64,000 nucleotides of DNA from contig UCAG01000014.1 of assembly GCA_900470285.1 (NCBI GenBank), forward strand, positions 124,001 to 188,000, written 5' to 3'. Each line of letters starts with the position of its first letter. Position 1 is the stretch's first letter. The notes under the pieces were generated by a model. That model had not been told where the DNA came from. It saw only the letters and a list, made by a program, of their open reading frames with translations, and did not search any database. The position numbers were made by a program, and so were the translations under genes. The stretch comes from Hyphomicrobiales bacterium. GTDB lineage: Bacteria > Pseudomonadota > Alphaproteobacteria > Rhizobiales > Rhizobiaceae. Below, one piece after another: positions 1 to 64,000 of the stretch.

Positions 1-125
1 GTGGTATTGGCATGACCGAGGAATGTGCAATTTCTCCGCTGGTCAAGCGCCTGCTGGTGAATGAACACAGCTTCGGTCAGGCGGAAGCCTATATGTCAGT
101 CTATCGTCATCAGTTGGCTGCCTGA
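1..125 (+). CDS. C-terminal end of a truncated unknown protein
   Basis: An open frame enters from the left edge (first full codon at base 3) and ends in TGA at 123-125, giving about 40 residues that finish SVYRHQLAA. The composition looks like a real protein end (helical, charged), but I do not recognise the family from so short a tail. It converges on the tandem LysR gene and overlaps its 3' end by 16 bases, which is tight but possible for convergent genes. No terminator hairpin is visible between the two. Confidence 0.45.
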   Translation, partial: GIGMTEECAISPLVKRLLVNEHSFGQAEAYMSVYRHQLAA

Positions 126-1873
126 AACGCCTTGCGTAGACAAGCGAGCAGAATATGCTCTGGCTCATTGAGATTGCGGGTGCCGCTGGTGCCCGCAGTC
201 AGATAAAAATGCGGCGCATCCGGCAAAGTATACTGTAACAAGGGTTTCGCGGAGCTGACATTGTCTGCGAGCGCCGCAGGGATAATTGTGCTATAGCCGT
301 TGCCTGCGAGTGCCAGACATAATTGCAATGATTGTGTTTCCAACGCGGGTTGATACTCTGCGGCTTCCGGCATTTGCATCAACGCGTTGCGGATACTGTC
401 ACCGGTAGCAGGCAAAGCCAGCGGTGCGTCCTCTGCATCAATATCGGAAATATATTGCAGTGGCCCCAGATCAGTTAAGAATGCAGCATTTTCAGGGTGC
501 ATTGTACTCTCAAGCAGAGCGATGGAGCACTCTCCCTGCCGCAAATGTTCCTGCAAAATATGTGCCGGTGCTTCATTCACTTTCAAAAGCACATGCGGGC
601 ACAGGCGCTGCCATTCCCGCATCGCATTGCTGATCGCTGTGGCGCTGATCGGGCTGAGCAAGACCATCGGGCTGAGGCCGAAGGAAATCACCGGCTCGTC
701 CATTACTGCAATTTGCTGCGCACCCTGACGGATCGCATCAGCCAGATTGAGCACGCTTTGCAGCAGCGGCGCTTTATGCACTGCTGTCGGCAACGGGTGC
801 AGGCCTTTATAATGGCGGGCAAACAGGGCTGTGCCCATCAGTTGCTCTGTTTTGCGCAATTGTGCGGACAGGGCAGGTTGGGTCTGATTGAGCCTGCGGG
901 CGGCTTCGCTCATATTACGGCAATGATAGAGCGTCAGAATACTCTGAATATCGCGCAGGGATACCGGCGGATTATAGAGCGTCACAGTCTGTCTGCTCAG
1001 TTCTTCACGCACCAGCTTGATAAAGTCCTGTGCGACGACAGTCAGCTTTTCATCTTTCGTGATAATTTTCGCTGTGACAGGGCTATGCAACGGGTTTTCC
1101 AATTGCAGCACAGCAAGATCATTGCGGCTGATGCCGCTGGCAAGCAGACTATGCGGTGCCAGCAAGAGTACCGGCTGCTTGGCTTGTTTCAGACGGGTGA
1201 AAATCCCCACATCTTCCGATGTCATTTCCGGCGCAGGCAGATCATGCTGACGGCAATAGGCGCGGATACGTGCTTCTTCGGCTGGTAAGAGTGGCGGCAG
1301 CCACAGGCTGTAATTGCGCAGATCTTCTGAGCTGAGTGGAGTCTGAGCTTCATCGGGCACAAGGCCGCCCGCAACGGCAATCCATTCATCATCAAACAGA
1401 AATTGTTCCTGCTCGCTGCTATTTTGTGAGGCATAGCCCAACAGAATATCTGTATTCTCAGTGCTGCTGGTGTCGAAAGCGCTGATCAGTGGTGAGCGGA
1501 AATGCACTTGTGCATAATATTCAGGATGGGAAAGGCGGAAAGGTCGCACGGCAGCAGTTGCCGCACGGGACAATTTGCCGAACATGAAATGCAGCGGTGA
1601 GCTGACTTTGAGCGCAGTAGAAATGGCCTTGCCGGAGAAAGCGGTTTCTACTGCCTGCAAGGTCGCGGTTGCCTGCTGAAACAACCAGCGTCCGGCTTCG
1701 CTTGGCACCAGACCATTGGGGCCGCGTACAAAAAGCTCCAGCCCCAATTCCGTCTCAAGCGCAGAAATTGCGGTGCTGAGTGTGGAGGGCGAAATCTGTT
1801 CGGCTTTCGCCGCTTCTGCATGATTATAATACTGGCAGGCCAGAACAAAATAGGCGAGAGAGCGAAGTTCCAT
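110..1873 (-). CDS. Tandem-fused LysR-type transcriptional regulator (two LysR units)
   Basis: The 587-residue protein is about twice the usual LysR length (near 300). Residues 1-60 form a classic LysR winged helix-turn-helix (AAKAEQISPSTLSTAISALE, then ELGLELFVR). An effector-binding-like region follows to about 295. A second LysR helix-turn-helix then starts near residue 304 (AARRLNQTQPALSAQLRKTE, then FARHYKGLHPL), with a second effector-like region to the end. The frame is continuous with no stop between the units, so it is a true fusion rather than two genes. It probably acts as an intramolecular dimer. No target gene is adjacent on a divergent strand: the M81 peptidase upstream is on the same strand. 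What it senses is unknown. The LysR identity of both HTHs is firm; the function of the second half is inferred. Confidence 0.85.
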   Translation of the reverse strand: MELRSLAYFVLACQYYNHAEAAKAEQISPSTLSTAISALETELGLELFVRGPNGLVPSEAGRWLFQQATATLQAVETAFSGKAISTALKVSSPLHFMFGKLSRAATAAVRPFRLSHPEYYAQVHFRSPLISAFDTSSTENTDILLGYASQNSSEQEQFLFDDEWIAVAGGLVPDEAQTPLSSEDLRNYSLWLPPLLPAEEARIRAYCRQHDLPAPEMTSEDVGIFTRLKQAKQPVLLLAPHSLLASGISRNDLAVLQLENPLHSPVTAKIITKDEKLTVVAQDFIKLVREELSRQTVTLYNPPVSLRDIQSILTLYHCRNMSEAARRLNQTQPALSAQLRKTEQLMGTALFARHYKGLHPLPTAVHKAPLLQSVLNLADAIRQGAQQIAVMDEPVISFGLSPMVLLSPISATAISNAMREWQRLCPHVLLKVNEAPAHILQEHLRQGECSIALLESTMHPENAAFLTDLGPLQYISDIDAEDAPLALPATGDSIRNALMQMPEAAEYQPALETQSLQLCLALAGNGYSTIIPAALADNVSSAKPLLQYTLPDAPHFYLTAGTSGTRNLNEPEHILLACLRKAFQAAN

Positions 1874-2018
1874 GGTCTGTGCAGCTTTATGTTTTTAAAG
1901 GACAGTTTTCTATAGCTGTTCCTCAATACAAATGACCAGCTAAAAACAAGGCAGAGGCAGACAAAACAAAGCCGGCCATGCGATGCAGAGCCGGTCTTGT
2001 TGTTGTTATATTTATTGG

Positions 2019-3545
2019 TCAGGCGCTGAAAGTTGTTTCCGTATTCAGCGGATAGATCGGACGGCGCAGTTTTTTATAATCGCGGGCGCTGAGATTGGCT
2101 GTGCTCAACCCATCGGCATCCACTTCGATAATCGCTGATGCGATAGGCCCGAAAGCAGCGCGGAAATGCTGCTGGGATTTCACCACAACAATATCATAGT
2201 CAGCAGGCTCAATACCGACGCTGCGGAACAGGTTTTTATCCAGCATTTGCTGGCGTTCTGATGAGATCAGCATGTCGGTATTGCCGACACGGAAACAGAC
2301 ACTTTTGCCGAGCGAAGCAGGCAGCCCCTGAAACATCGGGCCTTCAAATGTGATATTGCCATCTGAAATGGCGATGACTTCACCTGTTAAGGTAATCGCA
2401 CCGCCACCAATTTTCGGGTCAATCTTGCCGCCAAGGCTGACCGTGCATTGTGCACCGATACCCGCCGCTGCCAGTTCCTCAACGGCCTGCGGGTCACAGA
2501 AAGCACCAAAGGCCGCACGCCCGACATTGGTTTCCAATAAGCCCTTCAGTACGGTTGTGGCATCGCTATAGGCACCGCAGCCCGGATTATCGGAGAAGTC
2601 GGCGATTACCAGCGGGCCTTGCTTGGTGTTATTGGCAAAATGTGCACGGATTGCCTCGGGCATTTCCGGCGCCTGCAAGCGATTGTCCTCATCCTCGCGG
2701 CGGTTCCAGATTTCCTGACACAGTTGTTCGGCATGGCTGACAGCCTGTGCTTCCCCGGCCTTGTTGCGGTCATAGCAAACCACGGCAGAAGGGCCTGTGT
2801 TAAATACATCGGCATCATAGAAGCCTGCATTAATTGAGGTGGAAAGGATGCCGTCTTGTTCTGCGATCTGGTCGGCAACTTCCAGAATTTCAGTCATCGC
2901 GCAGGCATGAGTGGTGCGGCCGTCATTGCAACCATTGAGCATTGGCGGCTGGCGCACGGCAATCGCAGGGCTGATCTGACCGCGCATTGCTTCTTCAAGC
3001 AATTTACCTGCCTTGCGTCCGCATTCTGCCATATCCACATGCGGATAAGTGCGGAAAGAAACGGCAATATCCAGTAGTGCGCTCATTTCAGGCGCGCTGT
3101 TGGCGTGCAGGTCGAATGTACCGGCAATGGGGATATCATGGCCTACGATATTGCGGATGAATTGCAGCAATTCGATCTGGGCATCATCCGCGCTTTCCGT
3201 ACACATGGCACCATGAAAAACAATGAACACGCCGTCTGGTTTGTGTCCTTCAAGCGTTTCAGCCACATCGCGCTGAAAATGCTCAATCATCGCTTTTTCA
3301 ACCAGACCACCGGGTTCGGCACGGGCGGCAACCGTATAGACCGGCTCCCAGCCATAGGCCTCACAACACTCGATAAAGCCGCCGATCTCGGAATTGGTGC
3401 CACGGCAATGGGTTTCGATCTCCTGACCTTTAAAATAATGGCAGAGATGGAAGTCCTTCAAAGTGGTTTTCAGTTTGGAAAACGTATTGGTTTCCTGATT
3501 GAGTTCAAGAACGGCAACTTTGAAGCTCATAGGGGTATCTTTCAT
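2019..3545 (-). CDS. M81 family metallopeptidase, MlrC (microcystinase C)-like
   Basis: The 508-residue protein has the MlrC/DUF1485 hallmarks: LNQETNTFS near the start, VFHGAM, the TFDLHAN segment, SFRTYPHVDM, and in the C-terminal domain IADFSDNPGCGAYSD. The histidine and aspartate residues in these segments are the expected zinc ligands. Family members are cytoplasmic zinc amidases or peptidases; MlrC itself cleaves linear peptides during microcystin breakdown, but most homologues act on unknown substrates. No signal peptide is seen. The start at 3545 (MKDTP) is used here; an internal ATG at 3530 (MSFKVAV) is equally plausible because neither has a strong ribosome binding site. It lies 118 bases downstream of the binding protein at 3664-4458 on the same strand, suggesting that substrate uptake and hydrolysis are coupled. 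Confidence 0.85.
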   Translation of the reverse strand: MKDTPMSFKVAVLELNQETNTFSKLKTTLKDFHLCHYFKGQEIETHCRGTNSEIGGFIECCEAYGWEPVYTVAARAEPGGLVEKAMIEHFQRDVAETLEGHKPDGVFIVFHGAMCTESADDAQIELLQFIRNIVGHDIPIAGTFDLHANSAPEMSALLDIAVSFRTYPHVDMAECGRKAGKLLEEAMRGQISPAIAVRQPPMLNGCNDGRTTHACAMTEILEVADQIAEQDGILSTSINAGFYDADVFNTGPSAVVCYDRNKAGEAQAVSHAEQLCQEIWNRREDEDNRLQAPEMPEAIRAHFANNTKQGPLVIADFSDNPGCGAYSDATTVLKGLLETNVGRAAFGAFCDPQAVEELAAAGIGAQCTVSLGGKIDPKIGGGAITLTGEVIAISDGNITFEGPMFQGLPASLGKSVCFRVGNTDMLISSERQQMLDKNLFRSVGIEPADYDIVVVKSQQHFRAAFGPIASAIIEVDADGLSTANLSARDYKKLRRPIYPLNTETTFSA

Positions 3546-3663
3546 TTATACGGCAATGAGTTTGGCAGACGAACGGGTGTTCTGCCCTGCCGTTGTTTGT
3601 GGCAGGACAGAAGGATAGAGCCTGTAAACGGAACGCTGTTTCAGGCTTCGGGGGAGATGGAGA

Positions 3664-4458
3664 TTATTTTAAATAGGTGCTGGCATTGACCGGACGCGCC
3701 ATAATGTCGAAGTCAAAATATTGCTGGCGGATCTTGTCATAAGTGCCGTTTTTCATAATTGCATCAAGCGCTATGTTCAGGCGATCCGCCAGATCGCCGC
3801 TGTCTAAGCGGACAGCCATGGCATTGCCCTGTGCCGCATCGAGAATGAAAGGCTTACCGGTAAATTCGCAGCAATTGCCGCTGTCCTGTGCCAGCCAGTC
3901 GCTCAGCGCCATCTGGCTTTCCAGCACCATGTCGAGACGGCCGCTGTCCATATCAAGGAAAGCTTCGCTGAGAGAATTATAGAGTTTCACTTCATTGTCT
4001 GGGAAATATTCTCTGAGAGTCTCAACGGCTACAGAGCCGGACTGCGTGCCGATGATTTTGCCTTCCAGAGCCGCTTTAGAGACATCCTGAATACTGAGAT
4101 CTTTGCGGGCGATGAAATGCATCGCATTGAAATAATAAGGATGACTGAAGCCGACTTGCTTTTTGCGCTCGTCATTGATGGCCATGGAAGCAATCATGAC
4201 ATCAAATTTGCCGGATTGCAGGGCAGGAATAATCCCTGACCATTCATGGGTGCTCCATTCACACTCAATTTTCATTTCTGCGCAGACGGCCTGACCGATA
4301 TCATAGTCGAAACCTTTGATTTCGCCACTGCCGGATACGTAGTTAAAAGGCTTGTAATCGCCTTCAGTACCGATGCGCAGTTTTTCCGCGGCCATTGATG
4401 GTGCCGTGAACAGGCCGAGTAGCAGGCAGCCTGCCGCTGTTACAGATAAAGCTTTCAT
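3664..4458 (-). CDS. Polar amino acid ABC transporter periplasmic binding protein (SBP_bac_3)
   Basis: The 264-residue protein begins with a Sec signal peptide (MKALSVTAAGCLLLGLF, cleavage after SMAA). It continues with the type 3 solute-binding fold: LRIGTEGDYKPFNY, GFDYDIGQAVC, and DVMIASMAINDERKK. It resembles lysine/arginine/ornithine and octopine-type binding proteins. No permease or ATPase is adjacent, so it must borrow a membrane complex, perhaps the one encoded at 43964-46229. GAGGGAAC upstream of the ATG is a good ribosome binding site. The gene runs towards the M81 peptidase and is divergent from a GcvA-like LysR gene, which probably controls it. Confidence 0.9.
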   Translation of the reverse strand: MKALSVTAAGCLLLGLFTAPSMAAEKLRIGTEGDYKPFNYVSGSGEIKGFDYDIGQAVCAEMKIECEWSTHEWSGIIPALQSGKFDVMIASMAINDERKKQVGFSHPYYFNAMHFIARKDLSIQDVSKAALEGKIIGTQSGSVAVETLREYFPDNEVKLYNSLSEAFLDMDSGRLDMVLESQMALSDWLAQDSGNCCEFTGKPFILDAAQGNAMAVRLDSGDLADRLNIALDAIMKNGTYDKIRQQYFDFDIMARPVNASTYLK

Positions 4459-4549
4459 GAGAGTTCCCTCGATTATATTCTTTTAATATCCGGAACGATT
4501 GTAAAGCTGAATGCGCAGTGCTTCCCCACACTGGCGCAATGCGCTTTTT

Positions 4550-4577
4550 ATCAATTAAAATATTGATATTAATTGAT
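4550..4577. promoter_or_regulatory. Inverted repeat, candidate LysR operator
   Basis: ATCAATTAA at 4550-4558 is repeated perfectly as TTAATTGAT at 4569-4577, 10 bases apart, in the A/T-rich divergent gap between the binding protein (3664-4458) and the LysR gene (4699). It is a plausible binding site for that regulator; the assignment is inferred from position and symmetry only. Confidence 0.5.
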
Positions 4578-4698
4578 AATTTTATTTTCATATTTTGTTT
4601 ATGGTTGGAGCATGATGGATTTTATAACCGTATGCAATGTGAAAGAATTGACGTAAGGTATCGAAATAATTCATATCTGAGTATGAAACGGGGAAGAG

Positions 4699-5610
4699 AT
4701 GCGCGATTTGCCGGGGCTGAAATCATTACGGGCATTTGAGGCGGCAGCGCGTGGCGGCAGTCTGACGGCGGCGGCTGATGAATTATGCGTCGGGCAGGGC
4801 GCAATCAGCCATCAGATCCGGTTGCTTGAGGATTATCTCGGCTTGCGGGTGTTTATCCGCAGGCAACATGGTGTGGAACTGACACAGGAAGGCACCCTGC
4901 TTTTTACCTCCTGTCAGCGGGCATTCGACGATCTGGCCGGAACTATCCGGCATATCAGCCCGCGCACTGCGCAGAAAATTTTGCGTGTTAAAGTCGGGCC
5001 GTTCTTTTCGATGAAAATTATTGCACCGCGCATTTCTGAATTTTTGGCGCAGCATCCGGGTTTGCAGCTGCATCTGTCCCATCTTGATACCAATGTTCCC
5101 GCATCGGGCCAGCCGGATATTGTGATCGATTATCGTCTGGGTGCTGTTACCGGAAAATTCTCCCGTCAATTGCTGCGGGAAAGGCTGGTGCCGGTCTGCG
5201 GTGCATCAATCCGCAACCAATATAACAGCGTGGCGGAATTACTATGCAGCAACCGGCTGCATTATCGTTCTGTTTCTGAATGGCAGAGCTGGATTGCTAC
5301 TTCCGGCCTGATGCTCGGGCATAGCCAGCAGGATCTGATTTTTGATGACCAGCATATTATTCTGGAAGCGGTGAAAGAGGGGCAGGGCGTGGCACTGATT
5401 GATCAGGCGCTGGTCGAACAGGAATTACGCACCGGTCAGATGGTCTTGGTGTCAGAACATAGTTTTGAACCGCAGGAAACCTACCAGTTTGTCTGTCAGG
5501 AGGATTTGTTCCGTTCAAAGCCGGTAACAAAAGACTTTCTCGACTGGTTGTTGCGGGAAGTGGCATTGCGTCGGAAACAACAGGATTCCACCGCGCTCTT
5601 TCTTGATTAG
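4699..5610 (+). CDS. LysR family regulator, GcvA-like
   Basis: The 303-residue protein has the N-terminal signature of the GcvA subgroup: LPGLKSLRAFEAAARGGSLT followed by AADELCVGQGAISHQI and LEDYLGLRVFIR. The rest is a LysR substrate-binding domain (FSMKIIAPRISEFLAQHPG, then VKEGQGVALIDQALVE). Proteins of this group usually regulate a divergent neighbour and often respond to amino acids. Here the divergent neighbour is the amino-acid binding protein at 3664-4458 and then the M81 peptidase, so those are its likely targets. The ligand is unknown. Confidence 0.9.
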   Translation: MRDLPGLKSLRAFEAAARGGSLTAAADELCVGQGAISHQIRLLEDYLGLRVFIRRQHGVELTQEGTLLFTSCQRAFDDLAGTIRHISPRTAQKILRVKVGPFFSMKIIAPRISEFLAQHPGLQLHLSHLDTNVPASGQPDIVIDYRLGAVTGKFSRQLLRERLVPVCGASIRNQYNSVAELLCSNRLHYRSVSEWQSWIATSGLMLGHSQQDLIFDDQHIILEAVKEGQGVALIDQALVEQELRTGQMVLVSEHSFEPQETYQFVCQEDLFRSKPVTKDFLDWLLREVALRRKQQDSTALFLD

Positions 5611-5639
5611 CTTGTCATTTATCGCGGCAGTGCCTTGCG

Positions 5640-5850
5640 CTGGATCATGGCAATATTATTCCGTCCAAGGTCAATGCCAAGCTGACTGCTTTCCGTGGCT
5701 ATATGGAAACCGCAAAAGTTCTGGATTGAGATGCGGTCAACAAAAAACCGCCAGATATGGAGCCGCCGCTGGAACCGCACTATCGAGCGTTAATCAGCTG
5801 TTTTCTGTTTAAAATATACATGGCTTGCGATCTCTGATTGCGGGCTTTTA
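5640..5850 (+). pseudogene. Possible gene remnant in a 390-base gap
   Basis: The gap 5611-6001 has no intact gene. One forward frame from about 5640 reads like coding sequence (HGNIIPSKVNAKLTAFRGYM, then ETAKVLD) and stops at 5727-5729. It then stays open with a proline-rich stretch (PPDMEPPLEPHYRAL) until about 5840. This could be the decayed tail of a lost gene. I cannot name the family, and chance cannot be excluded for such a short stretch. Confidence 0.2.
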
Positions 5851-5899
5851 TTTTACCTTCTTGATATTTACGCCTATTTGTCAGACATTCAGCATCAAT

Positions 5900-5923
5900 A
5901 TTCAGAACAATCATGTCGACATT
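5900..5923. promoter_or_regulatory. GntR operator candidate (site 1, autoregulatory)
   Basis: The 24-base site contains the perfect palindrome ATGTCGACAT at 5913-5922 and matches the other three sites of this set through ACAAT-CATGTCGACATT. It lies about 80 bases before the GntR gene at 6002, which suggests that the regulator controls itself. Its left half is the weakest of the set. Confidence 0.55.
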
Positions 5924-6001
5924 CTCTTGAAAATAATTAAACAGGCAGGATTATGCATGCCTGATACGAATTGAGAGATAAGTGAAATAACGGGAGTTTT
6001 C

Positions 6002-6688
6002 ATGTCCAAGGCAGAAAGTGCCCAGGCTACACCGGCAAATCAGATATTTGACAGGATATGGCTCTCAATTGCCGAGCGGAAACTGAAGCCAGGCACACGG
6101 CTGAAAGAAGAAGAGCTGGCGGAAATCTTTGATGTCAGCCGTGCGCGTATCCGTCAGGCTCTGGCGACGCTTGAGCGTGAAGGGCTGGTGACAATTCAGG
6201 CTAATCGCGGCGCATTCGTCTCTGAGCCATCGGTGGAAGAAGCGCGGGACGTATTTTATGCCCGTCGCGCTATTGAACATCGTGTGGTTGAGCGTCTGTG
6301 TGAGCGTATTAATAAAGAACATGTTGCGCGCCTCAATGCCCATGTGGAAGAAGAGCGCAATGCGGACCGGCAGGGTAATCGCACGGATATTATCCGTTTG
6401 TCCGGTGGTTTCCATCTGTTGTTGGCGGAACTTGCAGGATCTTCATTCCTCTACGGTATTGTTAAAGACCTTATTTCACGCACATCGCTGATTACAGCTG
6501 TTTACCGTTCACGCCATTTGCATAATTGCGGACCGGATGAGCATCAGGCGATTGTCGAACATATTGCCCGCGGTGATACGGAGGTGGCAATCAAAGCCGT
6601 GATTGAGCATCTCGATCGCGTGGAATGCGAACTGGAACTGGAAGATGATAAAGACCAGTCCTATAATCTGCGTGCTGCCTTGCTCTGA
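6002..6688 (+). CDS. GntR family regulator with FCD ligand domain
   Basis: The 228-residue protein has a GntR winged helix in residues 15-85 (IFDRIWLSIAERKLKPGTRL, EEELAEIFDVSRARIRQALA, LEREGLVTIQANRGAFV) and then an all-helical FCD domain. FCD domains carry a metal and bind carboxylate ligands, and dimers bind short palindromes. It heads the dipeptide-transporter/amidohydrolase cluster. Operator-like repeats occur before it, before both binding-protein genes and in the 18.5 kb divergent promoter, so it is the probable regulator of 6-20 kb. GGGAG upstream of ATG 6002 serves as ribosome binding site. Whether it represses or activates is not visible. Confidence 0.9.
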   Translation: MSKAESAQATPANQIFDRIWLSIAERKLKPGTRLKEEELAEIFDVSRARIRQALATLEREGLVTIQANRGAFVSEPSVEEARDVFYARRAIEHRVVERLCERINKEHVARLNAHVEEERNADRQGNRTDIIRLSGGFHLLLAELAGSSFLYGIVKDLISRTSLITAVYRSRHLHNCGPDEHQAIVEHIARGDTEVAIKAVIEHLDRVECELELEDDKDQSYNLRAALL

Positions 6689-6713
6689 TTATCGTTTCTG
6701 ATTTCAAAATCTT

Positions 6714-6749
6714 AACTCCGGAAGCCTAATGGTTTGCCGGAGTTTTTTA
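6714..6749 (+). terminator. Rho-independent terminator after the GntR gene
   Basis: ACTCCGG and CCGGAGT form a stem around a loop of about 15 bases and are followed by a T-run (TTTTTT). It separates the regulator from the binding-protein gene, which therefore needs its own promoter. Confidence 0.75.
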
Positions 6750-6763
6750 TATCATTTAAAATA

Positions 6764-6787
6764 TTTGATGACAAATATGTTGACAAT
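6764..6787. promoter_or_regulatory. GntR operator candidate (site 2)
   Basis: ACAAATATGTTGACAAT at 6771-6787 matches the site at 18545-18568 at all but one of 17 positions; the left half is weaker. It lies about 90 bases before the first binding-protein gene, directly after the terminator of the GntR gene. Confidence 0.6.
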
Positions 6788-6878
6788 CATGCCTACATAA
6801 AACATCGTTCTGATATGCAATTTACTTTGTCGCCCCGAGGATGGAGGGCGACTGCATATGTCGGCGAGAGGGGCGACC

Positions 6879-8444
6879 ATGACTTCATTACTCAAAAAAC
6901 TATTATTCTGTACGGTTGCGACTTGTATCAGCACGGCAGCTTTTGCTGAGACACTGCGCTGGGGCGGTGCACGCGATATTTTCTCGCTTGACCCGTACTC
7001 CTATGGCAGCACGTCCAATCTGGCGTTTCTGAACCATATTTACGAAGGTCTGGTACGCTATACGCCTGAATTCGTTGTCGAACCTGCGCTGGCGACAAGC
7101 TGGGAACTGATCGATAACAAAGTCTGGCGCTTCAAACTGCGCGAAGGTGTGAAATTTCAGGACGGTTCCGATTTTACCTCGGCAGATGTTGTCGCTTCGA
7201 TGAAGCGCGTCAGCCATCCGTCTTCACCGTTGCGCGGTAATATTCCGCTTTTCGTTGGTGCGACGGCCGTTGATGATTATACGGTTGATATTGAAGTCTC
7301 TTCGCCGAGCCCGCTGTTCCTCAACGATATGACTAATATTTTCATGTTCGATGCGGACTGGCTGGTGAAGAACAATTCCGAGATGCCGACTGATGTCGGT
7401 GGTCAGGTTGAAGGCTATACCACTTTCCACACCAATGGTACGGGTCCGTTTAAACTGGAAAGCCGGGTACCGGACAGCAAAACTATTCTTGTGAAGTATG
7501 ACGGCTGGTGGGATAATGCAAAGCATAATCTCGATCGTATCGAATTCACGCCGATTGCTTCGCCTGCAACTCGTGTTGCCGCACTGCTCTCCGGTGAAAT
7601 TGATTTGGTAGACGGCGTGCCGCTGCAGGATGTAAAGCGTCTGGAAAGCACGCCGAATATCCGTGTGGAACAACGTCCTGATCTGCGTACCATCAATCTG
7701 GTGTTCAACCGCAAGGAAAAGCTGAACGACGGTCGCGATAATTTTTTCAATGATATTCGGGTACGTCAGGCGATTGACCATGCGATTGACCGCGAACTGA
7801 TTGCCAAACGCGTGATGCGCGGCATGACCCATACAGCAGGTACAGTAGTTGCACCTGAAATTCCGGGTTATACAAAAGAGCTGGATATTCCGACAAAATA
7901 TGATCCGGAACTGTCCAAGAAACTGCTGGAAGAAGCCGGTGCTGTCGGTTCTGAATTTACTTATCTCTGTATGAATGATGAGAGCGTGAATGAAGAAGAT
8001 GTCTGCTCGGTGATTGTGACTATGCTCAGCCGTGTTGGTCTGAAACCGAAGATCGATATTGCGCCGCGTGCTGTGCAGGCACCGAAACGTTCCAGCGGTA
8101 AATCCGATATGTTCATGATCGGCTGGGCGAATGAGCCGACACTGGATGCCTATTCCATTCTGGTTCAGGTTCTCTCAACCCGCAAAGGTGCTGCCGGTGT
8201 AGCCAATTATGGCGGCTGGTCTTATCCGGAGCTTGACGCGCTGACTGAAAAAGCGGCTCTCGAGATGGATCGTGACAAGCGTCTGGCACTGGAATCCGAG
8301 GCACTCGGTATCGTCAAGTCTGAAGTGATTATGATCCCGTTGCATCAGCAGCCTATGGCATGGGGTATGACCAAAAAAGTGGAAGATGTCACCATTCGTG
8401 CCGACAATAAGCCGCGCCATTGGCTAACACGTATCGCTAAATAA
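6879..8444 (+). CDS. Peptide/nickel-type ABC transporter binding protein (SBP_bac_5), copy 1
   Basis: This is a periplasmic type 5 solute-binding protein of about 521 residues. A Sec signal peptide (MTSLLKKLLFCTVATCIS, cut after AFA) leads into ETLRWGGARDIFSLDPYSYG. Family landmarks follow: IYEGLVRY, PALATSWE, WRFKLREGVKFQDG and NGTGPFKLESRVP. ATG 6879 is preferred over ATG 6858 because it starts the signal peptide directly and has GAGGGG upstream. It is closely related to the protein at 8678-10249, so the pair is a tandem duplication that probably gives the DppBCDF importer two ligand specificities. It has its own operator-like site and terminator, so it can be expressed separately from the rest. 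Confidence 0.92.
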   Translation: MTSLLKKLLFCTVATCISTAAFAETLRWGGARDIFSLDPYSYGSTSNLAFLNHIYEGLVRYTPEFVVEPALATSWELIDNKVWRFKLREGVKFQDGSDFTSADVVASMKRVSHPSSPLRGNIPLFVGATAVDDYTVDIEVSSPSPLFLNDMTNIFMFDADWLVKNNSEMPTDVGGQVEGYTTFHTNGTGPFKLESRVPDSKTILVKYDGWWDNAKHNLDRIEFTPIASPATRVAALLSGEIDLVDGVPLQDVKRLESTPNIRVEQRPDLRTINLVFNRKEKLNDGRDNFFNDIRVRQAIDHAIDRELIAKRVMRGMTHTAGTVVAPEIPGYTKELDIPTKYDPELSKKLLEEAGAVGSEFTYLCMNDESVNEEDVCSVIVTMLSRVGLKPKIDIAPRAVQAPKRSSGKSDMFMIGWANEPTLDAYSILVQVLSTRKGAAGVANYGGWSYPELDALTEKAALEMDRDKRLALESEALGIVKSEVIMIPLHQQPMAWGMTKKVEDVTIRADNKPRHWLTRIAK

Positions 8445-8472
8445 GCGTAATATTTGTTGAATTTCGATATTT

Positions 8473-8514
8473 ACAGCGCCTGTAAGGTCAACTTACAGGC
8501 GCTGTTTTTGTTTT
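8473..8514 (+). terminator. Strong terminator after binding protein 1
   Basis: A 14-base stem (ACAGCGCCTGTAAG and its complement at 8492-8505) with a 5-base loop is followed by a T-rich run. It isolates the first binding-protein gene from the second. Confidence 0.85.
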
Positions 8515-8555
8515 AAGATCAGGTTTTCCCCGATATTATATGTTTTCTCTAATGC

Positions 8556-8591
8556 TTTGTAAAAAAATATGTCGACAATTTAGTTGACAAT
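8556..8591. promoter_or_regulatory. GntR operator candidate (site 3) with extra half site
   Basis: The 24-base site 8556-8579 contains ATATGTCGACAAT and the left half TTTGT. A second half site, AGTTGACAAT, follows at 8582-8591. Together they lie about 90-120 bases before the second binding-protein gene, consistent with a regulated promoter for the downstream operon. Confidence 0.6.
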
Positions 8592-8677
8592 GAAATCTGA
8601 ATTCCACACACTCTCCCCGTCCGGACAAAACACCATCAAGAGTGAAGAGCCGGTTGTCTTTTTTGGGGAACAAATTC

Positions 8678-10249
8678 ATGAAATTCAGAAAATCGATCCT
8701 CGCGGGTTTGATGGCTTTTGCATTAGGTCATACCGCGCATATTGCTTCTGCTGAGACATTGCGCTGGGGAGCTGCACATGATGTCTATTCGATGGACCCT
8801 TATTCCTACGGCGACAGCTATACGATTGCGTTTCTCAGTCACATTTATGAAGGGCTCGTGCGCTATAATGCCGATCTGAAGATCGAGCCTGCTCTTGCAA
8901 CCAGCTGGGAGGTTGTCGGCGAGAACACATGGCGCTTTAATCTGCGCAAAGATGTGAAGTTCCATGACGGTGCGGATTTCACCGCTAAAGACGTTCTGGC
9001 TTCGCTCACCCGTGTAAGCCACCCGACATCGCCGCTGCGTGGTAATCTGCCGGCCTATAAATCCGCTAAAATTGTTGACGACTATACAATCGATATCGAG
9101 CTGACTGGCCCTTATCCGCTGCTGCTCAACGACCTGACCAATATTCATATGTTTGATGAAGACTGGCTGGTGAAAAACGATTCTCTGCTGCCAACCGATG
9201 TGGGCGGGCAGAAGGAAGGCTATGCGACCTATAACACTAATGGTACCGGCCCGTTCAAGCTTGAAAGCCGTGTGCCGGATAGCAAAACTATCCTGCTGAA
9301 AAATGAAGGCTGGTGGGATAAGCCGCAGCATAATATCGACAAGATCGAATTCACCCCGATCACCTCTGCAGCAACCCGCGTAGCAGCTTTGCTTGGCGGC
9401 GATGTGGATTTCTCTGAATCCGCACCGACACAGGATCTGGCGCGTTTGGCTTCAGCTCCGGGTCTGCGCCTGATGGAGCGCACTGATCTGCGCACTGTGT
9501 TTGTCGGCTTCCAGCGTCGTGAGAAGCTGCACAACGGTAATGAAAACCAGTTCAACAAGCTGGGTGTGCGTCAGGCTTTTGCCCATGCACTGGATATGGA
9601 TCTGATTAAAAAGCGCATTATGCGCGATAAATCCCGCAATGCCGGTACGATTATTGCACCGGAAATTCCGGGCTACACGAAAGAACTGGATACGCTCTAC
9701 GGCTATGATCTGGACAAAGCGAAATCGCTGCTGAAGGAAAACGGCGCGGAAGGTTTCCCGTTCACACTGGTTTGTACCTATGAGAATTACCTGAATGAAG
9801 AAGAGCTGTGCAACGGCATGATTTCCATGCTGACCCGTGCAGGTTTCAAGCCGTCGCTGGATATCGGGCCGACAGCCGTACAGGCACCGAAGCGTACAGC
9901 CGGCCAGGCTGATGCCTATATTCTCGGCTGGGCGAATGAGCCGATGCTCGACAGCTATTCTATCCTGATGCAGGTCATCCAGACCAAATCCGGCGTTGCC
10001 GGTGTGTTCAACTGGGGCGGCTGGTCCTATCCGGAACTGGACAAGCTGGTGACAACAGCTTCCACGGAAATGGATCGTGAGAAGCGTCTGGCTTTGCAGA
10101 CACAGGCACTGGAAATCGTCAAAAAAGAAATCATCCAGTTGCCGCTGCATCAGCAGCCGATTGCATGGGTTCTCACTGATAAGGTGGAAAGCGTTGTCCA
10201 GCAGGCTGATAACAAGCCGCGTCACTGGCTGACTGTTCTGAAGAAATAA
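8678..10249 (+). CDS. Peptide/nickel-type ABC transporter binding protein (SBP_bac_5), copy 2
   Basis: A second periplasmic type 5 binding protein of about 523 residues. ATG 8678 gives a clean signal peptide (MKFRKSILAGLMAFALG, cut after IASA) with GGGGAA upstream; the GTG at 8642 would add an unlikely extension. The mature protein aligns along its whole length with copy 1 (shared segments include SRVPDSKTIL, EFTPI, APEIPGYTKELD and LPLHQQPIAW), but pocket regions have diverged. It is the first gene of the transporter operon and is separated from the permeases by a hairpin, as is common where the binding protein is needed in excess. Confidence 0.92.
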   Translation: MKFRKSILAGLMAFALGHTAHIASAETLRWGAAHDVYSMDPYSYGDSYTIAFLSHIYEGLVRYNADLKIEPALATSWEVVGENTWRFNLRKDVKFHDGADFTAKDVLASLTRVSHPTSPLRGNLPAYKSAKIVDDYTIDIELTGPYPLLLNDLTNIHMFDEDWLVKNDSLLPTDVGGQKEGYATYNTNGTGPFKLESRVPDSKTILLKNEGWWDKPQHNIDKIEFTPITSAATRVAALLGGDVDFSESAPTQDLARLASAPGLRLMERTDLRTVFVGFQRREKLHNGNENQFNKLGVRQAFAHALDMDLIKKRIMRDKSRNAGTIIAPEIPGYTKELDTLYGYDLDKAKSLLKENGAEGFPFTLVCTYENYLNEEELCNGMISMLTRAGFKPSLDIGPTAVQAPKRTAGQADAYILGWANEPMLDSYSILMQVIQTKSGVAGVFNWGGWSYPELDKLVTTASTEMDREKRLALQTQALEIVKKEIIQLPLHQQPIAWVLTDKVESVVQQADNKPRHWLTVLKK

Positions 10250-10257
10250 TAAAATTA

Positions 10258-10290
10258 GCTATGCCGCGGTCATGCAGATTGCGGCATAGC
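10258..10290 (+). promoter_or_regulatory. Intercistronic RNA hairpin
   Basis: GCTATGCCGC (10258-10267) and GCGGCATAGC (10281-10290) form a perfect 10-base-pair stem with a 13-base loop and no T-run. The position between the binding-protein and permease genes fits an mRNA-stabilising or partial-termination element that lowers permease expression relative to the binding protein. Confidence 0.6.
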
Positions 10291-10317
10291 ATGATTATCC
10301 TTGGGAGAGGGAACTGA

Positions 10318-11289
10318 ATGCTTGTATTTATAATCAAGCGACTGGCAAATGCGGCGATGGTTATGCTCGCCGTGGCATTGCTGGCTTTCATGATTTTCCG
10401 TTTTGCGGGCGATCCTGTTGAACTGATGGCCAATGAACAGATGAGCCAGATCGACCGTGACAATCTGCGCGAGCGGTTGGGGCTGAATGACGGTTTTATT
10501 ACGCAATATGTGCGTTTCGTCAGCGATGCTGTTCAGGGCAATTTCGGTATTTCCTACCGTAACGGTCAGGAAGTGCTGGGGCTGATCGCCGAGAGCTTTC
10601 CCGCAACGATGGAGCTGGTGATTGTCGCCACCCTGCTGTCGCTGATTATCGGTATTCCGATGGGGGTGATTACGGCCATCCATCGCGGCAAATGGTATAC
10701 GGAGCTGTTCCAGTTCGCCTCGATCATCGGTGTGTCCCTGCCGAGTTTCGTAGTCGGTATTCTGCTTATTCTCGTCTTCTCGGTAAGTTTTGGTTTGTTG
10801 CCCGCCTTCGGCCGCGGCGATGTTGTGCAGCTCGGCTGGTGGTCAACAGGCTTCCTCACTCATTCCGGTCGCATGGCGCTGATCCTGCCGTCTATTGCTT
10901 TGTCGCTTTATCAGATTACGCTGATTATGCGTCTGGTACGCGCTGAAATGCTGGAAACCCTGCGCTCCGATTTCGTTAAATTCGCCCGCGCCCGTGGTAT
11001 TCCGCGCTATCGCATCTATTTCCGCCATGCATTGCGCAACTGCCTGATGCCGGTTGTGACCATGACCGCGATGAATGTCGGTTCTCTGATCGCCTTTGCA
11101 CTGATTACAGAAACTGTATTCCAGTGGCCTGGCATGGGTATGCTGTTCATTCAGGCTGTAACCTTCATCGATATTCCGGTAATGGCCGCCTATCTTTGCA
11201 TTGTTTCTTTCATCTTTGTTGCGCTGAACACGCTTGTTGATATCACCTATGCGGTGATTGATCCGCGCCTGCGCGCCGCTACACGTTAA
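10318..11289 (+). CDS. Dipeptide-type ABC transporter permease, DppB-like
   Basis: The 323-residue integral membrane protein has the DppB/OppB layout: an N-terminal segment MLVFIIKRLANAAMVML, a periplasmic loop with GDPVELMANEQMSQ and RLGLNDGFITQYVRF, then five more helices. The EAA-type coupling loop (KFARARGIPRYRIYFRHALR) contacts the ATPase. It forms the channel with the DppC-like protein 9 bases downstream. GGGAGAGGGAACTGA before the ATG is a strong ribosome binding site. Confidence 0.93.
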   Translation: MLVFIIKRLANAAMVMLAVALLAFMIFRFAGDPVELMANEQMSQIDRDNLRERLGLNDGFITQYVRFVSDAVQGNFGISYRNGQEVLGLIAESFPATMELVIVATLLSLIIGIPMGVITAIHRGKWYTELFQFASIIGVSLPSFVVGILLILVFSVSFGLLPAFGRGDVVQLGWWSTGFLTHSGRMALILPSIALSLYQITLIMRLVRAEMLETLRSDFVKFARARGIPRYRIYFRHALRNCLMPVVTMTAMNVGSLIAFALITETVFQWPGMGMLFIQAVTFIDIPVMAAYLCIVSFIFVALNTLVDITYAVIDPRLRAATR

Positions 11290-11298
11290 GGGGCTCTC

Positions 11299-12246
11299 AT
11301 GACAGACAAAATAAACGCCCCGCTTGTAAAACCGCAAAGCCGCTGGCAGCGTATGCGCGACAGTGATCTGTGGTGGTCATTCACCCGCAATAAACCGGCA
11401 ATGATTGCAGCTTTTCTGTTGCTTTTCATGATTGTTACCGCTTTTGCAGCACCACTGATTGCTCCGCAAAATCCGTTTGATCCGTCACAGCTTGATCTAT
11501 GGAATTCCGAACTGCCACCGATCTGGAATGCGGACGGTCAGTGGCCATATCTGCTGGGTACAGACACGCAGGGGCGCGATATTCTCTCCGCCATCCTTTA
11601 CGGGTCGCGTATCTCCATCCTGATTGGTGTGGCTTCCGTTGTGCTGTCACTGATCGTGGGTTTGAGCTTTGGTCTGATCGCCGGTTATATGCAGGGCATT
11701 ATCGATAATCTGCTGATGCGTATCGGCGATGTGCTGCTGTCAATCCCGACCATTCTGATCGCAATTCTGGTCAGCGCTGTGGTGCGTCAGATGTTGCCTG
11801 CCGACCTGCGTGATTATGCGGCTGCCGGTGTTCTGGTGCTGGCGATCACACTGTCCGGCTGGGTGCAATATGCCCGTACCGTGCGTGCGCAGACGATTGT
11901 TGAGCGCTCCAAGGAATATGTACAGGCTGCACGTCTTCTGAAAGTGCCGTCCCGCCGTATCATGATGTACCATATTCTGCCGAATACACTGACGCCGATC
12001 CTTGTGGCAGCGACACTCAATTTCGGTATGGCAATTCTCACCGAAGCCACGCTCTCCTTCCTTGGTATCGGCATGCCGCCGAGCCAGCCGAGCCTTGGCA
12101 CACTGATCCGTCTGGGCAACCAGTTCCTGTTCTCCGGCCTGTGGTGGATCACCGTTTTCCCTGTTCTGCAGCTTTGCCTGCTCGTTGTTTCTGTCAACGT
12201 GCTCGGCGACTGGCTGCGCGATGCCCTTAATCCGAAACTGAGGTAA
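11299..12246 (+). CDS. Dipeptide-type ABC transporter permease, DppC-like
   Basis: The 315-residue protein has a cytoplasmic N-terminus (residues 1-30), a first membrane helix (AMIAAFLLLFMIVTAFAAPL), the DppC motif GTDTQGRDILS and the coupling segment AARLLKVPSRRIMMYHILPN. The C-terminal part shows SFLGIGMPPSQPSLGTLI, typical of the family. It pairs with the DppB-like subunit. The amidohydrolase gene begins 5 bases after it, so transport and hydrolysis are co-transcribed. Confidence 0.93.
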   Translation: MTDKINAPLVKPQSRWQRMRDSDLWWSFTRNKPAMIAAFLLLFMIVTAFAAPLIAPQNPFDPSQLDLWNSELPPIWNADGQWPYLLGTDTQGRDILSAILYGSRISILIGVASVVLSLIVGLSFGLIAGYMQGIIDNLLMRIGDVLLSIPTILIAILVSAVVRQMLPADLRDYAAAGVLVLAITLSGWVQYARTVRAQTIVERSKEYVQAARLLKVPSRRIMMYHILPNTLTPILVAATLNFGMAILTEATLSFLGIGMPPSQPSLGTLIRLGNQFLFSGLWWITVFPVLQLCLLVVSVNVLGDWLRDALNPKLR

Positions 12247-12251
12247 AATTT

Positions 12252-13445
12252 ATGTCTGATCTTTTGTTGCGCAATGTGCGCCCGCAGGCAGGTGCTCTCA
12301 CCGATATTCTGATCCGTAATGGTCGTATCGTTGAATACGGAACCAATCTCAGTACGGATGGTGTGGCTGTTGAGGATGGTCAGGGACATATTGTTATCCC
12401 TGGTCTGATTGACGCTCATACCCATCTGGATAAAACCAACTGGGGTCTCGACTGGCATGTAAACGGCAAGCAGGCGAGCTTGCGCGAGCGTATTGATTTT
12501 GAACGTGAAAAGCGTCTCGAAATCGGTCTCGACCCGCATATTCAGTCGATGCGCCATGCGATTGGTCTGATCGCTCACGGTTCCAGCCATATTCGCAGCC
12601 ATGTGGATATTGATACGACCCATGGCCTGAAAATTCTCGAAGGCGTGTTTGAAACCCGCGAGAAACTCAAAGACCTGATCGACATCGAAATCGTGGCTTT
12701 CCCGCAATCCGGCCTGATGGTGATGCCGGGTACATTGGAACTGCTGGATGAAGCGTTGCGTCAGGGCTGTGAAGTGCTGGGCGGTATTGATCCTTGCGGT
12801 ATCGACCGCGATCCGAAAGGCCAGCTGGATGCGCTGTTTGCCTTGGCTGTGAAACATGGCAAGCCGATTGATATTCACCTGCACGAACTGGGTGAGCTCG
12901 GCGCTTTCACTATGGAACTGATCTTTGAGCGTATCCGTGCCAATGGCATGCAGGGTAAGGTCGCGATCAGCCATGCTTTCACGCTGGGTGCGAATGATTA
13001 TCTGCGTGTGTCGAGCCTGCTTGAGCAACTTCGCGAACTCGATGTTGCTATTCTCACCACCGGCGCACCTTCTGTTCCGGTTCCGTCTGTGCTGCGCCTC
13101 AAAGAAGCGGGTATCCGCATGGGTGCCGGTTGTGACGGTATCCGTGACACATGGGGCCCGTGGGGACAGCCGGATATGATCGACCGTGCCAAAGTGATCG
13201 GCATGAAAAACGGCCTGCGCCGTGACGTTGATCTGGAACATGTGCTGCATATCTGCTCGCAGGGCGGTGCTGATGTGATGCAGCTGGAAGGCTATGGTCT
13301 GGATGTTGGCTGCAAGGCTGACATGACATTGCTCACCGGTCAGACACTGGCTCATGCCGTTGTTGATGTGGCACCACGCCCGCTGGTGATTAAAGGCGGT
13401 CGTGTTACTGCGCGTAACGGTAAAGCAGTGGTGGAAATGCCATGA
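12252..13445 (+). CDS. Amidohydrolase, cytosine deaminase-like, metal site intact
   Basis: The 397-residue protein belongs to the amidohydrolase superfamily (TIM barrel with flanking beta sandwich). Metal ligands are visible: HTH at residues 56-58 in PGLIDAHTHLDK, histidines in DIHLHELGE and AISHAFTLG, and the aspartate in GAGCDGIRD. The GIRDTWGPWGQPDM segment is characteristic of the CodA-like branch, which deaminates or hydrolyses cyclic amidines and amides. The substrate here is unlikely to be plain cytosine because the gene lies inside a peptide-type importer operon next to a second amidohydrolase. It overlaps that next gene by 4 bases (ATGA), which implies translational coupling. Confidence 0.88.
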   Translation: MSDLLLRNVRPQAGALTDILIRNGRIVEYGTNLSTDGVAVEDGQGHIVIPGLIDAHTHLDKTNWGLDWHVNGKQASLRERIDFEREKRLEIGLDPHIQSMRHAIGLIAHGSSHIRSHVDIDTTHGLKILEGVFETREKLKDLIDIEIVAFPQSGLMVMPGTLELLDEALRQGCEVLGGIDPCGIDRDPKGQLDALFALAVKHGKPIDIHLHELGELGAFTMELIFERIRANGMQGKVAISHAFTLGANDYLRVSSLLEQLRELDVAILTTGAPSVPVPSVLRLKEAGIRMGAGCDGIRDTWGPWGQPDMIDRAKVIGMKNGLRRDVDLEHVLHICSQGGADVMQLEGYGLDVGCKADMTLLTGQTLAHAVVDVAPRPLVIKGGRVTARNGKAVVEMP

Positions 13446-14956
13446 CAGACAAGACACAATTCACTGCACTTGAAAGCCTGAAACTGGGTGTACGTCCTGA
13501 AGGGCGTACACTGCTCAGAGCACAATGGGTGCTGGGGCATATTGATGGCCAGCACCGCTTGTATAAAAATGGTGAAGTGGTAATCGAAGACGGCGCTGTG
13601 CTGTTCGTCGGTCATGATTTTGCCGGTGAGGTTGCCCGCCGCCTTGATCTCGGCAACGCACTGATCAGTCCGGGTCTGATTGATCTCGATGCACTGTCTG
13701 ATCTCGATACAACCATTCTCGGTATTGACCACCATCCGGGTTGGGCGAAAGGCCGTGTCTGGCCAAAATCCTATATCGACAGTGGCCCTTATGAAATGTA
13801 CAGCCAAGATGAGCTGGCATTCCAGAAGCGCTTTGCTTTTGGCCAGCTGCTGCAAAACGGTATCACCACTGCAGCACCGATTGCCTCGTTATTTTACCGC
13901 GAATGGGGCGAAACCGTTGCGGAATTTGATGCGGCAGCGGATGCAGCCGGTGATCTCGGTCTGCGCGTTTACTTAAGCCCTGCTTACCGTTCCGGCGGCA
14001 TGATGCTGGAAAAACCAGGCAAAATTGTACCGGTCTTTAACGAAGAGCGCGGTTTTTCCGGCCTCAAAGATGCTGCGGACTACATCACTCGTCAGAATGG
14101 CCGTCATGGTGATCTGGTGCGCGGTATGCTGGCGCCGGATCGCGTCGAAACCTGTACCGCTGATCTGTTGAAGCGCACGCAGGATGTGGCGCGTGAACTG
14201 GATTGTAAAATCCGTTTGCATATGGCGCAGGGTCAGATGGAAGTGGAAACAGTGCGCAGCCTTCACGGCACCACTGCGCCGGTCTGGCTCAACAGCCTTG
14301 GTGTACTCAATGACCGGATTATTGCTCCTCATGCCACCAATGCTACAGATGAAGATCTGACACTATACGCGCAAAATAATGTGTCGATCATTCATTGTCC
14401 GCTGGTTTCATCCCGTGGCGGCAGCACGCTGAAGTCGTTCTCCAGTGTGAAAAAGCGCGGCATCAATATTGCTATGGGCACCGACACCACACCGCCCGAT
14501 ATGTTGATGAACCTGCTGATCGGGCTGATCACCTGTCGTATCAGTGACGGTACACCGGAAAGCATCCGCTGTGCTGATCTGTTTGATGCAGCGACACTGG
14601 GCGGCGCTAAAGCACTGGGACGCGACGATCTTGGCCGTCTGCAGGCAGGTGCCAAGGCTGATATTGCCGTGTTCGGCCTTGATGATACATTCATGGCACC
14701 AAGCATTGATCCGATCACCACGCTGGTCACCGGCGGTTCCGGCAAAGTCACTAAAGCTGTGTTTGTGGATGGTCGTCTGTCGATGCGCTTTGGTGAAGTT
14801 GCAGGCATTGATATGCAGGCAGCACGCGCACAGGCACAGGCACAATATGATGGCCTGATCGCCAAATATCCTGAGCGTTCCTACAATAATCCGCCGGTCT
14901 CAGAGATTTTCCCGCCGAGCTATCCGCTGGCCGGAAAACACGGAGAGGAAGCATAA
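13442..14956 (+). CDS. Amidohydrolase/chlorohydrolase-like protein lacking the HxH motif
   Basis: The 504-residue protein resembles the AtzA/TrzN-type branch of the amidohydrolase superfamily. His260 (RLHMAQ), His297 (APHATN), an IIHCP segment and Asp348 (AMGTDT) match the usual ligands of strands 5, 6 and 8. The strand-1 motif, normally HxH after PGLID, reads SPGLIDLDALSDLD instead, so two metal-binding histidines are missing at residues 81-87. The frame is clean and long, and this is not a frameshift. It may use another ligand set, bind one metal differently, or be a non-catalytic partner of the amidohydrolase just upstream, to which it is coupled by a 4-base overlap. DppD starts 2 bases after its stop codon. 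Confidence 0.85.
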   Translation: MTDKTQFTALESLKLGVRPEGRTLLRAQWVLGHIDGQHRLYKNGEVVIEDGAVLFVGHDFAGEVARRLDLGNALISPGLIDLDALSDLDTTILGIDHHPGWAKGRVWPKSYIDSGPYEMYSQDELAFQKRFAFGQLLQNGITTAAPIASLFYREWGETVAEFDAAADAAGDLGLRVYLSPAYRSGGMMLEKPGKIVPVFNEERGFSGLKDAADYITRQNGRHGDLVRGMLAPDRVETCTADLLKRTQDVARELDCKIRLHMAQGQMEVETVRSLHGTTAPVWLNSLGVLNDRIIAPHATNATDEDLTLYAQNNVSIIHCPLVSSRGGSTLKSFSSVKKRGINIAMGTDTTPPDMLMNLLIGLITCRISDGTPESIRCADLFDAATLGGAKALGRDDLGRLQAGAKADIAVFGLDDTFMAPSIDPITTLVTGGSGKVTKAVFVDGRLSMRFGEVAGIDMQAARAQAQAQYDGLIAKYPERSYNNPPVSEIFPPSYPLAGKHGEEA

Positions 14957-14957
14957 T

Positions 14958-15950
14958 ATGGCAGAAACCTCTTCTCAAAAGCCGACCCTTGAGGTCAAAA
15001 ATCTGCAGGTTGATTTTCCGGGACGTCGCGGCACACTGACTGCATTGTCAGATGTCAGCCTGTCCATCATGCCGGGAGAAATTCTCGGTGTGGTTGGTGA
15101 ATCCGGTGCGGGTAAATCCATGACCGGTCTGGCTGTGCAGGGCTTGCTTGAATCTCCGGGGCATATTGCCGGTGGTGAAGTTTTGCTCAATGGCCGCCGC
15201 ATTGATAATCTCAGCGACAAGGAAATGCAGAAAATCCGCGGCCGTGAAATCGGCGCGATTTTTCAGGACCCGCTGACCTCACTCAATCCGCTTTTCACAA
15301 TCGGATCGCAGCTGGTCGAAACCATCACCCAGCATTTGCCGCTGAACCGCAAACAGGCACAAGAACGTGCAATTTCGCTGTTGAAAGAAGTTGGCATTCC
15401 GGCACCGGAAGACCGCATCAATCATTATCCGCACCAGTTTTCCGGCGGTATGCGTCAGCGTGTTGTGATTGCACTGGCACTGGCCGCAGAACCAAAACTG
15501 ATTATTGCGGATGAACCGACAACCGCGCTGGACGTGTCTATTCAGGCGCAGATTACTTCGCTGTTGCGTCGTCTGTGCAAAGAGCACGGCACAGCAGTAA
15601 TGCTGGTCACCCATGATATGGGCGTGATTGCTGAAACCGCTGACCGTGTGGCCGTGATGTATGCCGGACGTCTGGTGGAGAACGGGCCGGTTGAAACCGT
15701 ACTGAAAAATCCGAGCCATATGTATACACGTGGGCTTATGAGCTCCATTCCGGCACTGGGCAAGCGTGTGGAGCGGCTGAACCAGATTGACGGTTCCATG
15801 CCGCGTCTTGATGCCATTCCGTCCGGTTGCGCATTCAATCCGCGTTGCGTGAAAGCGTTTGACCGTTGCCGTAGCGAGCGTCCTGATCTGATGCCGGCAA
15901 CGGATGGTATCGGTGTCAGCGCCTGCTGGCTCAATGCGGGAGCTGCCTGA
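14958..15950 (+). CDS. Dipeptide-type ABC transporter ATPase, DppD-like
   Basis: The 330-residue cytoplasmic ATPase has Walker A GESGAGKSMT, the Q-loop AIFQDPLTSLNP, the signature FSGGMRQRV, Walker [14 protein letters not shown] and the H-loop VTHDM. The C-terminal oligopeptide/dipeptide extension carries the cysteine cluster (GCAFNPRCVKAFDRC) that holds an iron-sulfur centre in this family. It forms the heterodimer with the DppF-like ATPase, whose start overlaps its stop by one base. Confidence 0.94.
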   Translation: MAETSSQKPTLEVKNLQVDFPGRRGTLTALSDVSLSIMPGEILGVVGESGAGKSMTGLAVQGLLESPGHIAGGEVLLNGRRIDNLSDKEMQKIRGREIGAIFQDPLTSLNPLFTIGSQLVETITQHLPLNRKQAQERAISLLKEVGIPAPEDRINHYPHQFSGGMRQRVVIALALAAEPKLIIADEPTTALDVSIQAQITSLLRRLCKEHGTAVMLVTHDMGVIAETADRVAVMYAGRLVENGPVETVLKNPSHMYTRGLMSSIPALGKRVERLNQIDGSMPRLDAIPSGCAFNPRCVKAFDRCRSERPDLMPATDGIGVSACWLNAGAA

Positions 15951-16933
15951 TGAGTGATATTGCTATGAAACAGAAACCTGCTGCCCTTGAAGTCAAAGAT
16001 CTGAGCATTTGCTTTGATGTTTCCGCTCCATGGCTCAACCGTGTGATCGAGCGCAAACCGCGTCAGATGCTGCATGCAGTCAATGATATCAGTTTCAGTG
16101 TGCCGCAGGGCGGTTGCCTGAGCCTCGTTGGTGAGTCCGGTTGCGGCAAGTCCACTGTGGCGCGTCTGGTGACCGGTCTTTACCGTCCGAGCAATGGTGA
16201 AATCCGTTTTGCGCCATCAAAAAGCGGCGCGCCATTGTCAGCCCATATGATCTTTCAGGATCCTTATGCGAGCCTTAATCCGCGCTGGCGGGTACACAGC
16301 ATCATTGCTGAACCGCTGCGTGAATTGAAACTGCGTAAGACCGAAGCCGAGATCAATGATCGTGTGGAAGAACTGCTGAAAATCGTTGGTCTTGCACCAT
16401 CGGACGGCAAGAAATTCCCGCATGAGTTCTCCGGTGGCCAGCGCCAGCGTATTTCCATTGCCCGCGCTCTTGCCGGTGAACCGGAATTTCTGGTCTGCGA
16501 TGAGCCGACTTCAGCGCTGGACGTCTCTGTGCAGGCACAGATTCTTAACCTGATGCGCAGGTTGCAGGACGAGCTTGGTCTGACCTTCCTGTTCATCAGC
16601 CATGATATGAGTGTTGTCCGCCATATGTCGGATCGCATTGCGGTGATGTATCTGGGACGGATTGTTGAGGAAGCGGATACAGAAACACTGTTTGCTGATC
16701 CGAAGCATCCTTATACGCGTCTGCTTTTGGAAACGATCCCGAATATTGCTGAACCGCATCGTGATCGTGTGGTCGGCGGCGGTGAAGTGCCAAGCCCACT
16801 GAAACCGCCTTCGGGTTGCACATTCCATCCGCGTTGTGCGTTTGCGGACAGCCGCTGTTCGGCAACAAAGCCGGAGATGAAAGCCTATGATGACGGCAGC
16901 CGCGTTGCCTGCCATCGTATCGGAGAAATCTGA
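15950..16933 (+). CDS. Dipeptide-type ABC transporter ATPase, DppF-like
   Basis: The 327-residue ATPase shows Walker [12 protein letters not shown]-loop MIFQDPYASLNPRW, signature FSGGQRQRI, Walker [14 protein letters not shown] and H-loop ISHDMSVV. Its C-terminus has the cysteine-containing extension (GCTFHPRCAFADSRC). It completes the ABC importer begun at 8678 or 10318. The operon ends here, followed by a terminator. Confidence 0.94.
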   Translation: MSDIAMKQKPAALEVKDLSICFDVSAPWLNRVIERKPRQMLHAVNDISFSVPQGGCLSLVGESGCGKSTVARLVTGLYRPSNGEIRFAPSKSGAPLSAHMIFQDPYASLNPRWRVHSIIAEPLRELKLRKTEAEINDRVEELLKIVGLAPSDGKKFPHEFSGGQRQRISIARALAGEPEFLVCDEPTSALDVSVQAQILNLMRRLQDELGLTFLFISHDMSVVRHMSDRIAVMYLGRIVEEADTETLFADPKHPYTRLLLETIPNIAEPHRDRVVGGGEVPSPLKPPSGCTFHPRCAFADSRCSATKPEMKAYDDGSRVACHRIGEI

Positions 16934-16956
16934 GGTTTAAATTTAGACGAACCCTC

Positions 16957-17032
16957 CGTGCCGAAGTTTAAAAAACTTTGGCACCCATCCGGCAAAAGGC
17001 GGCAGAGTCCTCTCTGTCGTCTTTTGTTTTTT
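16957..17032 (+). terminator. Terminator region of the transporter operon
   Basis: Two hairpins are seen. The first is an A/T-containing stem (GTGCCGAAGTTT pairing with AAACTTTGGCAC, about 16957-16985). The second is GGCGGCAGAG pairing with CTCTGTCGTC including G-U pairs (about 16998-17020), followed by CTTTTGTTTTTT. The second is a typical intrinsic terminator. Confidence 0.65.
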
Positions 17033-17092
17033 AGAGTGCCGTGCGTCTTCTTGCGTACGCAAAATCCGCTCTGGCACTTTATGCTGCAGGCA

Positions 17093-17126
17093 ATAAAAAA
17101 GCCTCCGGACAGGATGATCCGGAGGC
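17093..17126 (-). terminator. Terminator of the racemase operon
   Basis: GCCTCCGGA and TCCGGAGGC form a 9-base-pair stem with an 8-base loop. On the minus strand it is followed by a T-run, so it ends the leftward racemase/flavin-reductase transcript. Confidence 0.85.
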
Positions 17127-17149
17127 TTTAGAATATAGTTTTGACAGTG

Positions 17150-17848
17150 TTATTTCACACGCGGATAGTCATAGGCACCGGCTTTGGAGGTGCGGTATCC
17201 GGCGCTGACATAAGCTTCAGCCAGTTTGACCGCAGCGGTCACACCGTCAATCACCGGCAGACCGCAACGCTGTTCCAGCCGTTCGCACAGTTCAGACATA
17301 CCGGCACAGCCGAGTACAATCGCTTCTGCATGGTCTTCGCGTTTGGCGCGCTCGATTTCCTGCACCAGCATTTCTTCCGTATGGCAGGCATCTTCTTCCA
17401 GTGCCAGCACCGGCATATCAATCGAGCGTACGCGACGACAATGATGGGTGGCACCATATTCCTGCACCAGATCCTCAATAATCGGCACCGAGCGGGGCAG
17501 GGTGGTGACGACAGAGAAGCGTTTGGAAATGGTCATGGCAACCTGCACAGCGGCCTGACAAATGCCGAAAACCGGTCCGCCGGCAACTTCACGGGCGGCA
17601 TCCAGTCCCGGATCATCAAAACAGGCGACAACATAGGCATTAAAGCCATTCGCTTCACCTTCGCGGATGAGCTGCAGCATAGAAGGAACAGCCATCGCTT
17701 CATCAGCATGACCTTCAATACTGCGCGGGGTGTCTGCCGGATTAATGGCTTCAATGACGGTGGTCGGCAAAGCTGCGCGGCGGGCGCTGCGCTCGGCCTG
17801 ATCGGTCATGGATTGGGTGGAGTTCGGGTTGATCAGAAGAATGCGCAA
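17150..17848 (-). CDS. Asp/Glu/hydantoin racemase family protein
   Basis: The 232-residue protein has the hydantoin-racemase pattern: start MRILLINPNST, catalytic Cys76 in VVACFDDPGLDAARE and catalytic Cys181 in AIVLGCAGM. The family inverts the alpha carbon of hydantoins, aspartate, glutamate or maleate-type substrates by a two-cysteine proton transfer in the cytoplasm. Its presence beside two amidohydrolases suggests a chiral cyclic-amide or N-acyl amino acid intermediate. It is the second gene of a leftward two-gene operon, 4 bases after the flavin-reductase-like gene. Confidence 0.85.
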   Translation of the reverse strand: MRILLINPNSTQSMTDQAERSARRAALPTTVIEAINPADTPRSIEGHADEAMAVPSMLQLIREGEANGFNAYVVACFDDPGLDAAREVAGGPVFGICQAAVQVAMTISKRFSVVTTLPRSVPIIEDLVQEYGATHHCRRVRSIDMPVLALEEDACHTEEMLVQEIERAKREDHAEAIVLGCAGMSELCERLEQRCGLPVIDGVTAAVKLAEAYVSAGYRTSKAGAYDYPRVK

Positions 17849-17852
17849 AACT

Positions 17853-18488
17853 TCAACCTTTATTGGTCAGGCGATCCTGAAACGCAGCTAATCCTGGCGA
17901 TTTCAGTACAAACTGGTTATCGGAAGCGATGTAATTATCGGCATGCAGGCGAGCGATCGGTTGATAGACCTCCGGATTGACGTAGCGGCCTGCCTCATCC
18001 AGACAGTCGCGGCGCACATGCATATGTACGACCTCACCAAGCACAATCACACGGCGCTCATAGTCGATCAGCCGTTCTACCCGACATTCCATGGAGCACG
18101 GCGATTGAGGCAGCCAGCGTGAGCAAACCTGCGTTCCGGCCTCTGAAGTCAGCCCGGCCATGGCGACTTCATCGACATCCGGCTCAAAACCGATCCCGCA
18201 AACCAGCATGGCGTCGGAAATCGCCATATCCACCATATTCACGGTAAATTCCTGTGTTCTGCGGATATTGAGAACCGTATCTTTTTCCCGACCGTCCTGC
18301 CTTGTCTGAATACCGAGAATGACAATCGCAGGATCATGGGAAAAGACGTTGAAAAAGCTCATCGGGGCGGCATTGTCCTGCCCGTTTTCCGCGCGGGTTG
18401 TGACCAGAGCAATCGGGCGCGGGCCGACAAAATTTGTCAGCAACCGGTAGCGATCCTGCGGATCCATGCGCGTGAAATCAAAATCCAT
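17853..18488 (-). CDS. Flavin reductase-like (FMN-binding split barrel) protein
   Basis: The 211-residue protein has the split-barrel flavin reductase pattern: FTRMDPQDRYRLLTNFVGPR, then PIALVTTRAENGQDNAAPMS, FFNVFSHDP, and the VDMAISD region. Relatives bind FMN and either reduce flavin for a partner monooxygenase or have unknown roles. No monooxygenase is nearby, so the function is open. It is the first gene of the leftward operon and shares a divergent promoter with the M24 peptidase, with the GntR-type operator between them. Confidence 0.82.
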   Translation of the reverse strand: MDFDFTRMDPQDRYRLLTNFVGPRPIALVTTRAENGQDNAAPMSFFNVFSHDPAIVILGIQTRQDGREKDTVLNIRRTQEFTVNMVDMAISDAMLVCGIGFEPDVDEVAMAGLTSEAGTQVCSRWLPQSPCSMECRVERLIDYERRVIVLGEVVHMHVRRDCLDEAGRYVNPEVYQPIARLHADNYIASDNQFVLKSPGLAAFQDRLTNKG

Positions 18489-18544
18489 TCATGTTCCCCC
18501 GTTTATTGTTGTGGAGTCGGTTCAGCTTAGAAAAATTCGGTAAT

Positions 18545-18568
18545 ATTGTCTACAAATATGTTGTCAAT
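18545..18568. promoter_or_regulatory. GntR operator candidate (site 4, best palindrome)
   Basis: This 24-base imperfect palindrome begins ATTGTCTACA and ends TGTTGTCAAT. It lies in the 186-base divergent gap between the flavin-reductase operon and the M24 peptidase and is the most symmetrical member of the four-site set, so it serves as the reference. Confidence 0.65.
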
Positions 18569-18674
18569 AATATCTTTCTTTGTTTGCAATTAAAGAAAGG
18601 AAATCTGCTGTATTCGGCGAAGCTAAGCTGATATATGAGATTGCAAATTCTGAAAGAAACGGAAGGTCTGGCTG

Positions 18675-19865
18675 ATGATTGGTGGTTCTGATTACGCTAC
18701 GGAGCTGAGCGCAATTCGCCCGTGGGTTGATATTGCACCGGCAATATCCATTTCGGAGCGGCTGGAACGTATTGAAAAAGCCCGCAGACTAATGACGGAG
18801 AGTGGCGCAGACGCGCTGATCGTCGGCGCGGGCACCAGCCTCAATTATTTTACCGGTATCGGATGGGGCATGATCGAGCGTCTGGTGGCGATGGTGTTGC
18901 CGCTGAAAGGCGAACCTTATCTGATCTGCCCGGCTTTTGAGGCGGGTTCTCTAGAAGCCGTGCGGATTATGGATGCACGCATCCGCCTCTGGGAAGAGCA
19001 TGAAAACCCGTCTGAGCTCGTGGCGAAAATTCTGAAGGACGAGAATTGCAAGGTTCTGGCTATTGATCCGGCGCTGCCATTCGGCATGGCCAGCAGCATA
19101 AGCAAAGCTGCACCTTCCGTCACCTTGCAGGATGCAAAGGGGATTATCGACGGTTGTCGCAGCGTGAAGTCACTGGCAGAAATTGCGATCATGAAACAGG
19201 CTATGCAGATGACACTGGAAGTGCATCGCCGTGCCGCCCGCATTCTTCATGCCGGCATCAAAGCCAGCACAGTTCGGAATTTCATCCATGAAGCCCATAA
19301 AGCTATCGGCAGCAATGGCAGCACTTTTTGCGCCGTTCAATTTGGCCGCTCAACGGCTTTCCCGCATGGTCTGCCGCAGGATGATGTGCTGGTTGAAAAC
19401 GATGTGGTGCTGGTGGATACTGGCTGTCTGGTGCAGGGGTATAATTCCGACCTGACGCGTACCTATATTTTTGGGACGCCGACCTCTGAGCAGCAGCGCA
19501 TATGGGATATTGAAAAAGAGGCACAATTGGCGGCTTTTGCGGCTGCTAAAATCGGTGCAACCTGCGGCTCTGTGGACGATGCAGCGCGTGTGGTGCTTGA
19601 GCACCACGGTCTCGGGCCGGATTACCAGTTGCCGGGTCTGCCGCATCGTACTGGTCACGGTATCGGGATGACTATTCACGAAGCGCCATATCTGGTGCGT
19701 GGTGATCAGACCGTTCTGCAAGCAGGCATGTGCGCTTCCAACGAGCCGATGATTGTCGTGCCGGAAAAGTTCGGCATCCGGCTGGAAGATCATTTCTATA
19801 TGACTGAGCAGGGCGCGGAATGGTTTACTGAGCCGGCTTTCAGCATGACGCAGCCATTCGCGTGA
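18675..19865 (+). CDS. M24 family metallopeptidase (Xaa-Pro peptidase-like)
   Basis: The 396-residue protein has an N-terminal creatinase/prolidase domain (residues 1-165) and a pita-bread M24 domain. The five metal ligands are present: Asp248 and Asp259 (VDTGCLVQGYNSD), the His of GHGIGMTIHEAP, and the glutamates of SNEPM and RLEDHF. This makes it a metal-dependent peptidase, not a creatinase, which lacks these residues. It probably degrades imported short peptides in the cytoplasm. It carries its own promoter with the shared operator, separate from the transporter operon but in the same probable regulon. Confidence 0.9.
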   Translation: MIGGSDYATELSAIRPWVDIAPAISISERLERIEKARRLMTESGADALIVGAGTSLNYFTGIGWGMIERLVAMVLPLKGEPYLICPAFEAGSLEAVRIMDARIRLWEEHENPSELVAKILKDENCKVLAIDPALPFGMASSISKAAPSVTLQDAKGIIDGCRSVKSLAEIAIMKQAMQMTLEVHRRAARILHAGIKASTVRNFIHEAHKAIGSNGSTFCAVQFGRSTAFPHGLPQDDVLVENDVVLVDTGCLVQGYNSDLTRTYIFGTPTSEQQRIWDIEKEAQLAAFAAAKIGATCGSVDDAARVVLEHHGLGPDYQLPGLPHRTGHGIGMTIHEAPYLVRGDQTVLQAGMCASNEPMIVVPEKFGIRLEDHFYMTEQGAEWFTEPAFSMTQPFA

Positions 19866-19869
19866 ATTA

Positions 19870-19901
19870 AAAAAAGCCGCTCAGTTTTGAGCGGCTTTTT
19901 T
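19870..19901. terminator. Bidirectional terminator between convergent genes
   Basis: GCCGCTC and GAGCGGC pair around a 6-base loop and are flanked by an A-run on the left and a T-run on the right. It can therefore stop both the rightward M24 transcript and the leftward PTS transcript. Confidence 0.88.
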
Positions 19902-19917
19902 GTTTCCGGAGCGTGAA

Positions 19918-20205
19918 TTATTTGCGCAATTCGGCTTCAATTTCATCCAGAATCTTGTCTTTGCCGATACCGGTCAGAAAGGCGAGGCCTTTAATGACCG
20001 GTTTGGTCACAGATGCTGAAATCGGTGTGGTCGAGACGATGAAATCCACATTGTCAGCAAGAGAAGGCACTTCCGTAGCTTTGGCCTGCTGAGCATTGAA
20101 AGTGAGGCCGCGTTTTTTCATTTCCTCGGTTACAGTGGCATTCACCGCAGTTGAGGTGGCGATGCCGGTGCCGCAGGCAAAGAGAATGGTTTTCTGTTTA
20201 GCCAT
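19918..20205 (-). CDS. PTS galactitol-type EIIB component
   Basis: The 95-residue protein has the EIIB P-loop start KTILFACGTGIATSTAV with phosphorylatable Cys11. Length and motif match the GatB/SgcB group. It receives phosphate from the EIIA encoded upstream (20229-20690) and passes it to the sugar bound by the EIIC. It is the last gene of the leftward IIC-IIA-IIB operon. Confidence 0.92.
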   Translation of the reverse strand: MAKQKTILFACGTGIATSTAVNATVTEEMKKRGLTFNAQQAKATEVPSLADNVDFIVSTTPISASVTKPVIKGLAFLTGIGKDKILDEIEAELRK

Positions 20206-20228
20206 GAGGTCGCTCCTTATAATATTAT

Positions 20229-20690
20229 TTAACCGAGTAGTTTTTTAAGGTCGTCTGTTGTCTGTGCCAGTTTCAGCCCGTCGAGAATCTCCGGTGACTG
20301 AATTGCGCCCATAATGGATTGCAGTGTTTCAATCTGTTTGTCCTTGTCATTAATGGCAAGCAGGAACACAGTGCCGACGCCGACTGTTTCCTCCGGATCT
20401 TCCATATTCGCGAAATCAACCGGTGTTTTCAGCGTGGCCATGGCAATTGCTGCTTTCAGCACATGCTCAGGATCAGTGTGCGGCACAGCCACATTGTCCG
20501 CGCGCTCCAGCGGCAGGCCGGTCGGCATGGATTGCTCGCGTTTCACAACCGCATCGGCATAGCTGTCTTTAACATAGCCGAGCTGATGCAACCGGCTGGC
20601 CAGGAGACGGATAACCTCCTCATTGGTTTTTGCCTCAACGCCGAGCAGAATTGCGTCAGCTGTAAGGGAATTGAAGAGGCTGGTAGCCAT
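20229..20690 (-). CDS. PTS EIIA component (fructose/galactitol type)
   Basis: From ATG 20690 (MATSLFNSLTADAILLG) the protein has 153 residues. The ATG at 20723 would add 11 unrelated residues and overlap an intercistronic hairpin, while 20690 has GGAG at the right distance. It has the PTS EIIA type 2 fold with the active His71 in ADNVAVPHTDPEHV and the LPLERADN segment. It transfers phosphate from HPr to EIIB. Confidence 0.92.
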   Translation of the reverse strand: MATSLFNSLTADAILLGVEAKTNEEVIRLLASRLHQLGYVKDSYADAVVKREQSMPTGLPLERADNVAVPHTDPEHVLKAAIAMATLKTPVDFANMEDPEETVGVGTVFLLAINDKDKQIETLQSIMGAIQSPEILDGLKLAQTTDDLKKLLG

Positions 20691-20720
20691 CCTGTTTCTC
20701 CGTTTACTATGAATATTGTG

Positions 20721-20748
20721 CATTTACCCCGCGATAACGGGGTAAATG
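20721..20748 (-). promoter_or_regulatory. Intercistronic hairpin between EIIC and EIIA genes
   Basis: CATTTACCCCG and CGGGGTAAATG form a perfect 11-base-pair stem with a 6-base loop. There is no T-run, so it probably tunes mRNA stability or relative expression of the PTS subunits. Confidence 0.6.
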
Positions 20749-20761
20749 CTTGAGATGATTG

Positions 20762-22171
20762 TCAGGTTGCGGCCTGATCTGCAGACTCATCAGCGGCACC
20801 GGCTGCACGCTCCCAAGCCAGCGTATTGCGGCGGTAGAGTACAAACAGGGCAGCCACAACTACAGCCAGTACACCGATACCGGCAACGCCAAGCCACTGA
20901 ATTGCTTCAATGATAACATATGGAATCCACAGGAAGCCATCGACCACCGAAGTAATCTGCAAAGCATTATCCGGCAGCTTGAAGCCTGAAGAGACGGCGG
21001 CGCTGGTGAATAGCGGTGCCAGAGCATTAGCCACATAGAAGCCGATTGTCAGCGTGATTGTACCGACAATAACCATGCGGAACACATTGCCGTTCAAAAG
21101 CGGGGCTGTAAGCGCCACGATGAAAGGAATAACCGCAAGATCAGCAAACAGGATAACGCGGTTGCCCGGCAGGATAACCGAGAGCAGGATCGCAATCGGC
21201 ACAAGGATCAGCGACGAAGAAATCGCAGCCGGATGGCCGATCAGGATCGCTGAATCAAGGCCGACCAGCAATTCGCGGTCGCCGGTGCGCTTGCGCACAA
21301 ATTCCTGCGCGGCATCAGATACCGGTAACAGGCCTTCCATCAGAATTTTCACCATGCGCGGCAGCAGCAGCATCACAGCGGCCAGTGTCATACCTGTACC
21401 GAGAACCTTGGCCAGTACCGTGCCGAAATCACCGGCATTGTAGAAGGCGATGGTTCCCAGAACCAGACCGATAATCAGGCCGAGCACCACCGGTTCCCCG
21501 AAAACACCAAAGCGGCGTTCAATGGTTTCTGTGCTGATATTGACTTTGTTGATGCCCGGGATGCGGTCGAGCACCCAGTTTACGACAATGGCAATCGGCA
21601 GAATTTGCGCCGATGCAATATGCGGAACAGAAATGCCTGGCACATCATAGAATTGCTGAACGGCACGCGCTGACCAGTCGGCAAACAGCAGCGACAGCGC
21701 GGCAACCAGTGCGGCAATGGCAATACCATAGGCCAGATTGTCGGTCGCAGCGACAACGAGCGAGCCGATAAAGGCGAAGTGCCAGAAATTCCAGACATCA
21801 ACATTGAGTGTGCGAGTCCAGCGCATCAGCAGCAATGCAATATTGACCGCGATGCCGACCGGAATAACCCACAGGCCGACGGAAGAGCCGAAGGCAATGG
21901 CGGCGGCAGAAGGCCAGCCCACATCAACAATGTCACGCTTGATGCCGGTATTGGTAACGATTGCCTGCGCCACTTCACCGATTGAGGTGAACATCAGGCC
22001 AAGCACCAGATTAATACCGATAAAGGCAACGCCGATGGTGACGGCGGCACGAAATGCCTTGCCGACCTTTGCCCCCAGGATGACGGCGATAATAAAGATC
22101 ACGATTGGCAGCAGGACTGTTGGCCCCAGTGTATCAATCGCGGATTTCAAGCCATTCAGGAATTCATTCAT
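20762..22171 (-). CDS. PTS galactitol-type EIIC permease
   Basis: The 469-residue polytopic membrane protein has about 12 hydrophobic helices and GatC-family landmarks: KVGKAFRAAVTIGVAFIGIN, MRWTRTLNVDVWNFWHFAFI, and IGHPAAISSSLILVPIAILL. It forms the sugar channel of the galactitol-type EII. It is the first gene of the leftward operon, and an operator core shared with the glucitol-type PTS lies before it. Neither a GatY/GatZ aldolase nor a GatD dehydrogenase is nearby, so the substrate is not simply assigned as galactitol. Confidence 0.93.
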   Translation of the reverse strand: MNEFLNGLKSAIDTLGPTVLLPIVIFIIAVILGAKVGKAFRAAVTIGVAFIGINLVLGLMFTSIGEVAQAIVTNTGIKRDIVDVGWPSAAAIAFGSSVGLWVIPVGIAVNIALLLMRWTRTLNVDVWNFWHFAFIGSLVVAATDNLAYGIAIAALVAALSLLFADWSARAVQQFYDVPGISVPHIASAQILPIAIVVNWVLDRIPGINKVNISTETIERRFGVFGEPVVLGLIIGLVLGTIAFYNAGDFGTVLAKVLGTGMTLAAVMLLLPRMVKILMEGLLPVSDAAQEFVRKRTGDRELLVGLDSAILIGHPAAISSSLILVPIAILLSVILPGNRVILFADLAVIPFIVALTAPLLNGNVFRMVIVGTITLTIGFYVANALAPLFTSAAVSSGFKLPDNALQITSVVDGFLWIPYVIIEAIQWLGVAGIGVLAVVVAALFVLYRRNTLAWERAAGAADESADQAAT

Positions 22172-22218
22172 ATCTCCAAGCCTCCCGGGATATGTAAGAG
22201 CGTTATTATGTTGTGATG

Positions 22219-22228
22219 CAACATTTGT
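22219..22228 (-). promoter_or_regulatory. Candidate SorC-type operator before the galactitol-type PTS
   Basis: On the minus strand this reads ACAAATGTTG, inside an A-rich context, about 50 bases upstream of the EIIC start. It shares nine bases with the cores at 22483 and 28220. Confidence 0.5.
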
Positions 22229-22476
22229 TTTTTATTTAATACCAAAGTGTATCTGCGAAATTTATATCCAAGTCAATCGGGGGCAAATATGACCTGAAGA
22301 ATTTCGCTCTTAATAAGCCGTGTTTTTAGCAGAAAATATACAGAAATTTACGCAGCTCAGAATTTTTCCCTGATGCCACGCATTGGTTTTCGTGACGCTG
22401 CGGCGGCATAATTTTACGTTCCTGTACCGTGGCATGCGACTGTTTTACCGCAGATGAATTGAACAGAGGTATTGAC

Positions 22477-22495
22477 TTGAATACAAATGTTCAAT
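22477..22495 (+). promoter_or_regulatory. Candidate SorC-type operator before the oxidoreductase operon
   Basis: TTGAATACAAATGTTCAA is an imperfect palindrome (TTGAA and TTCAA arms) containing the core ACAAATGTTC. It lies about 70 bases before the oxidoreductase gene and overlaps a possible -35 element. Confidence 0.6.
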
Positions 22496-22562
22496 ACCCG
22501 ATTATAGAACTGATAAAATCAGACAGAGCGCCAAGCACCCAAAACGCTCTCAGGAGGAACTC

Positions 22563-23882
22563 ATGACCACCAATGTTGCGCTGACAGGGCTTGCCCGCGA
22601 TATGAAAGCCCGTGCTGATAGCGGCAGGCCAATTCGTATCGGCCTGATCGGATCAGGTGAAATGGGCACAGATATTGTGACCCGTGTTGCGCATATGCCC
22701 GGTATTGAGATTGGTGCTATTTCCGAATTGCGTGTGCCGAATGCGCTGAAAGCTGTTGATATTGCTTTTCAGGAAAGTGGTCATGGCCGCGAGGTTAATA
22801 CTGCATCCGACCTGACAGCCGCTATGGAAGCGCACAAAGTTGCTGTTACCGACAATGCCGATCTGATCCTTGAGAATGATCTGATTGATGTGGTGATCGA
22901 TGCGACGGGCGTGCCTGCTGTTGGTGCGGAAATCGGTCTGCGTGCCATGGAGCACGGCAAACATCTCGTCATGATGAATGTTGAAGCGGATGTAACTATC
23001 GGCGCTTATCTGAAGAGTGAGGCTGACCGCCTCGGTGTTACCTATTCACTTGGTGCCGGTGACGAGCCGTCTTCTTGTATGGAGCTGATTGAGTTTGTGT
23101 CTGCTATGGGACACCCGATTGTTGCTGCCGGTAAAGGCAAGAACAATCCGCTGAACATTGATGCGGTGCCGGACGCCTATATGGAAGAAGCAATCCACCG
23201 CAATATGAATGTGCGCATGCTGGTGGAATTTGTGGACGGTTCCAAAACCATGGTGGAAATGGCGGCAATCGCCAATGCCACCGGTCTGGTACCGGACAAA
23301 GCCGGTATGCATGGTCCGGCCGCAACGCTCGATCAGTTATCCTCAACCCTGATCCCTGAAAAAGATGGTGGTGTGCTCTCCCGTGTGGGCGTTGTCGATT
23401 ATACGATCGGCAAAGGCGTGGCACCGGGTGTGTTCGTCGTTGCCGACATGTCCCATCCGCGTATTTCCGAGCGTATGGAAGATCTGAAAATGGGTAAAGG
23501 CCCGTATTTCACCTTCCACCGTCCTTATCACCTGACCTCGCTGGAAGTGCCGCTGACCTGCGCCCGCGTCGTACTCTACGGCAAGCCGGATATGGTGCCG
23601 CTGGATAAGCCTGTGGCGGAAGTCGCAGCTGTGGCCAAGAAGGATATGGCGGTCGGTGAAACCCTCGATGCCATCGGTGAATATTGCTACCGCGCATGGA
23701 TCATGACGGCCGGTGAGGCACGTAGCGCCAAAGCCATTCCGTGTGGTTTGTTGCAGGGCGGTATCGTTACTGCGCCGATCAAAAAAGGTGAGTTGGTCAC
23801 CTATGCCAATGCCGCTGTGGCAGCAGGTTCCAAGATCGCAGAATTGCGCGCTCGTCAGGACAGACTGGTCTACGGCGCCTGA
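22563..23882 (+). CDS. Gfo/Idh or homoserine dehydrogenase-like oxidoreductase with C-terminal SAF domain
   Basis: The 439-residue protein has a Rossmann nucleotide-binding motif at residues 27-35 (GLIGSGEMG), a dehydrogenase-like middle (DVVIDATGVPAVGAEIGL, then GKHLVMMNVEADVTIG), and a SAF-like domain from about residue 340 (PLDKPVAEVAAVAKKDMAVG and a final ITAPIKKGE-like lid). Proteins of this architecture are often misnamed as flagellar FlgA because of the SAF domain. It probably oxidises a polyol- or sugar-acid-derived intermediate with NAD(P). AGGAGGAA before the ATG is an excellent ribosome binding site. It is the first gene of the operon with the acetoin-dehydrogenase-like subunits, so its product is probably their substrate. 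Confidence 0.82.
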   Translation: MTTNVALTGLARDMKARADSGRPIRIGLIGSGEMGTDIVTRVAHMPGIEIGAISELRVPNALKAVDIAFQESGHGREVNTASDLTAAMEAHKVAVTDNADLILENDLIDVVIDATGVPAVGAEIGLRAMEHGKHLVMMNVEADVTIGAYLKSEADRLGVTYSLGAGDEPSSCMELIEFVSAMGHPIVAAGKGKNNPLNIDAVPDAYMEEAIHRNMNVRMLVEFVDGSKTMVEMAAIANATGLVPDKAGMHGPAATLDQLSSTLIPEKDGGVLSRVGVVDYTIGKGVAPGVFVVADMSHPRISERMEDLKMGKGPYFTFHRPYHLTSLEVPLTCARVVLYGKPDMVPLDKPVAEVAAVAKKDMAVGETLDAIGEYCYRAWIMTAGEARSAKAIPCGLLQGGIVTAPIKKGELVTYANAAVAAGSKIAELRARQDRLVYGA

Positions 23883-23951
23883 TAGTTTTGAATTTGATAT
23901 ACGGTCTCATCAGGCCCCCGTTCTGATGAGTGCCTTGAGGAGTAAACTTTG

Positions 23952-24989
23952 ATGGCTCAGGTCAAAAAGGCTCAGACGGACGACAGCACGAAGGGTGATT
24001 TGCGCAATCTGCCCTTTGCTTTCCGTGAATATTCACCGGAAAAGCTCAAAGAAGCGCTGCATAAAATGTATCTGATCCGCCGCTTTGAAGAGGGCGCGGA
24101 AGAAAGCTATATGCGCGGACTTATTCACGGCACCATGCATCTGTCTATCGGACAGGAAGCCAGTGCTATGGGAATTTGTCTGCCGCTGGAAGAAAATGAC
24201 ATGATCGGCTCGACCCACCGTGGCCATGGTCATTGTATCGCCAAAGGTGCTGACATTGGCCGCATGTTTGCCGAGTTCTTCGGCAAGGAAACCGGTTATT
24301 GCAAAGGCCGCGGCGGTTCCATGCATATTGCTGATGTTTCAAAGGGTAATCTCGGTGCCAATGGTATTGTCGGCGGCGGTATTCCGATTGCTGTGGGTGC
24401 TGCGCTGTCGGCCAAGAAACAGAAAAACGGCAAGGTCGTTATTTCCTTCTTCGGTGACGGGGCCAACAATGAGGGCGCGTTTCACGAAGCACTGAATATG
24501 GCTTCGGTCTGGAAGCTGCCGGTGGTTTTTGTTTGTGAAAACAATGGCTATGGCATGTCAACCTCGACCAAACGCTCGACAGCGGTTGAAAATATTGCTG
24601 ACCGTGCGGTGGCCTATAATATGCCGGGTGTGATTGTTGACGGTAATAATCTCTCTGACGTTGCTGAAGCCGCTCATGAGGCGATTGAACGTGCGCGTCG
24701 CGGTGAGGGGCCGACCCTGATCGAGAATAAGACCTATCGTCTGCGCGGCCATTCCAAGAGCGACCGCAACCGTTATCGTACCAAGGAAGAGATCGAGGAT
24801 TGGGCAACCAATCGTGATCCGATCGCCCGTTTTGAGACTGATCTGAAAACTTACGGCTTCATCACCGATGCCGAAATTGAAACAATCCGCACCAATGTCG
24901 AAAAAGAGATCGCTGACGCTATCGAGTTCGCCAAGAACAGCCCGTCACCGGATCTCTCCAATCTGACACGCGATGTATACACGGACTGA
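23952..24989 (+). CDS. acoA: Thiamine-dependent dehydrogenase E1 alpha, acetoin dehydrogenase-like
   Basis: From ATG 23952 the 345-residue protein matches E1 alpha of acetoin/pyruvate dehydrogenase complexes. Features are the N-terminal [18 protein letters not shown], the substrate/TPP region [13 protein letters not shown], and the thiamine pyrophosphate/magnesium motif [20 protein letters not shown] ending in CENNGYGMS. It forms the alpha2beta2 E1 with the next gene, 7 bases away. Acetoin dehydrogenase E1 cleaves alpha-hydroxyketones. The symbol reflects closest family resemblance; the natural substrate need not be acetoin. Confidence 0.88.
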
Positions 24990-24996
24990 TAGAAAA

Positions 24997-25995
24997 ATGG
25001 ACACGACAATCCGTGAGTTGAGTTATTCGCAGGCTATTCAGGAAGCGATGGCAATCGCCATGGAGCGCGATGAGCGCGTTTTCCTGATGGGGGAAGATAT
25101 TGGTGTTTACGGCGGCGCTTTTCAGGTCACCGGCGATCTGGTGCATCGTTTCGGTGAAGACCGTGTGATGGATACGCCGATCTCCGAGCTTGGCGGTGCC
25201 GGTGTTGCGGTTGGTGCAGCGCTGACCGGTATGCGCCCGATTTTTGAATTCCAGTTTTCTGATTTTGCGGCGCTCGCAATGGAGCAGATCGTCAATCAGG
25301 CGGCAAAAATCCGTTACATGCTGGGTGGTGCGGTTTCCGTGCCTCTGGTGATGCGCTTCCCTGCCGGTTCCGGCACCGGTGCCGCAGCGCAGCACAGCCA
25401 GAGCATTGAGGCGTGGCTTGGCCATGTGCCGGGTCTGAAAGTTGTCCAGCCTTCCACCCCTTATGATATGAAGGGCATGTTGCTGGCAGCGGTTGAAGAT
25501 CCTGATCCGGTGATGATTTTCGAGCATAAGCTGCTTTATAAAATGAAGGGCGAAGTGCCGGAAGGCTATTACACCGTGCCGCTTAACAAGGCGAAAGTGG
25601 TGCGTGAAGGTACAGACCTCACCATCGTTGCCTCAGCGATTATGGTGCATAAAGCGCTGGATGCAGCGGCAGAGCTGGCCAAAGAAGGCATTAATGTTGA
25701 AGTGATTGATCTGCGCTCTGTGCGCCCGATTGACCGCGAAACCATTATTGCCAGTGTGAAGAAAACCTCGAAACTGATGTGTGTTTATGAGGCGGTCAAG
25801 ACATTGGGCATCGGCGCTGAAATCAGTGCGCTTGTCGCGGAAAGCGATGCATTTGATTATCTCGATGCCCCGATTATTCGTCTTGGCGGTGCGGAAACAC
25901 CAATCCCTTATAATCCTGATCTTGAACGGGCAACGGTGCCGCAGGTGCCTGATATTCTCAAAAGTGCCCGCGAACTTGTGAAGGGGGCGCGCTAG
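24997..25995 (+). CDS. acoB: Thiamine-dependent dehydrogenase E1 beta, acetoin dehydrogenase-like
   Basis: ATG 24997 ([20 protein letters not shown]) starts 7 bases after the alpha stop; an in-frame ATG at 24973 would overlap it and add eight unlikely residues. The 332-residue protein carries E1 beta landmarks: [40 protein letters not shown], and the C-terminal transketolase domain ([16 protein letters not shown]). Its stop and the E2 start are 2 bases apart, confirming one operon. Confidence 0.9.
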
Positions 25996-25997
25996 TC

Positions 25998-27329
25998 ATG
26001 GCGGTTGAAGTCATCCTGCCTAAAGTTGATATGGATATGGAGACCGGCCAGATTTCGCGCTGGTACGCCAAGGATGGCGATACGGTCACCAAAGGTCAGT
26101 TGCTGTTTGAGATTGAAACAGACAAAGCCGCTATGGAAGTGGATGCACCGGCATCCGGTATTCTAGGCGATGTGTCTGCTGCGGAAGGCGCAGTCGTGCC
26201 GGTCGGTCAGGCCGTTGCATGGATCTATGCTGAAGGCGAAGAGCGGAAGGTTGTCAGCCAACCGGTTGCAGAACCCATTGATGAACCGTACGTGCAGCCT
26301 TCAGTCTCTGAAACCCCCGCTGTGCAACCGGTTATTACCTCCGTACCGGTTGCACAGACTGAAATTACAGGCATTCGTGCGACACCACTGGCACGCAGAC
26401 TGGCAAAAGATGCAGGTCTTGATCTGAATGCGGTACAGGGCTCCGGTCCTAAAGGTCGTATTCAGAAGAAAGACATAGAGTTCAGCTTGGCGGCTGCGGC
26501 ACCTGCTGTTTCGCCGGTGCAGGCCACCGTATCCCGTCCGGTTGTCACATCACCGGCGCAAGGCGCGCTTAATGCCGTCTGGCTGCGTCAGGGGGAAAGC
26601 GGGCAGCTGCCGATTGTGCTGATCCATGGCTTCGCGTCAGATCTTAACAGCTGGCGCATGCTTCTGGCCGGCGGTACTTTGCGCAATCCGGTTCTGGCGC
26701 TTGATCTGCCAGCCCATGGCGGCTCACCGCGTTACGTGCCGGAGAGTATTGATGCGATTGCGGCCAGTGTGGAAACAACGCTGGCAGCTCATGGGGTTGA
26801 AGCCTGTATTCTGGTTGGCCATTCCATGGGCGGTGCTGTGGCAGCTGTCACAGCCGATCGCGGCATTGCGGATGTGCGCTCGCTGGTTCTGATTTCTTCT
26901 GCCGGTCTCGGCCCGCAGATCAATGGTGCATTCCTCAACGGTTTGGTGCAGGCCAAAAGTGAGGCAAGCATTGTGCCCTGGCTGAAAGAACTGTTTGCCG
27001 ATGAAAACATGCTCTCCAGAGCTTTCATCAATGCAACGGTTGTGCAGGCTCAGGATACGGAACTGCGCGCAGCACAAGCCGGTATGGCGGCGCATTTATG
27101 TGCAGACAGTACCCAGACGTTTGAAATCCGCTCAAGCCTTGAGGGGCTGGCAATTCCTGTACGGCTGATCTTCGGTGCGCAGGATCGCATTATTCCCGTG
27201 GCTCATGCCCATGGCCTGCCGGGAGACGTGGGTGTGCATGTGTTCCGCAATTGCGGACATATGCCTCAGCTGGAGCAACGTGATGCTGTGCTGCGTATCA
27301 TCGGAGAGTGCAGCAGGGCAGCACAATAA
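25998..27329 (+). CDS. acoC: E2-like component: lipoyl domain, E3-binding domain and alpha/beta hydrolase (AcoC-like)
   Basis: The 443-residue protein begins with a lipoyl domain (lipoylated Lys43 in EIETDKAAMEVD) and a Pro/Val-rich linker. A peripheral E3-binding domain follows at 126-162 (IRATPLARRLAKDAGLDLNA, GPKGRIQKKDI). The C-terminal part is an alpha/beta hydrolase: oxyanion HGFASDLNSWR, nucleophile Ser276 in GHSMGGA, acid in FGAQDRI and the histidine of NCGHMPQLE. It lacks the trimeric acyltransferase core (HxxxDG) of ordinary E2 proteins. Acetoin-type E2 proteins share this hydrolase architecture. No E3 gene is present locally, so dihydrolipoamide dehydrogenase must be supplied from elsewhere. 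Confidence 0.88.
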   Translation: MAVEVILPKVDMDMETGQISRWYAKDGDTVTKGQLLFEIETDKAAMEVDAPASGILGDVSAAEGAVVPVGQAVAWIYAEGEERKVVSQPVAEPIDEPYVQPSVSETPAVQPVITSVPVAQTEITGIRATPLARRLAKDAGLDLNAVQGSGPKGRIQKKDIEFSLAAAAPAVSPVQATVSRPVVTSPAQGALNAVWLRQGESGQLPIVLIHGFASDLNSWRMLLAGGTLRNPVLALDLPAHGGSPRYVPESIDAIAASVETTLAAHGVEACILVGHSMGGAVAAVTADRGIADVRSLVLISSAGLGPQINGAFLNGLVQAKSEASIVPWLKELFADENMLSRAFINATVVQAQDTELRAAQAGMAAHLCADSTQTFEIRSSLEGLAIPVRLIFGAQDRIIPVAHAHGLPGDVGVHVFRNCGHMPQLEQRDAVLRIIGECSRAAQ

Positions 27330-27386
27330 AACTGCAGAAAACAGGTTGCATACCGTTCCCTCTGTATAGCCTGTTCTTCTGATCCA

Positions 27387-27438
27387 CCCCCGCAGGATGC
27401 AAGGTTTTCCTTCCATCCTGCGGGGATTTTTTTATTTT
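27387..27438 (+). terminator. Terminator of the oxidoreductase-acoABC operon
   Basis: CCCCGCAGGATG pairs with CATCCTGCGGGG around a loop of about 13 bases and is followed by ATTTTTTTATTTT. The T-run abuts the end of the convergent gene. Confidence 0.88.
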
Positions 27439-28087
27439 AAGTCTGTGATGGCTGCGTAAGTGCAACGGCAGGATGGTCCGCGCCGAGTGCGCGCTGCACT
27501 GCCGCGCGTGCCGAGGCAAAATCCGGCATCACCCAATTGGGCTCCTGTCCCAAAAACTTGTCGAGGAAGGCGATGGCAAAACCCGGCATTTCAGACGCAT
27601 TCTCACGATATGTCCACCAGGTGCGCAGATCATTGGCGCTCTGGTCAATATCAGGACTTGTTCCGAACTCCTGTTCCTGTATCGCGGCAATCGCGCAGAT
27701 ACAGTAATTGGTATAAAGAAAACCTTCCGGCCAGAAGCGGATGATTTCGTTTAAATTCTCCATCTCGCCTGTCAGAACTTTATCCGGCGCGCTCACTGCT
27801 TTGGCGGGGTTGAGGCGGATCAGTTCTTTAAGAACCAGACCGGCGGCAAAAATAATGAAATCCTTACGGTCTACAGCAGCATAATGTTTGTTCTGATTGA
27901 CCAGCTCGATCCAGTTGAGAAAGGCTTCCGTCAGGCGTTTTTCATCAATATCATAGCGCATACCGGTCATTTCGGTAATCAGACCGGCATGTTTTCGCAA
28001 AGTTGCCCGAAACCAGCGCAGCTGACGCAACCTGTGCCGTAAATCAGGCACATTTGCCATCTGGTTTTTGAATAGCAGATCCATCAT
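27437..28087 (-). CDS. Unrecognised soluble protein in the PTS locus
   Basis: The 216-residue protein has no signal peptide or membrane helix and is predicted mostly helical. It has an Arg-rich N-terminal region (LRHRLRQLRWFRATLRKHAG) and a hydrophobic central stretch (FIIFAAGLVLKELIRLNP). I cannot assign a family. It lies alone on the minus strand between the acoABC operon and the glucitol-type PTS operon. Its position inside a cassette of otherwise co-regulated genes suggests a linked role, but nothing in the sequence says which. MMDLLF and MANVPDL are alternative starts. Confidence 0.7.
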   Translation of the reverse strand: MMDLLFKNQMANVPDLRHRLRQLRWFRATLRKHAGLITEMTGMRYDIDEKRLTEAFLNWIELVNQNKHYAAVDRKDFIIFAAGLVLKELIRLNPAKAVSAPDKVLTGEMENLNEIIRFWPEGFLYTNYCICAIAAIQEQEFGTSPDIDQSANDLRTWWTYRENASEMPGFAIAFLDKFLGQEPNWVMPDFASARAAVQRALGADHPAVALTQPSQT

Positions 28088-28219
28088 GAGCTCTTTCTTG
28101 TGTCGGTCTTTTATGCGGGCACTTCATTGACAGTAATCATAAGCGATGACAGGAGAAATGTCATGGTCCATTCGCTTTGACCTGCGTGTAATGAATTATA
28201 CATATTGACATTGAAAAAA

Positions 28220-28229
28220 ACAAATGTTC
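28220..28229 (+). promoter_or_regulatory. Candidate SorC-type operator before gutM
   Basis: ACAAATGTTC is identical to the core at 22483-22492 and lies about 60 bases before gutM, within an A-rich tract. It links the glucitol-type PTS operon to the other two units of the locus. Confidence 0.5.
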
Positions 28230-28289
28230 TCTAATTCACTCGGGAGAATGAGCTGATGACGGGTTCAGAGGCAGTCGGGAGGATATCGT

Positions 28290-28724
28290 ATGGCGATATG
28301 GCAATGGGCATTATTAGCTTTGGCATTGCTCTGGGGGTTCCAGTCGCTGGGTGTCTGGTTCCAGATGCGTCATTATACCGATGTCATGAAGGGCATCAGC
28401 AATAAATACAAAGACGGATATGTTGGTGCCGGTCATGTGCGCGGGCGTTTCGGTAAGGGCGTTATTGTTCTGATCGTGGTGGATCATGATCTGGTTGTGC
28501 GCAGATTACTGGAGATGAGCGGTCGCACAGTCTTTGCCAAATTCACCCGTCGTGATGCTTTTGAAGGGCTGACACTGGCCCAATTGCGGGAGCAGCTGGA
28601 GCAGGAAAAATTTCAGCCGGCTGTGGCACATGCGGTGCGTTCTGCAATCGAACAGGCTGAAAGGCTGGCTGATACGTCTGGCGGAGAGACCGGACTAACC
28701 GGTCTGAAGACTGTGGAAGCCTGA
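28290..28724 (+). CDS. gutM: GutM-like glucitol operon activator protein
   Basis: The 144-residue protein has one N-terminal membrane-spanning segment (WQWALLALALLWGFQSLGVW) followed by a soluble domain with GAGHVRGRFGKGVIVLIVVD, the GutM family pattern. In Escherichia coli, GutM activates the glucitol operon; here it directly precedes the EII genes, as in many gut operons. GGGAGGATATC before the ATG is a good ribosome binding site. Its regulatory role is taken from the family, not seen. Confidence 0.85.
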   Translation: MAIWQWALLALALLWGFQSLGVWFQMRHYTDVMKGISNKYKDGYVGAGHVRGRFGKGVIVLIVVDHDLVVRRLLEMSGRTVFAKFTRRDAFEGLTLAQLREQLEQEKFQPAVAHAVRSAIEQAERLADTSGGETGLTGLKTVEA

Positions 28725-28777
28725 ACTAAAAAGAGTAGGGGAGGCCGCATTTCCGATGCGGCAATCAGGGAGGTAAT

Positions 28778-29578
28778 ATGTCAATTACAGCAATGTTGGC
28801 ACAACATGCCGACGTCACCATGCAATCCCTGCACCATGCGGGGGGGCTGGTATCCGACGCAGTGTTAAACGCGGGGCTGCACAGCAAAATGGCAGTGCAG
28901 CAAAACGGCAATGATCTCGTGGTTCTGGCGCAGGCCAGCACTGATACGGGAACAGCGGCTGCAACCGGCGGCAATATCACTGTCGATCAGTTCCGTGAAC
29001 GCCTGCAAAATGTGCAGCAGGAAGAACAGCTGGGCTGGCTGACCGCTTTGGGTAAACACTTTATCGGTGTGTTCCAGAAGGGCGGCGAGGTTCTGACCGG
29101 CTTTGTTACCGGCATCATCCCGACACTGATCGTGCTGATGACCGCTTTCTACGCGATCACCGAACTGGTGGGCGAAAAGCGTGTGCATGGTCTGGCGCGC
29201 GGTGCCGGACGTATCGCGCTGACCCGCTATACGGTTTTGCCTTTGCTTTCGGTCTTCTTCCTGACCAATCCGATGGCTTATACTTTCGGTTCGTTTCTCG
29301 AAGAAAAGCACAAGCCTGCATTTTACGATGCTGCGGTTTCCTATGTGCATCCGCCGCTTGGTCTGTTCCCGCATATCAATCCGGGCGAGTATTTCGTCTG
29401 GGGCGGCATTCTTGTGGCGCTGCTGGAACTGGAAAAGAAGGGCGCAGTGCCGGGCGGTTATCATATCACTGTGGCCATCTGGTATGCGCTGGTCGGCCTC
29501 GTGGTGATCCTGCTCAAAGGTATGCTGACAGAACGTATTACCGCCATTATGGCGCGCCGTCAGGGCATTGAGCTCTGA
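28778..29578 (+). CDS. srlA: PTS glucitol/sorbitol-type EIIC subunit (SrlA-like) with N-terminal extension
   Basis: Residues from about 88 onward match the glucitol EIIC subunit: GKHFIGVFQKGGEVLTGFVT, LPLLSVFFLTNPMAYTFGSF and GLFPHINPGEYFVWGGI. The E. coli protein is about 187 residues and begins at this point; here an extra 85 or so residues precede it (MSITAMLAQHADVTMQSLHH and onwards). GGGAGGTAAT immediately before ATG 28778 supports the long start. The extension is helical and not obviously a signal peptide; its role is unknown. Several membrane helices follow. The subunit works with the EIIBC and EIIA encoded next. Confidence 0.9.
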   Translation: MSITAMLAQHADVTMQSLHHAGGLVSDAVLNAGLHSKMAVQQNGNDLVVLAQASTDTGTAAATGGNITVDQFRERLQNVQQEEQLGWLTALGKHFIGVFQKGGEVLTGFVTGIIPTLIVLMTAFYAITELVGEKRVHGLARGAGRIALTRYTVLPLLSVFFLTNPMAYTFGSFLEEKHKPAFYDAAVSYVHPPLGLFPHINPGEYFVWGGILVALLELEKKGAVPGGYHITVAIWYALVGLVVILLKGMLTERITAIMARRQGIEL

Positions 29579-29594
29579 GGGGCGGGAGGGGAAC

Positions 29595-30587
29595 ATGGCA
29601 AAAACCTACAAATCCGTAACGATTAATCCGGGTTCCGGCGGCTGGGGCGGCCCGCTGACCATTCAGCCGACCGAACAGCGCAATAAAGTTGTTTCTGTCA
29701 CCGGCGGCGGTATTCACCCGATTGCCCGTCAGATTGCAGATCTGACGGGCGCAGAAGCGGTTGACGGCTTTAAAAGCCCGCCGATTGAAAGCGAAATGGC
29801 TGTTGTAATCGTGGATTGCGGCGGCACAGCACGCTGTGGTGTGTATCCGCGCAAACGTATTCCGACCGTTAATGTGATGCCTGTTGGCCAGTCCGGTCCG
29901 CTTGCGCAATATATTACCGAAGATATTTATGTGTCGGGTGTGAAGTCTGAAAATATCGCCCTTGCAGATGGTTCCGCACCGGCTGCTGCCGCTGCGGCAC
30001 AGACCAAGGCTGAGGCGCCTGCCGCTGCACCGGTTGAACAGCCTTCTGAAGGCGGTCTGATCGGCTTTATCAGCAGTGTCGGCCGTGTAATGGGCGGTAT
30101 TGTCGGCGTGTTCTTTAATGCCGGTCGCCGTACCATCGATCAGGTTATCCGTAATGTTCTGCCATTCATGGCCTTCGTTACAATGCTGATCGGCTTCATC
30201 CTCTATACCGGTATCGGCGATATTCTTGCACAGCCGCTGGGACCGCTTGCCAATAATATTATCGGCCTGCTGATCCTGTCCGCAATCTGCGGTCTGCCGT
30301 TTCTGTCACCGGTACTCGGGCCCGGTGCGGTGATTGCGCAGGTGGTTGGTGTGGCAATTATCGGGCCGCAAATTGCTAATGGTACAATTGCTCCGGCAAT
30401 GGCTCTGCCTGCACTGTTTGCCTATAACACACAGGTCGGTTGTGACTTTGTGCCGGTCGGTCTGGCATTGGGTGAAGCCAAGCCGAAAACCATCGAGATC
30501 GGTGTGCCTGCGGTTCTCATCAGCCGTCAGATCATGGGGCCGGTTTCGGTGCTGATTGCATGGGCTGTGAGCCTGATGGTTCTTTAA
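29595..30587 (+). CDS. srlE: PTS glucitol/sorbitol-type EIIBC subunit (SrlE-like)
   Basis: ATG 29595 has GGGAGGGGAAC upstream and is preferred over ATG 29568, which overlaps srlA. The 330-residue protein starts with the EIIB domain: GSGGWGGPLTIQP, VVIVDCGGTARCGVYPRKR with the phosphocysteine, and GPLAQYITEDIYVSGVKSEN. An Ala/Pro-rich linker (about residues 120-150) follows, then the membrane EIIC part (GLPFLSPVLGPGAVIAQVVG, VGCDFVPVGLALGEAKPKTI). The order and content match E. coli SrlE. Confidence 0.93.
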   Translation: MAKTYKSVTINPGSGGWGGPLTIQPTEQRNKVVSVTGGGIHPIARQIADLTGAEAVDGFKSPPIESEMAVVIVDCGGTARCGVYPRKRIPTVNVMPVGQSGPLAQYITEDIYVSGVKSENIALADGSAPAAAAAAQTKAEAPAAAPVEQPSEGGLIGFISSVGRVMGGIVGVFFNAGRRTIDQVIRNVLPFMAFVTMLIGFILYTGIGDILAQPLGPLANNIIGLLILSAICGLPFLSPVLGPGAVIAQVVGVAIIGPQIANGTIAPAMALPALFAYNTQVGCDFVPVGLALGEAKPKTIEIGVPAVLISRQIMGPVSVLIAWAVSLMVL

Positions 30588-30599
30588 AATACACAATAC

Positions 30600-30636
30600 A
30601 AAGAGCGGTCTGGTCGCCAGGGACTGACCGCTCTTT
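30600..30636 (+). promoter_or_regulatory. Intercistronic hairpin between srlE and srlB
   Basis: AAAGAGCGGTC and GACCGCTCTTT pair perfectly over 11 bases with a loop of about 15. Only a short T-run follows, so it may act as an attenuator or partial terminator rather than a full stop, since the EIIA gene follows. Confidence 0.6.
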
Positions 30637-30676
30637 CAATACTAATTTGAATGACAGATTGAAAGGTTCCGCCATT

Positions 30677-31057
30677 ATGACAATTTCTCTTAAAACGCGG
30701 ATTACCGCTGTGGGTCCTGAAGTGGCGGATCTGGCTGAAGGCGGCGTAGTTATCCTGTTTGCTGACGGCTCTCCGTCAGAACTGGCTGAGGTTTCTGTGC
30801 TTCATGCGGTGGAAGACCAACCGTCTGCAGAAGCCCCTGCTACCGGCGCAAAGATCAGCATCGGTTCTCTTGAGGCGACTATTACTTCTGTCGGCTCCAG
30901 CGCGTGGCAGAAAGTGCTGGATATCGGCCATGTGGTGATTTCGTTCAACGGTTCTGAAAGCACCGAGCGTCCGGGAGAAATTTGCGCTTCCGAAGTGGAT
31001 ACGCAGGCGCTGGTGGCACAATTGCAGGCCGGCGCCGCTATTATCATTCACGCATAA
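30677..31057 (+). CDS. srlB: PTS glucitol/sorbitol-type EIIA (SrlB-like)
   Basis: The 126-residue cytoplasmic protein (MTISLKTRITAVGPEVADLA) has the glucitol EIIA layout. His43 in SVLHAVED lies where the phosphoryl-accepting histidine of E. coli SrlB does. The later GHVVISFNGSES and RPGEIC segments also match. ATG 30677 has GAAAGG upstream; an in-frame extension to 30560 would run back through the hairpin and into srlE. It hands phosphate to SrlE. Confidence 0.88.
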   Translation: MTISLKTRITAVGPEVADLAEGGVVILFADGSPSELAEVSVLHAVEDQPSAEAPATGAKISIGSLEATITSVGSSAWQKVLDIGHVVISFNGSESTERPGEICASEVDTQALVAQLQAGAAIIIHA

Positions 31058-31084
31058 TATTTAGACGACTGAAACAGGTATAGC

Positions 31085-33055
31085 ATGGAACGCTCGACAA
31101 TCGTACGGGTGCATGAAGGTTTACATGCACGGCCGGCTACCCGCTTTGTGAAGCTTGCCAAGAGCTTTGAATCGGACATTGAGATTGCTAAAGCGGACAA
31201 AAGTGTCAGCGCAAAAAGCTCTGTGAAGCTGATGCTGCTCGGGGTCAAGGAAAATGACACGGTGACCGTACGAGCCGAAGGTGCAGATGCGATTGAGGCA
31301 CTGGAAACGCTGATCGGCTATCTGGAAAATCCGCTGTCGGGTCTGGATGAAAATGTGGATGCTCTTGGTGCTGCGAGCGTGCCAGCACCTGTTGAAATAG
31401 CCGTTCCGGCTGTTGCGCAGGTAGAGCCGGAAGATGCCGGTTTTATCACTGGTATTGCGGCCAGTGAAGGTGTGGCAATCGGGGAGGCCTATCCGTTTTT
31501 TCCGCCGGAAATCGCTGCCGATAACCGCACGTTGAAAACCTCTGAAATACCCGCAGAACTTACCCGCTTTCATGACGCTGTCGCGCATGTTCAGCAGCGC
31601 ATGGATGCGGAGTTGAAAGCGGATAATCTTGCCGAGAGCGACCGCGGTATTATTGCGGCATTGAAGGATATTGCTGCGGACGAGACCTTGCTTGATGAAG
31701 CAACAGGCCTGATCCGTGGCGGGCTGGATGCGCTCTCCGCCATGCTCGGTGCCAGTGCAGCCGTTGCCCGTCAGTTCTCAGAGATTGATGATCCTTATCT
31801 CAATGCCCGTGCCGATGATGTGCAGGCCGTTGGCCGTCAGATTTGTCTGGCACTTCTGGGACAGCAGGATATAAGTCTTGAAGCCTTGCCGGATGGTGCC
31901 ATTCTGATCGCTGAAGATATCGGCGCATGGGATTTCGCCCGCGCACCGCTGAAAAAGATCGGTGCGATTGTTTGCGGTCATGGCGGCGCAACCTCCCATG
32001 TGGCGATCATTGCCCGCACCCATGGTATTCCGGCGGTGCTCGGTCTGGGTAAAGCGGTGCATCAGCTGAAAGATGTGAAGCAGATTGCTGTTGACGGCAG
32101 TAAAGGCCGTGTTGCGCCGGATCCGGATGAAACAATATTTGCGGATTTCAAGCAGCGTATTGCAGACGCGAAGCTTGAAAAACAGGCTTTGGAAGCCTAC
32201 CGCACCATGATCCCGCAGCGGGCAGATGGTACGGTGATTGAGGTGGCCGCTAATCTCGGTGCACTGGAAGAGATTGAGGTGGCACAGGCTGCCGGTGCGA
32301 TGGGTGTCGGCTTGTTCCGTACCGAGCTGTTATTCATGAAGCATATGCATCTGCCATCGGAAGATATGCAGACAGAAACCTATTCGGCTTTGCTGAAAGC
32401 TTTTGCACCTTATCCGGTGATTGTGCGCACGCTTGATATTGGCGGGGACAAGCCGATTGCCGGTATTGAATTTCCGCAGGAGGAAAACCCGTTTCTCGGC
32501 TGGCGCGGTATCCGTATGTGTCTTGACCGATTGGATATTTTCAAGCCGCAATTGCGTGCCTTGCTGCGTTCTGCCGTCAATGGGCAGCTTAAAGTCATGC
32601 TGCCGATGATCTCGGATGTGGCGGAAATCCGCGCAACCAAAGCTTTAATTGAAACCTGCCGGCAGGAACTGCTCAGCGAGGGCAAGGCTTGCGGTCAGTT
32701 TGATCTTGGCGTGATGATTGAAACGCCTGCCGCTGTTTTCGCCGCACAACAGCTGGCACAGGAAGCCGCTTTCTTCTCAATCGGCACCAATGATCTGACC
32801 CAATATGTTATGGCTGCAGACCGGCTTAATCCGACAGTTGCCAAGCTGAATGATGTTTCACATCCGGCGGTAATGGCTGCCATTGAGATGACAGCAAAAG
32901 CAGGCATTGAGGCCGGTATTATGGTGGGAATGTGCGGTGAGGCGGCAGCAAGGCCGGATCTGATTGCAGAATTTATCCGCATGGGGCTGACAGAACTGAG
33001 CATGAGTCCCGCTTCAATCCCGCGGGCAAAGAAGCTGATTTCTGAGCTTAAATAA
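31085..33055 (+). CDS. Fused HPr-Enzyme I phosphotransferase
   Basis: The 656-residue protein has an N-terminal HPr domain (residues 1-82, His14 in HEGLHARPATRF, Ser region SAKSSVKLMLLG), a Pro/Val/Ala linker and a complete Enzyme I. The EI part has active His305 in GHGGATSHVAIIAR, the PEP-binding segments GLFRTELLFMKH and IRTLDIGGDKP, and the C-terminal GTNDLTQYVMAADR and MCGEAAARPDL. It draws phosphate from PEP and can energise both local PTS systems on its own. Unlike PtsP it lacks a GAF domain, and unlike FruB-type fusions it lacks an EIIA. It is the last gene of the glucitol-type operon. Confidence 0.93.
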   Translation: MERSTIVRVHEGLHARPATRFVKLAKSFESDIEIAKADKSVSAKSSVKLMLLGVKENDTVTVRAEGADAIEALETLIGYLENPLSGLDENVDALGAASVPAPVEIAVPAVAQVEPEDAGFITGIAASEGVAIGEAYPFFPPEIAADNRTLKTSEIPAELTRFHDAVAHVQQRMDAELKADNLAESDRGIIAALKDIAADETLLDEATGLIRGGLDALSAMLGASAAVARQFSEIDDPYLNARADDVQAVGRQICLALLGQQDISLEALPDGAILIAEDIGAWDFARAPLKKIGAIVCGHGGATSHVAIIARTHGIPAVLGLGKAVHQLKDVKQIAVDGSKGRVAPDPDETIFADFKQRIADAKLEKQALEAYRTMIPQRADGTVIEVAANLGALEEIEVAQAAGAMGVGLFRTELLFMKHMHLPSEDMQTETYSALLKAFAPYPVIVRTLDIGGDKPIAGIEFPQEENPFLGWRGIRMCLDRLDIFKPQLRALLRSAVNGQLKVMLPMISDVAEIRATKALIETCRQELLSEGKACGQFDLGVMIETPAAVFAAQQLAQEAAFFSIGTNDLTQYVMAADRLNPTVAKLNDVSHPAVMAAIEMTAKAGIEAGIMVGMCGEAAARPDLIAEFIRMGLTELSMSPASIPRAKKLISELK

Positions 33056-33062
33056 ATTTAAA

Positions 33063-33103
33063 CACCGCCGTAAAATACATTCTTATGGCGGTGTCTTGTC
33101 TTT
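33063..33103 (+). terminator. Terminator after the HPr-EI gene
   Basis: CACCGCC (33063-33069) and GGCGGTG (33087-33093) pair around a 17-base A/T-rich loop, which can extend the stem by partial pairing. TCTTGTCTTT follows. It lies between convergent genes. Confidence 0.65.
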
Positions 33104-33854
33104 ACGGCAGATGAAAAATCAGTGTGGCAAATAGTTTTTGCAGAGCCGCTTCATCCTTGTTCTGCAAGCTTTCAAGAATACGCTCGCCGCGTGCTTCCAC
33201 TGCCAGCAGGGCGCTTTCCAGATTATCAATATTTTCCATATCCACCGGTTTGGCCGTTGCCAGACCGCAGGCCAGACTAATGGCAGCAAAGCCCGAAATC
33301 AGGGCTTGTTCGGACAGGCTGCTGGACTGGCGCACCGGTTGTTGGCGCAATATTTCCTGAAACAGCGCCGTGCACAGTCTGGCAGTCTGCTGGATCACAT
33401 CTGTTTTCGGGTCATGCAGGCGGGCAATATCCGCACTATAGCGCTGTTTCATATGGTTATAGACCGACATGAAAACCGCTTCCTGAATCAATACATTTTC
33501 AGCTTTATTACGGCGTAATACGGCTTTGGTCAGATAATACATATCGCGATGAAACGCGCGCTGCCCTTCTTGTCCGCTTGTGAAATAGAAGCTTAAGCCC
33601 TGCACATCCGGCGCATTTTCATGAATGGACGGATTGTCGGAAACCAGTGAAATAGAGATATTTTCGGCCGTACTGAATGCTTTATCCATCACGGTTGCCG
33701 CAACATGTGCAGCACGGGTGAGGACAATATCCGGCAGGATTGCCGGTTCTGCAACCTCATTCTGACCGTGACGGGTACGGCGCAGGGCATAACGCAGGCC
33801 TCGCAGCTTGTCTTTGATACTGACGGCGATGTCGTTCGGAATGTCCTGATGCAT
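33102..33854 (-). CDS. Unrecognised helical protein divergent from the SorC regulator
   Basis: The 250-residue cytoplasmic protein is predicted to be largely helical, with a basic N-terminus (KDKLRGLRYALRRTRHGQ) and segments such as LTRAAHVAATVMDKAFSTAE and GFAAISLACGLATAKPVDME. There is no signal peptide, membrane segment or catalytic motif that I recognise. Its start is 65 bases from that of the SorC regulator on the opposite strand, so the two may share control. AGGATG precedes the ATG. Like the protein at 27437-28087 it is an unexplained member of the PTS cassette. Confidence 0.72.
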   Translation of the reverse strand: MHQDIPNDIAVSIKDKLRGLRYALRRTRHGQNEVAEPAILPDIVLTRAAHVAATVMDKAFSTAENISISLVSDNPSIHENAPDVQGLSFYFTSGQEGQRAFHRDMYYLTKAVLRRNKAENVLIQEAVFMSVYNHMKQRYSADIARLHDPKTDVIQQTARLCTALFQEILRQQPVRQSSSLSEQALISGFAAISLACGLATAKPVDMENIDNLESALLAVEARGERILESLQNKDEAALQKLFATLIFHLP

Positions 33855-33919
33855 GGTCGTTCATCCTGCGCGCATGATGCGGGTATAACCCGAAATGATG
33901 ACGGGATTATTGTTTCTTC

Positions 33920-35047
33920 ATGGCGGAAAAAGCAATAAGCTGCGTGCAGAAAAACATGCGTATCGGCCGGTCTTTCAGCGGGCAGTATAAGTATATGCAA
34001 AATATTCGGGGAATTGGGTTGAAAAGCACGAAACGCAAATCGGGTAATGTTCAGGAAACACCGGAATTTATCGTCGGATCAGAGAGCGTCGCCAGCGAAA
34101 ATAAGACCAACCGGCTGCGCACCCGCGCGGCGTGGATGTATTATGTTGAGCAGATGACCCAGAACGACATTGCGGATGTGCTTGGTGTCGGTCGTGTAAC
34201 AATTGTGCGGTTGCTGGCTGAAGCCCGTGCCCGCAATGAGGTGAAAATCACGATTGAAGGCAAGCTGGCCGGTTTGACTGCTCTGGAAAGAATGCTGGAG
34301 CAGACCTTCGGGCTGGAGCGGGCAATCGTTGCGCCATTGTCAACACCGGAGACCGACCCGATTGTGCCGATTGCCGCTGCAACCGGTGCCTATCTTTCCG
34401 AGAAAGTACAGCATGGCATGCGTATTGGTGTGGGCTGGGGGCGCACATTATCCGGCACTTTGCAGCATATCGGTGCGCGCAGTCTTAATGATCTTAAAGT
34501 GATTTCGCTTCTCGGCGGAATTGCACAGCCGCGCCGGTTCAATCCGCCGGAATTTGCCTGGCAATTTGCGCAGATTTTTCAGGGCGAGGGCTATCTGATC
34601 CCCGCACCGGCACTGGTTGACAGTCAGGAAACCCGCGAGGCATTGGTTGAGCGCTGCGGTTTGAAAGACGTTTTCGAAATGGCTGATGATCTGGACATGG
34701 TTCTGCTCAGCATCGGCGGCATTGAGACGGCCAGCAGCACATCTTATCGTGTTGGTCTGATTGATGACGCGCAGAAGCGCTCTTTGATTGAGAATGGTGC
34801 AGTCGGCGATATGCTGTTCCATTTCTATGACCGCAACGGTGAGATCGTTTCCGATCCGGTGCATGAGCGCGTGATGTCGGTCAGTATGGATAAGTTGCAA
34901 AAAGCTCCGGTGCGTATCCTCACTTCCGGCGGACCGGAAAAAGTTGTGGCATTGCTCGGTGCAATGAAACTGCTGAAGCCAACGGTTTTCATCACCGATG
35001 AAATCAGTGCCGCTGAAATGCTGAAGAAATATCAGGTTGAGAGTTAA
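33920..35047 (+). CDS. SorC/DeoR-type sugar-binding transcriptional regulator
   Basis: The protein has up to 375 residues. The helix-turn-helix is at about 79-103 (YYVEQMTQNDIADVLGVGRV) and the C-terminal sugar-binding domain contains GVGWGRTLSGTLQHIGARSL, ISLLGGIAQ and a final ITDEISAAEMLKKY. SorC-type regulators sense phosphorylated sugars and control PTS and polyol operons, so this is the probable regulator of 19.9-33 kb. The start is uncertain: the first 30-50 residues are not conserved-looking, and ATGs at 33956 or 33995, or the TTG at 34020, are plausible. Confidence 0.88.
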   Translation: MAEKAISCVQKNMRIGRSFSGQYKYMQNIRGIGLKSTKRKSGNVQETPEFIVGSESVASENKTNRLRTRAAWMYYVEQMTQNDIADVLGVGRVTIVRLLAEARARNEVKITIEGKLAGLTALERMLEQTFGLERAIVAPLSTPETDPIVPIAAATGAYLSEKVQHGMRIGVGWGRTLSGTLQHIGARSLNDLKVISLLGGIAQPRRFNPPEFAWQFAQIFQGEGYLIPAPALVDSQETREALVERCGLKDVFEMADDLDMVLLSIGGIETASSTSYRVGLIDDAQKRSLIENGAVGDMLFHFYDRNGEIVSDPVHERVMSVSMDKLQKAPVRILTSGGPEKVVALLGAMKLLKPTVFITDEISAAEMLKKYQVES

Positions 35048-35056
35048 AACTCTAAC

Positions 35057-35082
35057 GTCTCCCTCCGGCTGAGGAGGGAGAC
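35057..35082. terminator. Hairpin between convergent genes
   Basis: GTCTCCCTCC and GGAGGGAGAC form a perfect 10-base-pair stem with a 6-base loop, between the SorC gene and the convergent TRAP gene. No T-run follows on either strand, so termination here is less certain than elsewhere. Confidence 0.5.
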
Positions 35083-35101
35083 TGCTTAGCCAATCTTTGG
35101 A

Positions 35102-36100
35102 TTAAAGATTCTTGATCGTATTGATGCGATCGATACCACCGACAACTGGTGCAAAATCATCCCAGACGGTCTTTGCACCGGCCTGCCACTGGTCATAATT
35201 TTCCGGTTGCAGAACCTGCGCACCATGCTCTTTGGCCGTGGTGATCGCTGCGGCTTCATCATCAACGATCAGCTGATTAAAGTAGGTGGTGGCCTCTTGG
35301 GATGCCTCCTGCAGCACCTGCTGCTGTTCGGCATTGAGACCGTTCCAGAAATTGGCAGAGAAATAGACCACGCCCGATGCCCAGATATGGCTGGTTTCCG
35401 TGACAAACGGCACAACCTCATAGAGCTTGAAACTCGCATAGGCGGATTTTGTCAGATCCATCGCATCGGCAACGCCGGTTTCCAGTGCATTATAGGTTTC
35501 GGTGATCGGAATGCCCACCGGCGTGGTGCCGAAATTGCTCCAGAGTTTTGTATGCAGCGGGCTTTGAATAACGCGGATGCGTTTGCCTTTGAGTTGTTCC
35601 GGCTTGGTCACGGCTTCTTTGGCCAGCAAATGCCGTGCGCCGTAATTGATGAAGCCGGTGGCAATAAAATTCTGAGCCTTCAGTTTTTCTTTCAGATCAT
35701 TACCGGTCTCGCCCTGCACAGTTTTCAGCACATGGTCAGCATCTTTGAACAGGAATGGCAGGTCGAGAATTTGCAGCTCCGGCACCCAGCCGGACAAAGC
35801 GGAAACTGTGGAGAGACTGCCTTGCACGGAACCAAGGCGGATACCCTCGGCCACTTCCTTCTCACCACCCAAAGCACTGTCTTTGACGATATTGAAACGG
35901 AATTGTCCCGGCAGTTTTGCTTCCACGAGATCACGGATTTTTAGCCAGATTTTGGTTTCCGGCTTATCATCGCCGAACAGTGAGGCAATCGTGATGGCAG
36001 TTTTAGCCTGCGCCGTGCGAATGAGGGCTGGCATGGCAAGAGCGGTTGCTGTGCCGAGCGAGGCGGTGCGCAGAAAATGGCGACGGTTCAGCGTAATCAT
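35102..36100 (-). CDS. TRAP transporter periplasmic binding protein, DctP-like
   Basis: From ATG 36100 the 332-residue protein begins with a twin-arginine-type signal (LNRRHFLRTASLGTATALAM, then ALIRTAQA). The DctP-family core follows (SLGGEKEVAEGIRLGSVQGS, LKGKRIRVIQSPLHTKLWSN, GIPITETYNALETGVADAMD). The Arg in KRIRVIQ is the carboxylate-binding position of the family, so a carboxylate or similar anion is the expected ligand. It is the last gene of a leftward operon with the TRAP permease and an SsuD-like monooxygenase. Confidence 0.9.
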   Translation of the reverse strand: MITLNRRHFLRTASLGTATALAMPALIRTAQAKTAITIASLFGDDKPETKIWLKIRDLVEAKLPGQFRFNIVKDSALGGEKEVAEGIRLGSVQGSLSTVSALSGWVPELQILDLPFLFKDADHVLKTVQGETGNDLKEKLKAQNFIATGFINYGARHLLAKEAVTKPEQLKGKRIRVIQSPLHTKLWSNFGTTPVGIPITETYNALETGVADAMDLTKSAYASFKLYEVVPFVTETSHIWASGVVYFSANFWNGLNAEQQQVLQEASQEATTYFNQLIVDDEAAAITTAKEHGAQVLQPENYDQWQAGAKTVWDDFAPVVGGIDRINTIKNL

Positions 36101-36126
36101 AGCGGATAATCCTTTATGCGGGCGGG

Positions 36127-37959
36127 TCAGATGAGCAAAGCCCATGCGCCGAGAATGACGAGAGAAAACAGCAGAGCGATGAAATAGGGTGTCATGGCCT
36201 TGAAAAGAGCGGTGGCGGGCAGGCGGGTAACTCCGCTGACGACAAAGACCAGCATACCGACCGGTGGTGTCAGTCCCCCAATCATCAGGTTGACCACGAG
36301 GATGACGCCGAACATGACCGGATCAATACCGGCGGCAACCGCAATCGGCAGAAAGATCGGACCGAAGAGCAGAATGGCAGCGCCGATATCCAGAACAAGA
36401 CCGACAACCAGTAGCACGAGATTGATGATGATCAGGATGACAACCGGATTGGCACCGAAACCACTGACCAGATCGGAAATCGTGCCGGAAATATCATCCA
36501 CCGCCAGCAGAAATGCGAAGGGACTGGCCGTGCCGATCAGCAGGCCGATCGCGGAAGCTTCTTTGCCGGATTGCTTGAAAATATCATAGAGCGAAGTGAT
36601 GCCGACTTTACCGATCACAGCCATGATCAGTGTGTAGATTGCGGCAATGGCGGCGGCCTCCGTAGTGGTGACAACACCCATGCGGATGCCGACCACAACG
36701 ATAATACCAAGGCCGAAAGCCGGTATGGCACCGATAGCGGCCTGTACACGCTCCCGTCCGCTGGCACGCGGCTGTGCAACCTGTTCCTTCACTGTCAGAT
36801 GAATGGCCACGGCAAGACAGACGGCCATGACAGCACCGGCAAAGAAGCCGCCGACCAGCAGAGCGCCGACGGAGAGATTGGTTGCCGCGGCGAGAATAAG
36901 AAAGGCAATCGACGGCGGGATGACATTATCCAAAACGGAAGTTGCCGCTATAATCGCACCGGCCTGTGCAGGCGGATAACCACGCTTCACCAGTTCCGGC
37001 TGAAAGGTTGCCGAACTGAACGCGGCATTGGCAACGGAAGAGCCGGAGGCCCCGGAAAACAGCACACTTGTCAGCAGCGTGGTTTGTGCCAGTCCGGCAC
37101 GGCGATGCCCAACAAGAGAAGAGGCGTAATGCACGATTTTCTGGGCAATGCCTGCGGCGGTGAGCAGGCTTCCGGCCAGCAGAAAGAACGGGATCGCCAG
37201 CAACAGGAATTTGGAAACACCGGTGACAGTGGAGGAAACCACAGCCGGTTCCGGCAAGGTACTGCCAAAGGCAATGGCAATATAGGCACCGGCGAGAAAA
37301 GCATGGGGCAGCGGTGCGGCAACCAGCAAACCGATCAGAGCGATCAGACCCAGTACAATACTCGGGCTCAAATCCGTATCAATATGGCTATGACTGACCG
37401 TGATATAGAGCGCTGTTGCTATAATACCGGCGATCAGGACGTCAGCGGTTTTATTTTCGCTGATGCGCTGTAATCCCAGCACAATCACAATGAAGAACCC
37501 GCCAAGCCCGAGAAAGCCGAACCTGATCCATTCCGGCAGGCCGAGTGTCGGAGAAATGCCGCCAAGCAAACTGGCAATACGTGCACTGCCGAAACTTAAA
37601 ATCAGCCCGCTCATCAGTGTGAAAACATCGGCAAAAACAGCCGTCACACGCTGAGCGGCAGGAGACAAACGCGAAGTCACCAGATCAAGCCGCATCGCTA
37701 ATGCCGAATTGATGGCCAGCGGTGCGCCGAAGGCAATCAGCGCAACATAAAGCCATGTCGCCAGCTCTTCAGAGCCGAGAAGACCGGTATTGAAGCCGTA
37801 GCGCAGCACAACCGTTGTCAGCACAATCAGCAGCAGTGCAGCCAGCAATGTGGCGCAGATTGCCCCCAGCATGGCCTCAATACCTGCCAGCAATGCTCTG
37901 GCAAGCGACTGAACCGGTGTGGCTGCAATTGCGGGATAGGTCTTCACTGTACTCATCAT
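36127..37959 (-). CDS. TRAP transporter fused small and large membrane subunits (DctQM)
   Basis: The 610-residue polytopic protein has an N-terminal DctQ-like part (about residues 20-180, with LGSEELATWLYVALIAFGAP). It is fused to a DctM-like large permease from about 200 (LAIPFFLLAGSLLTAAGIAQ, SGASGSSVANAAFSSATFQP, VLDNVIPPSIAFLILAAATN, GGLTPPVGMLVFVVSGV). Fusion of the two subunits is common in the family. Its ATG overlaps the stop codon of the SsuD-like gene by one base, so they are translationally coupled. Confidence 0.93.
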   Translation of the reverse strand: MMSTVKTYPAIAATPVQSLARALLAGIEAMLGAICATLLAALLLIVLTTVVLRYGFNTGLLGSEELATWLYVALIAFGAPLAINSALAMRLDLVTSRLSPAAQRVTAVFADVFTLMSGLILSFGSARIASLLGGISPTLGLPEWIRFGFLGLGGFFIVIVLGLQRISENKTADVLIAGIIATALYITVSHSHIDTDLSPSIVLGLIALIGLLVAAPLPHAFLAGAYIAIAFGSTLPEPAVVSSTVTGVSKFLLLAIPFFLLAGSLLTAAGIAQKIVHYASSLVGHRRAGLAQTTLLTSVLFSGASGSSVANAAFSSATFQPELVKRGYPPAQAGAIIAATSVLDNVIPPSIAFLILAAATNLSVGALLVGGFFAGAVMAVCLAVAIHLTVKEQVAQPRASGRERVQAAIGAIPAFGLGIIVVVGIRMGVVTTTEAAAIAAIYTLIMAVIGKVGITSLYDIFKQSGKEASAIGLLIGTASPFAFLLAVDDISGTISDLVSGFGANPVVILIIINLVLLVVGLVLDIGAAILLFGPIFLPIAVAAGIDPVMFGVILVVNLMIGGLTPPVGMLVFVVSGVTRLPATALFKAMTPYFIALLFSLVILGAWALLI

Positions 37960-39089
37960 CAGGCCGTTTTGAGCTTGGAGAGGTCGCGGTCAAACAGAGT
38001 TGACCATGTATAATGCTTTGCTTGCGTTACTTCGGTCGAAACATCAAGGCGTGGCAGCACAGTTTCTCCGAAACGGTAGGCTTCTTCCAAAAGCGGCATG
38101 CCGGAGAGGATGAAAGTTTCCACACCCGCTTCACGATAGGCTTCCAGTGTACGGATAACCGTATCCGGTGAGCCGACAATGGCTGTGCCGGGACCTGGAC
38201 GGACAAGACCAATGCCTGCCCAGAGGTTCGGCGCAATTTCCAGATCACGCAGGTTCTCAGGCTTAACGCCGCCATGTAAAGCGCTCATCCGCTGCTGGCC
38301 AACGGAATCCGTATTGGAAACGAAACGCTGATTAGCGGCAATGGATGCGGCATCCATCTGGGCATAGAGATCATTGGCAGCCTCCCATGCTTTTGCATCC
38401 GTATCGCGTACAATCACATAAAGGCGGATGCCATATTGCATGGTACGGCCGAATTGTTTGGCGCGTTCTTTAACCTTGGCGATTTTCGCACCGATCTGCT
38501 CCGGCGTTTCACCCCATGACAGGTAAGTGTCGGTATGCTTGGCGGAAACATCAAGCGCTTTATCGGAGGAGCCGCCAAACCAGAGCGGCGGCGGGGCAAT
38601 CGTCTCCCCCACCGGCAGTGCCAGTTTGGCACCTGTCGTTGAGAAATATTTGCCCTGATAATCCACGCTTTCACCGGCAAACAGCTTGTGCCAGATGGTC
38701 AGATATTCATCCGCCATGTCATAGCGTTCATCATGGGAAATGTTCATGCCATAGGCACCGAGCATTTTGGCGTCACCTGATACGACATTGACCAGCAAAC
38801 GACCGCTGGAAAATTCCTGAAAGCTCGCCGCCATTTTGGCAAGCAGGGTCGGGGCAATCAGACCCGGATGGATGGCAACGAGAAATTTCAGCCGCTCCGT
38901 ATAAGGCAGCAATGAATTGGCCAGTCCCCATACGTCATGGGCGCCGGTGGCAAAAAGTGCGCCGGTATAGCCCAGCTGATCATAGGCCATGGCAAGCTGC
39001 TTGTAATAACCGAGATCAACTTTGCGGGAACCTTCAGGCTTCCAAGGATAGGCACCGTCAGGTGCGCACATATACCAGAAAATATTCAT
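37959..39089 (-). CDS. FMNH2-dependent alkanesulfonate monooxygenase-like protein (SsuD family)
   Basis: The 376-residue protein is a bacterial luciferase-like TIM-barrel flavin monooxygenase of the SsuD group: FWYMCAPDGAYPWKPEGSRK, LKFLVAIHPGLIAPTLLAKM, LLVNVVSGDAK and PPPLWFGGSSDKALDVSAKH. Such enzymes use reduced FMN and oxygen to release sulfite from sulfonates or to cleave related C-S bonds. Reduced FMN could come from the reductase at 41268-41828 across the divergent promoter. Unlike the standard ssu operon, it is joined to a TRAP importer rather than an SsuBC ABC importer. Confidence 0.88.
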   Translation of the reverse strand: MNIFWYMCAPDGAYPWKPEGSRKVDLGYYKQLAMAYDQLGYTGALFATGAHDVWGLANSLLPYTERLKFLVAIHPGLIAPTLLAKMAASFQEFSSGRLLVNVVSGDAKMLGAYGMNISHDERYDMADEYLTIWHKLFAGESVDYQGKYFSTTGAKLALPVGETIAPPPLWFGGSSDKALDVSAKHTDTYLSWGETPEQIGAKIAKVKERAKQFGRTMQYGIRLYVIVRDTDAKAWEAANDLYAQMDAASIAANQRFVSNTDSVGQQRMSALHGGVKPENLRDLEIAPNLWAGIGLVRPGPGTAIVGSPDTVIRTLEAYREAGVETFILSGMPLLEEAYRFGETVLPRLDVSTEVTQAKHYTWSTLFDRDLSKLKTA

Positions 39090-39128
39090 ATCAGTGTCCG
39101 TATTCCTAGATTTCGGTGATGGGGGCGA

Positions 39129-39965
39129 TCAGGCAGCTTGCGGATAAATCTGCGCAAGACGGTCAAAGTGCCCGTGACGATGCAGAACCTCTGCTTCTGT
39201 CTGCTGTTCTGTGAGAATGGTGTCGTCTGCCGGAATGACGGTGAAATCGCGTGAGGCAATTACCTTTTCCCAACCTTGCAGGCTGGCTTCCGTTGCACCG
39301 CTTTCCACCAGCCTGCGAGCAGCCTGATGCGGATCCGCTGTGATTTCGTGGCCGATCCGTGCCAGTTCCTGTGCAATTGCTAAGCGGGTTTCGACATCAA
39401 GTCCGCTGTCTTCAAGCGTCCAGAACAGAGAGCGGTTGGGAATGGTTGAACCGCAACGCGAGAGCAGACGGATATCATCGCGCTCAAGGGCATTTTCCAG
39501 ACGCGGTGCCATGGCAATCCATGCATCAACACGACCGTCGAGCAGAGCTGGCAGGGCGTCATTAACTTCCGGCTCGACGCGTTCAATATCAGCGAGGTTG
39601 AGACCGGCCTCTTCAAGATTGCGTGCCAGATAATAAGTCTGGAAAGAACCGTCGACCAGCCCGATACGGCGGTGCTTCAGATCAGGAATGGATTTGATCG
39701 GGCTGTCAGCGCGTACCAGAATTGCGCCATTGGCAGGGCGCGGAGCGGAGGCGGCAATATATTGCACGTTCAACCCGTCCAGTGCGGCAGTAATCGGTGG
39801 CGTTGAGCCGGTGCCGCCAAAATCAATCTTGCCTTCCGTAATCAGGCGGCCGGTGTCGCGCCCTTCACGATAGCTGACAAACTCACCATCCAGTGTGGCA
39901 AAGGCATCAGGCCAGACTTGAGCGATACGCAGATGCAGATTGCTGGGATGAACACCGATTTTCAT
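39129..39965 (-). CDS. SsuA/NrtT-like substrate-binding protein without a signal peptide
   Basis: The 278-residue protein has the fold of aliphatic-sulfonate and nitrate/taurine binding proteins: KIGVHPSNLHLRIAQVWPD, GKIDFGGTGSTPPITAALDG, YIAASAPRPANGAILVRADS, IPDLKHRRIGLVDGSFQTYY. It begins directly with the mature-type strand (MKIGVHPSN), so no export signal is present; no upstream in-frame start supplies one. No SsuB/SsuC genes are near. It may act in the cytoplasm as a ligand chaperone or sensor, or as a relative of the substrate-desulfinating enzymes of the DszB type, which share this fold. It is the first gene of the leftward operon. Confidence 0.8.
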   Translation of the reverse strand: MKIGVHPSNLHLRIAQVWPDAFATLDGEFVSYREGRDTGRLITEGKIDFGGTGSTPPITAALDGLNVQYIAASAPRPANGAILVRADSPIKSIPDLKHRRIGLVDGSFQTYYLARNLEEAGLNLADIERVEPEVNDALPALLDGRVDAWIAMAPRLENALERDDIRLLSRCGSTIPNRSLFWTLEDSGLDVETRLAIAQELARIGHEITADPHQAARRLVESGATEASLQGWEKVIASRDFTVIPADDTILTEQQTEAEVLHRHGHFDRLAQIYPQAA

Positions 39966-40220
39966 AAACTGCCCTTTCAGATGGCAGGCAGAAACCGGAA
40001 TTCTCTGCCTGTGATGCTGAGATACAATTTACGTTTTTGTAAAATGAATGCCAAAGCGGGCTGTTCTAATTTTGCGCGGATTTGTAACGGATTATTCTAG
40101 TTTTTGACACGGGCGCAGGTCATAATTTTTAACGCTTTAATTTATAACATATTGATTAATATTGGTTATCAATATATTTTTTTATAGAATGTTTGCGCGT
40201 TGGTTATAAAGAGAGGTTTA
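39966..40220. promoter_or_regulatory. Divergent A/T-rich promoter region
   Basis: This 255-base gap between the SsuA-like and ArsR genes has no coding frame. It is A/T-rich on the right and carries the inverted repeat described at 40149-40175. A promoter for each direction is expected here, but I cannot place the start sites. Confidence 0.6.
40149..40175. promoter_or_regulatory. Inverted repeat, candidate ArsR operator
   Basis: ATATTGAT (40149-40156) and ATCAATAT (40168-40175) are perfect inverted copies, 11 bases apart, about 45 bases before the ArsR gene. Size and A/T-rich symmetry fit ArsR/SmtB-type operators. Confidence 0.55.
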
Positions 40221-40595
40221 ATGACCAAGCCGGTTGCAGCCCGTTTATGTCGTTCCGTCACCACAGCGAGTGACCTGCTTAAGTTGCTTGCTAATGCAAA
40301 CCGGCTGGCGCTGGTCTGCTATCTGATGGAGCAGGAAGCGCAGGTCGGTGAGCTGGAAGCGGAACTGCGTATTCCGCAACCAAGCCTGTCGCAACAATTG
40401 AGTATTCTGCGTGAGGCAGGTGCCATTGCTTGCAGACGCGACGGTAAGACGATGATCTATAGTGTGGCCGACCCGCGTGTTGAGCAAATTGTTCTGCGGT
40501 TGCGGGAGATTTTTGACGGGCTGGAAGATGTGACCGGACGTAATATGACAAACCGTCCATCATCCGACGCGGTGCCCGAGTTAATGTTCGACTGA
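40221..40595 (+). CDS. ArsR/SmtB-family transcriptional regulator
   Basis: The 124-residue protein, from ATG 40221 with GAGAGG upstream, has the ArsR winged-helix pattern: DLLKLLANANRLALVCYLME, GELEAELRIPQPSLSQQLSI and AIACRRDGKTMIYSVADPRV. A cysteine is present (ACRRDG) but there is no CxC metal motif, so it may sense redox or sulfur species like the BigR/SqrR branch, or another ligand. It is followed 2 bases later by a glutathione transferase and probably controls both divergent operons. Confidence 0.88.
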   Translation: MTKPVAARLCRSVTTASDLLKLLANANRLALVCYLMEQEAQVGELEAELRIPQPSLSQQLSILREAGAIACRRDGKTMIYSVADPRVEQIVLRLREIFDGLEDVTGRNMTNRPSSDAVPELMFD

Positions 40596-40596
40596 T

Positions 40597-41271
40597 ATGA
40601 TTGATCTCTACACATGGATAACGCCCAACGGGCTGAAAACCTCTATTGCACTGGAAGAGTTTGGCTTGCCCTATCAGGCGCATGCAATTGATCTGACCAA
40701 AGGCGAGCAGTTCTCGGATAGCTTTCGAAAGATCAGTGCAGGTTCTAAAATTCCGGCGATTGTCGATCATTCAAACGAGCTGACATTGCTGGAATCCGGT
40801 GCCATTCTGACCTATTTCGCGGAGAAAACCGGCAGGTTTTTGCCAGCCACAGGCGCTGAACGCTATGCGGTGATGGAGTGGGTTTTCTGGCAGGTGGGAG
40901 GCTTAGGGCCGACACTTGGCCATACGCATTATTTTCTGACCTATCATCCGGATGCGGCACCGGCAGCATCAACGCTCTTCGCACAGGAAACCAAGCGGCT
41001 TTACGAGAAGCTGGAGCTGCATCTCACCGGCAAAGACTATCTGGCAGGAGACTATTCCATTGCCGATATGTCGGTCTGGCCGTGGGTGTCACGTTTTGAA
41101 CGCCATAAAATCAATCTTAATGATTATCCTGCCGTACGGCGCTGGTATCTGAAGATTGCGCAGCGTGAAGCTGTGCAGCGCGGCTATCGCGTGCCGGTTT
41201 TTACGGGGGAGATTCCTTTGCCTCTCCCGCTGACACATGACACATCTGAAAATTCCGAGGAAAGACTATGA
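40597..41271 (+). CDS. Glutathione S-transferase family protein
   Basis: The 224-residue protein has a thioredoxin-like N-terminal domain (MIDLYTWITPNGLKTSIALE, SAGSKIPAIVDH, LLESGAILTYFAEKTG) and a helical C-terminal domain (YLAGDYSIADMSVWPWVSRF). It resembles the YfcG/YghU-like Nu-class group. It probably conjugates or reduces a sulfur or electrophilic intermediate with glutathione in the same pathway as the divergent monooxygenase. It overlaps the FMN reductase start by 4 bases. Confidence 0.9.
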   Translation: MIDLYTWITPNGLKTSIALEEFGLPYQAHAIDLTKGEQFSDSFRKISAGSKIPAIVDHSNELTLLESGAILTYFAEKTGRFLPATGAERYAVMEWVFWQVGGLGPTLGHTHYFLTYHPDAAPAASTLFAQETKRLYEKLELHLTGKDYLAGDYSIADMSVWPWVSRFERHKINLNDYPAVRRWYLKIAQREAVQRGYRVPVFTGEIPLPLPLTHDTSENSEERL

Positions 41272-41828
41272 CTGCGCTCCGCATAACCGGATTTTCCGGC
41301 AACCTCACCAGCCCGTCTAAAACCCGCGGCTTTGTTGAACATATTTCCGGACAGGCAGCTTTGTCGCTTGGCGGTGTGTCATCCGTCTATGATATTGCCG
41401 ATCTGGGGGCATCTTTTCCGGCTGCACGCTGGCCGTCACAACTCGACAAGCAGGCTTCTGATATTGTGGATGAAATCGCTGCGGCTGATCTGTTGGTTGT
41501 CGGCACACCGACCTATAAAGGCAGCTATACAGGGCTGTTCAAACATTTCTTCGATTTGCTTGATCCGAAATTACTGCGTGGTAAACCGGTTATTCTGGCT
41601 GCAACCGGCGGCGGTGACCGCCATTCACTGATCGTCGAACACCAGCTGCGCCCGCTGTTCGGTTTCTTTGAGGCTTTTGCCCTGCCGACAGCGATTTATG
41701 TTTCAGATCGTGACTTCACCGATGGCAAACTCAGTAATCCATTGATTGAGAGCCGCATTGCACAAGCGGTTTCTGAAGCTGTGCGTGTGGTTTCCGGCCA
41801 TCATTATCAACAGCAAGCTGCTGAGTGA
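41268..41828 (+). CDS. NADPH-dependent FMN reductase (SsuE/MsuE-like)
   Basis: The 186-residue flavodoxin-like protein has RITGFSGNLTSPSKTRGFVE at the start, the VVGTPTYKGSYTGLFKHFFD loop and ATGGGDRHSLIVEHQLRPLF, as in SsuE/MsuE. It makes FMNH2 for a two-component monooxygenase, most likely the SsuD-like enzyme at 37959-39089. Coupling to GST and ArsR in one small operon supports a shared organosulfur role. Confidence 0.9.
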   Translation: MTALRITGFSGNLTSPSKTRGFVEHISGQAALSLGGVSSVYDIADLGASFPAARWPSQLDKQASDIVDEIAAADLLVVGTPTYKGSYTGLFKHFFDLLDPKLLRGKPVILAATGGGDRHSLIVEHQLRPLFGFFEAFALPTAIYVSDRDFTDGKLSNPLIESRIAQAVSEAVRVVSGHHYQQQAAE

Positions 41829-41837
41829 GGGTTTCAC

Positions 41838-42731
41838 TCAGCGCAGCATAATCAGTGCCATTCCGGCGACAACCAGCAGCGCACCAAGCCATGCACCATT
41901 GGCGGGGCGTTCACCGGTGCGCAGCCATAGTAGTGGCAGAATAATCACCGGTGTTGTGGCCGAGATGGTGGAGACGATACCGACTTTGCCGCCGGAAAGT
42001 GCAAAGAGCAGTAAAGTCATGCCTAATGCCAGCGAGAGAAAGCCGGTCAAAGCGGTGAGGAAGGCAATTTTCAGCGTAAAAGGCTTTTTCGGCTTGAGTG
42101 CCGGTACAGGCAATTGTGTCAGCACGGTCAGACAGCAGGCGGCAATACCCACGCGCAACAGGGAAGCTAGCGCCGGATCAATTCCGCCGGCCATGACAGG
42201 GCGGGCAATGATGGAGCCGATAGCCTGACCGGTTGCCGCCGCCAACCCTAACCCGACACCAATCCAGAGCGGGCCTTTGATCTTTTCCCATTCATGGATT
42301 TGCGCACTGCGCTTGCCGAACAGAATGGCCAGTAAAACTCCGGATATAGTGACGGCGATGCCGAGCACACCCATCGGCGATAGTTTTTCATCCAGCAGTA
42401 GCCAGCCCAGCACGGCGGCAATCGGAGCATTGAGGGCAAACAGAATACCGGAACGGCGGGGGCCAAGACGGTTCAGAGCGGTAAACAGCAAAGAGTCGCC
42501 GACAAAAATCCCGATCAGGCCGGAGAGCAGCAGCGGCACAGCGCTATCCCAGCTGAGATCCCGCCATGTACCGGTGACCAGCACATAGACCAGCAATAAT
42601 CCGGTGACGAAAACCTGTCTGCCACGGTTGAATGCCAGTGCGCCGACATGGCCTGCCGGAATAGCGGAAATAATACCTGTAAACGCCCAGCAAGTCGCGG
42701 CTCCGAGTGCGGCGAGTTCATATACAGGCAT
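41838..42731 (-). CDS. EamA/DMT family transporter
   Basis: From ATG 42731 (MPVYELAALGAATCWAFTGI) the protein has 297 residues and about ten membrane helices in two EamA repeats (first repeat with ALNRLGPRRSGILFALNAPI, second ending LWLRTGERPANGAWLGALLV). DMT proteins export small metabolites or amino acids. A longer start at 42773 adds a Cys-containing leader that looks unnatural. It converges on the FMN reductase gene; the substrate is not predictable. Confidence 0.85.
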   Translation of the reverse strand: MPVYELAALGAATCWAFTGIISAIPAGHVGALAFNRGRQVFVTGLLLVYVLVTGTWRDLSWDSAVPLLLSGLIGIFVGDSLLFTALNRLGPRRSGILFALNAPIAAVLGWLLLDEKLSPMGVLGIAVTISGVLLAILFGKRSAQIHEWEKIKGPLWIGVGLGLAAATGQAIGSIIARPVMAGGIDPALASLLRVGIAACCLTVLTQLPVPALKPKKPFTLKIAFLTALTGFLSLALGMTLLLFALSGGKVGIVSTISATTPVIILPLLWLRTGERPANGAWLGALLVVAGMALIMLR

Positions 42732-42903
42732 AGTCGTGATCCGGATGCAGGATGAGAAATGTTTGAATAACAAAGGCTTCTACAGATACAAAGCCTTGCC
42801 GTCCAATCATATTGCGCAGAGCGGATCATCAAAGTTTCAGATCAGATCATGTCTTTATGCAATGACCGGGTTTGAACATGGTCTTACTGCTTTTGCTCAC
42901 GCA

Positions 42904-42938
42904 TAAAAAAATGTGGCCGCGAAAATCGCAGCCACATT
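42904..42938 (-). terminator. Terminator of the binding-protein gene
   Basis: ATGTGGCCGC pairs with GCAGCCACAT (one mismatch) around a short loop. On the minus strand it is followed by a T-run, ending the transcript from 43827. Confidence 0.8.
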
Positions 42939-42963
42939 CATGATTTCAAATTGTATCTGTAAC

Positions 42964-43827
42964 TTATGGAGTTACGTCAAAACCGAACCATTTTTCGGAC
43001 AGCTTTTTGATTGTGCCGTCTGCTTTTGCAGCTTCAATCGCTTCGCTGAACTTCTTCTGCAGTTCAGGTTCGTTCTTACGCAGACCTACAGCAACACCAC
43101 GGCCCAATACGCCGCCTTTGAAGTAAGGACCGGTCAGAACCATGTCTTCATTGCCTGGCTTTTTGGCAGCATCGGCGAGATAAGCCAGAGAGGCAACAAC
43201 CAGATCAACGCGGCCGGACTTCAGATCCAGATCATGCTGTTCAGTGGTTTTATATTCGCGGATATCAGCGGAATCTTTGAAATAGGTGTTGAGCAGTGTC
43301 AGGCCGAGCGAAGCGGTCTGAACGCCAACGGTACGGCCTTCGATCGACGTTGCGAATTCGCTGATCAGCTTCTTGGTGGCTTCGTCGTCGTTTGCAAGAA
43401 ACGCGGTTTCACCGGTATGTGGCAGTTTCGCATACGGGCTGTCTTTCAGCGTTGCGAAAGTCTGTGGTGTCAGGCCATAGGAAACCGAGAAATCAATGGT
43501 TTCTTCACGCTTGGCAGTGGCAGTCAGACCAGCCATGATTGCATCAAACTTACCGGCGTTCAGCGCAGGGATCATGCTGTCGAACGGTGTTGCAACGATC
43601 GTGCATTCCACTTTCATGTGGTCGCAGAGATATTTGCTCAACTCGATTTCATAGCCGTCGAGTGTGCCGTCAGCTTTGGTGAAGTTGTACGGACGGTAAG
43701 CACCTTCAGTTGCGATGGTTACTTTGGTCCATTTCTTTTCTTCAGCCTGTGCAGTGACGCTGGCCGATACGGCGCCGAGCAGCATTGCAGAAGCAAGAAG
43801 CGATTTGGTGATGAGGCTGATTTTCAT
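42964..43827 (-). CDS. His/Lys/Arg-type ABC transporter binding protein (SBP_bac_3)
   Basis: From ATG 43827 the 287-residue protein starts with a Sec signal (MKISLITKSLLASAMLLGAV, cut after TAQA). The polar amino acid binding fold follows (KVTIATEGAYRPYNFTKADG, YEIELSKYLCDHMKVECTIV, FDAIMAGLTATAKREETIDF). It belongs with the ATPase and permeases upstream in the same direction. The 136-base gap before it contains a hairpin and a palindromic repeat, so its level may be set separately. Confidence 0.92.
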   Translation of the reverse strand: MKISLITKSLLASAMLLGAVSASVTAQAEEKKWTKVTIATEGAYRPYNFTKADGTLDGYEIELSKYLCDHMKVECTIVATPFDSMIPALNAGKFDAIMAGLTATAKREETIDFSVSYGLTPQTFATLKDSPYAKLPHTGETAFLANDDEATKKLISEFATSIEGRTVGVQTASLGLTLLNTYFKDSADIREYKTTEQHDLDLKSGRVDLVVASLAYLADAAKKPGNEDMVLTGPYFKGGVLGRGVAVGLRKNEPELQKKFSEAIEAAKADGTIKKLSEKWFGFDVTP

Positions 43828-43862
43828 AGAAGCACCCTGTTTCATATTATTTTTATTCATTT

Positions 43863-43901
43863 AGAGCGGCTCCATTCAGGATTGAACTTTTGAGCCGCTC
43901 T
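43863..43901 (-). promoter_or_regulatory. Intercistronic hairpin before the binding-protein gene
   Basis: AGAGCGGCTC and GAGCCGCTCT form a 10-base-pair stem around a 19-base loop, in the leader of the binding-protein gene. There is no T-run on the minus strand. Confidence 0.55.
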
Positions 43902-43915
43902 GTATCTTTGTTGTT

Positions 43916-43960
43916 ACGCATTATCCTACGCAAAACCGCTTCGCGCTTTTGCTGGAAATG
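43916..43960 (-). repeat. Rhizobiales-type intergenic palindromic element
   Basis: On the minus strand it contains GCAAAAGCGCGAAGCGGTTTTGC, with inverted arms GCAAAA and TTTTGC, and ends GATAATGCGT. This layout (CATTTCC, then GCAAAA, then GCGGTTTTGC, then AATGCG) is one I recall as dispersed in Brucellaceae genomes. It sits between the ATPase and binding-protein genes. Confidence 0.5.
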
Positions 43961-43963
43961 TTT

Positions 43964-44758
43964 TTAAGCCGCATTTTCGTGGCTGATGAATTTGCGGAAA
44001 CGCTCTGATTTGGAATTGGTGAAGACTTCAGACGGTGCGCCGTCTTCTTCAACCTGACCCTGATGCACAAAGATAACGCGGTTGGACACGTCACGGGCAA
44101 AGCCCATTTCATGGGTCACAACCAGCATGGTACGGCCTTCTTCGGCAAGACCGCGCATCACGCGCAGAACTTCGCCGACCAGTTCCGGATCAAGCGCGGA
44201 AGTCGGTTCGTCAAACAGCATGACCTTTGGCTTCATCGCCAGAGCGCGGGCAATCGCTGCACGCTGCTGCTGACCACCTGAGAGATGCGAAGGATAGTAG
44301 TTGCGCTTGTCAGCAATACCAACTTTTGCCAGCAATGCTTCGGCCTCTTCAATGACTTCAGCGCGGTTGCGTCCTTGCACATAGATCGGCGCTTCGATCA
44401 CATTTTCCAGAATGGTTTTGTGTGACCAGAGATTGAAGCTCTGGAATACCATGCCGAGTTCCGAGCGAATACGCGAGACCTGTTTCTTGTCAGTCGGGTG
44501 ATTTTCGCCTTTGGAATTCTGTGCCATCTTGATGGTTTCACCGGAAATGGTGACCGTGCCGGATGTCGGTGTTTCCAGAAGGTTGATGCAACGCAGCAGC
44601 GTGGATTTGCCAGAACCGGAAGAACCGAGAATGGAGATCACTTCGCCTTCGCGGGCTTCGAGCGAAATACCTTTCAGCACTTCGACCTGACCGAAATTCT
44701 TGCGCAGGTTTTCGACTTTCAGCGCGACCGGTGCGGATGCGGATACAGTATTGCTCAC
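43964..44758 (-). CDS. Polar amino acid ABC transporter ATPase (HisP-like)
   Basis: The 264-residue ATPase has Walker [20 protein letters not shown]-loop [20 protein letters not shown], signature [17 protein letters not shown], Walker [17 protein letters not shown] and H-loop [12 protein letters not shown]. The pattern is that of HisP/ArtP/GlnQ. It overlaps the upstream permease gene by 4 bases. Confidence 0.95.
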
Positions 44759-45510
44759 GATAGTTTTCCTTCTGTAGGAACATTGCCGCCAGAGGTTGGA
44801 TTGCTGGTCGGTATGCTGACAGGAACAGGCTGACGCAGATATGGCGTCAGGCGGTATTCAGCCAGCAGCAGAAGACGGGTCAGAATGAAGTTGATGGCCA
44901 GATAAATCGCACCGGCAACAATGAAGACTTCAATGGCGCGGTAGCTCTCGGCAATCAGCTTGGCAGCAATACCGGTGACTTCCATCAGGGTGATAATCGA
45001 AGCCAGGGACGTGGCCTTGACCATAGAGATCATTTCATTGCCGTAAGCCGGCAATGCCTGACGAATAGCCAGTGGCATTGTAATGCGGCGGAAGGTGGTG
45101 AAACGCGACATACCGGAAGCTTTGGCAGCTTCAATCTGACCATGAGGCACGGATAGCAGGCCGCCACGAATAATCTCACCGGCATAGGCTGCGGTGTTCA
45201 TCGTCAGTGCGATCACCGCACACCAGTAAGGCTCACGCAGGATCGGCCACAGGAAAGAGTGGCGAACCGCCGGAAACTGGCTGAGGCCGTAATAAATGAT
45301 GAAAATCTGTACCAGCAGCGGCGTGCCGCGGAACACAAACACATAGATGCGTGCAATCCAGTCCAGCACGAAATTGCCGGAGAGGCGCATCATAGCGATG
45401 ATCAGCGCAAGACAGGCACCCAATGCAATGGCTGTTGCAGCCAGTTTCAGGGTCAGCGGCAAACCTGCCAGCATCGCCATGAAGGATTCAGCGAAAAACT
45501 CAAAACTCAT
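44755..45510 (-). CDS. Polar amino acid ABC transporter permease (HisM-like)
   Basis: The 251-residue membrane protein has five or so helices and the HisM pattern ([60 protein letters not shown]). Its coupling loop is EAAKASGMS. It overlaps the upstream HisQ-like gene and downstream ATPase gene by 4 bases each, so the three are translationally coupled. Confidence 0.94.
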
Positions 45511-46229
45511 TGGGCTCTCCTCACGCCGCGCGAGAAATAGCGCTCAGCAGACTGCAGAATGCCGCCGGAAACAGACGAAATCAGCAGATAGAGGGCACCG
45601 GCGATCAGGAAGAAGTTGAACGGCAGACCGGTAGAACCGGCACCGATCTGTGCCTGACGCAGCAGTTCCACAACACCGGTGACAGATACCAGAGCGGATT
45701 CTTTCAAGGAGACCTGCCACACATTGCCCAGACCCGGCAAAGCATGACGCAGTGACAGAGGCGCAATAATACGGCGGAATTTCATCCAGCGACCCATGCC
45801 GCAGGCTGTTGCTGCTTCCAGCTCGCCTTTGGCAACGGCTTTAAACGCACCACGGAAAACTTCCGTATGATGTGCGCCGCAGGAAATAGCGATGGCCAGC
45901 ATACCGGCGAGGAAGCCCGGAAAGCCGAGGAACCCTTCCGCACCGAACAATTTGCCGATTGCGGTAATTGCGGCACTGCCACCGAAATAAAACAGATAGA
46001 TGATCAGCAGATCGGGAATGCCACGGATGATCGTTGTATAGCCGTCCGCAATGGTACGGGTTACACGTCCGCCGGAGATTTTAGCCCATGCGCCGAACAC
46101 ACCGATGACAGCGCCGAGCAAAAAGCCGGTCACAGCAAGGGCAACACTCATCAAGGCGCCGGTGAGCAGAACATGCCCCCAGCCGTCAGGCCCGAAGCTG
46201 AGGATTTCAAAAAAGCTGAGTTGCTTCAT
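45507..46229 (-). CDS. Polar amino acid ABC transporter permease (HisQ-like)
   Basis: The 240-residue permease is the partner of the HisM-like protein (TTIIRGIPDLLIIYLFYFGG, HHTEVFRGAFKAVAKGELEA, ATACGMGRWMKFRRIIAPLS). Together with the ATPase and SBP at 42964-46229 it makes a complete basic/polar amino acid importer. It could also serve the orphan binding protein at 3664-4458. It is the first intact gene of the operon; the possible peptidase remnant lies 63 bases upstream. Confidence 0.94.
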   Translation of the reverse strand: MKQLSFFEILSFGPDGWGHVLLTGALMSVALAVTGFLLGAVIGVFGAWAKISGGRVTRTIADGYTTIIRGIPDLLIIYLFYFGGSAAITAIGKLFGAEGFLGFPGFLAGMLAIAISCGAHHTEVFRGAFKAVAKGELEAATACGMGRWMKFRRIIAPLSLRHALPGLGNVWQVSLKESALVSVTGVVELLRQAQIGAGSTGLPFNFFLIAGALYLLISSVSGGILQSAERYFSRGVRRAQ

Positions 46230-46292
46230 AATGTCCTTGGCCTGTTAGAGAATAAAAGAGAGAAAGTCATAGTCATATCCTGTAGCCGGCCT

Positions 46293-46544
46293 TTAATGCA
46301 GTTGACGGGGCAAGGCTGGCTGAACATCGTCCGTTGCAGGACGGATGGAAACTGTTATGCCGGAGCGTTTTGTCAGACCGGCACGGGCAGCAGGCATTTC
46401 AGCTCGCGCAACCATTTGTCCGGTCATTTTCCATAAAGGCAGTCGTGTATCCTGCACACAACTGGCATCTGCGATGTCGCTGAGGTCAAAATAAGCAGGG
46501 CTTTTCTCTTCCACGATATCCCAGATATCAGAATGATTTTTCAT
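46293..46544 (-). pseudogene. Possible remnant of an M20-type amidohydrolase gene
   Basis: The 83-codon frame has a good ribosome binding site (GGAGCAGGCA before ATG). Its start (NHSDIWDIVEEKSPAYFDLS) resembles the N-terminus of M20 aminoacylase/AbgB-like peptidases, where LSD is normally followed by a tryptophan- and proline-containing stretch. After LSD the similarity disappears in this frame, and another frame briefly reads AGYTTAFMEN, like the next part of that family. This suggests deletions and frameshifts in a former peptidase gene heading the amino acid importer operon. A genuine small protein cannot be excluded. Confidence 0.35.
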
Positions 46545-46994
46545 TGCCTGCTCCGTTTGACCCTGCGCCCCACAGGGTGTCTGCCATTATAGCGCTTTCG
46601 CGCGGATTTACCCGTCAGGCTGGGAACCTCAACCGGTAATACAACTTATTATTGCGTTCTGATAAAATTCCTTGGCTCCGCATACAAGTGCTGTTTTGCA
46701 TAATATGCTCACATTCAACATAGTTTGATGCAGAATGTGTGTATGCAAAGACCTGTCAGGGGCAGGGTATATCCTCCGTTGCAGACAACCTCCTCTTTCT
46801 GCAACGCAAATAACTACAGTGACGAAATGGCAGAGTACAGGCACAATAGTGCTCAAAAAGGCGTATCTATCTGCCACTTTGGGCAGATGATATACCGTTT
46901 TGCGCGTTTGTTTGTGAACTTACAGCAATGAAGTTATGTTCTGTATGCGACTTATGGGGGCGCACTCAGGACTCATGCACAGATGCACGTCAAA
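46545..46994. other. 450-base gap without recognised gene
   Basis: No convincing coding frame, hairpin terminator or repeat is seen in this stretch. Short frames in both directions lack codon-like composition and family motifs. A promoter for the leftward remnant/HisQMP transcript must lie at its left end. Confidence 0.6.
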
Positions 46995-47588
46995 TTATTG
47001 ACTGTTCACCAACCCTAAGATCAGCTGATGGACATTGCCGCCCTGTGACATTTCCAGACGGTCAAAATCACGGCCGCGCTGGCGTTGTTCCTGAAACAGT
47101 TCCGAGAGCACTTTATTCAGTTCTGTCTTGAATTTTACGCATTTCGGGTCTTTGGCAACAGACATGCCAACGGTCGCAGCTTCAATTTTCTGCACCATCT
47201 CTTTGATGTAATCACCATGAATATGTTCATGTTTTTCAATGCCATCAAAGAAGGTTGACCAAAGGGCTGCGGTTTGCGGCGGCAGCTTCTGTGCCGGTTT
47301 CGGCAATGTATAAGTGATGGTCAGTTTCGGTTTTGCAGACACTAATGTGCAATTACCGTCATCGGTTTTATATTTACGCGACCAAAGAAGGGTATAATTT
47401 GTATGAGCAATGGTGCGGATATTTTTGCCGATCAATGGCCCTTTCTCGCCGATAGCGGCATAGAGTGCAGGACCTGTGGTACCGGAAATGGCGTAGGGTT
47501 TAACCTTTTCAATGACCTCAGCCTGAGCGTGGCCTGCCCATAGAGTGGTGCTTGCGAGCAGTGTATAAAAAATGCTTTTAAGTGACAT
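46995..47588 (-). CDS. DUF922-type predicted secreted zinc protease
   Basis: The 197-residue protein has a Sec signal (MSLKSIFYTLLASTTLWAGH, cut after AQA), a DUF922-like body (NYTLLWSRKYKTDDGNCTLV, PKLTITYTLPKPA) and the HExxH-type site HEHIH at residues 120-124 followed by GDYIKEM. Cysteines at about 80 and 143 may form a disulfide in the periplasm. The family is annotated as predicted Zn-dependent protease, with activity unproven. It stands alone between the amino acid importer and a cyclase-family gene. Confidence 0.82.
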   Translation of the reverse strand: MSLKSIFYTLLASTTLWAGHAQAEVIEKVKPYAISGTTGPALYAAIGEKGPLIGKNIRTIAHTNYTLLWSRKYKTDDGNCTLVSAKPKLTITYTLPKPAQKLPPQTAALWSTFFDGIEKHEHIHGDYIKEMVQKIEAATVGMSVAKDPKCVKFKTELNKVLSELFQEQRQRGRDFDRLEMSQGGNVHQLILGLVNSQ

Positions 47589-47680
47589 AGATAATTTCCG
47601 GTTTGACCGACATTACACAGAATTGCCGGAACCGGCTGTCTGCAACACTTAAAGCATTTTAACCGGCAGGGGAATCACCA

Positions 47681-47709
47681 ATCCGGCAGGTTTTTCAGAC
47701 CTGCCGGAT
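47681..47709. terminator. Hairpin downstream of the cyclase gene
   Basis: ATCCGGCAGG and CCTGCCGGAT pair perfectly over 10 bases with a 9-base loop. No T-run follows on the minus strand, though it is placed right after the leftward cyclase gene. Confidence 0.5.
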
Positions 47710-47735
47710 GATGCTGTTATGCTGAGATATTTGAA

Positions 47736-48767
47736 TTATCGTACAGGGATCGCAACCGGACGCAGTGGCGCCGCATCACCGCCGCGGATTTTCAGAGGTC
47801 CGCCGATAAAGGCAAATTCATAGACTTTGTCTTTTGAGAGTTCATCCAGAGCAATCAGCTCAATAATCGGTGCGCCCTGTTGTGCCAGCAGATAGGTATG
47901 CAACGGCACATAATCATCCGCGACTTCTGACGGGAAAGTCTCGAAGCTCAGATTATCCGCACCAACAATCATCGCGCCGCCTTCTTCAACCAGATAACGT
48001 GCTGCATCAAGACCCATTCCCGGAGGTGCAGCCATATAGGCTTTTGGGTCATTGAAGAGCTTCATGCGACCGGTGCGGATCAGGACAATATCGCCTTCCT
48101 GAAGCGTGGTCTTTTGTTTGGCTAGTGCATCTTTGAGATCCTGCGGTGTGATGCGGTATTGATCCGGTAGCATATCCACGCCTTTGGCAGCAGCCACGTC
48201 AATCATCACGCCACGGGCAATCAGCGGCGGGAATTTTTCAATACCGGTGCGGTTCCAGCCACGATCACCAAGATGTTCATCGGCTTTGAAACCGTTCCAG
48301 ATTTTACCGTGAATACCGAAATGGTTGAGCGCATCAATATGTGTGCCGGTATGGCTATACATGGAGAAAGCTGTGCCGGTATAGCTGCGGGTCGTGTTCA
48401 TATCTTTGCCGACACCCATCGGATCGTCAATCTCGGTACCGCGCGGTGTATGGGTCATCCAGAACTGATAATGCGGGTCACCGGCATCCTGCCAGCTTGG
48501 CATACCCAGATAATAATCTGTTGCCAGATCATAGACTTTACTGCCGTCGATACGGGAAAGAATGGCTGCACGTGAAGCGGGGGTAATCAGATTGAGGCGG
48601 CCAATTTCATCTTCGGGACCCCATGGGCTGATGCCGACTTCCTGCCCGCTGACAGCAACAGCCGGTTTGGCTGCGGTCTCAGCGAGTGCAGGGGAAAAGG
48701 TGGCGGAGAAGCTGGCAGTGCCGAGCATCAGCAGGCCGAGCAAGCGGCCGGAGAAGTTTACAGGCAT
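47736..48767 (-). CDS. Secreted cyclase/kynurenine formamidase-like metal hydrolase
   Basis: The 343-residue protein carries a Sec signal (RLLGLLMLGTASFSATFSPA, cut after ALA) and the putative cyclase domain with HTGTHIDALNHF at residues 139-150, whose histidines and aspartate bind metal in this family. Other landmarks are ISPWGPEDEIGRLNLITP and GDIVLIRTGRMKLF. Family members hydrolyse amides such as N-formylkynurenine or isatin, usually in the cytoplasm; the signal peptide makes this a periplasmic version. Substrate unknown. It is 42 bases downstream of the DsbA-like gene on the same strand. Confidence 0.86.
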   Translation of the reverse strand: MPVNFSGRLLGLLMLGTASFSATFSPALAETAAKPAVAVSGQEVGISPWGPEDEIGRLNLITPASRAAILSRIDGSKVYDLATDYYLGMPSWQDAGDPHYQFWMTHTPRGTEIDDPMGVGKDMNTTRSYTGTAFSMYSHTGTHIDALNHFGIHGKIWNGFKADEHLGDRGWNRTGIEKFPPLIARGVMIDVAAAKGVDMLPDQYRITPQDLKDALAKQKTTLQEGDIVLIRTGRMKLFNDPKAYMAAPPGMGLDAARYLVEEGGAMIVGADNLSFETFPSEVADDYVPLHTYLLAQQGAPIIELIALDELSKDKVYEFAFIGGPLKIRGGDAAPLRPVAIPVR

Positions 48768-48809
48768 GATTGTTCCTTTTGGAAATATAGTGTTTGGGAG
48801 GAGGAGTGT

Positions 48810-49481
48810 TCAGGCGGATTGCATCATGTCCTGCAAACGGCTTTTCAGCAGTTCAGCAGGCGTGGTTTGCAAACGGATCGGGTCGGTTGTTTTGTCCGCA
48901 GAGCTGACAATCAGAGTGGGAATTGAGCGGATACCAAGCTGCATGGCCTGCATGCGGTCTGCTCGTACGCATTTTGCTGCATCTTCACTGGTCATAGCGG
49001 TGGTGAAAGCTTCACGATCGAAGCCCAGAGAGACAGCAATATCTGTGAGCACTGCGGCATCACCGATATTGCGGTTTTCTGTGAGATGGGCACGCTGTAC
49101 CGCGTCGAAATAATCCCAATGGGCTATGTCTCCGCCAAGCATATGGGCAGCCTGACAGGCAAGTGCCGAAGCCAGTCCGTTCGGATACTCAAAGGTCTGC
49201 GCGCGCATGCCTTCAATATTGATACGCTGTGCATCGTCCTGTCTGGCGCAGGCTTCCCAGTGCCCCAGAATTTCGCTTTTGGCGCGTTCCATAGAGCCGA
49301 ATACCTGCACCATCTGTTCGCGGGAATCCTGCAAGACAAATGTGTGGTGATGTACCTGAATGCCGAGTTCGCCGGCGACCTGACGCAGTCGTGGTGACAT
49401 GACGTAGCACCAGCCACATACAGCATCATGATAGAAATCAATGATCAGCGGCGAGGTGACGTTGTTTGCTTGGAGTGTCAT
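48810..49481 (-). CDS. DsbA family oxidoreductase (FrnE/2-hydroxychromene isomerase-like)
   Basis: The 223-residue thioredoxin-fold protein has CGWC at residues 22-25 (FYHDAVCGWCYVMSPRL), the inserted helical domain and a C-terminal GIRSIPTLIV with the cis-proline. There is no signal peptide, as in cytoplasmic FrnE-type proteins. GAAAGGACATCACA before the ATG is a good ribosome binding site. It heads a two-gene operon with the cyclase; the LysR gene upstream is on the same strand. Confidence 0.86.
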   Translation of the reverse strand: MTLQANNVTSPLIIDFYHDAVCGWCYVMSPRLRQVAGELGIQVHHHTFVLQDSREQMVQVFGSMERAKSEILGHWEACARQDDAQRINIEGMRAQTFEYPNGLASALACQAAHMLGGDIAHWDYFDAVQRAHLTENRNIGDAAVLTDIAVSLGFDREAFTTAMTSEDAAKCVRADRMQAMQLGIRSIPTLIVSSADKTTDPIRLQTTPAELLKSRLQDMMQSA

Positions 49482-49581
49482 TGTGATGTCCTTTCGTTGA
49501 ACATCACATTACCGGTCTCACCGCAGCGGAATAAGCACGTGGCGGTGCAGACAGTTTTTACTGCAGGTTAAGAATGCGCGT

Positions 49582-50493
49582 TTAGCCCACCTGCAAAGCC
49601 CGTGGCAGGTGCTGGCTGAGAAAGTCGACAAAGGCTTTGACCTTGGGCTGCAAATGGCGGCTGGTCGGATAGACCGCATAAATATGACGCGGCTCATTCA
49701 CGAGAGCAGGCAGGATGCGCTGTAATTTGCCATCACGAATAGCGGGATCCGCAAGGAAAGACGGTAAGGCACCGATTCCCAATCCGGCAATCAGCAAATC
49801 ACGCAGCATCAGACTATTATTGACCTGACTGTGATCACCATTAGGTGACAGAGCGTTGCTGTCCGGCTCCTGCGCCTCGCTGTCAATGGTAACGCCTTGC
49901 GTATGTGCCAGACTGTAATTCAGTATTTTATGGCGATGGAGATCTGCCGCTGTTTCCGGTGTGCCGTATTTCTCAAGATAGACCGGCGCGGCACAGAGTT
50001 TCTGTTCAAGAGAGGCAAGGCGGCGGGCAATCAGTGTGGAATCTTCCAGAGTATTTCGCAGTCTTATGGAAACATCAAAACCATGGGCAACGGCATCAAC
50101 CAGCCGGTCTTCCATCACCAGATCCAGCTGCAAATCCGGATATTGTTGCAGAAATCCGGCCAGCAGCGGCGAGAGCGTGCTGAGTGCAAAAGACAAAGGC
50201 GCATTAACACGTAATTTGCCGCTTACCCGCTGGGATTGTTGTTTGATTGAGCGCTCGAGCATATCCAGCTCGTCCAATATCCGGCAACAATCGGCATAAT
50301 AGGTGCGACCGGTTTCTGTCAGGCTCATACTGCGTGTGGTGCGCTGAATGAGTACCGTATCGAGATGCGCTTCCAGCGCCCGCAATTGTTTGCTGAGACC
50401 GGCGGGAGAGATGCCCAAATCTTCTGCAGCCTTTGCCAGTCCGCCAAGTTCGACAATGCGGCGAAAGGTGCGCATAGTGTTGAATGTATCCAT
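49582..50493 (-). CDS. LysR family transcriptional regulator
   Basis: The 303-residue protein has the CrgA/DhcR-like LysR N-terminus (TFNTMRTFRRIVELGGLAKA, AEDLGISPAGLSKQLRALEA, TVLIQRTTRSMSLTETGRTY) and a substrate-binding domain (LRVNAPLSFALSTLSPLLAG, DVSIRLRNTLEDSTLIARRL). It lies 100 bases upstream of the DsbA-like gene in the same direction and is divergent from the peptide-binding protein gene at 50675, so either could be its target. Confidence 0.9.
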   Translation of the reverse strand: MDTFNTMRTFRRIVELGGLAKAAEDLGISPAGLSKQLRALEAHLDTVLIQRTTRSMSLTETGRTYYADCCRILDELDMLERSIKQQSQRVSGKLRVNAPLSFALSTLSPLLAGFLQQYPDLQLDLVMEDRLVDAVAHGFDVSIRLRNTLEDSTLIARRLASLEQKLCAAPVYLEKYGTPETAADLHRHKILNYSLAHTQGVTIDSEAQEPDSNALSPNGDHSQVNNSLMLRDLLIAGLGIGALPSFLADPAIRDGKLQRILPALVNEPRHIYAVYPTSRHLQPKVKAFVDFLSQHLPRALQVG

Positions 50494-50674
50494 GACGGCG
50501 GGGGCTCCGGTTTTGCTTCAGACAAATGAGTTCTGGCTGGTATCCCTGTTTTTAGTTGGGATCATTGTGGTTTCATATAAAATAATCAATGGAACTCAAA
50601 CAGAGATCGTTCCACTATCATCTTGCGGAATCACCTGATCTGCTCAGGTGCCGGATGGAATTGGGGAATACCAT

Positions 50675-52273
50675 ATGAATATTTATACAAAGGCCCTTTC
50701 AGCCACTGCGCTTGCATTGGTACTGGGCGGGCTGGCTTCAGCGCAGGCTTCAGCCAAAACACTGATCTACTGCTCGGAAGCAGCGCCGGACAATTTTGAT
50801 GCGGCAACCACCACATCAGGTGCAACTTATGACGCTTCGGCGCGTAACGTGTCCAATGGTCTGATTAAAATCAAGCGCGGCTTAACAGAGCTGGAACCGG
50901 GACTGGCGACAAGCTGGGAGATTTCGGAAGACGGTAAGGAATATACGTTTCATCTGCGTAAAGGCGTGAAGTTCCAGACAACCAGCTATTTCACACCGAC
51001 CCGTGAATTCAATGCGGATGATGTGATTTTCAGTTTTGACCGTCAGGGCAATAAAGAAAATCCGTTTTACGGTAAGGGAACCTGGCCGCAATATGGTGCC
51101 TATTCTTTCCCGACACTGATTAAAGAAATCCAGAAGATCGACGATCATACGGTTAAGTTCGTGCTGAACCGTCCGGAAGCAACCATGATTGCTTCGCTGT
51201 CGCTGACATTTGCAGTCATTCAGTCCAAGGAATATGCAGATCAGCTGGTAGCAGAAGGCAAGACCGATCAGCTGAGCCAGTTGCCGGTTGGTACAGGTCC
51301 GTATCAATATGTGGATTATCAGGCGAACAGCGCTGTGCGTTTTCAGGCCAATCCTGACTATTGGGGCGGTAAGCAGAAAATCGACAATCTGATTTTCGCG
51401 ATTACGCCGGATGCATCGGTACGCTTTCAGAAGCTGAAAGCGGGTGAATGCCATATCATCGCTTATCCGAACCCTGCGGATATTGATGAGATGAAAGCCG
51501 ATCCTTCGCTTGAAGTGCAGCGCAAAGAAGGCCTGAATATTGCATTCATGGCCTATAATACTGTTGTTGCACCATTCGATGATGTGCGCGTGCGTAAAGC
51601 GCTGAATATGGCGATCAACAAACAGGCGATCATTGATGCCGTCTTCGGTTCAACCGGTATGGTCGCGATCAACGCAATGCCTCCAGGCGTATGGGGTTAC
51701 AATAAAGACGTCAAAGACGACGCCTATGATATTGAAGCATCGCGCAAGCTTCTTGATGAAGCCGGTGTTAAAGATCTTTCCATGAAGATCTGGGCAATGC
51801 CGGTGCAGCGTCCTTATATGCCGAATGCACGCCGTGCAGCAGAGCTGATGCAGGCGGATCTGGCGAAAGTTGGCGTGAAGGCTGAGATCGTCTCCTATGA
51901 CTGGAGCGAATATCTCAAGCGCTCGCTCGAAAAAGACCGTGATGGTGCGGTGATGCTCGGCTGGACCGGTGGTATGGCTGATCCGGATAACTTCCTCGCA
52001 GCTTTGCTGGGTTGTGAAGCTGTCGGCAGCAGTAACCGTGCCAACTGGTGTAATGCGGATTTCGAAAAGCTTATTCAGGCGGCTAAGCTGACAACTGATC
52101 AGGCAGAACGCACCAAGCTTTATGAACAGGCTCAGGTAGTCTTTAAAGAACAGGCGCCTTGGCTGACGATTGCCCATCAGGTGATGGAACAGCCGGTCAG
52201 CAAGAAAGTCAAAGATTTCCGTGTCGATCCTTTCGGCGGCTATCTCTTTGAAGATGTTGATATTGAAGAATAA
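50675..52273 (+). CDS. Dipeptide ABC transporter binding protein (SBP_bac_5), DppA-like
   Basis: From ATG 50675 the 532-residue protein has a Sec signal (MNIYTKALSATALALVLGGL, cut after ASA) and a DppA-type body (TLIYCSEAAPDNFDAATTTS, LKAGECHIIAYPNPADIDEM, DNFLAALLGCEAVGSSNRAN). The DppA subgroup binds dipeptides and, with partner proteins, heme precursors. No permease genes follow; it is flanked by peptidase T, so it probably feeds a Dpp complex encoded elsewhere. A GTG at 50648 is an alternative but unlikely start. Confidence 0.92.
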   Translation: MNIYTKALSATALALVLGGLASAQASAKTLIYCSEAAPDNFDAATTTSGATYDASARNVSNGLIKIKRGLTELEPGLATSWEISEDGKEYTFHLRKGVKFQTTSYFTPTREFNADDVIFSFDRQGNKENPFYGKGTWPQYGAYSFPTLIKEIQKIDDHTVKFVLNRPEATMIASLSLTFAVIQSKEYADQLVAEGKTDQLSQLPVGTGPYQYVDYQANSAVRFQANPDYWGGKQKIDNLIFAITPDASVRFQKLKAGECHIIAYPNPADIDEMKADPSLEVQRKEGLNIAFMAYNTVVAPFDDVRVRKALNMAINKQAIIDAVFGSTGMVAINAMPPGVWGYNKDVKDDAYDIEASRKLLDEAGVKDLSMKIWAMPVQRPYMPNARRAAELMQADLAKVGVKAEIVSYDWSEYLKRSLEKDRDGAVMLGWTGGMADPDNFLAALLGCEAVGSSNRANWCNADFEKLIQAAKLTTDQAERTKLYEQAQVVFKEQAPWLTIAHQVMEQPVSKKVKDFRVDPFGGYLFEDVDIEE

Positions 52274-52318
52274 GCAACACGATCTTACCCGTTTTTGGTG
52301 AGCACTTGTTTGAAAATC

Positions 52319-52342
52319 AATGGCGCCGTCACCGGCGCCATT
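52319..52342 (+). terminator. Hairpin between dppA-like and pepT genes
   Basis: AATGGCGCCG and CGGCGCCATT pair over 10 bases with a 4-base loop. It is followed only by TTTC, so it may reduce rather than fully stop transcription into pepT. Confidence 0.55.
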
Positions 52343-52386
52343 TCTGCAAGATGAAATGAAACTGTAAGCTGAGTTGAAAGAATCCG

Positions 52387-53622
52387 ATGGATATTGTTGA
52401 ACGTTTTCTGAACTATACCCGTATTAATACCACAGCCGTATCCGATGCGGGAAAACTCCCGTCCAGCAGTGGCCAGACGGAACTCGCCAATCTTCTGGCA
52501 GGAGAGCTGCGTGATCTGGGGCTTGACGTGGAAATGAGAGATCATTCCATCGTGGTTGGTACATTGCCGTCCAATATCAAAGATGCCGGCCGTCAGGCAC
52601 CGGTGATCGCATGGGTCGCCCATATGGATACCAGCGGTGAATATACCACTGATACCAAGGCGCATGTGGTGGAGTATCAGGGCGGGGATATCGTCCTCAA
52701 TAAAGCACTTGATATCGTTATGCGCGTTGAGGAATTTCCGGAACTGAAGCGTTACGAAGGCGACCGTATTATAGTGACAGACGGCACCAGCTTGCTTGGT
52801 GCGGATAATAAGTCAGCGATCGCTGAAGTGATGCATGCGATGCAGGTGTTGCAGGATAATCCGCAGATTGAACATGGCGAGGTTAAAGTCGTGTTTGTGC
52901 CGGATGAGGAGATCGGCCTGCTTGGTGCGAAAGCTCTGGATGTGCCGAGCCTCAATGCGGATTTCGCCTATACGCTGGATTGCTGTGCAGTGGGTGAAAT
53001 TGTCTATGAAAACTGGAATGCCGGTGAGTTCCACATCACTTTCCGCGGCCAGCCTGCCCACCCGATGTCGGCTAAGGGCAAGCTGCGTAATGCCATTCTC
53101 TATGCCCAACAATATGTTGGTATGCTGCCGGCGGGTGAGCGGCCGGAACATACGGAAAATCGTGAAGGCTATTACTGGGTCAAAGGTATTCAGGGCAGCG
53201 TGGCATCGGCCAAAATCGTGGTTGATATCCGCGATTTTACTGTAGAGGGCTATGATAAACGCCGTAATTTCATTGATACACTCGCGGCAAGCTTTAACCA
53301 GTTGCATGGTGAAGGCACAGTCTCGGTTGAATATCGTCCGATGTATCGCAATGCTGCCGAAGGACTGAAGGGTGATAATTTCTATCCGGTTGAGCTGGCT
53401 TTGGAAGCGATGAAAGCTATTGGTGTCGAACCTTATGCCATTCCGATGCGCGGTGGCTATGATGGTGCAGTTCTGTCAGAAAAAGGTCTGCCTTGCCCGA
53501 ACCTGTTCTGCGGTGCGCATAATTTCCATTCAATCTACGAGTTCCTGCCGGTGGCTTCACTGAACAAGGCATCGGAGATGGTGATTGAGATTTTGAAACG
53601 CGCAGCAGCGGCTAAACGCTGA
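52387..53622 (+). CDS. pepT: Peptidase T (tripeptide aminopeptidase)
   Basis: The 411-residue M20B peptidase shows WVAHMDTSGEY (first zinc histidine and the aspartate two residues on), GTSLLGADNKSAIAEVMHAM, FVPDEEIGLLGAKAL (catalytic glutamate and zinc glutamate) and the C-terminal NLFCGAHNFHSIYEFLP. It removes the N-terminal residue of tripeptides in the cytoplasm. It follows the dipeptide-binding protein, linking uptake to breakdown. Confidence 0.94.
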   Translation: MDIVERFLNYTRINTTAVSDAGKLPSSSGQTELANLLAGELRDLGLDVEMRDHSIVVGTLPSNIKDAGRQAPVIAWVAHMDTSGEYTTDTKAHVVEYQGGDIVLNKALDIVMRVEEFPELKRYEGDRIIVTDGTSLLGADNKSAIAEVMHAMQVLQDNPQIEHGEVKVVFVPDEEIGLLGAKALDVPSLNADFAYTLDCCAVGEIVYENWNAGEFHITFRGQPAHPMSAKGKLRNAILYAQQYVGMLPAGERPEHTENREGYYWVKGIQGSVASAKIVVDIRDFTVEGYDKRRNFIDTLAASFNQLHGEGTVSVEYRPMYRNAAEGLKGDNFYPVELALEAMKAIGVEPYAIPMRGGYDGAVLSEKGLPCPNLFCGAHNFHSIYEFLPVASLNKASEMVIEILKRAAAAKR

Positions 53623-53651
53623 TTAAACATACGAAAACAGTTATGAATGTT

Positions 53652-53685
53652 ACAGGCGCGGTGTTATTCCGCGCCTGTTTTTATT
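53652..53685 (+). terminator. Terminator after pepT
   Basis: ACAGGCGCGG and CCGCGCCTGT form a perfect 10-base-pair stem with a 7-base loop followed by TTTTTATT. The T-run reaches the end of the convergent membrane-protein gene. Confidence 0.9.
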
Positions 53686-54790
53686 CGGTCAGTAACAATG
53701 TGTGGAAGCCGGTAATACGCAGCAGATGCGCACGCCATTCGGCAATGGCCTGATAATTATTCACATACCAGCGCAAGGCTGAATAAACCTGATTGAACGC
53801 ACCGACTGTCATCATCAGGCCACCAAAATTAAGACCGCCGGAAAAATAGATCGGTGCAGCAGCCAAAATCGGCACCACAATAGCCATCCAGCCAAAGCCT
53901 GATGAAATCCAAGTAAGATTGGTTTCCATAAGGATCAGCTTTTTTATGCTGAAATACAGGCCTTGAAATTTACCGCGCAAAAAGCCGATTTTCCGCTCGC
54001 TCTCATTGGCCATCGGATAATTATCGTTTTCACTGATAATCTTAACAAGAGCGGTTCTGAACTCGGCTTCCTGCGCTTCACGGGCGGCGTTCAGTTTGAC
54101 CAGCCCGCGCCCCACTAAACGGCTTAGGGCAGAGGCAAGTCCAACATAGAGAATGGCCGCCCAGACCATATAGCCCGGCAGTGAGAATTCGTAGCCGTTA
54201 TAGCGAAATACAAAACCTTCCGACACATTCCACAGAATGCCGATAAAACTGAATAAGAGGATGGAAGACTGAATGAAACCGATTGTCAGCCCCGTGGTTG
54301 AATCCGCCAGTTGTCTTGTATCCTGATGGATGCGCTGGTCGGGATTTTGCGCATAAAAACCGGTCTTATCGAGTTTGGATGCCTTGTTGCCATGTAGCCA
54401 GCAATCAAGAAGATTTTTGACGATAGCTTTGCGCATCATTACGGAAAGCGTTTGCTGAAACCAGTTTTGTGCAACATTGAGAACCAGCAATCCGGCAGCA
54501 ATAAAGACAAAGATCTGCAACTGCCGGATAAATTCCGGAACATCCCGCTGCTCAATGGAATTGTAAAACGGTACATTCCATTGATTGAGCGTTACCTGCC
54601 CATAGGCGGTAGCCAGCAAAATCAGCAGCAGTGTAACAGACATGGCCGCCAGTTTCAGAAACTCTTCCGAGGAATTCAGAAGCCTGCGCAGAATGCCGAG
54701 TTGCGTGAAAAAGGGAATGTCCGGTAGGTGGCTGTCGCTCTGAGGGTCTTGTTGATGTGGCACCGAAATGACTTCTTTCAGCTGCTGCAT
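53681..54790 (-). CDS. YddA/BacA-type ABC transporter membrane domain lacking an ATPase domain
   Basis: The 369-residue protein matches the ABC_membrane_2 half of YddA/Rv1819c-type transporters: NQWNVPFYNSIEQRDVPEFI, FYAQNPDQRIHQDTRQLADS, and FNQVYSALRWYVNNYQAIAE with WRAHLLRITGF. In full-length relatives (about 560-640 residues) an ATP-binding domain follows at this point. Here translation stops with GFHTLLLTE, and only 58 bases separate the stop from pepT, so no ATPase remains. It may be a truncation, or it may function like SbmA, which has no ATPase and is proton-driven. Confidence 0.86.
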   Translation of the reverse strand: MQQLKEVISVPHQQDPQSDSHLPDIPFFTQLGILRRLLNSSEEFLKLAAMSVTLLLILLATAYGQVTLNQWNVPFYNSIEQRDVPEFIRQLQIFVFIAAGLLVLNVAQNWFQQTLSVMMRKAIVKNLLDCWLHGNKASKLDKTGFYAQNPDQRIHQDTRQLADSTTGLTIGFIQSSILLFSFIGILWNVSEGFVFRYNGYEFSLPGYMVWAAILYVGLASALSRLVGRGLVKLNAAREAQEAEFRTALVKIISENDNYPMANESERKIGFLRGKFQGLYFSIKKLILMETNLTWISSGFGWMAIVVPILAAAPIYFSGGLNFGGLMMTVGAFNQVYSALRWYVNNYQAIAEWRAHLLRITGFHTLLLTE

Positions 54791-54803
54791 AATTTAAAAT
54801 CTT

Positions 54804-54841
54804 AGAGCGACCTTTGTGCGTCCAATGGGGTGCACGGCTCT
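54804..54841. repeat. Rhizobiales-type intergenic palindrome
   Basis: The arms AGAGC and GGCTCT enclose TTTGTGCGTCC and GGGGTGCAC, giving an interrupted palindrome of about 38 bases upstream of the YddA-like gene. The GTGCGTCC/GG-GCAC core resembles dispersed palindromes I recall from Rhizobiales intergenic regions. Confidence 0.45.
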
Positions 54842-54955
54842 CTGATGACCCTGTAATTTTAGGCTGACTGCAAAGTAATTGAATTCGGGGAGCCGATCCA
54901 GAGCGGCCATTGAAAAAAATACGCAGCAATTTCATGGATAGTGGAAGAAATAAGC

Positions 54956-54991
54956 AAAAAAATCCCCCGAACCATTGCTGGTCGGGGGATT
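54956..54991 (-). terminator. Terminator of the gsi-iaaA operon
   Basis: AATCCCCCGA and TCGGGGGATT pair over 10 bases. On the minus strand a T-run (TTTTTTT) follows, directly after the last gene of the leftward operon. Confidence 0.88.
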
Positions 54992-55014
54992 GTATCTCAG
55001 ACTGAACAGGAAGA

Positions 55015-55956
55015 TCAGTCTTCTTTGCCGTAAATGCCGGTATGGATCACGCCGTCTGCACCACACCAAGCGCGATACATGCCAGGGCTGTTGAACGGCA
55101 GCTCGATATTACCTTTGGCATCAACGGCGATCAGACCGCCGGAGCCGCCGAGTTCACCGAGTTCCTGCACCACATCACCCGCAGCCTGTGCAAGGCTCTG
55201 GCCTGCCCAGCGCATACGCGCATCAATTTCGTGACCAACCGCCCAGCGAATGAAATATTCGCCATGACCGGTGGCGGAAATCGCTGCGGTTTTATCGTCA
55301 GCCCAAGTACCGGCACCAATCACAGGGCTGTCACCCACGCGACCCGGTGTTTTAGCGGTCATGCCGCCGGTGGAGGTGGCAGCAGCAATATGACCGTGTT
55401 TGTCGAGTGCAACAGCGCCAACGGTGCCGTGTTTGCGTGCCGGATCACCATCATCAGCAAGACCGAGACGGCGACGTTCCATTTCCGCTTTCAGCGCGTC
55501 CAGACGTTGCTGAGTGCCGAACCATTCCGGTTCCATCATTTCCAGACCGGCATTTTCGCAGAAACGTTTTGCGCCTTCACCAGCGAGGAACACATGTTCG
55601 GTCCGTTCCATCACCGCGCGTGCTGCCAGCACCGGATGACGCGGGCCGCAAATGCCGGTGATCGCACCGCAGGCACGGGTTGCGCCGTCCATCACGGCAG
55701 CATCCATTTCGTGGGTAGCATCAGTGGTATAAACCGCGCCGCGACCGGCATTGAACAGCGGGTTTTCTTCCAGCGCCATAACAGCTGCAGTGGTTGCATC
55801 CAATGCGCTGCCGCCTTCATGTAAAATTTTCAGACCGGCTTCGAGACAGGCTTTGAGGCCTGCGTGATAGGCGGCTTCCCGTTCCGGTGTCATGTTGGAT
55901 TTCAGGATCGTGCCTGCACCGCCGTGGAGTGCAATTACAGGAGTAGTTTCAGACAT
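55015..55956 (-). CDS. iaaA: Isoaspartyl peptidase/L-asparaginase (IaaA-like, Ntn hydrolase)
   Basis: The 313-residue plant-type asparaginase has HGGAGTILKS at the start, the GRGAVYTTDATHEMDAAVMD segment, and the autocleavage site ARKHGTVGAVALD with nucleophile Thr178. The beta subunit continues with AATSTGGMTAKTPGRVGDSP and the substrate-binding TGHGEYFIRW. It hydrolyses beta-aspartyl dipeptides after self-cleavage. In Escherichia coli iaaA is linked to gsiABCD, as here, though here it is the last gene rather than the first. Confidence 0.93.
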   Translation of the reverse strand: MSETTPVIALHGGAGTILKSNMTPEREAAYHAGLKACLEAGLKILHEGGSALDATTAAVMALEENPLFNAGRGAVYTTDATHEMDAAVMDGATRACGAITGICGPRHPVLAARAVMERTEHVFLAGEGAKRFCENAGLEMMEPEWFGTQQRLDALKAEMERRRLGLADDGDPARKHGTVGAVALDKHGHIAAATSTGGMTAKTPGRVGDSPVIGAGTWADDKTAAISATGHGEYFIRWAVGHEIDARMRWAGQSLAQAAGDVVQELGELGGSGGLIAVDAKGNIELPFNSPGMYRAWCGADGVIHTGIYGKED

Positions 55957-56021
55957 AATATTCCTCAGATATTGAAAAGCCGGAGAAATTTGCCGCTATT
56001 TCACCAACAGCGGCAAGTTCA

Positions 56022-56906
56022 TCAGTCAGAGCGCAGTTTCGGATCCAATGCGTCGCGCAGACCGTCACCAAACAGGTTGAAACCCAGAACCGTTACGAAG
56101 ATTGCAATGCCCGGAAACAGGGTCAGGTGATCGGCAACGCCCATATAGGAGCGACCGTCTGCCAGCATGGCACCCCATTCAGGGCTTGGTGGCTGTGCGC
56201 CCAGACCGATGAAGGAGAGGGATGCCGCAGTCAGAATGGATGTCCCGATACGCATGGAGAAATAGACGATCACATTCGGCAGTGTGCCTGGCAGAATGTG
56301 GCGCAGCATGATCACGCGGTCTTTAACCCCGATAGCGCGGGATGCATCCACGTAAACAGTGCGCTTGAGCTGCAATGTTGTGCCGCGGGCAAGGCGGGCA
56401 AAAACCGGAATCGAGAAGATCGCAACCGCATAGATCACATTGGTGATGCCAGGTCCCAAAATCGCGATAACCGCAATCGCCAGCAGGATACCCGGAAAGG
56501 CCAGCAGCAGATCGCACAGACGCATCACGGCGGAGTCAATCCAGCGGCCGTAATAGCCGGAAATGATGCCGAGCGAGACGCCCACCAGAGCACCCAGTGT
56601 CACGGACAGGAAGCCGACAGACAGTGAAATTCGTGCGCCCCAGATGATACGGCTGAAAATATCGCGGCCATAGGTATCCGTACCTGCCCAATGGGCAGCA
56701 CTCGGCCCCTGCAGCACGGCATTATAATCCGGAATGGTCGGATCATAAGGCGCAACAAACGGCGCGAAGATAGCCATCAGCACCAGTGTGATGATGAAGA
56801 TAAGCGCAACCATAGCCACTTTTTGTTTTTTAAAGCGGCGCCAGAATTCGGCCAAAGGCTTGCGCATTTTTTCGGTGGGTTCCACCACAACAGTTGTCGC
56901 ACTCAT
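56022..56906 (-). CDS. gsiD: Glutathione/peptide ABC transporter permease (GsiD-like)
   Basis: The 294-residue permease has a DppC-type layout: cytoplasmic start ([20 protein letters not shown]), first helix, [20 protein letters not shown], and coupling segment [21 protein letters not shown]-terminal [19 protein letters not shown] matches the family. Its ATG overlaps the gsiC stop by 4 bases. Confidence 0.93.
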
Positions 56907-57823
56907 TTGTAGCGGATCTCCGGATTTGCGAAGGCATACAGCACATCAACCAGCATATTGATGAAAATGAACTGCAGCGAGAACAGCAGGATCAGCGCCT
57001 GAATGACCGGATAGTCACGATAGGAAACTGAATCGACCAGCAGACGGCCGAGACCCGGCCATGAGAACACACTCTCAACCACAATCGAGCCGCCGAGCAG
57101 GAAGCCGAATTGCAGACCGACCATGGTGATGATCGGGATCAGCGCATTGCGCAGGGAGTGTTTCCAGATCACACGGCGCTCCGGCACACCTTTGGCGCGC
57201 GCAGTGCGGACATAATCTTCACGGGCAATTTCGATGAAGGAAGAACGGGTGAAACGCGCCATCACCGCAGCAACACCGACGCCAAGCGTAAAGGATGGCA
57301 TGACAAAATGCTGCCATGTGCCGTAGCCGCCGGTCGGGAACCAGCCGAGATGTACGGAAAACAGATTGATAAGCAGCAGGCCGAGCCAGAAAGGCGGAAA
57401 GGAAATACCGGAAACCGCAATAATCATACCCGCGTAATCAGGCCATTTGCCGCGTTTGACAGCGGAGACAACGCCGATCAGCAAGCCGAGAGCCGTTGAC
57501 CAGAGCATGGCGAACAAGGTCAGCCAGACGGTTGGCATCAGGCGGGCGCCGATTTCTTCCGCAACGGTGCGGCGGGTTTTCAGCGAAATGCCGAAGTCGC
57601 CCTGTACAGCGCGGGTAAAATAGCGGACGAACTGTTCAGGCAGCGGTTTATCAAGCCCGAGCGAGGAGCGCACAACGGCGACATCTTCAGCGCTGGCTTC
57701 AGGGCCGGCAACAAGACGGGCAGGATCACCGGGCAACATATGCACGAAGGCAAAAACGCAGACCATCACCATCGCAATGACAGGGACAGTGGCCAACAGC
57801 CGTTTGATCAGATAGGCAAACAT
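56903..57823 (-). CDS. gsiC: Glutathione/peptide ABC transporter permease (GsiC-like)
   Basis: The 306-residue permease has the DppB-type start ([20 protein letters not shown]), periplasmic [20 protein letters not shown] and coupling loop [32 protein letters not shown] before the ATG is a good ribosome binding site. The 162-base gap to gsiB holds a large palindromic element. Confidence 0.93.
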
Positions 57824-57843
57824 GGGTTCCCTTCCGGAAAAAA

Positions 57844-57969
57844 GTGCTGGCCTTCAAAGCATATCTCGAAAAGTGCGAAACGGTTTTCGGATAGATACGC
57901 GTCAAAATAGAAGCCAGAGCATTTTCGATGATAAAATCAGACTGAAAATGCTCTGGTAAAGGCCAGCAC
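57844..57969. repeat. Nested palindromic element between gsiB and gsiC
   Basis: An outer inverted repeat (GTGCTGGCCTT at 57844-57854 and AAGGCCAGCAC at 57959-57969) encloses a perfect 13-base-pair hairpin (CCAGAGCATTTTC at 57914-57926 and its complement at 57944-57956). It also encloses the unit CGAAAAGTGCGAAACGGTTTTCGG at about 57867-57890, whose CGAAAA and TTTTCG arms pair. I recall this CGAAAAGTG-CGGTTTTCGG pattern from Rhizobiales intergenic mosaics. Inside an operon it could set the ratio of binding protein to permease or act as a 3' processing site. Confidence 0.65.
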
Positions 57970-57985
57970 GTTATTTCACGCGCTG

Positions 57986-59515
57986 TTATTCAGCAAAAGC
58001 GGCATCTTCGAGCAGGAAGCCGCGGTCAGGCAGCATATAAACGCCCGACAGGCTTTTGCTCTTGGCTGCAATATTCTGACCTACACCAAGGAAAATCCAC
58101 GGTGCATCCTGCCATGCAAGCTTCTGCACTTCCGCATAGGCTTCAGCACGTTTTGCCGGATCCGCGGTTGCAATACCTGCTTCAATCGCAGCATCAACCT
58201 TCGGGTTTTTATAATATGCAACATTGAACATTGCAGGCGGGAAGCTCTGGCCGTAAAGCAGCGGGCGAATACCCCAGTCAGCATCACCTGTCGAAGCAGA
58301 CCAGCCGCCGTAATACAGCTGCACAGTTGCATCTTCAGGCTTATCAACACCCCAGACTTTCTGCGCGGCAACACCGGCTTCAAGCGGCACGACATTGACC
58401 TTTACATTGATCTGCGCCAGCTGTTGCTGGATGAACTGCGCGGCACGCAGGGAGCCGGTATTGGAGGCAGCCCAGACTTCTGTTTCAAAACCGGCTTCGA
58501 GACCTGCTTCTTTCATCAGCTCTTTGGCTTTGTCGAGATTGAAAGTGTAGTCACCGGCTTTCACATGGAATGCCAGAGCCGAAGGAATGATGGAATCTGC
58601 TGGCGAGCAGTAACCATTGGAAACAACTTTACAGAAAGCGTCTTTATCAACGGCATAGTTCAGAGCCTGACGCACGCGCAAATCATCAAACGGCTTCTTC
58701 AGGTTGTTCATGGCGACATAGGTTTCAACGATCGACGGTGTCGCTTCGACCTGAACATTCGGATTGTTTTCGACTGCCTTCATCAGTTCAGTCGGGAATG
58801 TCGGAATGTACTGAGCTTCGCCGGTTTGCAACATGGCGAAACGGGCGCCGGATTCCGGAACGGAGCGGATGGTCACGCCGTCAACTTTCGGCATGCCTTC
58901 TTTCCAGTAATTGTCGTTTTTCACGACTTCCAATGTATCTGCAGCCCAATGTTTGAAAGTGAACGGGCCGGTGCCGACCGGATTACGGTCGATATCTTTG
59001 CCGAATTTTTCCAGCGCTGCCGGAGAAATCATCATCGCGCCCGGATGGGCGAGAGAGGCAACCATGGCACCGAAAGGCTCTTTGAGGATCAGTTTGATAG
59101 TTGAATCGTCGACGGCCTGTACTTCCTTAACCATGGAAACAAGGCTGCGGCGGGACAGTTTGTTATCCGGATTTGCAAGACGGTCGATGTTAAACTTGGC
59201 AGCAGCAGCATTGAAATCTGTGCCGTCGTGGAACTTGATGCCCTTGCGCAGTTTGATTGTAAACTCGGTGGCATTTTCATTGGCTTCATAGCTTTCAGCG
59301 AGAAGCGGGATTAGTTTCATATCCTTGTCGAAACCGAACAGCCCCTGATAAATCAGGCGCAGTGAAGTCTGGGACAAGGTGTCATTGACCACAGCAGGGT
59401 CAAGACCGGTCAGGTTGTCCTGAACAGCAACAGTGAGCGATTTCGCCCATACAGTGCCCGGAAGCATGACAGCGGCAGCTAATGCCGATGACAGCAGAAT
59501 TGATTTCAGTTTCAT
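57986..59515 (-). CDS. gsiB: Glutathione/peptide ABC transporter binding protein (GsiB-like)
   Basis: From ATG 59515 the 509-residue protein has a Sec signal (MKLKSILLSSALAAAVMLPG, cut after VWA) and the GsiB-like SBP_bac_5 body (LTVAVQDNLTGLDPAVVNDT, RLIYQGLFGFDKDMKLIPLL, KLRKGIKFHDGTDFNAAAAK). A start at 59548 would overlap gsiA. Assignment to glutathione rests on operon layout with iaaA; other peptides are possible. Confidence 0.9.
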   Translation of the reverse strand: MKLKSILLSSALAAAVMLPGTVWAKSLTVAVQDNLTGLDPAVVNDTLSQTSLRLIYQGLFGFDKDMKLIPLLAESYEANENATEFTIKLRKGIKFHDGTDFNAAAAKFNIDRLANPDNKLSRRSLVSMVKEVQAVDDSTIKLILKEPFGAMVASLAHPGAMMISPAALEKFGKDIDRNPVGTGPFTFKHWAADTLEVVKNDNYWKEGMPKVDGVTIRSVPESGARFAMLQTGEAQYIPTFPTELMKAVENNPNVQVEATPSIVETYVAMNNLKKPFDDLRVRQALNYAVDKDAFCKVVSNGYCSPADSIIPSALAFHVKAGDYTFNLDKAKELMKEAGLEAGFETEVWAASNTGSLRAAQFIQQQLAQINVKVNVVPLEAGVAAQKVWGVDKPEDATVQLYYGGWSASTGDADWGIRPLLYGQSFPPAMFNVAYYKNPKVDAAIEAGIATADPAKRAEAYAEVQKLAWQDAPWIFLGVGQNIAAKSKSLSGVYMLPDRGFLLEDAAFAE

Positions 59516-59534
59516 TAGTCTCTCCTTCCACTTA

Positions 59535-61412
59535 TTATTTAAAATCACCGATCGGGTGGCGGGCTACAAAATGGCCGGGTTCCACCTCAATCAATGGTTT
59601 GACAACAGGCATATCGTCGGGCTTGCGCACCGGACTTGGAATTTCGCCCTCGATCAGCGGTCTGTTACGGTCGCGCCGTGCCGGATCGGCAATCGGCACC
59701 GCAGAGAGCAAACGACGGGTATAAGCATGCTGCGGATTTTCAAAAATCTGGCGGCGCTGACCGATTTCAACAATCTGACCGAGATACATCACGGCAACAC
59801 GGTGCGAGACGCGCTCAACCACGGCCATGTCATGGCTGATGAAAATATAGGACAAGCCACGTTTTTCCTGCAATTCCATCATCAGGTTGATGACCTGCGC
59901 CTGAATGGAAACGTCCAGTGCGGCCACAGCCTCATCCGTAATCAGAATATCCGGATCACCGGCCAGAGCGCGGGCAATACAGATACGCTGACGCTGGCCG
60001 CCGGAGAACTGATGCGGATAGCGGCGCGCATGTTCCGGCTGCATACCGACATCGCGCAGCAATTGCACAACGCGCTCCTCAATCTCATTGCCCTTGGCAA
60101 GGCCGTGGGTAATCAGCGGTTCGGCAATTGAGAAGCCAACTGTCAGGCGCGGATCGAGCGAGGCAAACGGGTCCTGAAACACATATTGGATCTTGCGGCG
60201 AACGGCGAGTTTCTCAGCGCCGCTCAGCTTGAAAATATCCTTGCCGCGATAGTGTACTGAACCGGAAGTGGCTTCCTGCAGCATCATCAAAGTGCGGCCG
60301 GTGGTGGATTTTCCGCAGCCGGATTCCCCCACCAGTGCCAGAGTTTCGCCCTGACGCAGATCAAAATTGACCTGTTCAACCGCGTGTACACGACCGGCCA
60401 GTTTGGAGAAGAAACCACGGCGGATATCAAAACGGGTGACAAGATCGCGTACTTTCAGCACAGGTTCGTCGGATTTGATTGTATCCTGCGGCGGGGAGAC
60501 TTCAAATTCAGCAGGTTTGCCATCTGCATGATCAGCTTTGAGCATCGGAAAACGGCGCGGCAGGTCTTCGCCATTCAGCGCACCAAGACGTGGCACAGCG
60601 GCCTGCAAAGCACGGGTATAAGGATGCTGCGGTGACTTGAAAACGTCCTCTACAGTGCCTTCCTCAACCTTCTCACCGTGACGCATCACGAGAACGCGGT
60701 CGGCTACTTCTGCCACCACACCCATATCATGGGTGATGAACAGCACAGCCATGCCCATCTCCTCCTGCAACAGGCGGATAAGGCGCAAAATCTGTGCCTG
60801 AATGGTCACGTCAAGCGCTGTGGTCGGCTCATCGGCGATCAGCAGTTTCGGTTTGCAGGACAGTGCCATTGCAATCATCACGCGCTGGCGCATACCACCG
60901 GAAAGCTGATGCGGGTGGCGGTCAAGCAGGCGTGCTGCATCGGGAATACGGACTTTTTCCAGCATGCGCAGCGCTTCTGCACGCGCTTCTGAAGCAGAGC
61001 AATTCTGGTGCAAACGCACAGCTTCGGCAATTTGTTCGCCAACGGTGAAAACCGGATTGAGCGAGGTCATCGGCTCCTGAAAGATCATGGCAATATCATT
61101 GCCGCGGATCTTTTCCATCGCCTTCAGGGAGTGTTTGGTGAGATCGGTGGTAACACCGTCATTGCCGGTAAAGTGGATGCCGCCTTCGGTGATCTTGCCG
61201 CCGCCGCTTTCCACAAGACGCATGATTGCCAGCGAGGTTACGGATTTACCGGAGCCGGATTCACCAACCACAGCCAGCGTTTCTCCGGCCTTGATCTCGA
61301 AAGACAGGTTCTTAACCGCACGGAATGTGCTTTCATCACCTTTGAAATCAACGCTGATATTCTCAACGCGGATCACCGGTGCTGTTTGCGGGTTACTCGG
61401 CTTCACTGACAT
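59535..61412 (-). CDS. gsiA: Glutathione/peptide ABC transporter double ATPase (GsiA-like)
   Basis: The 625-residue protein, from ATG 61412 ([20 protein letters not shown]), holds two full ATPase domains in one chain. The first has [43 protein letters not shown] and [13 protein letters not shown]. The second (from about residue 315) has [42 protein letters not shown] and [12 protein letters not shown]; its Walker B reads DEAV where DEPT is usual. The start overlaps the RpiR gene end by 20 bases, so the regulator and transporter are coupled. Confidence 0.92.
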
Positions 61413-62286
61413 CCGTGGTCCTCGTTTTGGACTGCGGATGCTGTTCATCATCCGCATAAAAATAGGGCATGAGAAAGCGTGTCATCGATACGGCATCGGA
61501 CACGCTCTGATGATGGGCCGCCAGAACGGCGAGAATAGTTTCAAAAGCGGCAAGTGCGGCAATGCCGGAACTGTGCAGAACCGGATGATCCGCCGGAATA
61601 AAAATTTGCTCATGGCTGAGGGCGCAAAGCGGAGAATGCGCTCCGTCTGTAACCGCGATGCAATAGGTGCCGCGACCGCGGGCGAGTTTCATAAAATCGA
61701 CTGTGTGTTGTGAATAGCGTGGCAATGCCATGGCAATCAGCAGATCTTCAGGGCCGAGGCCTGCGATTTTAAGCGCGACCCGCTCCATGCCGTTCTCACC
61801 GGTCAGCATGATCTGCGCACGGCTGAAAGGCAGCAACCTGTCGGCAAAAAGCTGGAGCAGATTGCCGCTGACACCAAAGCCTAAGAAAGCGATGCGCTGG
61901 GCGTTCTGGATACGCATGGCAGCACTTTCCCAGACCGGATTGTCGGCTTGCTTTGCAACAGTCTGTACCTGTGAAAGGGCATTCTTGAAGGCGTCTTTAA
62001 TCACACGGCGCGGCGGAATGTGACGGGCGCGATCGATGTTTTCAACCGGCTTCAGCAGAGACTGATAACCCTGTACGGCATGGGCGCGAAATTCGGTGAA
62101 ACCGTTCAGGCCAAGCGCTTTGACAAAACGTGTGATGGTGGCGGTAGAGGTTTCGGTGGCTGTTGCCAGCTCTTCAATGCCCATTGTGGCAACCGGAAAG
62201 GGGTTCGTCAGCACGAAATCAGCAATTTTCTGCTGATTGGCTGTCAGGCGTGACCACTGTGCTTCAATAAGCGCCGGTAGATTCAC
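61393..62286 (-). CDS. RpiR/MurR family transcriptional regulator
   Basis: The 297-residue protein (GTG start at 62286, GGGGGAAAG upstream) has an N-terminal RpiR helix-turn-helix ([50 protein letters not shown]) and a C-terminal SIS sugar-phosphate-binding domain ([40 protein letters not shown]). RpiR proteins usually sense phosphosugars; here it heads a peptide-transporter operon and probably binds the palindrome about 55 bases upstream. The ligand is unknown. Confidence 0.9.
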
Positions 62287-62340
62287 CGATCTTTCCCCCT
62301 CATTATTCTCCCGAAAAAAATCCTATCAAAAAAGATTCAA

Positions 62341-62359
62341 AATGAAAATCTTTTTCATT
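62341..62359. promoter_or_regulatory. Perfect palindrome, candidate RpiR operator
   Basis: AATGAAAA and TTTTCATT are perfect 8-base inverted copies with a 3-base centre, 55 bases before the RpiR start. This TGAAA-N-TTTCA form is the usual shape of RpiR-type operators, so autoregulation of the operon is likely. Confidence 0.65.
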
Positions 62360-62472
62360 AAAGTGTCACAGAAATAAATTTCTACGATACAGAATGAAAT
62401 TCAGCCGCTGTTCGGATGGGAACAGCGGCCTGAAACAGGTTCAACAGAGAGGGAGCCGAAGGCTTTGTTATT

Positions 62473-63909
62473 TCAGGCTTTTGACCGCGCCAATATCTGA
62501 ACCATCCGTGCGAGTTCGGCTTCACTTGAATTGGCAAAGCCAATGCGGAAAGCCTCTGTGGCACGGCTTTTATCCAACTCAAAATGCGCACCGGGCAAGA
62601 CGGAGAGGCCGGAACGGGCAGCATTTTCAGACCATGTTTGTGCGCAAAGTCCCTGATTGAGTCTGAACCAGATGGCCAAACCACCGGCCGGAAGTGAGAA
62701 CCGGCCGTCTTCGCCGAGTAAGTTTTGCAATTGTCCGGCGAGAAAATCGCGCCTTGCGTGATAAATCCGGCGGGCTTTGCGGGCATGGCGCTTGATAGTG
62801 CCGTCAGCGAGAAGGTCACTCAGGGCAAGTTCCAGCGGCAGGTCGCCTTGCCGGTCAATCGCCTCACGGTGCCGGATCATCCGCTTGAGAATATCCGCCG
62901 GTGCAACAGCATAGCCGATACGAATACCCGGAGCCAGAACCTTGGACAGGGAACCGAGATAGATAACCGGCAGTTCCTTGCCGGAACGCGCCGTTAGTGG
63001 CAGGACGGGACGGCCGTCATAGCGATATTCATTGTCATAATCATCTTCGATAATGACCAGTCCGTAACGCTGTGCAATATCAAACAGGCGCAGGCGTCTT
63101 GCGGCGCCGAGCGTGACTGTTGTCGGATATTGATGATGCGGTGTCAGGTAAACGGCTTTGAGTTGCGGGTCTTGTCGGGCAAGTGCTTCAAGAGCATCAA
63201 CATCAATGCCGCCTTCATCCACTGCTATGCCGCAGATGTCTGCGCCCGCTGCACGAAATGCTGACCACGCCAAAGGATAACCCGGCTGTTCGACGGCAAT
63301 TTTTGTGCCGGGCTCAATGATTGCTTTTGCAGCCAGAAACAGCGCCATCTGGCTGCCGCGGGTAATGAGGATATCTTTCTCAGTTGCCACCAGACCGCGC
63401 TCGACATTCAGATAGGCTGAAAGATTTTCCCGCAGGGATTTATTGCCCGCCGGATCACTGTATGAGCCGCCATGGGTGAAATTGGTGCTTGTTAGTGCAC
63501 GGCGGAAAGCCTGTGCAAAAGCGGTGGTCGGCAGCAGGCGTGCATCCGGCGCGCCGTCAGAAAATTTGAGCGTAAAAAGCGGCAGATTGCTGTTCACCGG
63601 AGAGGGTTGTTTTCCGGCCGGTGCTGTTTTTCCCGAGCCGGAAACGTCCGGCAGGTCATGGGAAACAAAGGTGCCGCGCGAAGGTTCCGCTGAAAGCCAG
63701 CCCTGCATTGTCAGTTCGTGATAGGCCGCATCAACAGTATTGCGGTTGAGTTTGAGTGTTTGCGCCAGCGAACGTGTGCCGGGCAATGCCGCGCCGGGTT
63801 TAAGGCGGCCGCGTTCAATCTCGCCGATAATGGAGCGGGCTAAGGCTAGAAAAATCGGTTCCCGTTCGCGGGCAGAGACTTCGATTGCAAGTGCGGTACT
63901 TTTTCTCAT
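62473..63909 (-). CDS. MocR/PdxR-type regulator (GntR winged helix fused to aminotransferase domain)
   Basis: The 478-residue protein has a GntR domain in residues 15-85 (RSIIGEIERGRLKPGAALPG, TRSLAQTLKLNRNTVDAAYH, ELTMQGWLSAEPSRGTFVSH). A type I aminotransferase domain follows, with the PLP lysine in YLGSLSKVLAPGIRIGY and DDYDNEYRYDGRP. MocR proteins use PLP bound by this domain as a sensor and control PLP synthesis or amino acid genes. The partner gene would lie to the right of the window; the last 90 bases contain nothing recognisable. Confidence 0.92.
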   Translation of the reverse strand: MRKSTALAIEVSAREREPIFLALARSIIGEIERGRLKPGAALPGTRSLAQTLKLNRNTVDAAYHELTMQGWLSAEPSRGTFVSHDLPDVSGSGKTAPAGKQPSPVNSNLPLFTLKFSDGAPDARLLPTTAFAQAFRRALTSTNFTHGGSYSDPAGNKSLRENLSAYLNVERGLVATEKDILITRGSQMALFLAAKAIIEPGTKIAVEQPGYPLAWSAFRAAGADICGIAVDEGGIDVDALEALARQDPQLKAVYLTPHHQYPTTVTLGAARRLRLFDIAQRYGLVIIEDDYDNEYRYDGRPVLPLTARSGKELPVIYLGSLSKVLAPGIRIGYAVAPADILKRMIRHREAIDRQGDLPLELALSDLLADGTIKRHARKARRIYHARRDFLAGQLQNLLGEDGRFSLPAGGLAIWFRLNQGLCAQTWSENAARSGLSVLPGAHFELDKSRATEAFRIGFANSSEAELARMVQILARSKA

Positions 63910-64000
63910 CACAGACCTGAATTGATAGAAGGCAGGATACTGCCTGTTCCATATTAGAGCGGAAGAGAGGCTTCAGACGCCGGTCAGCCTTGCAGGCGGC

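What the first reader, a model, noticed from the sequence alone, without database searches (positions are those of the whole stretch)
19918..35047. Self-contained double-PTS locus feeding a thiamine-dependent cleavage system
Two complete PTS permeases of different families (galactitol-type and glucitol-type), their own HPr-EI, GutM, a SAF-domain oxidoreductase, an acetoin-dehydrogenase-like E1/E2 set and a SorC regulator lie together. The usual enzymes for these PTS systems (SrlD, GatD, GatY/GatZ) are absent, so the only visible catabolic route is oxidation followed by TPP-dependent C-C cleavage. Rhizobiales usually have few or no sugar PTS permeases, which makes this a possible undescribed polyol or branched-sugar-alcohol pathway. 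Seen: gene content and order. Known: acetoin dehydrogenase cleaves alpha-hydroxyketones. Inferred: the oxidoreductase makes a phosphorylated alpha-hydroxyketone that E1 cleaves.
Basis: partly seen in the sequence, partly recalled or inferred. Interest (0 to 1): 0.8.

Follow-up and report, generated by a model that had tools for sequence, protein, structure and literature searches.

The report
Probable bacterial methylerythritol-eating pathway
This gene cluster looks like an undescribed way for bacteria to eat methylerythritol, a small sugar alcohol derived from the plant and bacterial terpene pathway, by running a terpene-making enzyme backwards and cutting its product into two ordinary metabolites.

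Summary
In detail: 19918-35047 holds two PTS permeases, GutM, HPr-EI, SorC, E1/E2 genes and an oxidoreductase. The core DRL-E1a-E1b-E2 recurs in Alphaproteobacteria, Bacillota and Actinomycetota, beside a glucitol PTS or, in rhizobia, an ABC transporter plus kinase. Of 20 such non-alphaproteobacterial genomes checked, 5 have the mevalonate pathway and no IspG, 10 have an ordinary DXR, 3 may depend on DRL, 2 are unclear. DRL-linked E1s group together with one exception, with modest support. The window genome has a second, solitary DRL and no DXR-I. None of the listed literature results describes such a pathway. It would explain why DXR-II occurs where isoprenoid synthesis does not need it. Substrate, direction and cleavage are inferred; many Bacillota DRL-PTS loci lack a nearby E1, so a second route must exist there.

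The parts
19918..20205 (-). Galactitol-type PTS EIIB (GatB)
   Evidence: PF02302, 40 bits; GatBAC also beside a DRL in L178, L179, L235
20229..20723 (-). Galactitol-type PTS EIIA (GatA)
   Evidence: PF00359, 114 bits
20762..22171 (-). Galactitol-type PTS EIIC (GatC)
   Evidence: PF03611, 288 bits; TIGR00827 437 bits, below its cut-off of 542
22468..22498 (.). Inverted repeat GGTATTGA-15-TCAATACC with TTGAATACAAATGTTCAA inside, in the gatC/DRL divergent gap; candidate regulator operator
   Evidence: a similar AATACA-ATGTTCAA element lies upstream of DRL in L156, L159-L162 but was not seen so plainly in the other loci looked at; the bare TTGAA-8-TTCAA pattern is not above chance in the window, so weak
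22563..23882 (+). DRL / DXR-II: NADP-dependent DXP<->MEP interconverting enzyme
   Evidence: phmmer to PDB 3UPL 717.7 bits over residues 1-435; PF21135 DRL_cat; residues K191, K193, T229, R320 of the Brucella enzyme kept
23949..24989 (+). TPP-dependent E1 alpha (TTG start as listed; true start possibly further in, as matches in relatives begin about residue 5-31)
   Evidence: PF00676; group of DRL-linked E1s; for the start
24973..25995 (+). TPP-dependent E1 beta
   Evidence: PF02779, PF02780; group of DRL-linked E1s
25998..27329 (+). E2, AcoC type: lipoyl, E3-binding and alpha/beta-hydrolase domains
   Evidence: NF011457 acetoin dehydrogenase E2, 426 bits against cut-off 307
27437..28087 (-). 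Conserved protein of unknown function, 216 aa
   Evidence: no Pfam or NCBIfam match; homologues in PTS and ABC/kinase versions of the locus
28290..28724 (+). GutM
   Evidence: PF06923
28778..29578 (+). Glucitol-type PTS EIIC
   Evidence: PF03608
29568..30587 (+). Glucitol-type PTS EIIBC
   Evidence: PF03612, PF07663; the only PF03612 match in the genome
30560..31057 (+). Glucitol-type PTS EIIA
   Evidence: PF03829
31085..33055 (+). HPr-EI fusion, phosphoryl donor of the PTS
   Evidence: PF00381, PF05524, PF00391, PF02896
33102..33854 (-). Conserved protein of unknown function, 250 aa
   Evidence: no Pfam or NCBIfam match; homologues in some relatives' loci
33920..35047 (+). SorC-type regulator with sugar-binding domain
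   Evidence: PF04198; a SorC homologue within 9 kb of DRL in 59 of 79 scanned loci

Best explanation
The locus is a catabolic pathway for 2-C-methyl-D-erythritol (ME), the dephosphorylated MEP-pathway intermediate. (1) The glucitol-type PTS, fed by its own HPr-EI, takes up ME and phosphorylates it to MEP (inferred). (2) DRL runs in the oxidative direction, MEP + NADP+ -> DXP + NADPH (enzyme identity shown by sequence; direction inferred). (3) DXP has the CH3-CO-CHOH- end of acetoin; E1 cleaves it between C2 and C3, hands the acetyl group to the lipoyl E2, and releases acetyl-CoA and D-glyceraldehyde 3-phosphate (inferred). E3 comes from the cell's pool, or from an lpd gene in other versions of the locus. 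(4) The SorC regulator answers to a pathway phosphate (inferred). The galactitol-type PTS either takes the same polyol or brings in 1-deoxy-D-xylulose directly as DXP.
For: DRL identity. Core conserved with swapped uptake: DRL-E1a-E1b-E2 beside a glucitol PTS (e.g. L048, L074, L098, L104-L107, L111) or beside an ABC transporter plus ribokinase-like kinase (L043, L044, L163, L166): both deliver a phosphorylated substrate. A PTS also yields pyruvate but a kinase does not, so E1 is unlikely to serve only PTS pyruvate. Not needed for isoprenoids in most: of 20 non-alphaproteobacterial genomes with DRL and E1 in one locus, 5 have no IspG but HMG-CoA synthase, 10 have both DXR-I and IspG, 3 have IspG without DXR-I, 2 (MAGs) none of the three. 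Window genome: DXS and IspG present, DXR-I absent, and a second solitary DRL that can serve biosynthesis. In the order scan four genomes whose one DXR-II lies in an ABC/kinase/E1 locus keep DXR-I (G354, G445, G462, G500). E1: 55 DRL-linked pairs fall together with one unlinked insider, L237, and 20 columns set them apart, e.g. Thr62 in E1 alpha (55 of 55; Phe in 11 of 13 others). Chemical precedent: purified PDH makes 1-deoxyxylulose, and aceE mutants make DXP (passages of PMC3424233).
Against: No biochemical or growth data. DRL was characterised as a biosynthetic enzyme. Reversibility of DXR, with an equilibrium towards MEP, is recalled, not looked up. Three order-scan genomes have only E1-linked DXR-II and no DXR-I (G592, G414, and G511, which has an ABC version and is 91% complete), and L098, L099 and L120 are alike: there the same enzyme must also make MEP. 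G576 has both kinds of DRL and DXR-I. Two of the five mevalonate genomes (L048, L054) still match the DXS model well. 39 of 79 scanned loci have DRL and the glucitol PTS with no E1 pair within 9 kb, so another downstream route must exist there. The E1 group has SH-aLRT support of only 90 and 14 comparison rows. The position of phosphorylation by the PTS is unknown.
Confidence: 0.7

Rival explanations
1. The polyol is a relative of ME, not ME itself: a 2-methylthreitol, a deoxy- or other branched tetritol or pentitol, with DRL and E1 shifted in specificity. Chemistry and architecture as in the best explanation.
For: Glucitol and galactitol PTS families and SorC regulators are loose guides to substrate; two PTSs suggest more than one substrate; 2-methyltetrols from isoprene oxidation are recalled as abundant in the environment.
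Against: Window DRL keeps the substrate-anchoring residues of the Brucella enzyme, and its solitary near-twin (89% identical) is one of only two candidates found for the cell's DXP reductoisomerase.
Confidence: 0.13
2. The locus serves supply, not catabolism: PTS-imported ME feeds the MEP pathway as a salvage, or E1 plus DRL make DXP and MEP for isoprenoids and thiamine.
For: DXR-II is taken as the only MEP-forming enzyme in genomes without DXR-I (PMC3847144); mutant PDH E1 can make DXP; a thiamine cluster (thiC, thiS, thiazole synthase, thiamine phosphate synthase, thiD) follows the locus in Rhizobium sp. B230/85; G592, G511 and G414 have no solitary DXR-II and no DXR-I.
Against: Five genomes carry the locus with no IspG found and with HMG-CoA synthase; DXS is present in the window genome; the E2 and frequent lpd imply an oxidative acyl-CoA product.
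Confidence: 0.1
3. E1/E2 is a second pyruvate dehydrogenase or an acetoin dehydrogenase unrelated to DRL, and the genes are neighbours by regulon only.
For: E1 alpha scores 389 bits on a PDH E1 alpha model (cut-off 394) and E2 passes the acetoin E2 model.
Against: Adjacency of DRL and E1 recurs across phyla with different transporters; DRL-linked E1s group together with distinctive residues; a PTS pyruvate-burning role does not fit the ABC/kinase loci.
Confidence: 0.05

Closest known systems
DXR-II / DRL of the MEP pathway (Brucella abortus DRL, PDB 3UPL, 3UPY)
   Same: Homologous over residues 1-435 (717.7 bits), substrate-anchoring residues kept
   Different: Sits in a PTS or ABC catabolic locus with E1/E2; proposed to run MEP -> DXP
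Acetoin dehydrogenase complex (AcoABC)
   Same: E1 alpha/beta plus E2; the window E2 with alpha/beta-hydrolase domain passes the acetoin E2 model
   Different: E1 pair groups apart from the sampled acetoin and PDH E1s (modest support); no AcoX or AcoR gene in the locus; the three E2s scanned outside Alphaproteobacteria (L048, L098, L111) have the usual acyltransferase domain, and several alphaproteobacterial relatives' E2s match that type too
Glucitol (Srl/Gut) and galactitol (Gat) PTS operons
   Same: EII components, GutM
   Different: No SrlD, GatD, GatY or GatZ; polyol phosphate would go to DRL instead
Erythritol catabolism (Ery) of Brucella and rhizobia (recalled)
   Same: Phosphorylate a tetritol, oxidise it, feed the triose pool
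   Different: Different dehydrogenase and isomerases; here a branched C5 polyol and C2+C3 oxidative cleavage

Membership tests
DXR-II (DRL) family | DRL catalytic domain | tested here: met
   PF21135, 223 bits, cut-off 27, model positions 1-164
DXR-II (DRL) family | Lys191, Lys193, Thr229 and Arg320 of the Brucella enzyme (roles from PMC3847144) | tested here: met
   All kept in the window; of 52 E1-linked DRLs K191 52, K193 52, T229 51, R320 52; of 105 others 105, 102, 100, 103
DXR-II (DRL) family | Clusters with verified DXR-II rather than DLO1/DLO2 | tested here: inconclusive
   Falls in the same group as Brucella DRL, but labelled DLO sequences were not put on the tree
DXR-II (DRL) family | DXP <-> MEP activity | not testable with these tools
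   needs assay or complementation
Acetoin dehydrogenase | AcoC-type E2 | tested here: met
   NF011457, 426 bits, cut-off 307
Acetoin dehydrogenase | E1 in the acetoin E1 clade | tested here: not met
   DRL-linked E1s lie apart from the sampled acetoin-type rows (quick tree, support 90, only 14 comparison rows)
Acetoin dehydrogenase | AcoR/AcoX neighbours | tested here: not met
   none among the genes at 19918-35047
Glucitol PTS operon | EIIA, EIIB, EIIC and GutM | tested here: met
Glucitol PTS operon | Glucitol-6-phosphate dehydrogenase SrlD | tested here: not met
   no such domain in the locus
MEP biosynthetic pathway | Locus DRL needed for IPP synthesis in its host | tested here: inconclusive
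   Not needed in 15 of 20 genomes checked (5 without IspG and with HMG-CoA synthase, 10 with DXR-I and IspG), perhaps needed in 3, unclear in 2; undecided in the window genome, which has two DRLs and no DXR-I

The most novel reading that the evidence does not exclude
The two PTSs are two doors to one pathway that scavenges both leaked or dephosphorylated early MEP intermediates: the glucitol PTS brings ME in as MEP (needs DRL), the galactitol PTS brings 1-deoxy-D-xylulose in as DXP (goes straight to E1). The DXR-II family arose as this catabolic enzyme and was recruited repeatedly, in Brucella and in this genome among others, to replace DXR in isoprenoid synthesis. Hint: a Clostridioides plasmid carries a galactitol-type PTS, a SorC regulator and an E1 pair with 18 of the 20 DRL-linked signature residues but no DRL in the stretch read; in this genome the locus DRL and the solitary DRL are near-twins. 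Against it: galactitol-type PTS genes also stand beside a DRL that has no E1 nearby (L178, L179).
Probability: 0.35. Interest if true: 0.88.

Novelty: new variant of a known kind. Interest (0 to 1): 0.8.

Why it matters
No catabolic route for methylerythritol or deoxyxylulose phosphate appears among the listed results of the searches made. It would bear on why DXR-II exists in bacteria that have DXR-I, or use only mevalonate, or have neither pathway, a question raised in PMC3847144. A 2026 review still reports no defining pattern of its distribution beyond overrepresentation among certain pathogens (passages of PMC13001223). It would mean that a DXR-II gene is not by itself evidence for isoprenoid synthesis, give a function to genes now called 'SAF-domain' or 'homoserine dehydrogenase', and offer a whole-cell way to put MEP or DXP into bacteria.

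Tried and rejected
Rejected: sorbitol or galactitol use (no matching dehydrogenase or aldolase in the locus). Rejected as sole role: isoprenoid synthesis. Rejected: E1 as substitute for DXS in this genome (DXS present).

Led nowhere: AlphaFold of the 216-aa unknown protein without an alignment (mean pLDDT 46.6; no fold search made). The operator motif is only suggestive. Pantoea hit L045 is a broken DRL-like stretch (three pieces) with no PTS or E1 beside it; described only.

My first E1 tree misplaced L105, L233 and L240, probably because of bad gene starts; rebuilt from the aligned stretches, where four short rows (L141, L142, L146, L147) were dropped.

In one search, L113 had no DRL called (79 of 80 counted). 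Of 69 places outside the window genome, 60 were fetched; of the other nine one (G189) was fetched apart as L033. The DXR-I table covers 47 of the 55 genomes with a match; of the eight left out, G449 has DXR-I and the other seven do not. In one search at most five candidates of a genome were scored. L215, with E1 alpha only, counts as not E1-paired in the neighbourhood totals but as E1-linked in the genome table. Searches covered 43 genomes behind the 80 loci, chosen by me (L085 not held); the 20-genome count was read off by hand; it includes L059 and L073, whose E1 pair lies just beyond 9 kb (classes them as gut only; one search counts them as linked at 12 kb), and leaves out L118 (E1 further off, opposite strand) and E1-bearing loci whose genomes I did not search (e.g. 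L075, L076, L094, L100, L109, L114, L117).
Full report
Observation. They form a divergent gatCAB unit, a DRL-E1a-E1b-E2 unit (gaps 66, -17 and 2 bases), a GutM-EIIC-EIIB-EIIA-HPr/EI unit with short gaps and overlaps, and a regulator gene; two unknown genes lie on the other strand. The glucitol EIIBC is the only PF03612 match in the 3.81-Mb genome.

Key identification. The 'SAF-domain oxidoreductase' matches Brucella abortus DRL over residues 1-435 with 717.7 bits and Pfam's DRL catalytic domain. DRL, also called DXR-II, replaces DXP reductoisomerase in some bacteria (PMC3847144; abstract, sections 5 (part 1 of 2), 6, 7 and 9 read). Residues reported there to anchor fosmidomycin or to lie at the dimer interface are kept in the window protein and nearly always in the 52 E1-linked relatives. 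NCBIfam showed no DRL model for it; records call such genes 'NAD(P)H-dependent oxidoreductase', 'homoserine dehydrogenase' or 'SAF domain-containing protein'.

What follows. DRL links DXP and MEP. DXP carries the CH3-CO-CHOH- group of acetoin. A PTS acting on 2-C-methyl-D-erythritol (ME) would give MEP if it phosphorylates the C4 hydroxyl. The locus therefore closes into one route: ME -> MEP -> DXP -> acetyl-CoA + glyceraldehyde 3-phosphate. The last step is the mirror image of DXP synthase, with the acetyl group kept on lipoate. Precedent that such E1 enzymes handle this chemistry: purified PDH makes 1-deoxyxylulose, and E. coli aceE mutants make DXP in vivo (passages of PMC3424233).

Gene neighbourhoods. 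Of 79 with DRL called, a glucitol PTS lies within 9 kb in 59, an E1a-E1b pair in 25, both in 20, the PTS without the E1 pair in 39, and none of the looked-for PTS, E1 or kinase genes in 15; with at least 8 kb on both sides the first three are 48, 16 and 16 of 56. Hosts with both include Enterococcus, Vagococcus, Bacillaceae, Planococcus, Brevibacillus, Thermovorax and Rubrobacteraceae; E1 beside DRL also in Halanaerobium, Hakubella and an Aerophobetes bin. In the window's order 55 of 297 genomes carry a DRL at E <= 1e-120. Of 60 neighbourhoods fetched, 20 have the E1 pair: 8 with the glucitol PTS, 7 with an ABC transporter plus sugar kinase, 5 with neither in reach; 37 have none of these. E1a homologues are sparse (64 in 20 genomes), so about 0.013 per neighbourhood would be expected.

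Swapped uptake is the strongest structural argument. In S. meliloti pRM41A and Rhizobium sp. N324 the locus has, in place of the PTS, an ABC transporter and a ribokinase-like kinase, followed by SorC, DRL, E1a, E1b, E2, lpd. Rhizobium sp. B230/85 has the window's whole double-PTS set apart from E2 type. Both designs would present a phosphorylated polyol to DRL. Glucitol-type plus galactitol-type PTS genes also occur with DRL in L059, L069, L071, L074, L083, L111, L116, L119 and L215, not all with E1.

Not isoprenoid supply in most hosts checked. Of 20 non-alphaproteobacterial genomes with DRL and E1 in one locus, 5 (L048, L054, L059, L073, L092) have no IspG match and do have HMG-CoA synthase; 10 have both DXR-I and IspG; 3 have IspG without DXR-I (L098, L099, L120), so there one enzyme may do both jobs; 2 bins have none of the three (named control genomes run in each call). 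L048 and L054 still match the DXS model, L092 does not; L059 has only a weak partial DXR-I match (E 1.6e-4). In the window's order, genomes with only E1-linked DRL have DXR-I in 4 of 7, those with a non-linked DRL in 4 of 40 (Fisher p = 0.011, 47 of 55 genomes, not corrected for kinship). Exceptions: G592, G511 and G414 have E1-linked DXR-II and no DXR-I (G511 also has a lower-scoring PF21135 protein, as has G500); G576 has both kinds of DRL and DXR-I.

The window genome. DXS and IspG are present, DXR-I and HMG-CoA synthase not found. A second DRL, 89% identical, stands without PTS or E1 on another contig. The two pair together on the tree (SH-aLRT 98), so one copy probably gave rise to the other, and the solitary one can serve isoprenoid synthesis. 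Brucella DRL falls in the same set of 26 rows (support 91), 20 of them E1-linked. The tree is a quick one and unrooted, so catabolic origin is a reading, not a result.

E1. A quick tree of concatenated E1 alpha and beta (69 rows) puts all 55 DRL-linked pairs together with one of 14 unlinked rows, a Clostridioides plasmid (L237). That plasmid has SorC, E1, E2, lpd and a galactitol-type PTS but no DRL in the stretch read. Support of the group is 90. Twenty columns separate the linked rows from the others by the thresholds used, and L237 has the linked residue in 18 of them; in E1 alpha Thr62 (55 of 55, L237 too) stands where 11 of 13 comparison rows have Phe, aligned with a Phe of human PDH E1 alpha that I recall as an active-site residue. 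A smaller residue there would suit a larger substrate (inference).

Literature. Eight searches of the held library were made; the rows shown (3 of 3, 20 of 57, 15 of 602, 10 of 9,279, 15 of 32, 10 of 121, 12 of 12 and 15 of 682) include no paper whose title or abstract start is on catabolism of ME or MEP. A search of the main text of PMC3847144 for PTS, catabol, acetoin and transport found none; PMC13001223 and PMC10663253 were seen as passages only and hold no 'catabol'. Subscription papers are mostly not held, and I did not see the original DRL reports, so absence is not proof.

Verdict. A real catabolic-looking module centred on DRL and conserved across phyla, most likely for 2-C-methyl-D-erythritol. 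Shown: gene identities, co-conservation, genome contents. Inferred: substrate, direction, cleavage.

Noticed in passing
L063:6149-8214; also L061, L062, L065, L066, L070, L089, L092, L096: A class II aldolase, a triosephosphate-isomerase homologue and a UPF0047 protein stand together beside or a few kb from DRL and the glucitol PTS in Bacillota. They may be a second, non-oxidative way to break DXP: shift the carbonyl, then cleave to DHAP and acetaldehyde.
   Followed up: partly
L060:7510-9588; also L050, L055, L068, L073, L083: A zinc alcohol dehydrogenase and a D-2-hydroxyacid dehydrogenase lie beside DRL and, where enough contig is held, in the glucitol PTS operon; role unknown.
   Followed up: no
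L237 (Clostridioides difficile plasmid), 9061-20001: SorC, E1, E2, lpd and galactitol-type PTS without DRL in the stretch read, E1 with the DRL-linked signature; ispD and ispF lie a few genes away.
   Followed up: partly
L235:18813-24040 (Rhizobium sp. B230/85): A thiamine synthesis cluster (thiC, thiS, thiazole synthase, thiamine phosphate synthase, thiD) follows the double-PTS DRL locus; E1 needs TPP and, as recalled, thiazole synthase uses DXP.
   Followed up: no
window 27437-28087 and 33102-33854: Two proteins with no Pfam or NCBIfam match are conserved in alphaproteobacterial versions of the locus, PTS and ABC types alike.
   Followed up: partly
L235:5081-5761 and homologues in L156, L159-L162, L164, L208, L234: A HAD-family sugar phosphatase is a frequent neighbour; another HAD-like ORF (by eye, no search) is divergent from the solitary DRL of the window genome (L032:11174-11866).
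   Followed up: no
L178, L179: GatBAC homologues (GatB 92% identical) stand divergent to the other, non-E1-linked DRL in two relatives that also have the E1 locus elsewhere (L158, L160).
   Followed up: partly
L040:8022-15320 (Phyllobacterium zundukense plasmid): A DRL 90% identical to the window's follows a LacI regulator and an ABC sugar transporter, with no E1/E2 in the 29-kb stretch read.
   Followed up: no
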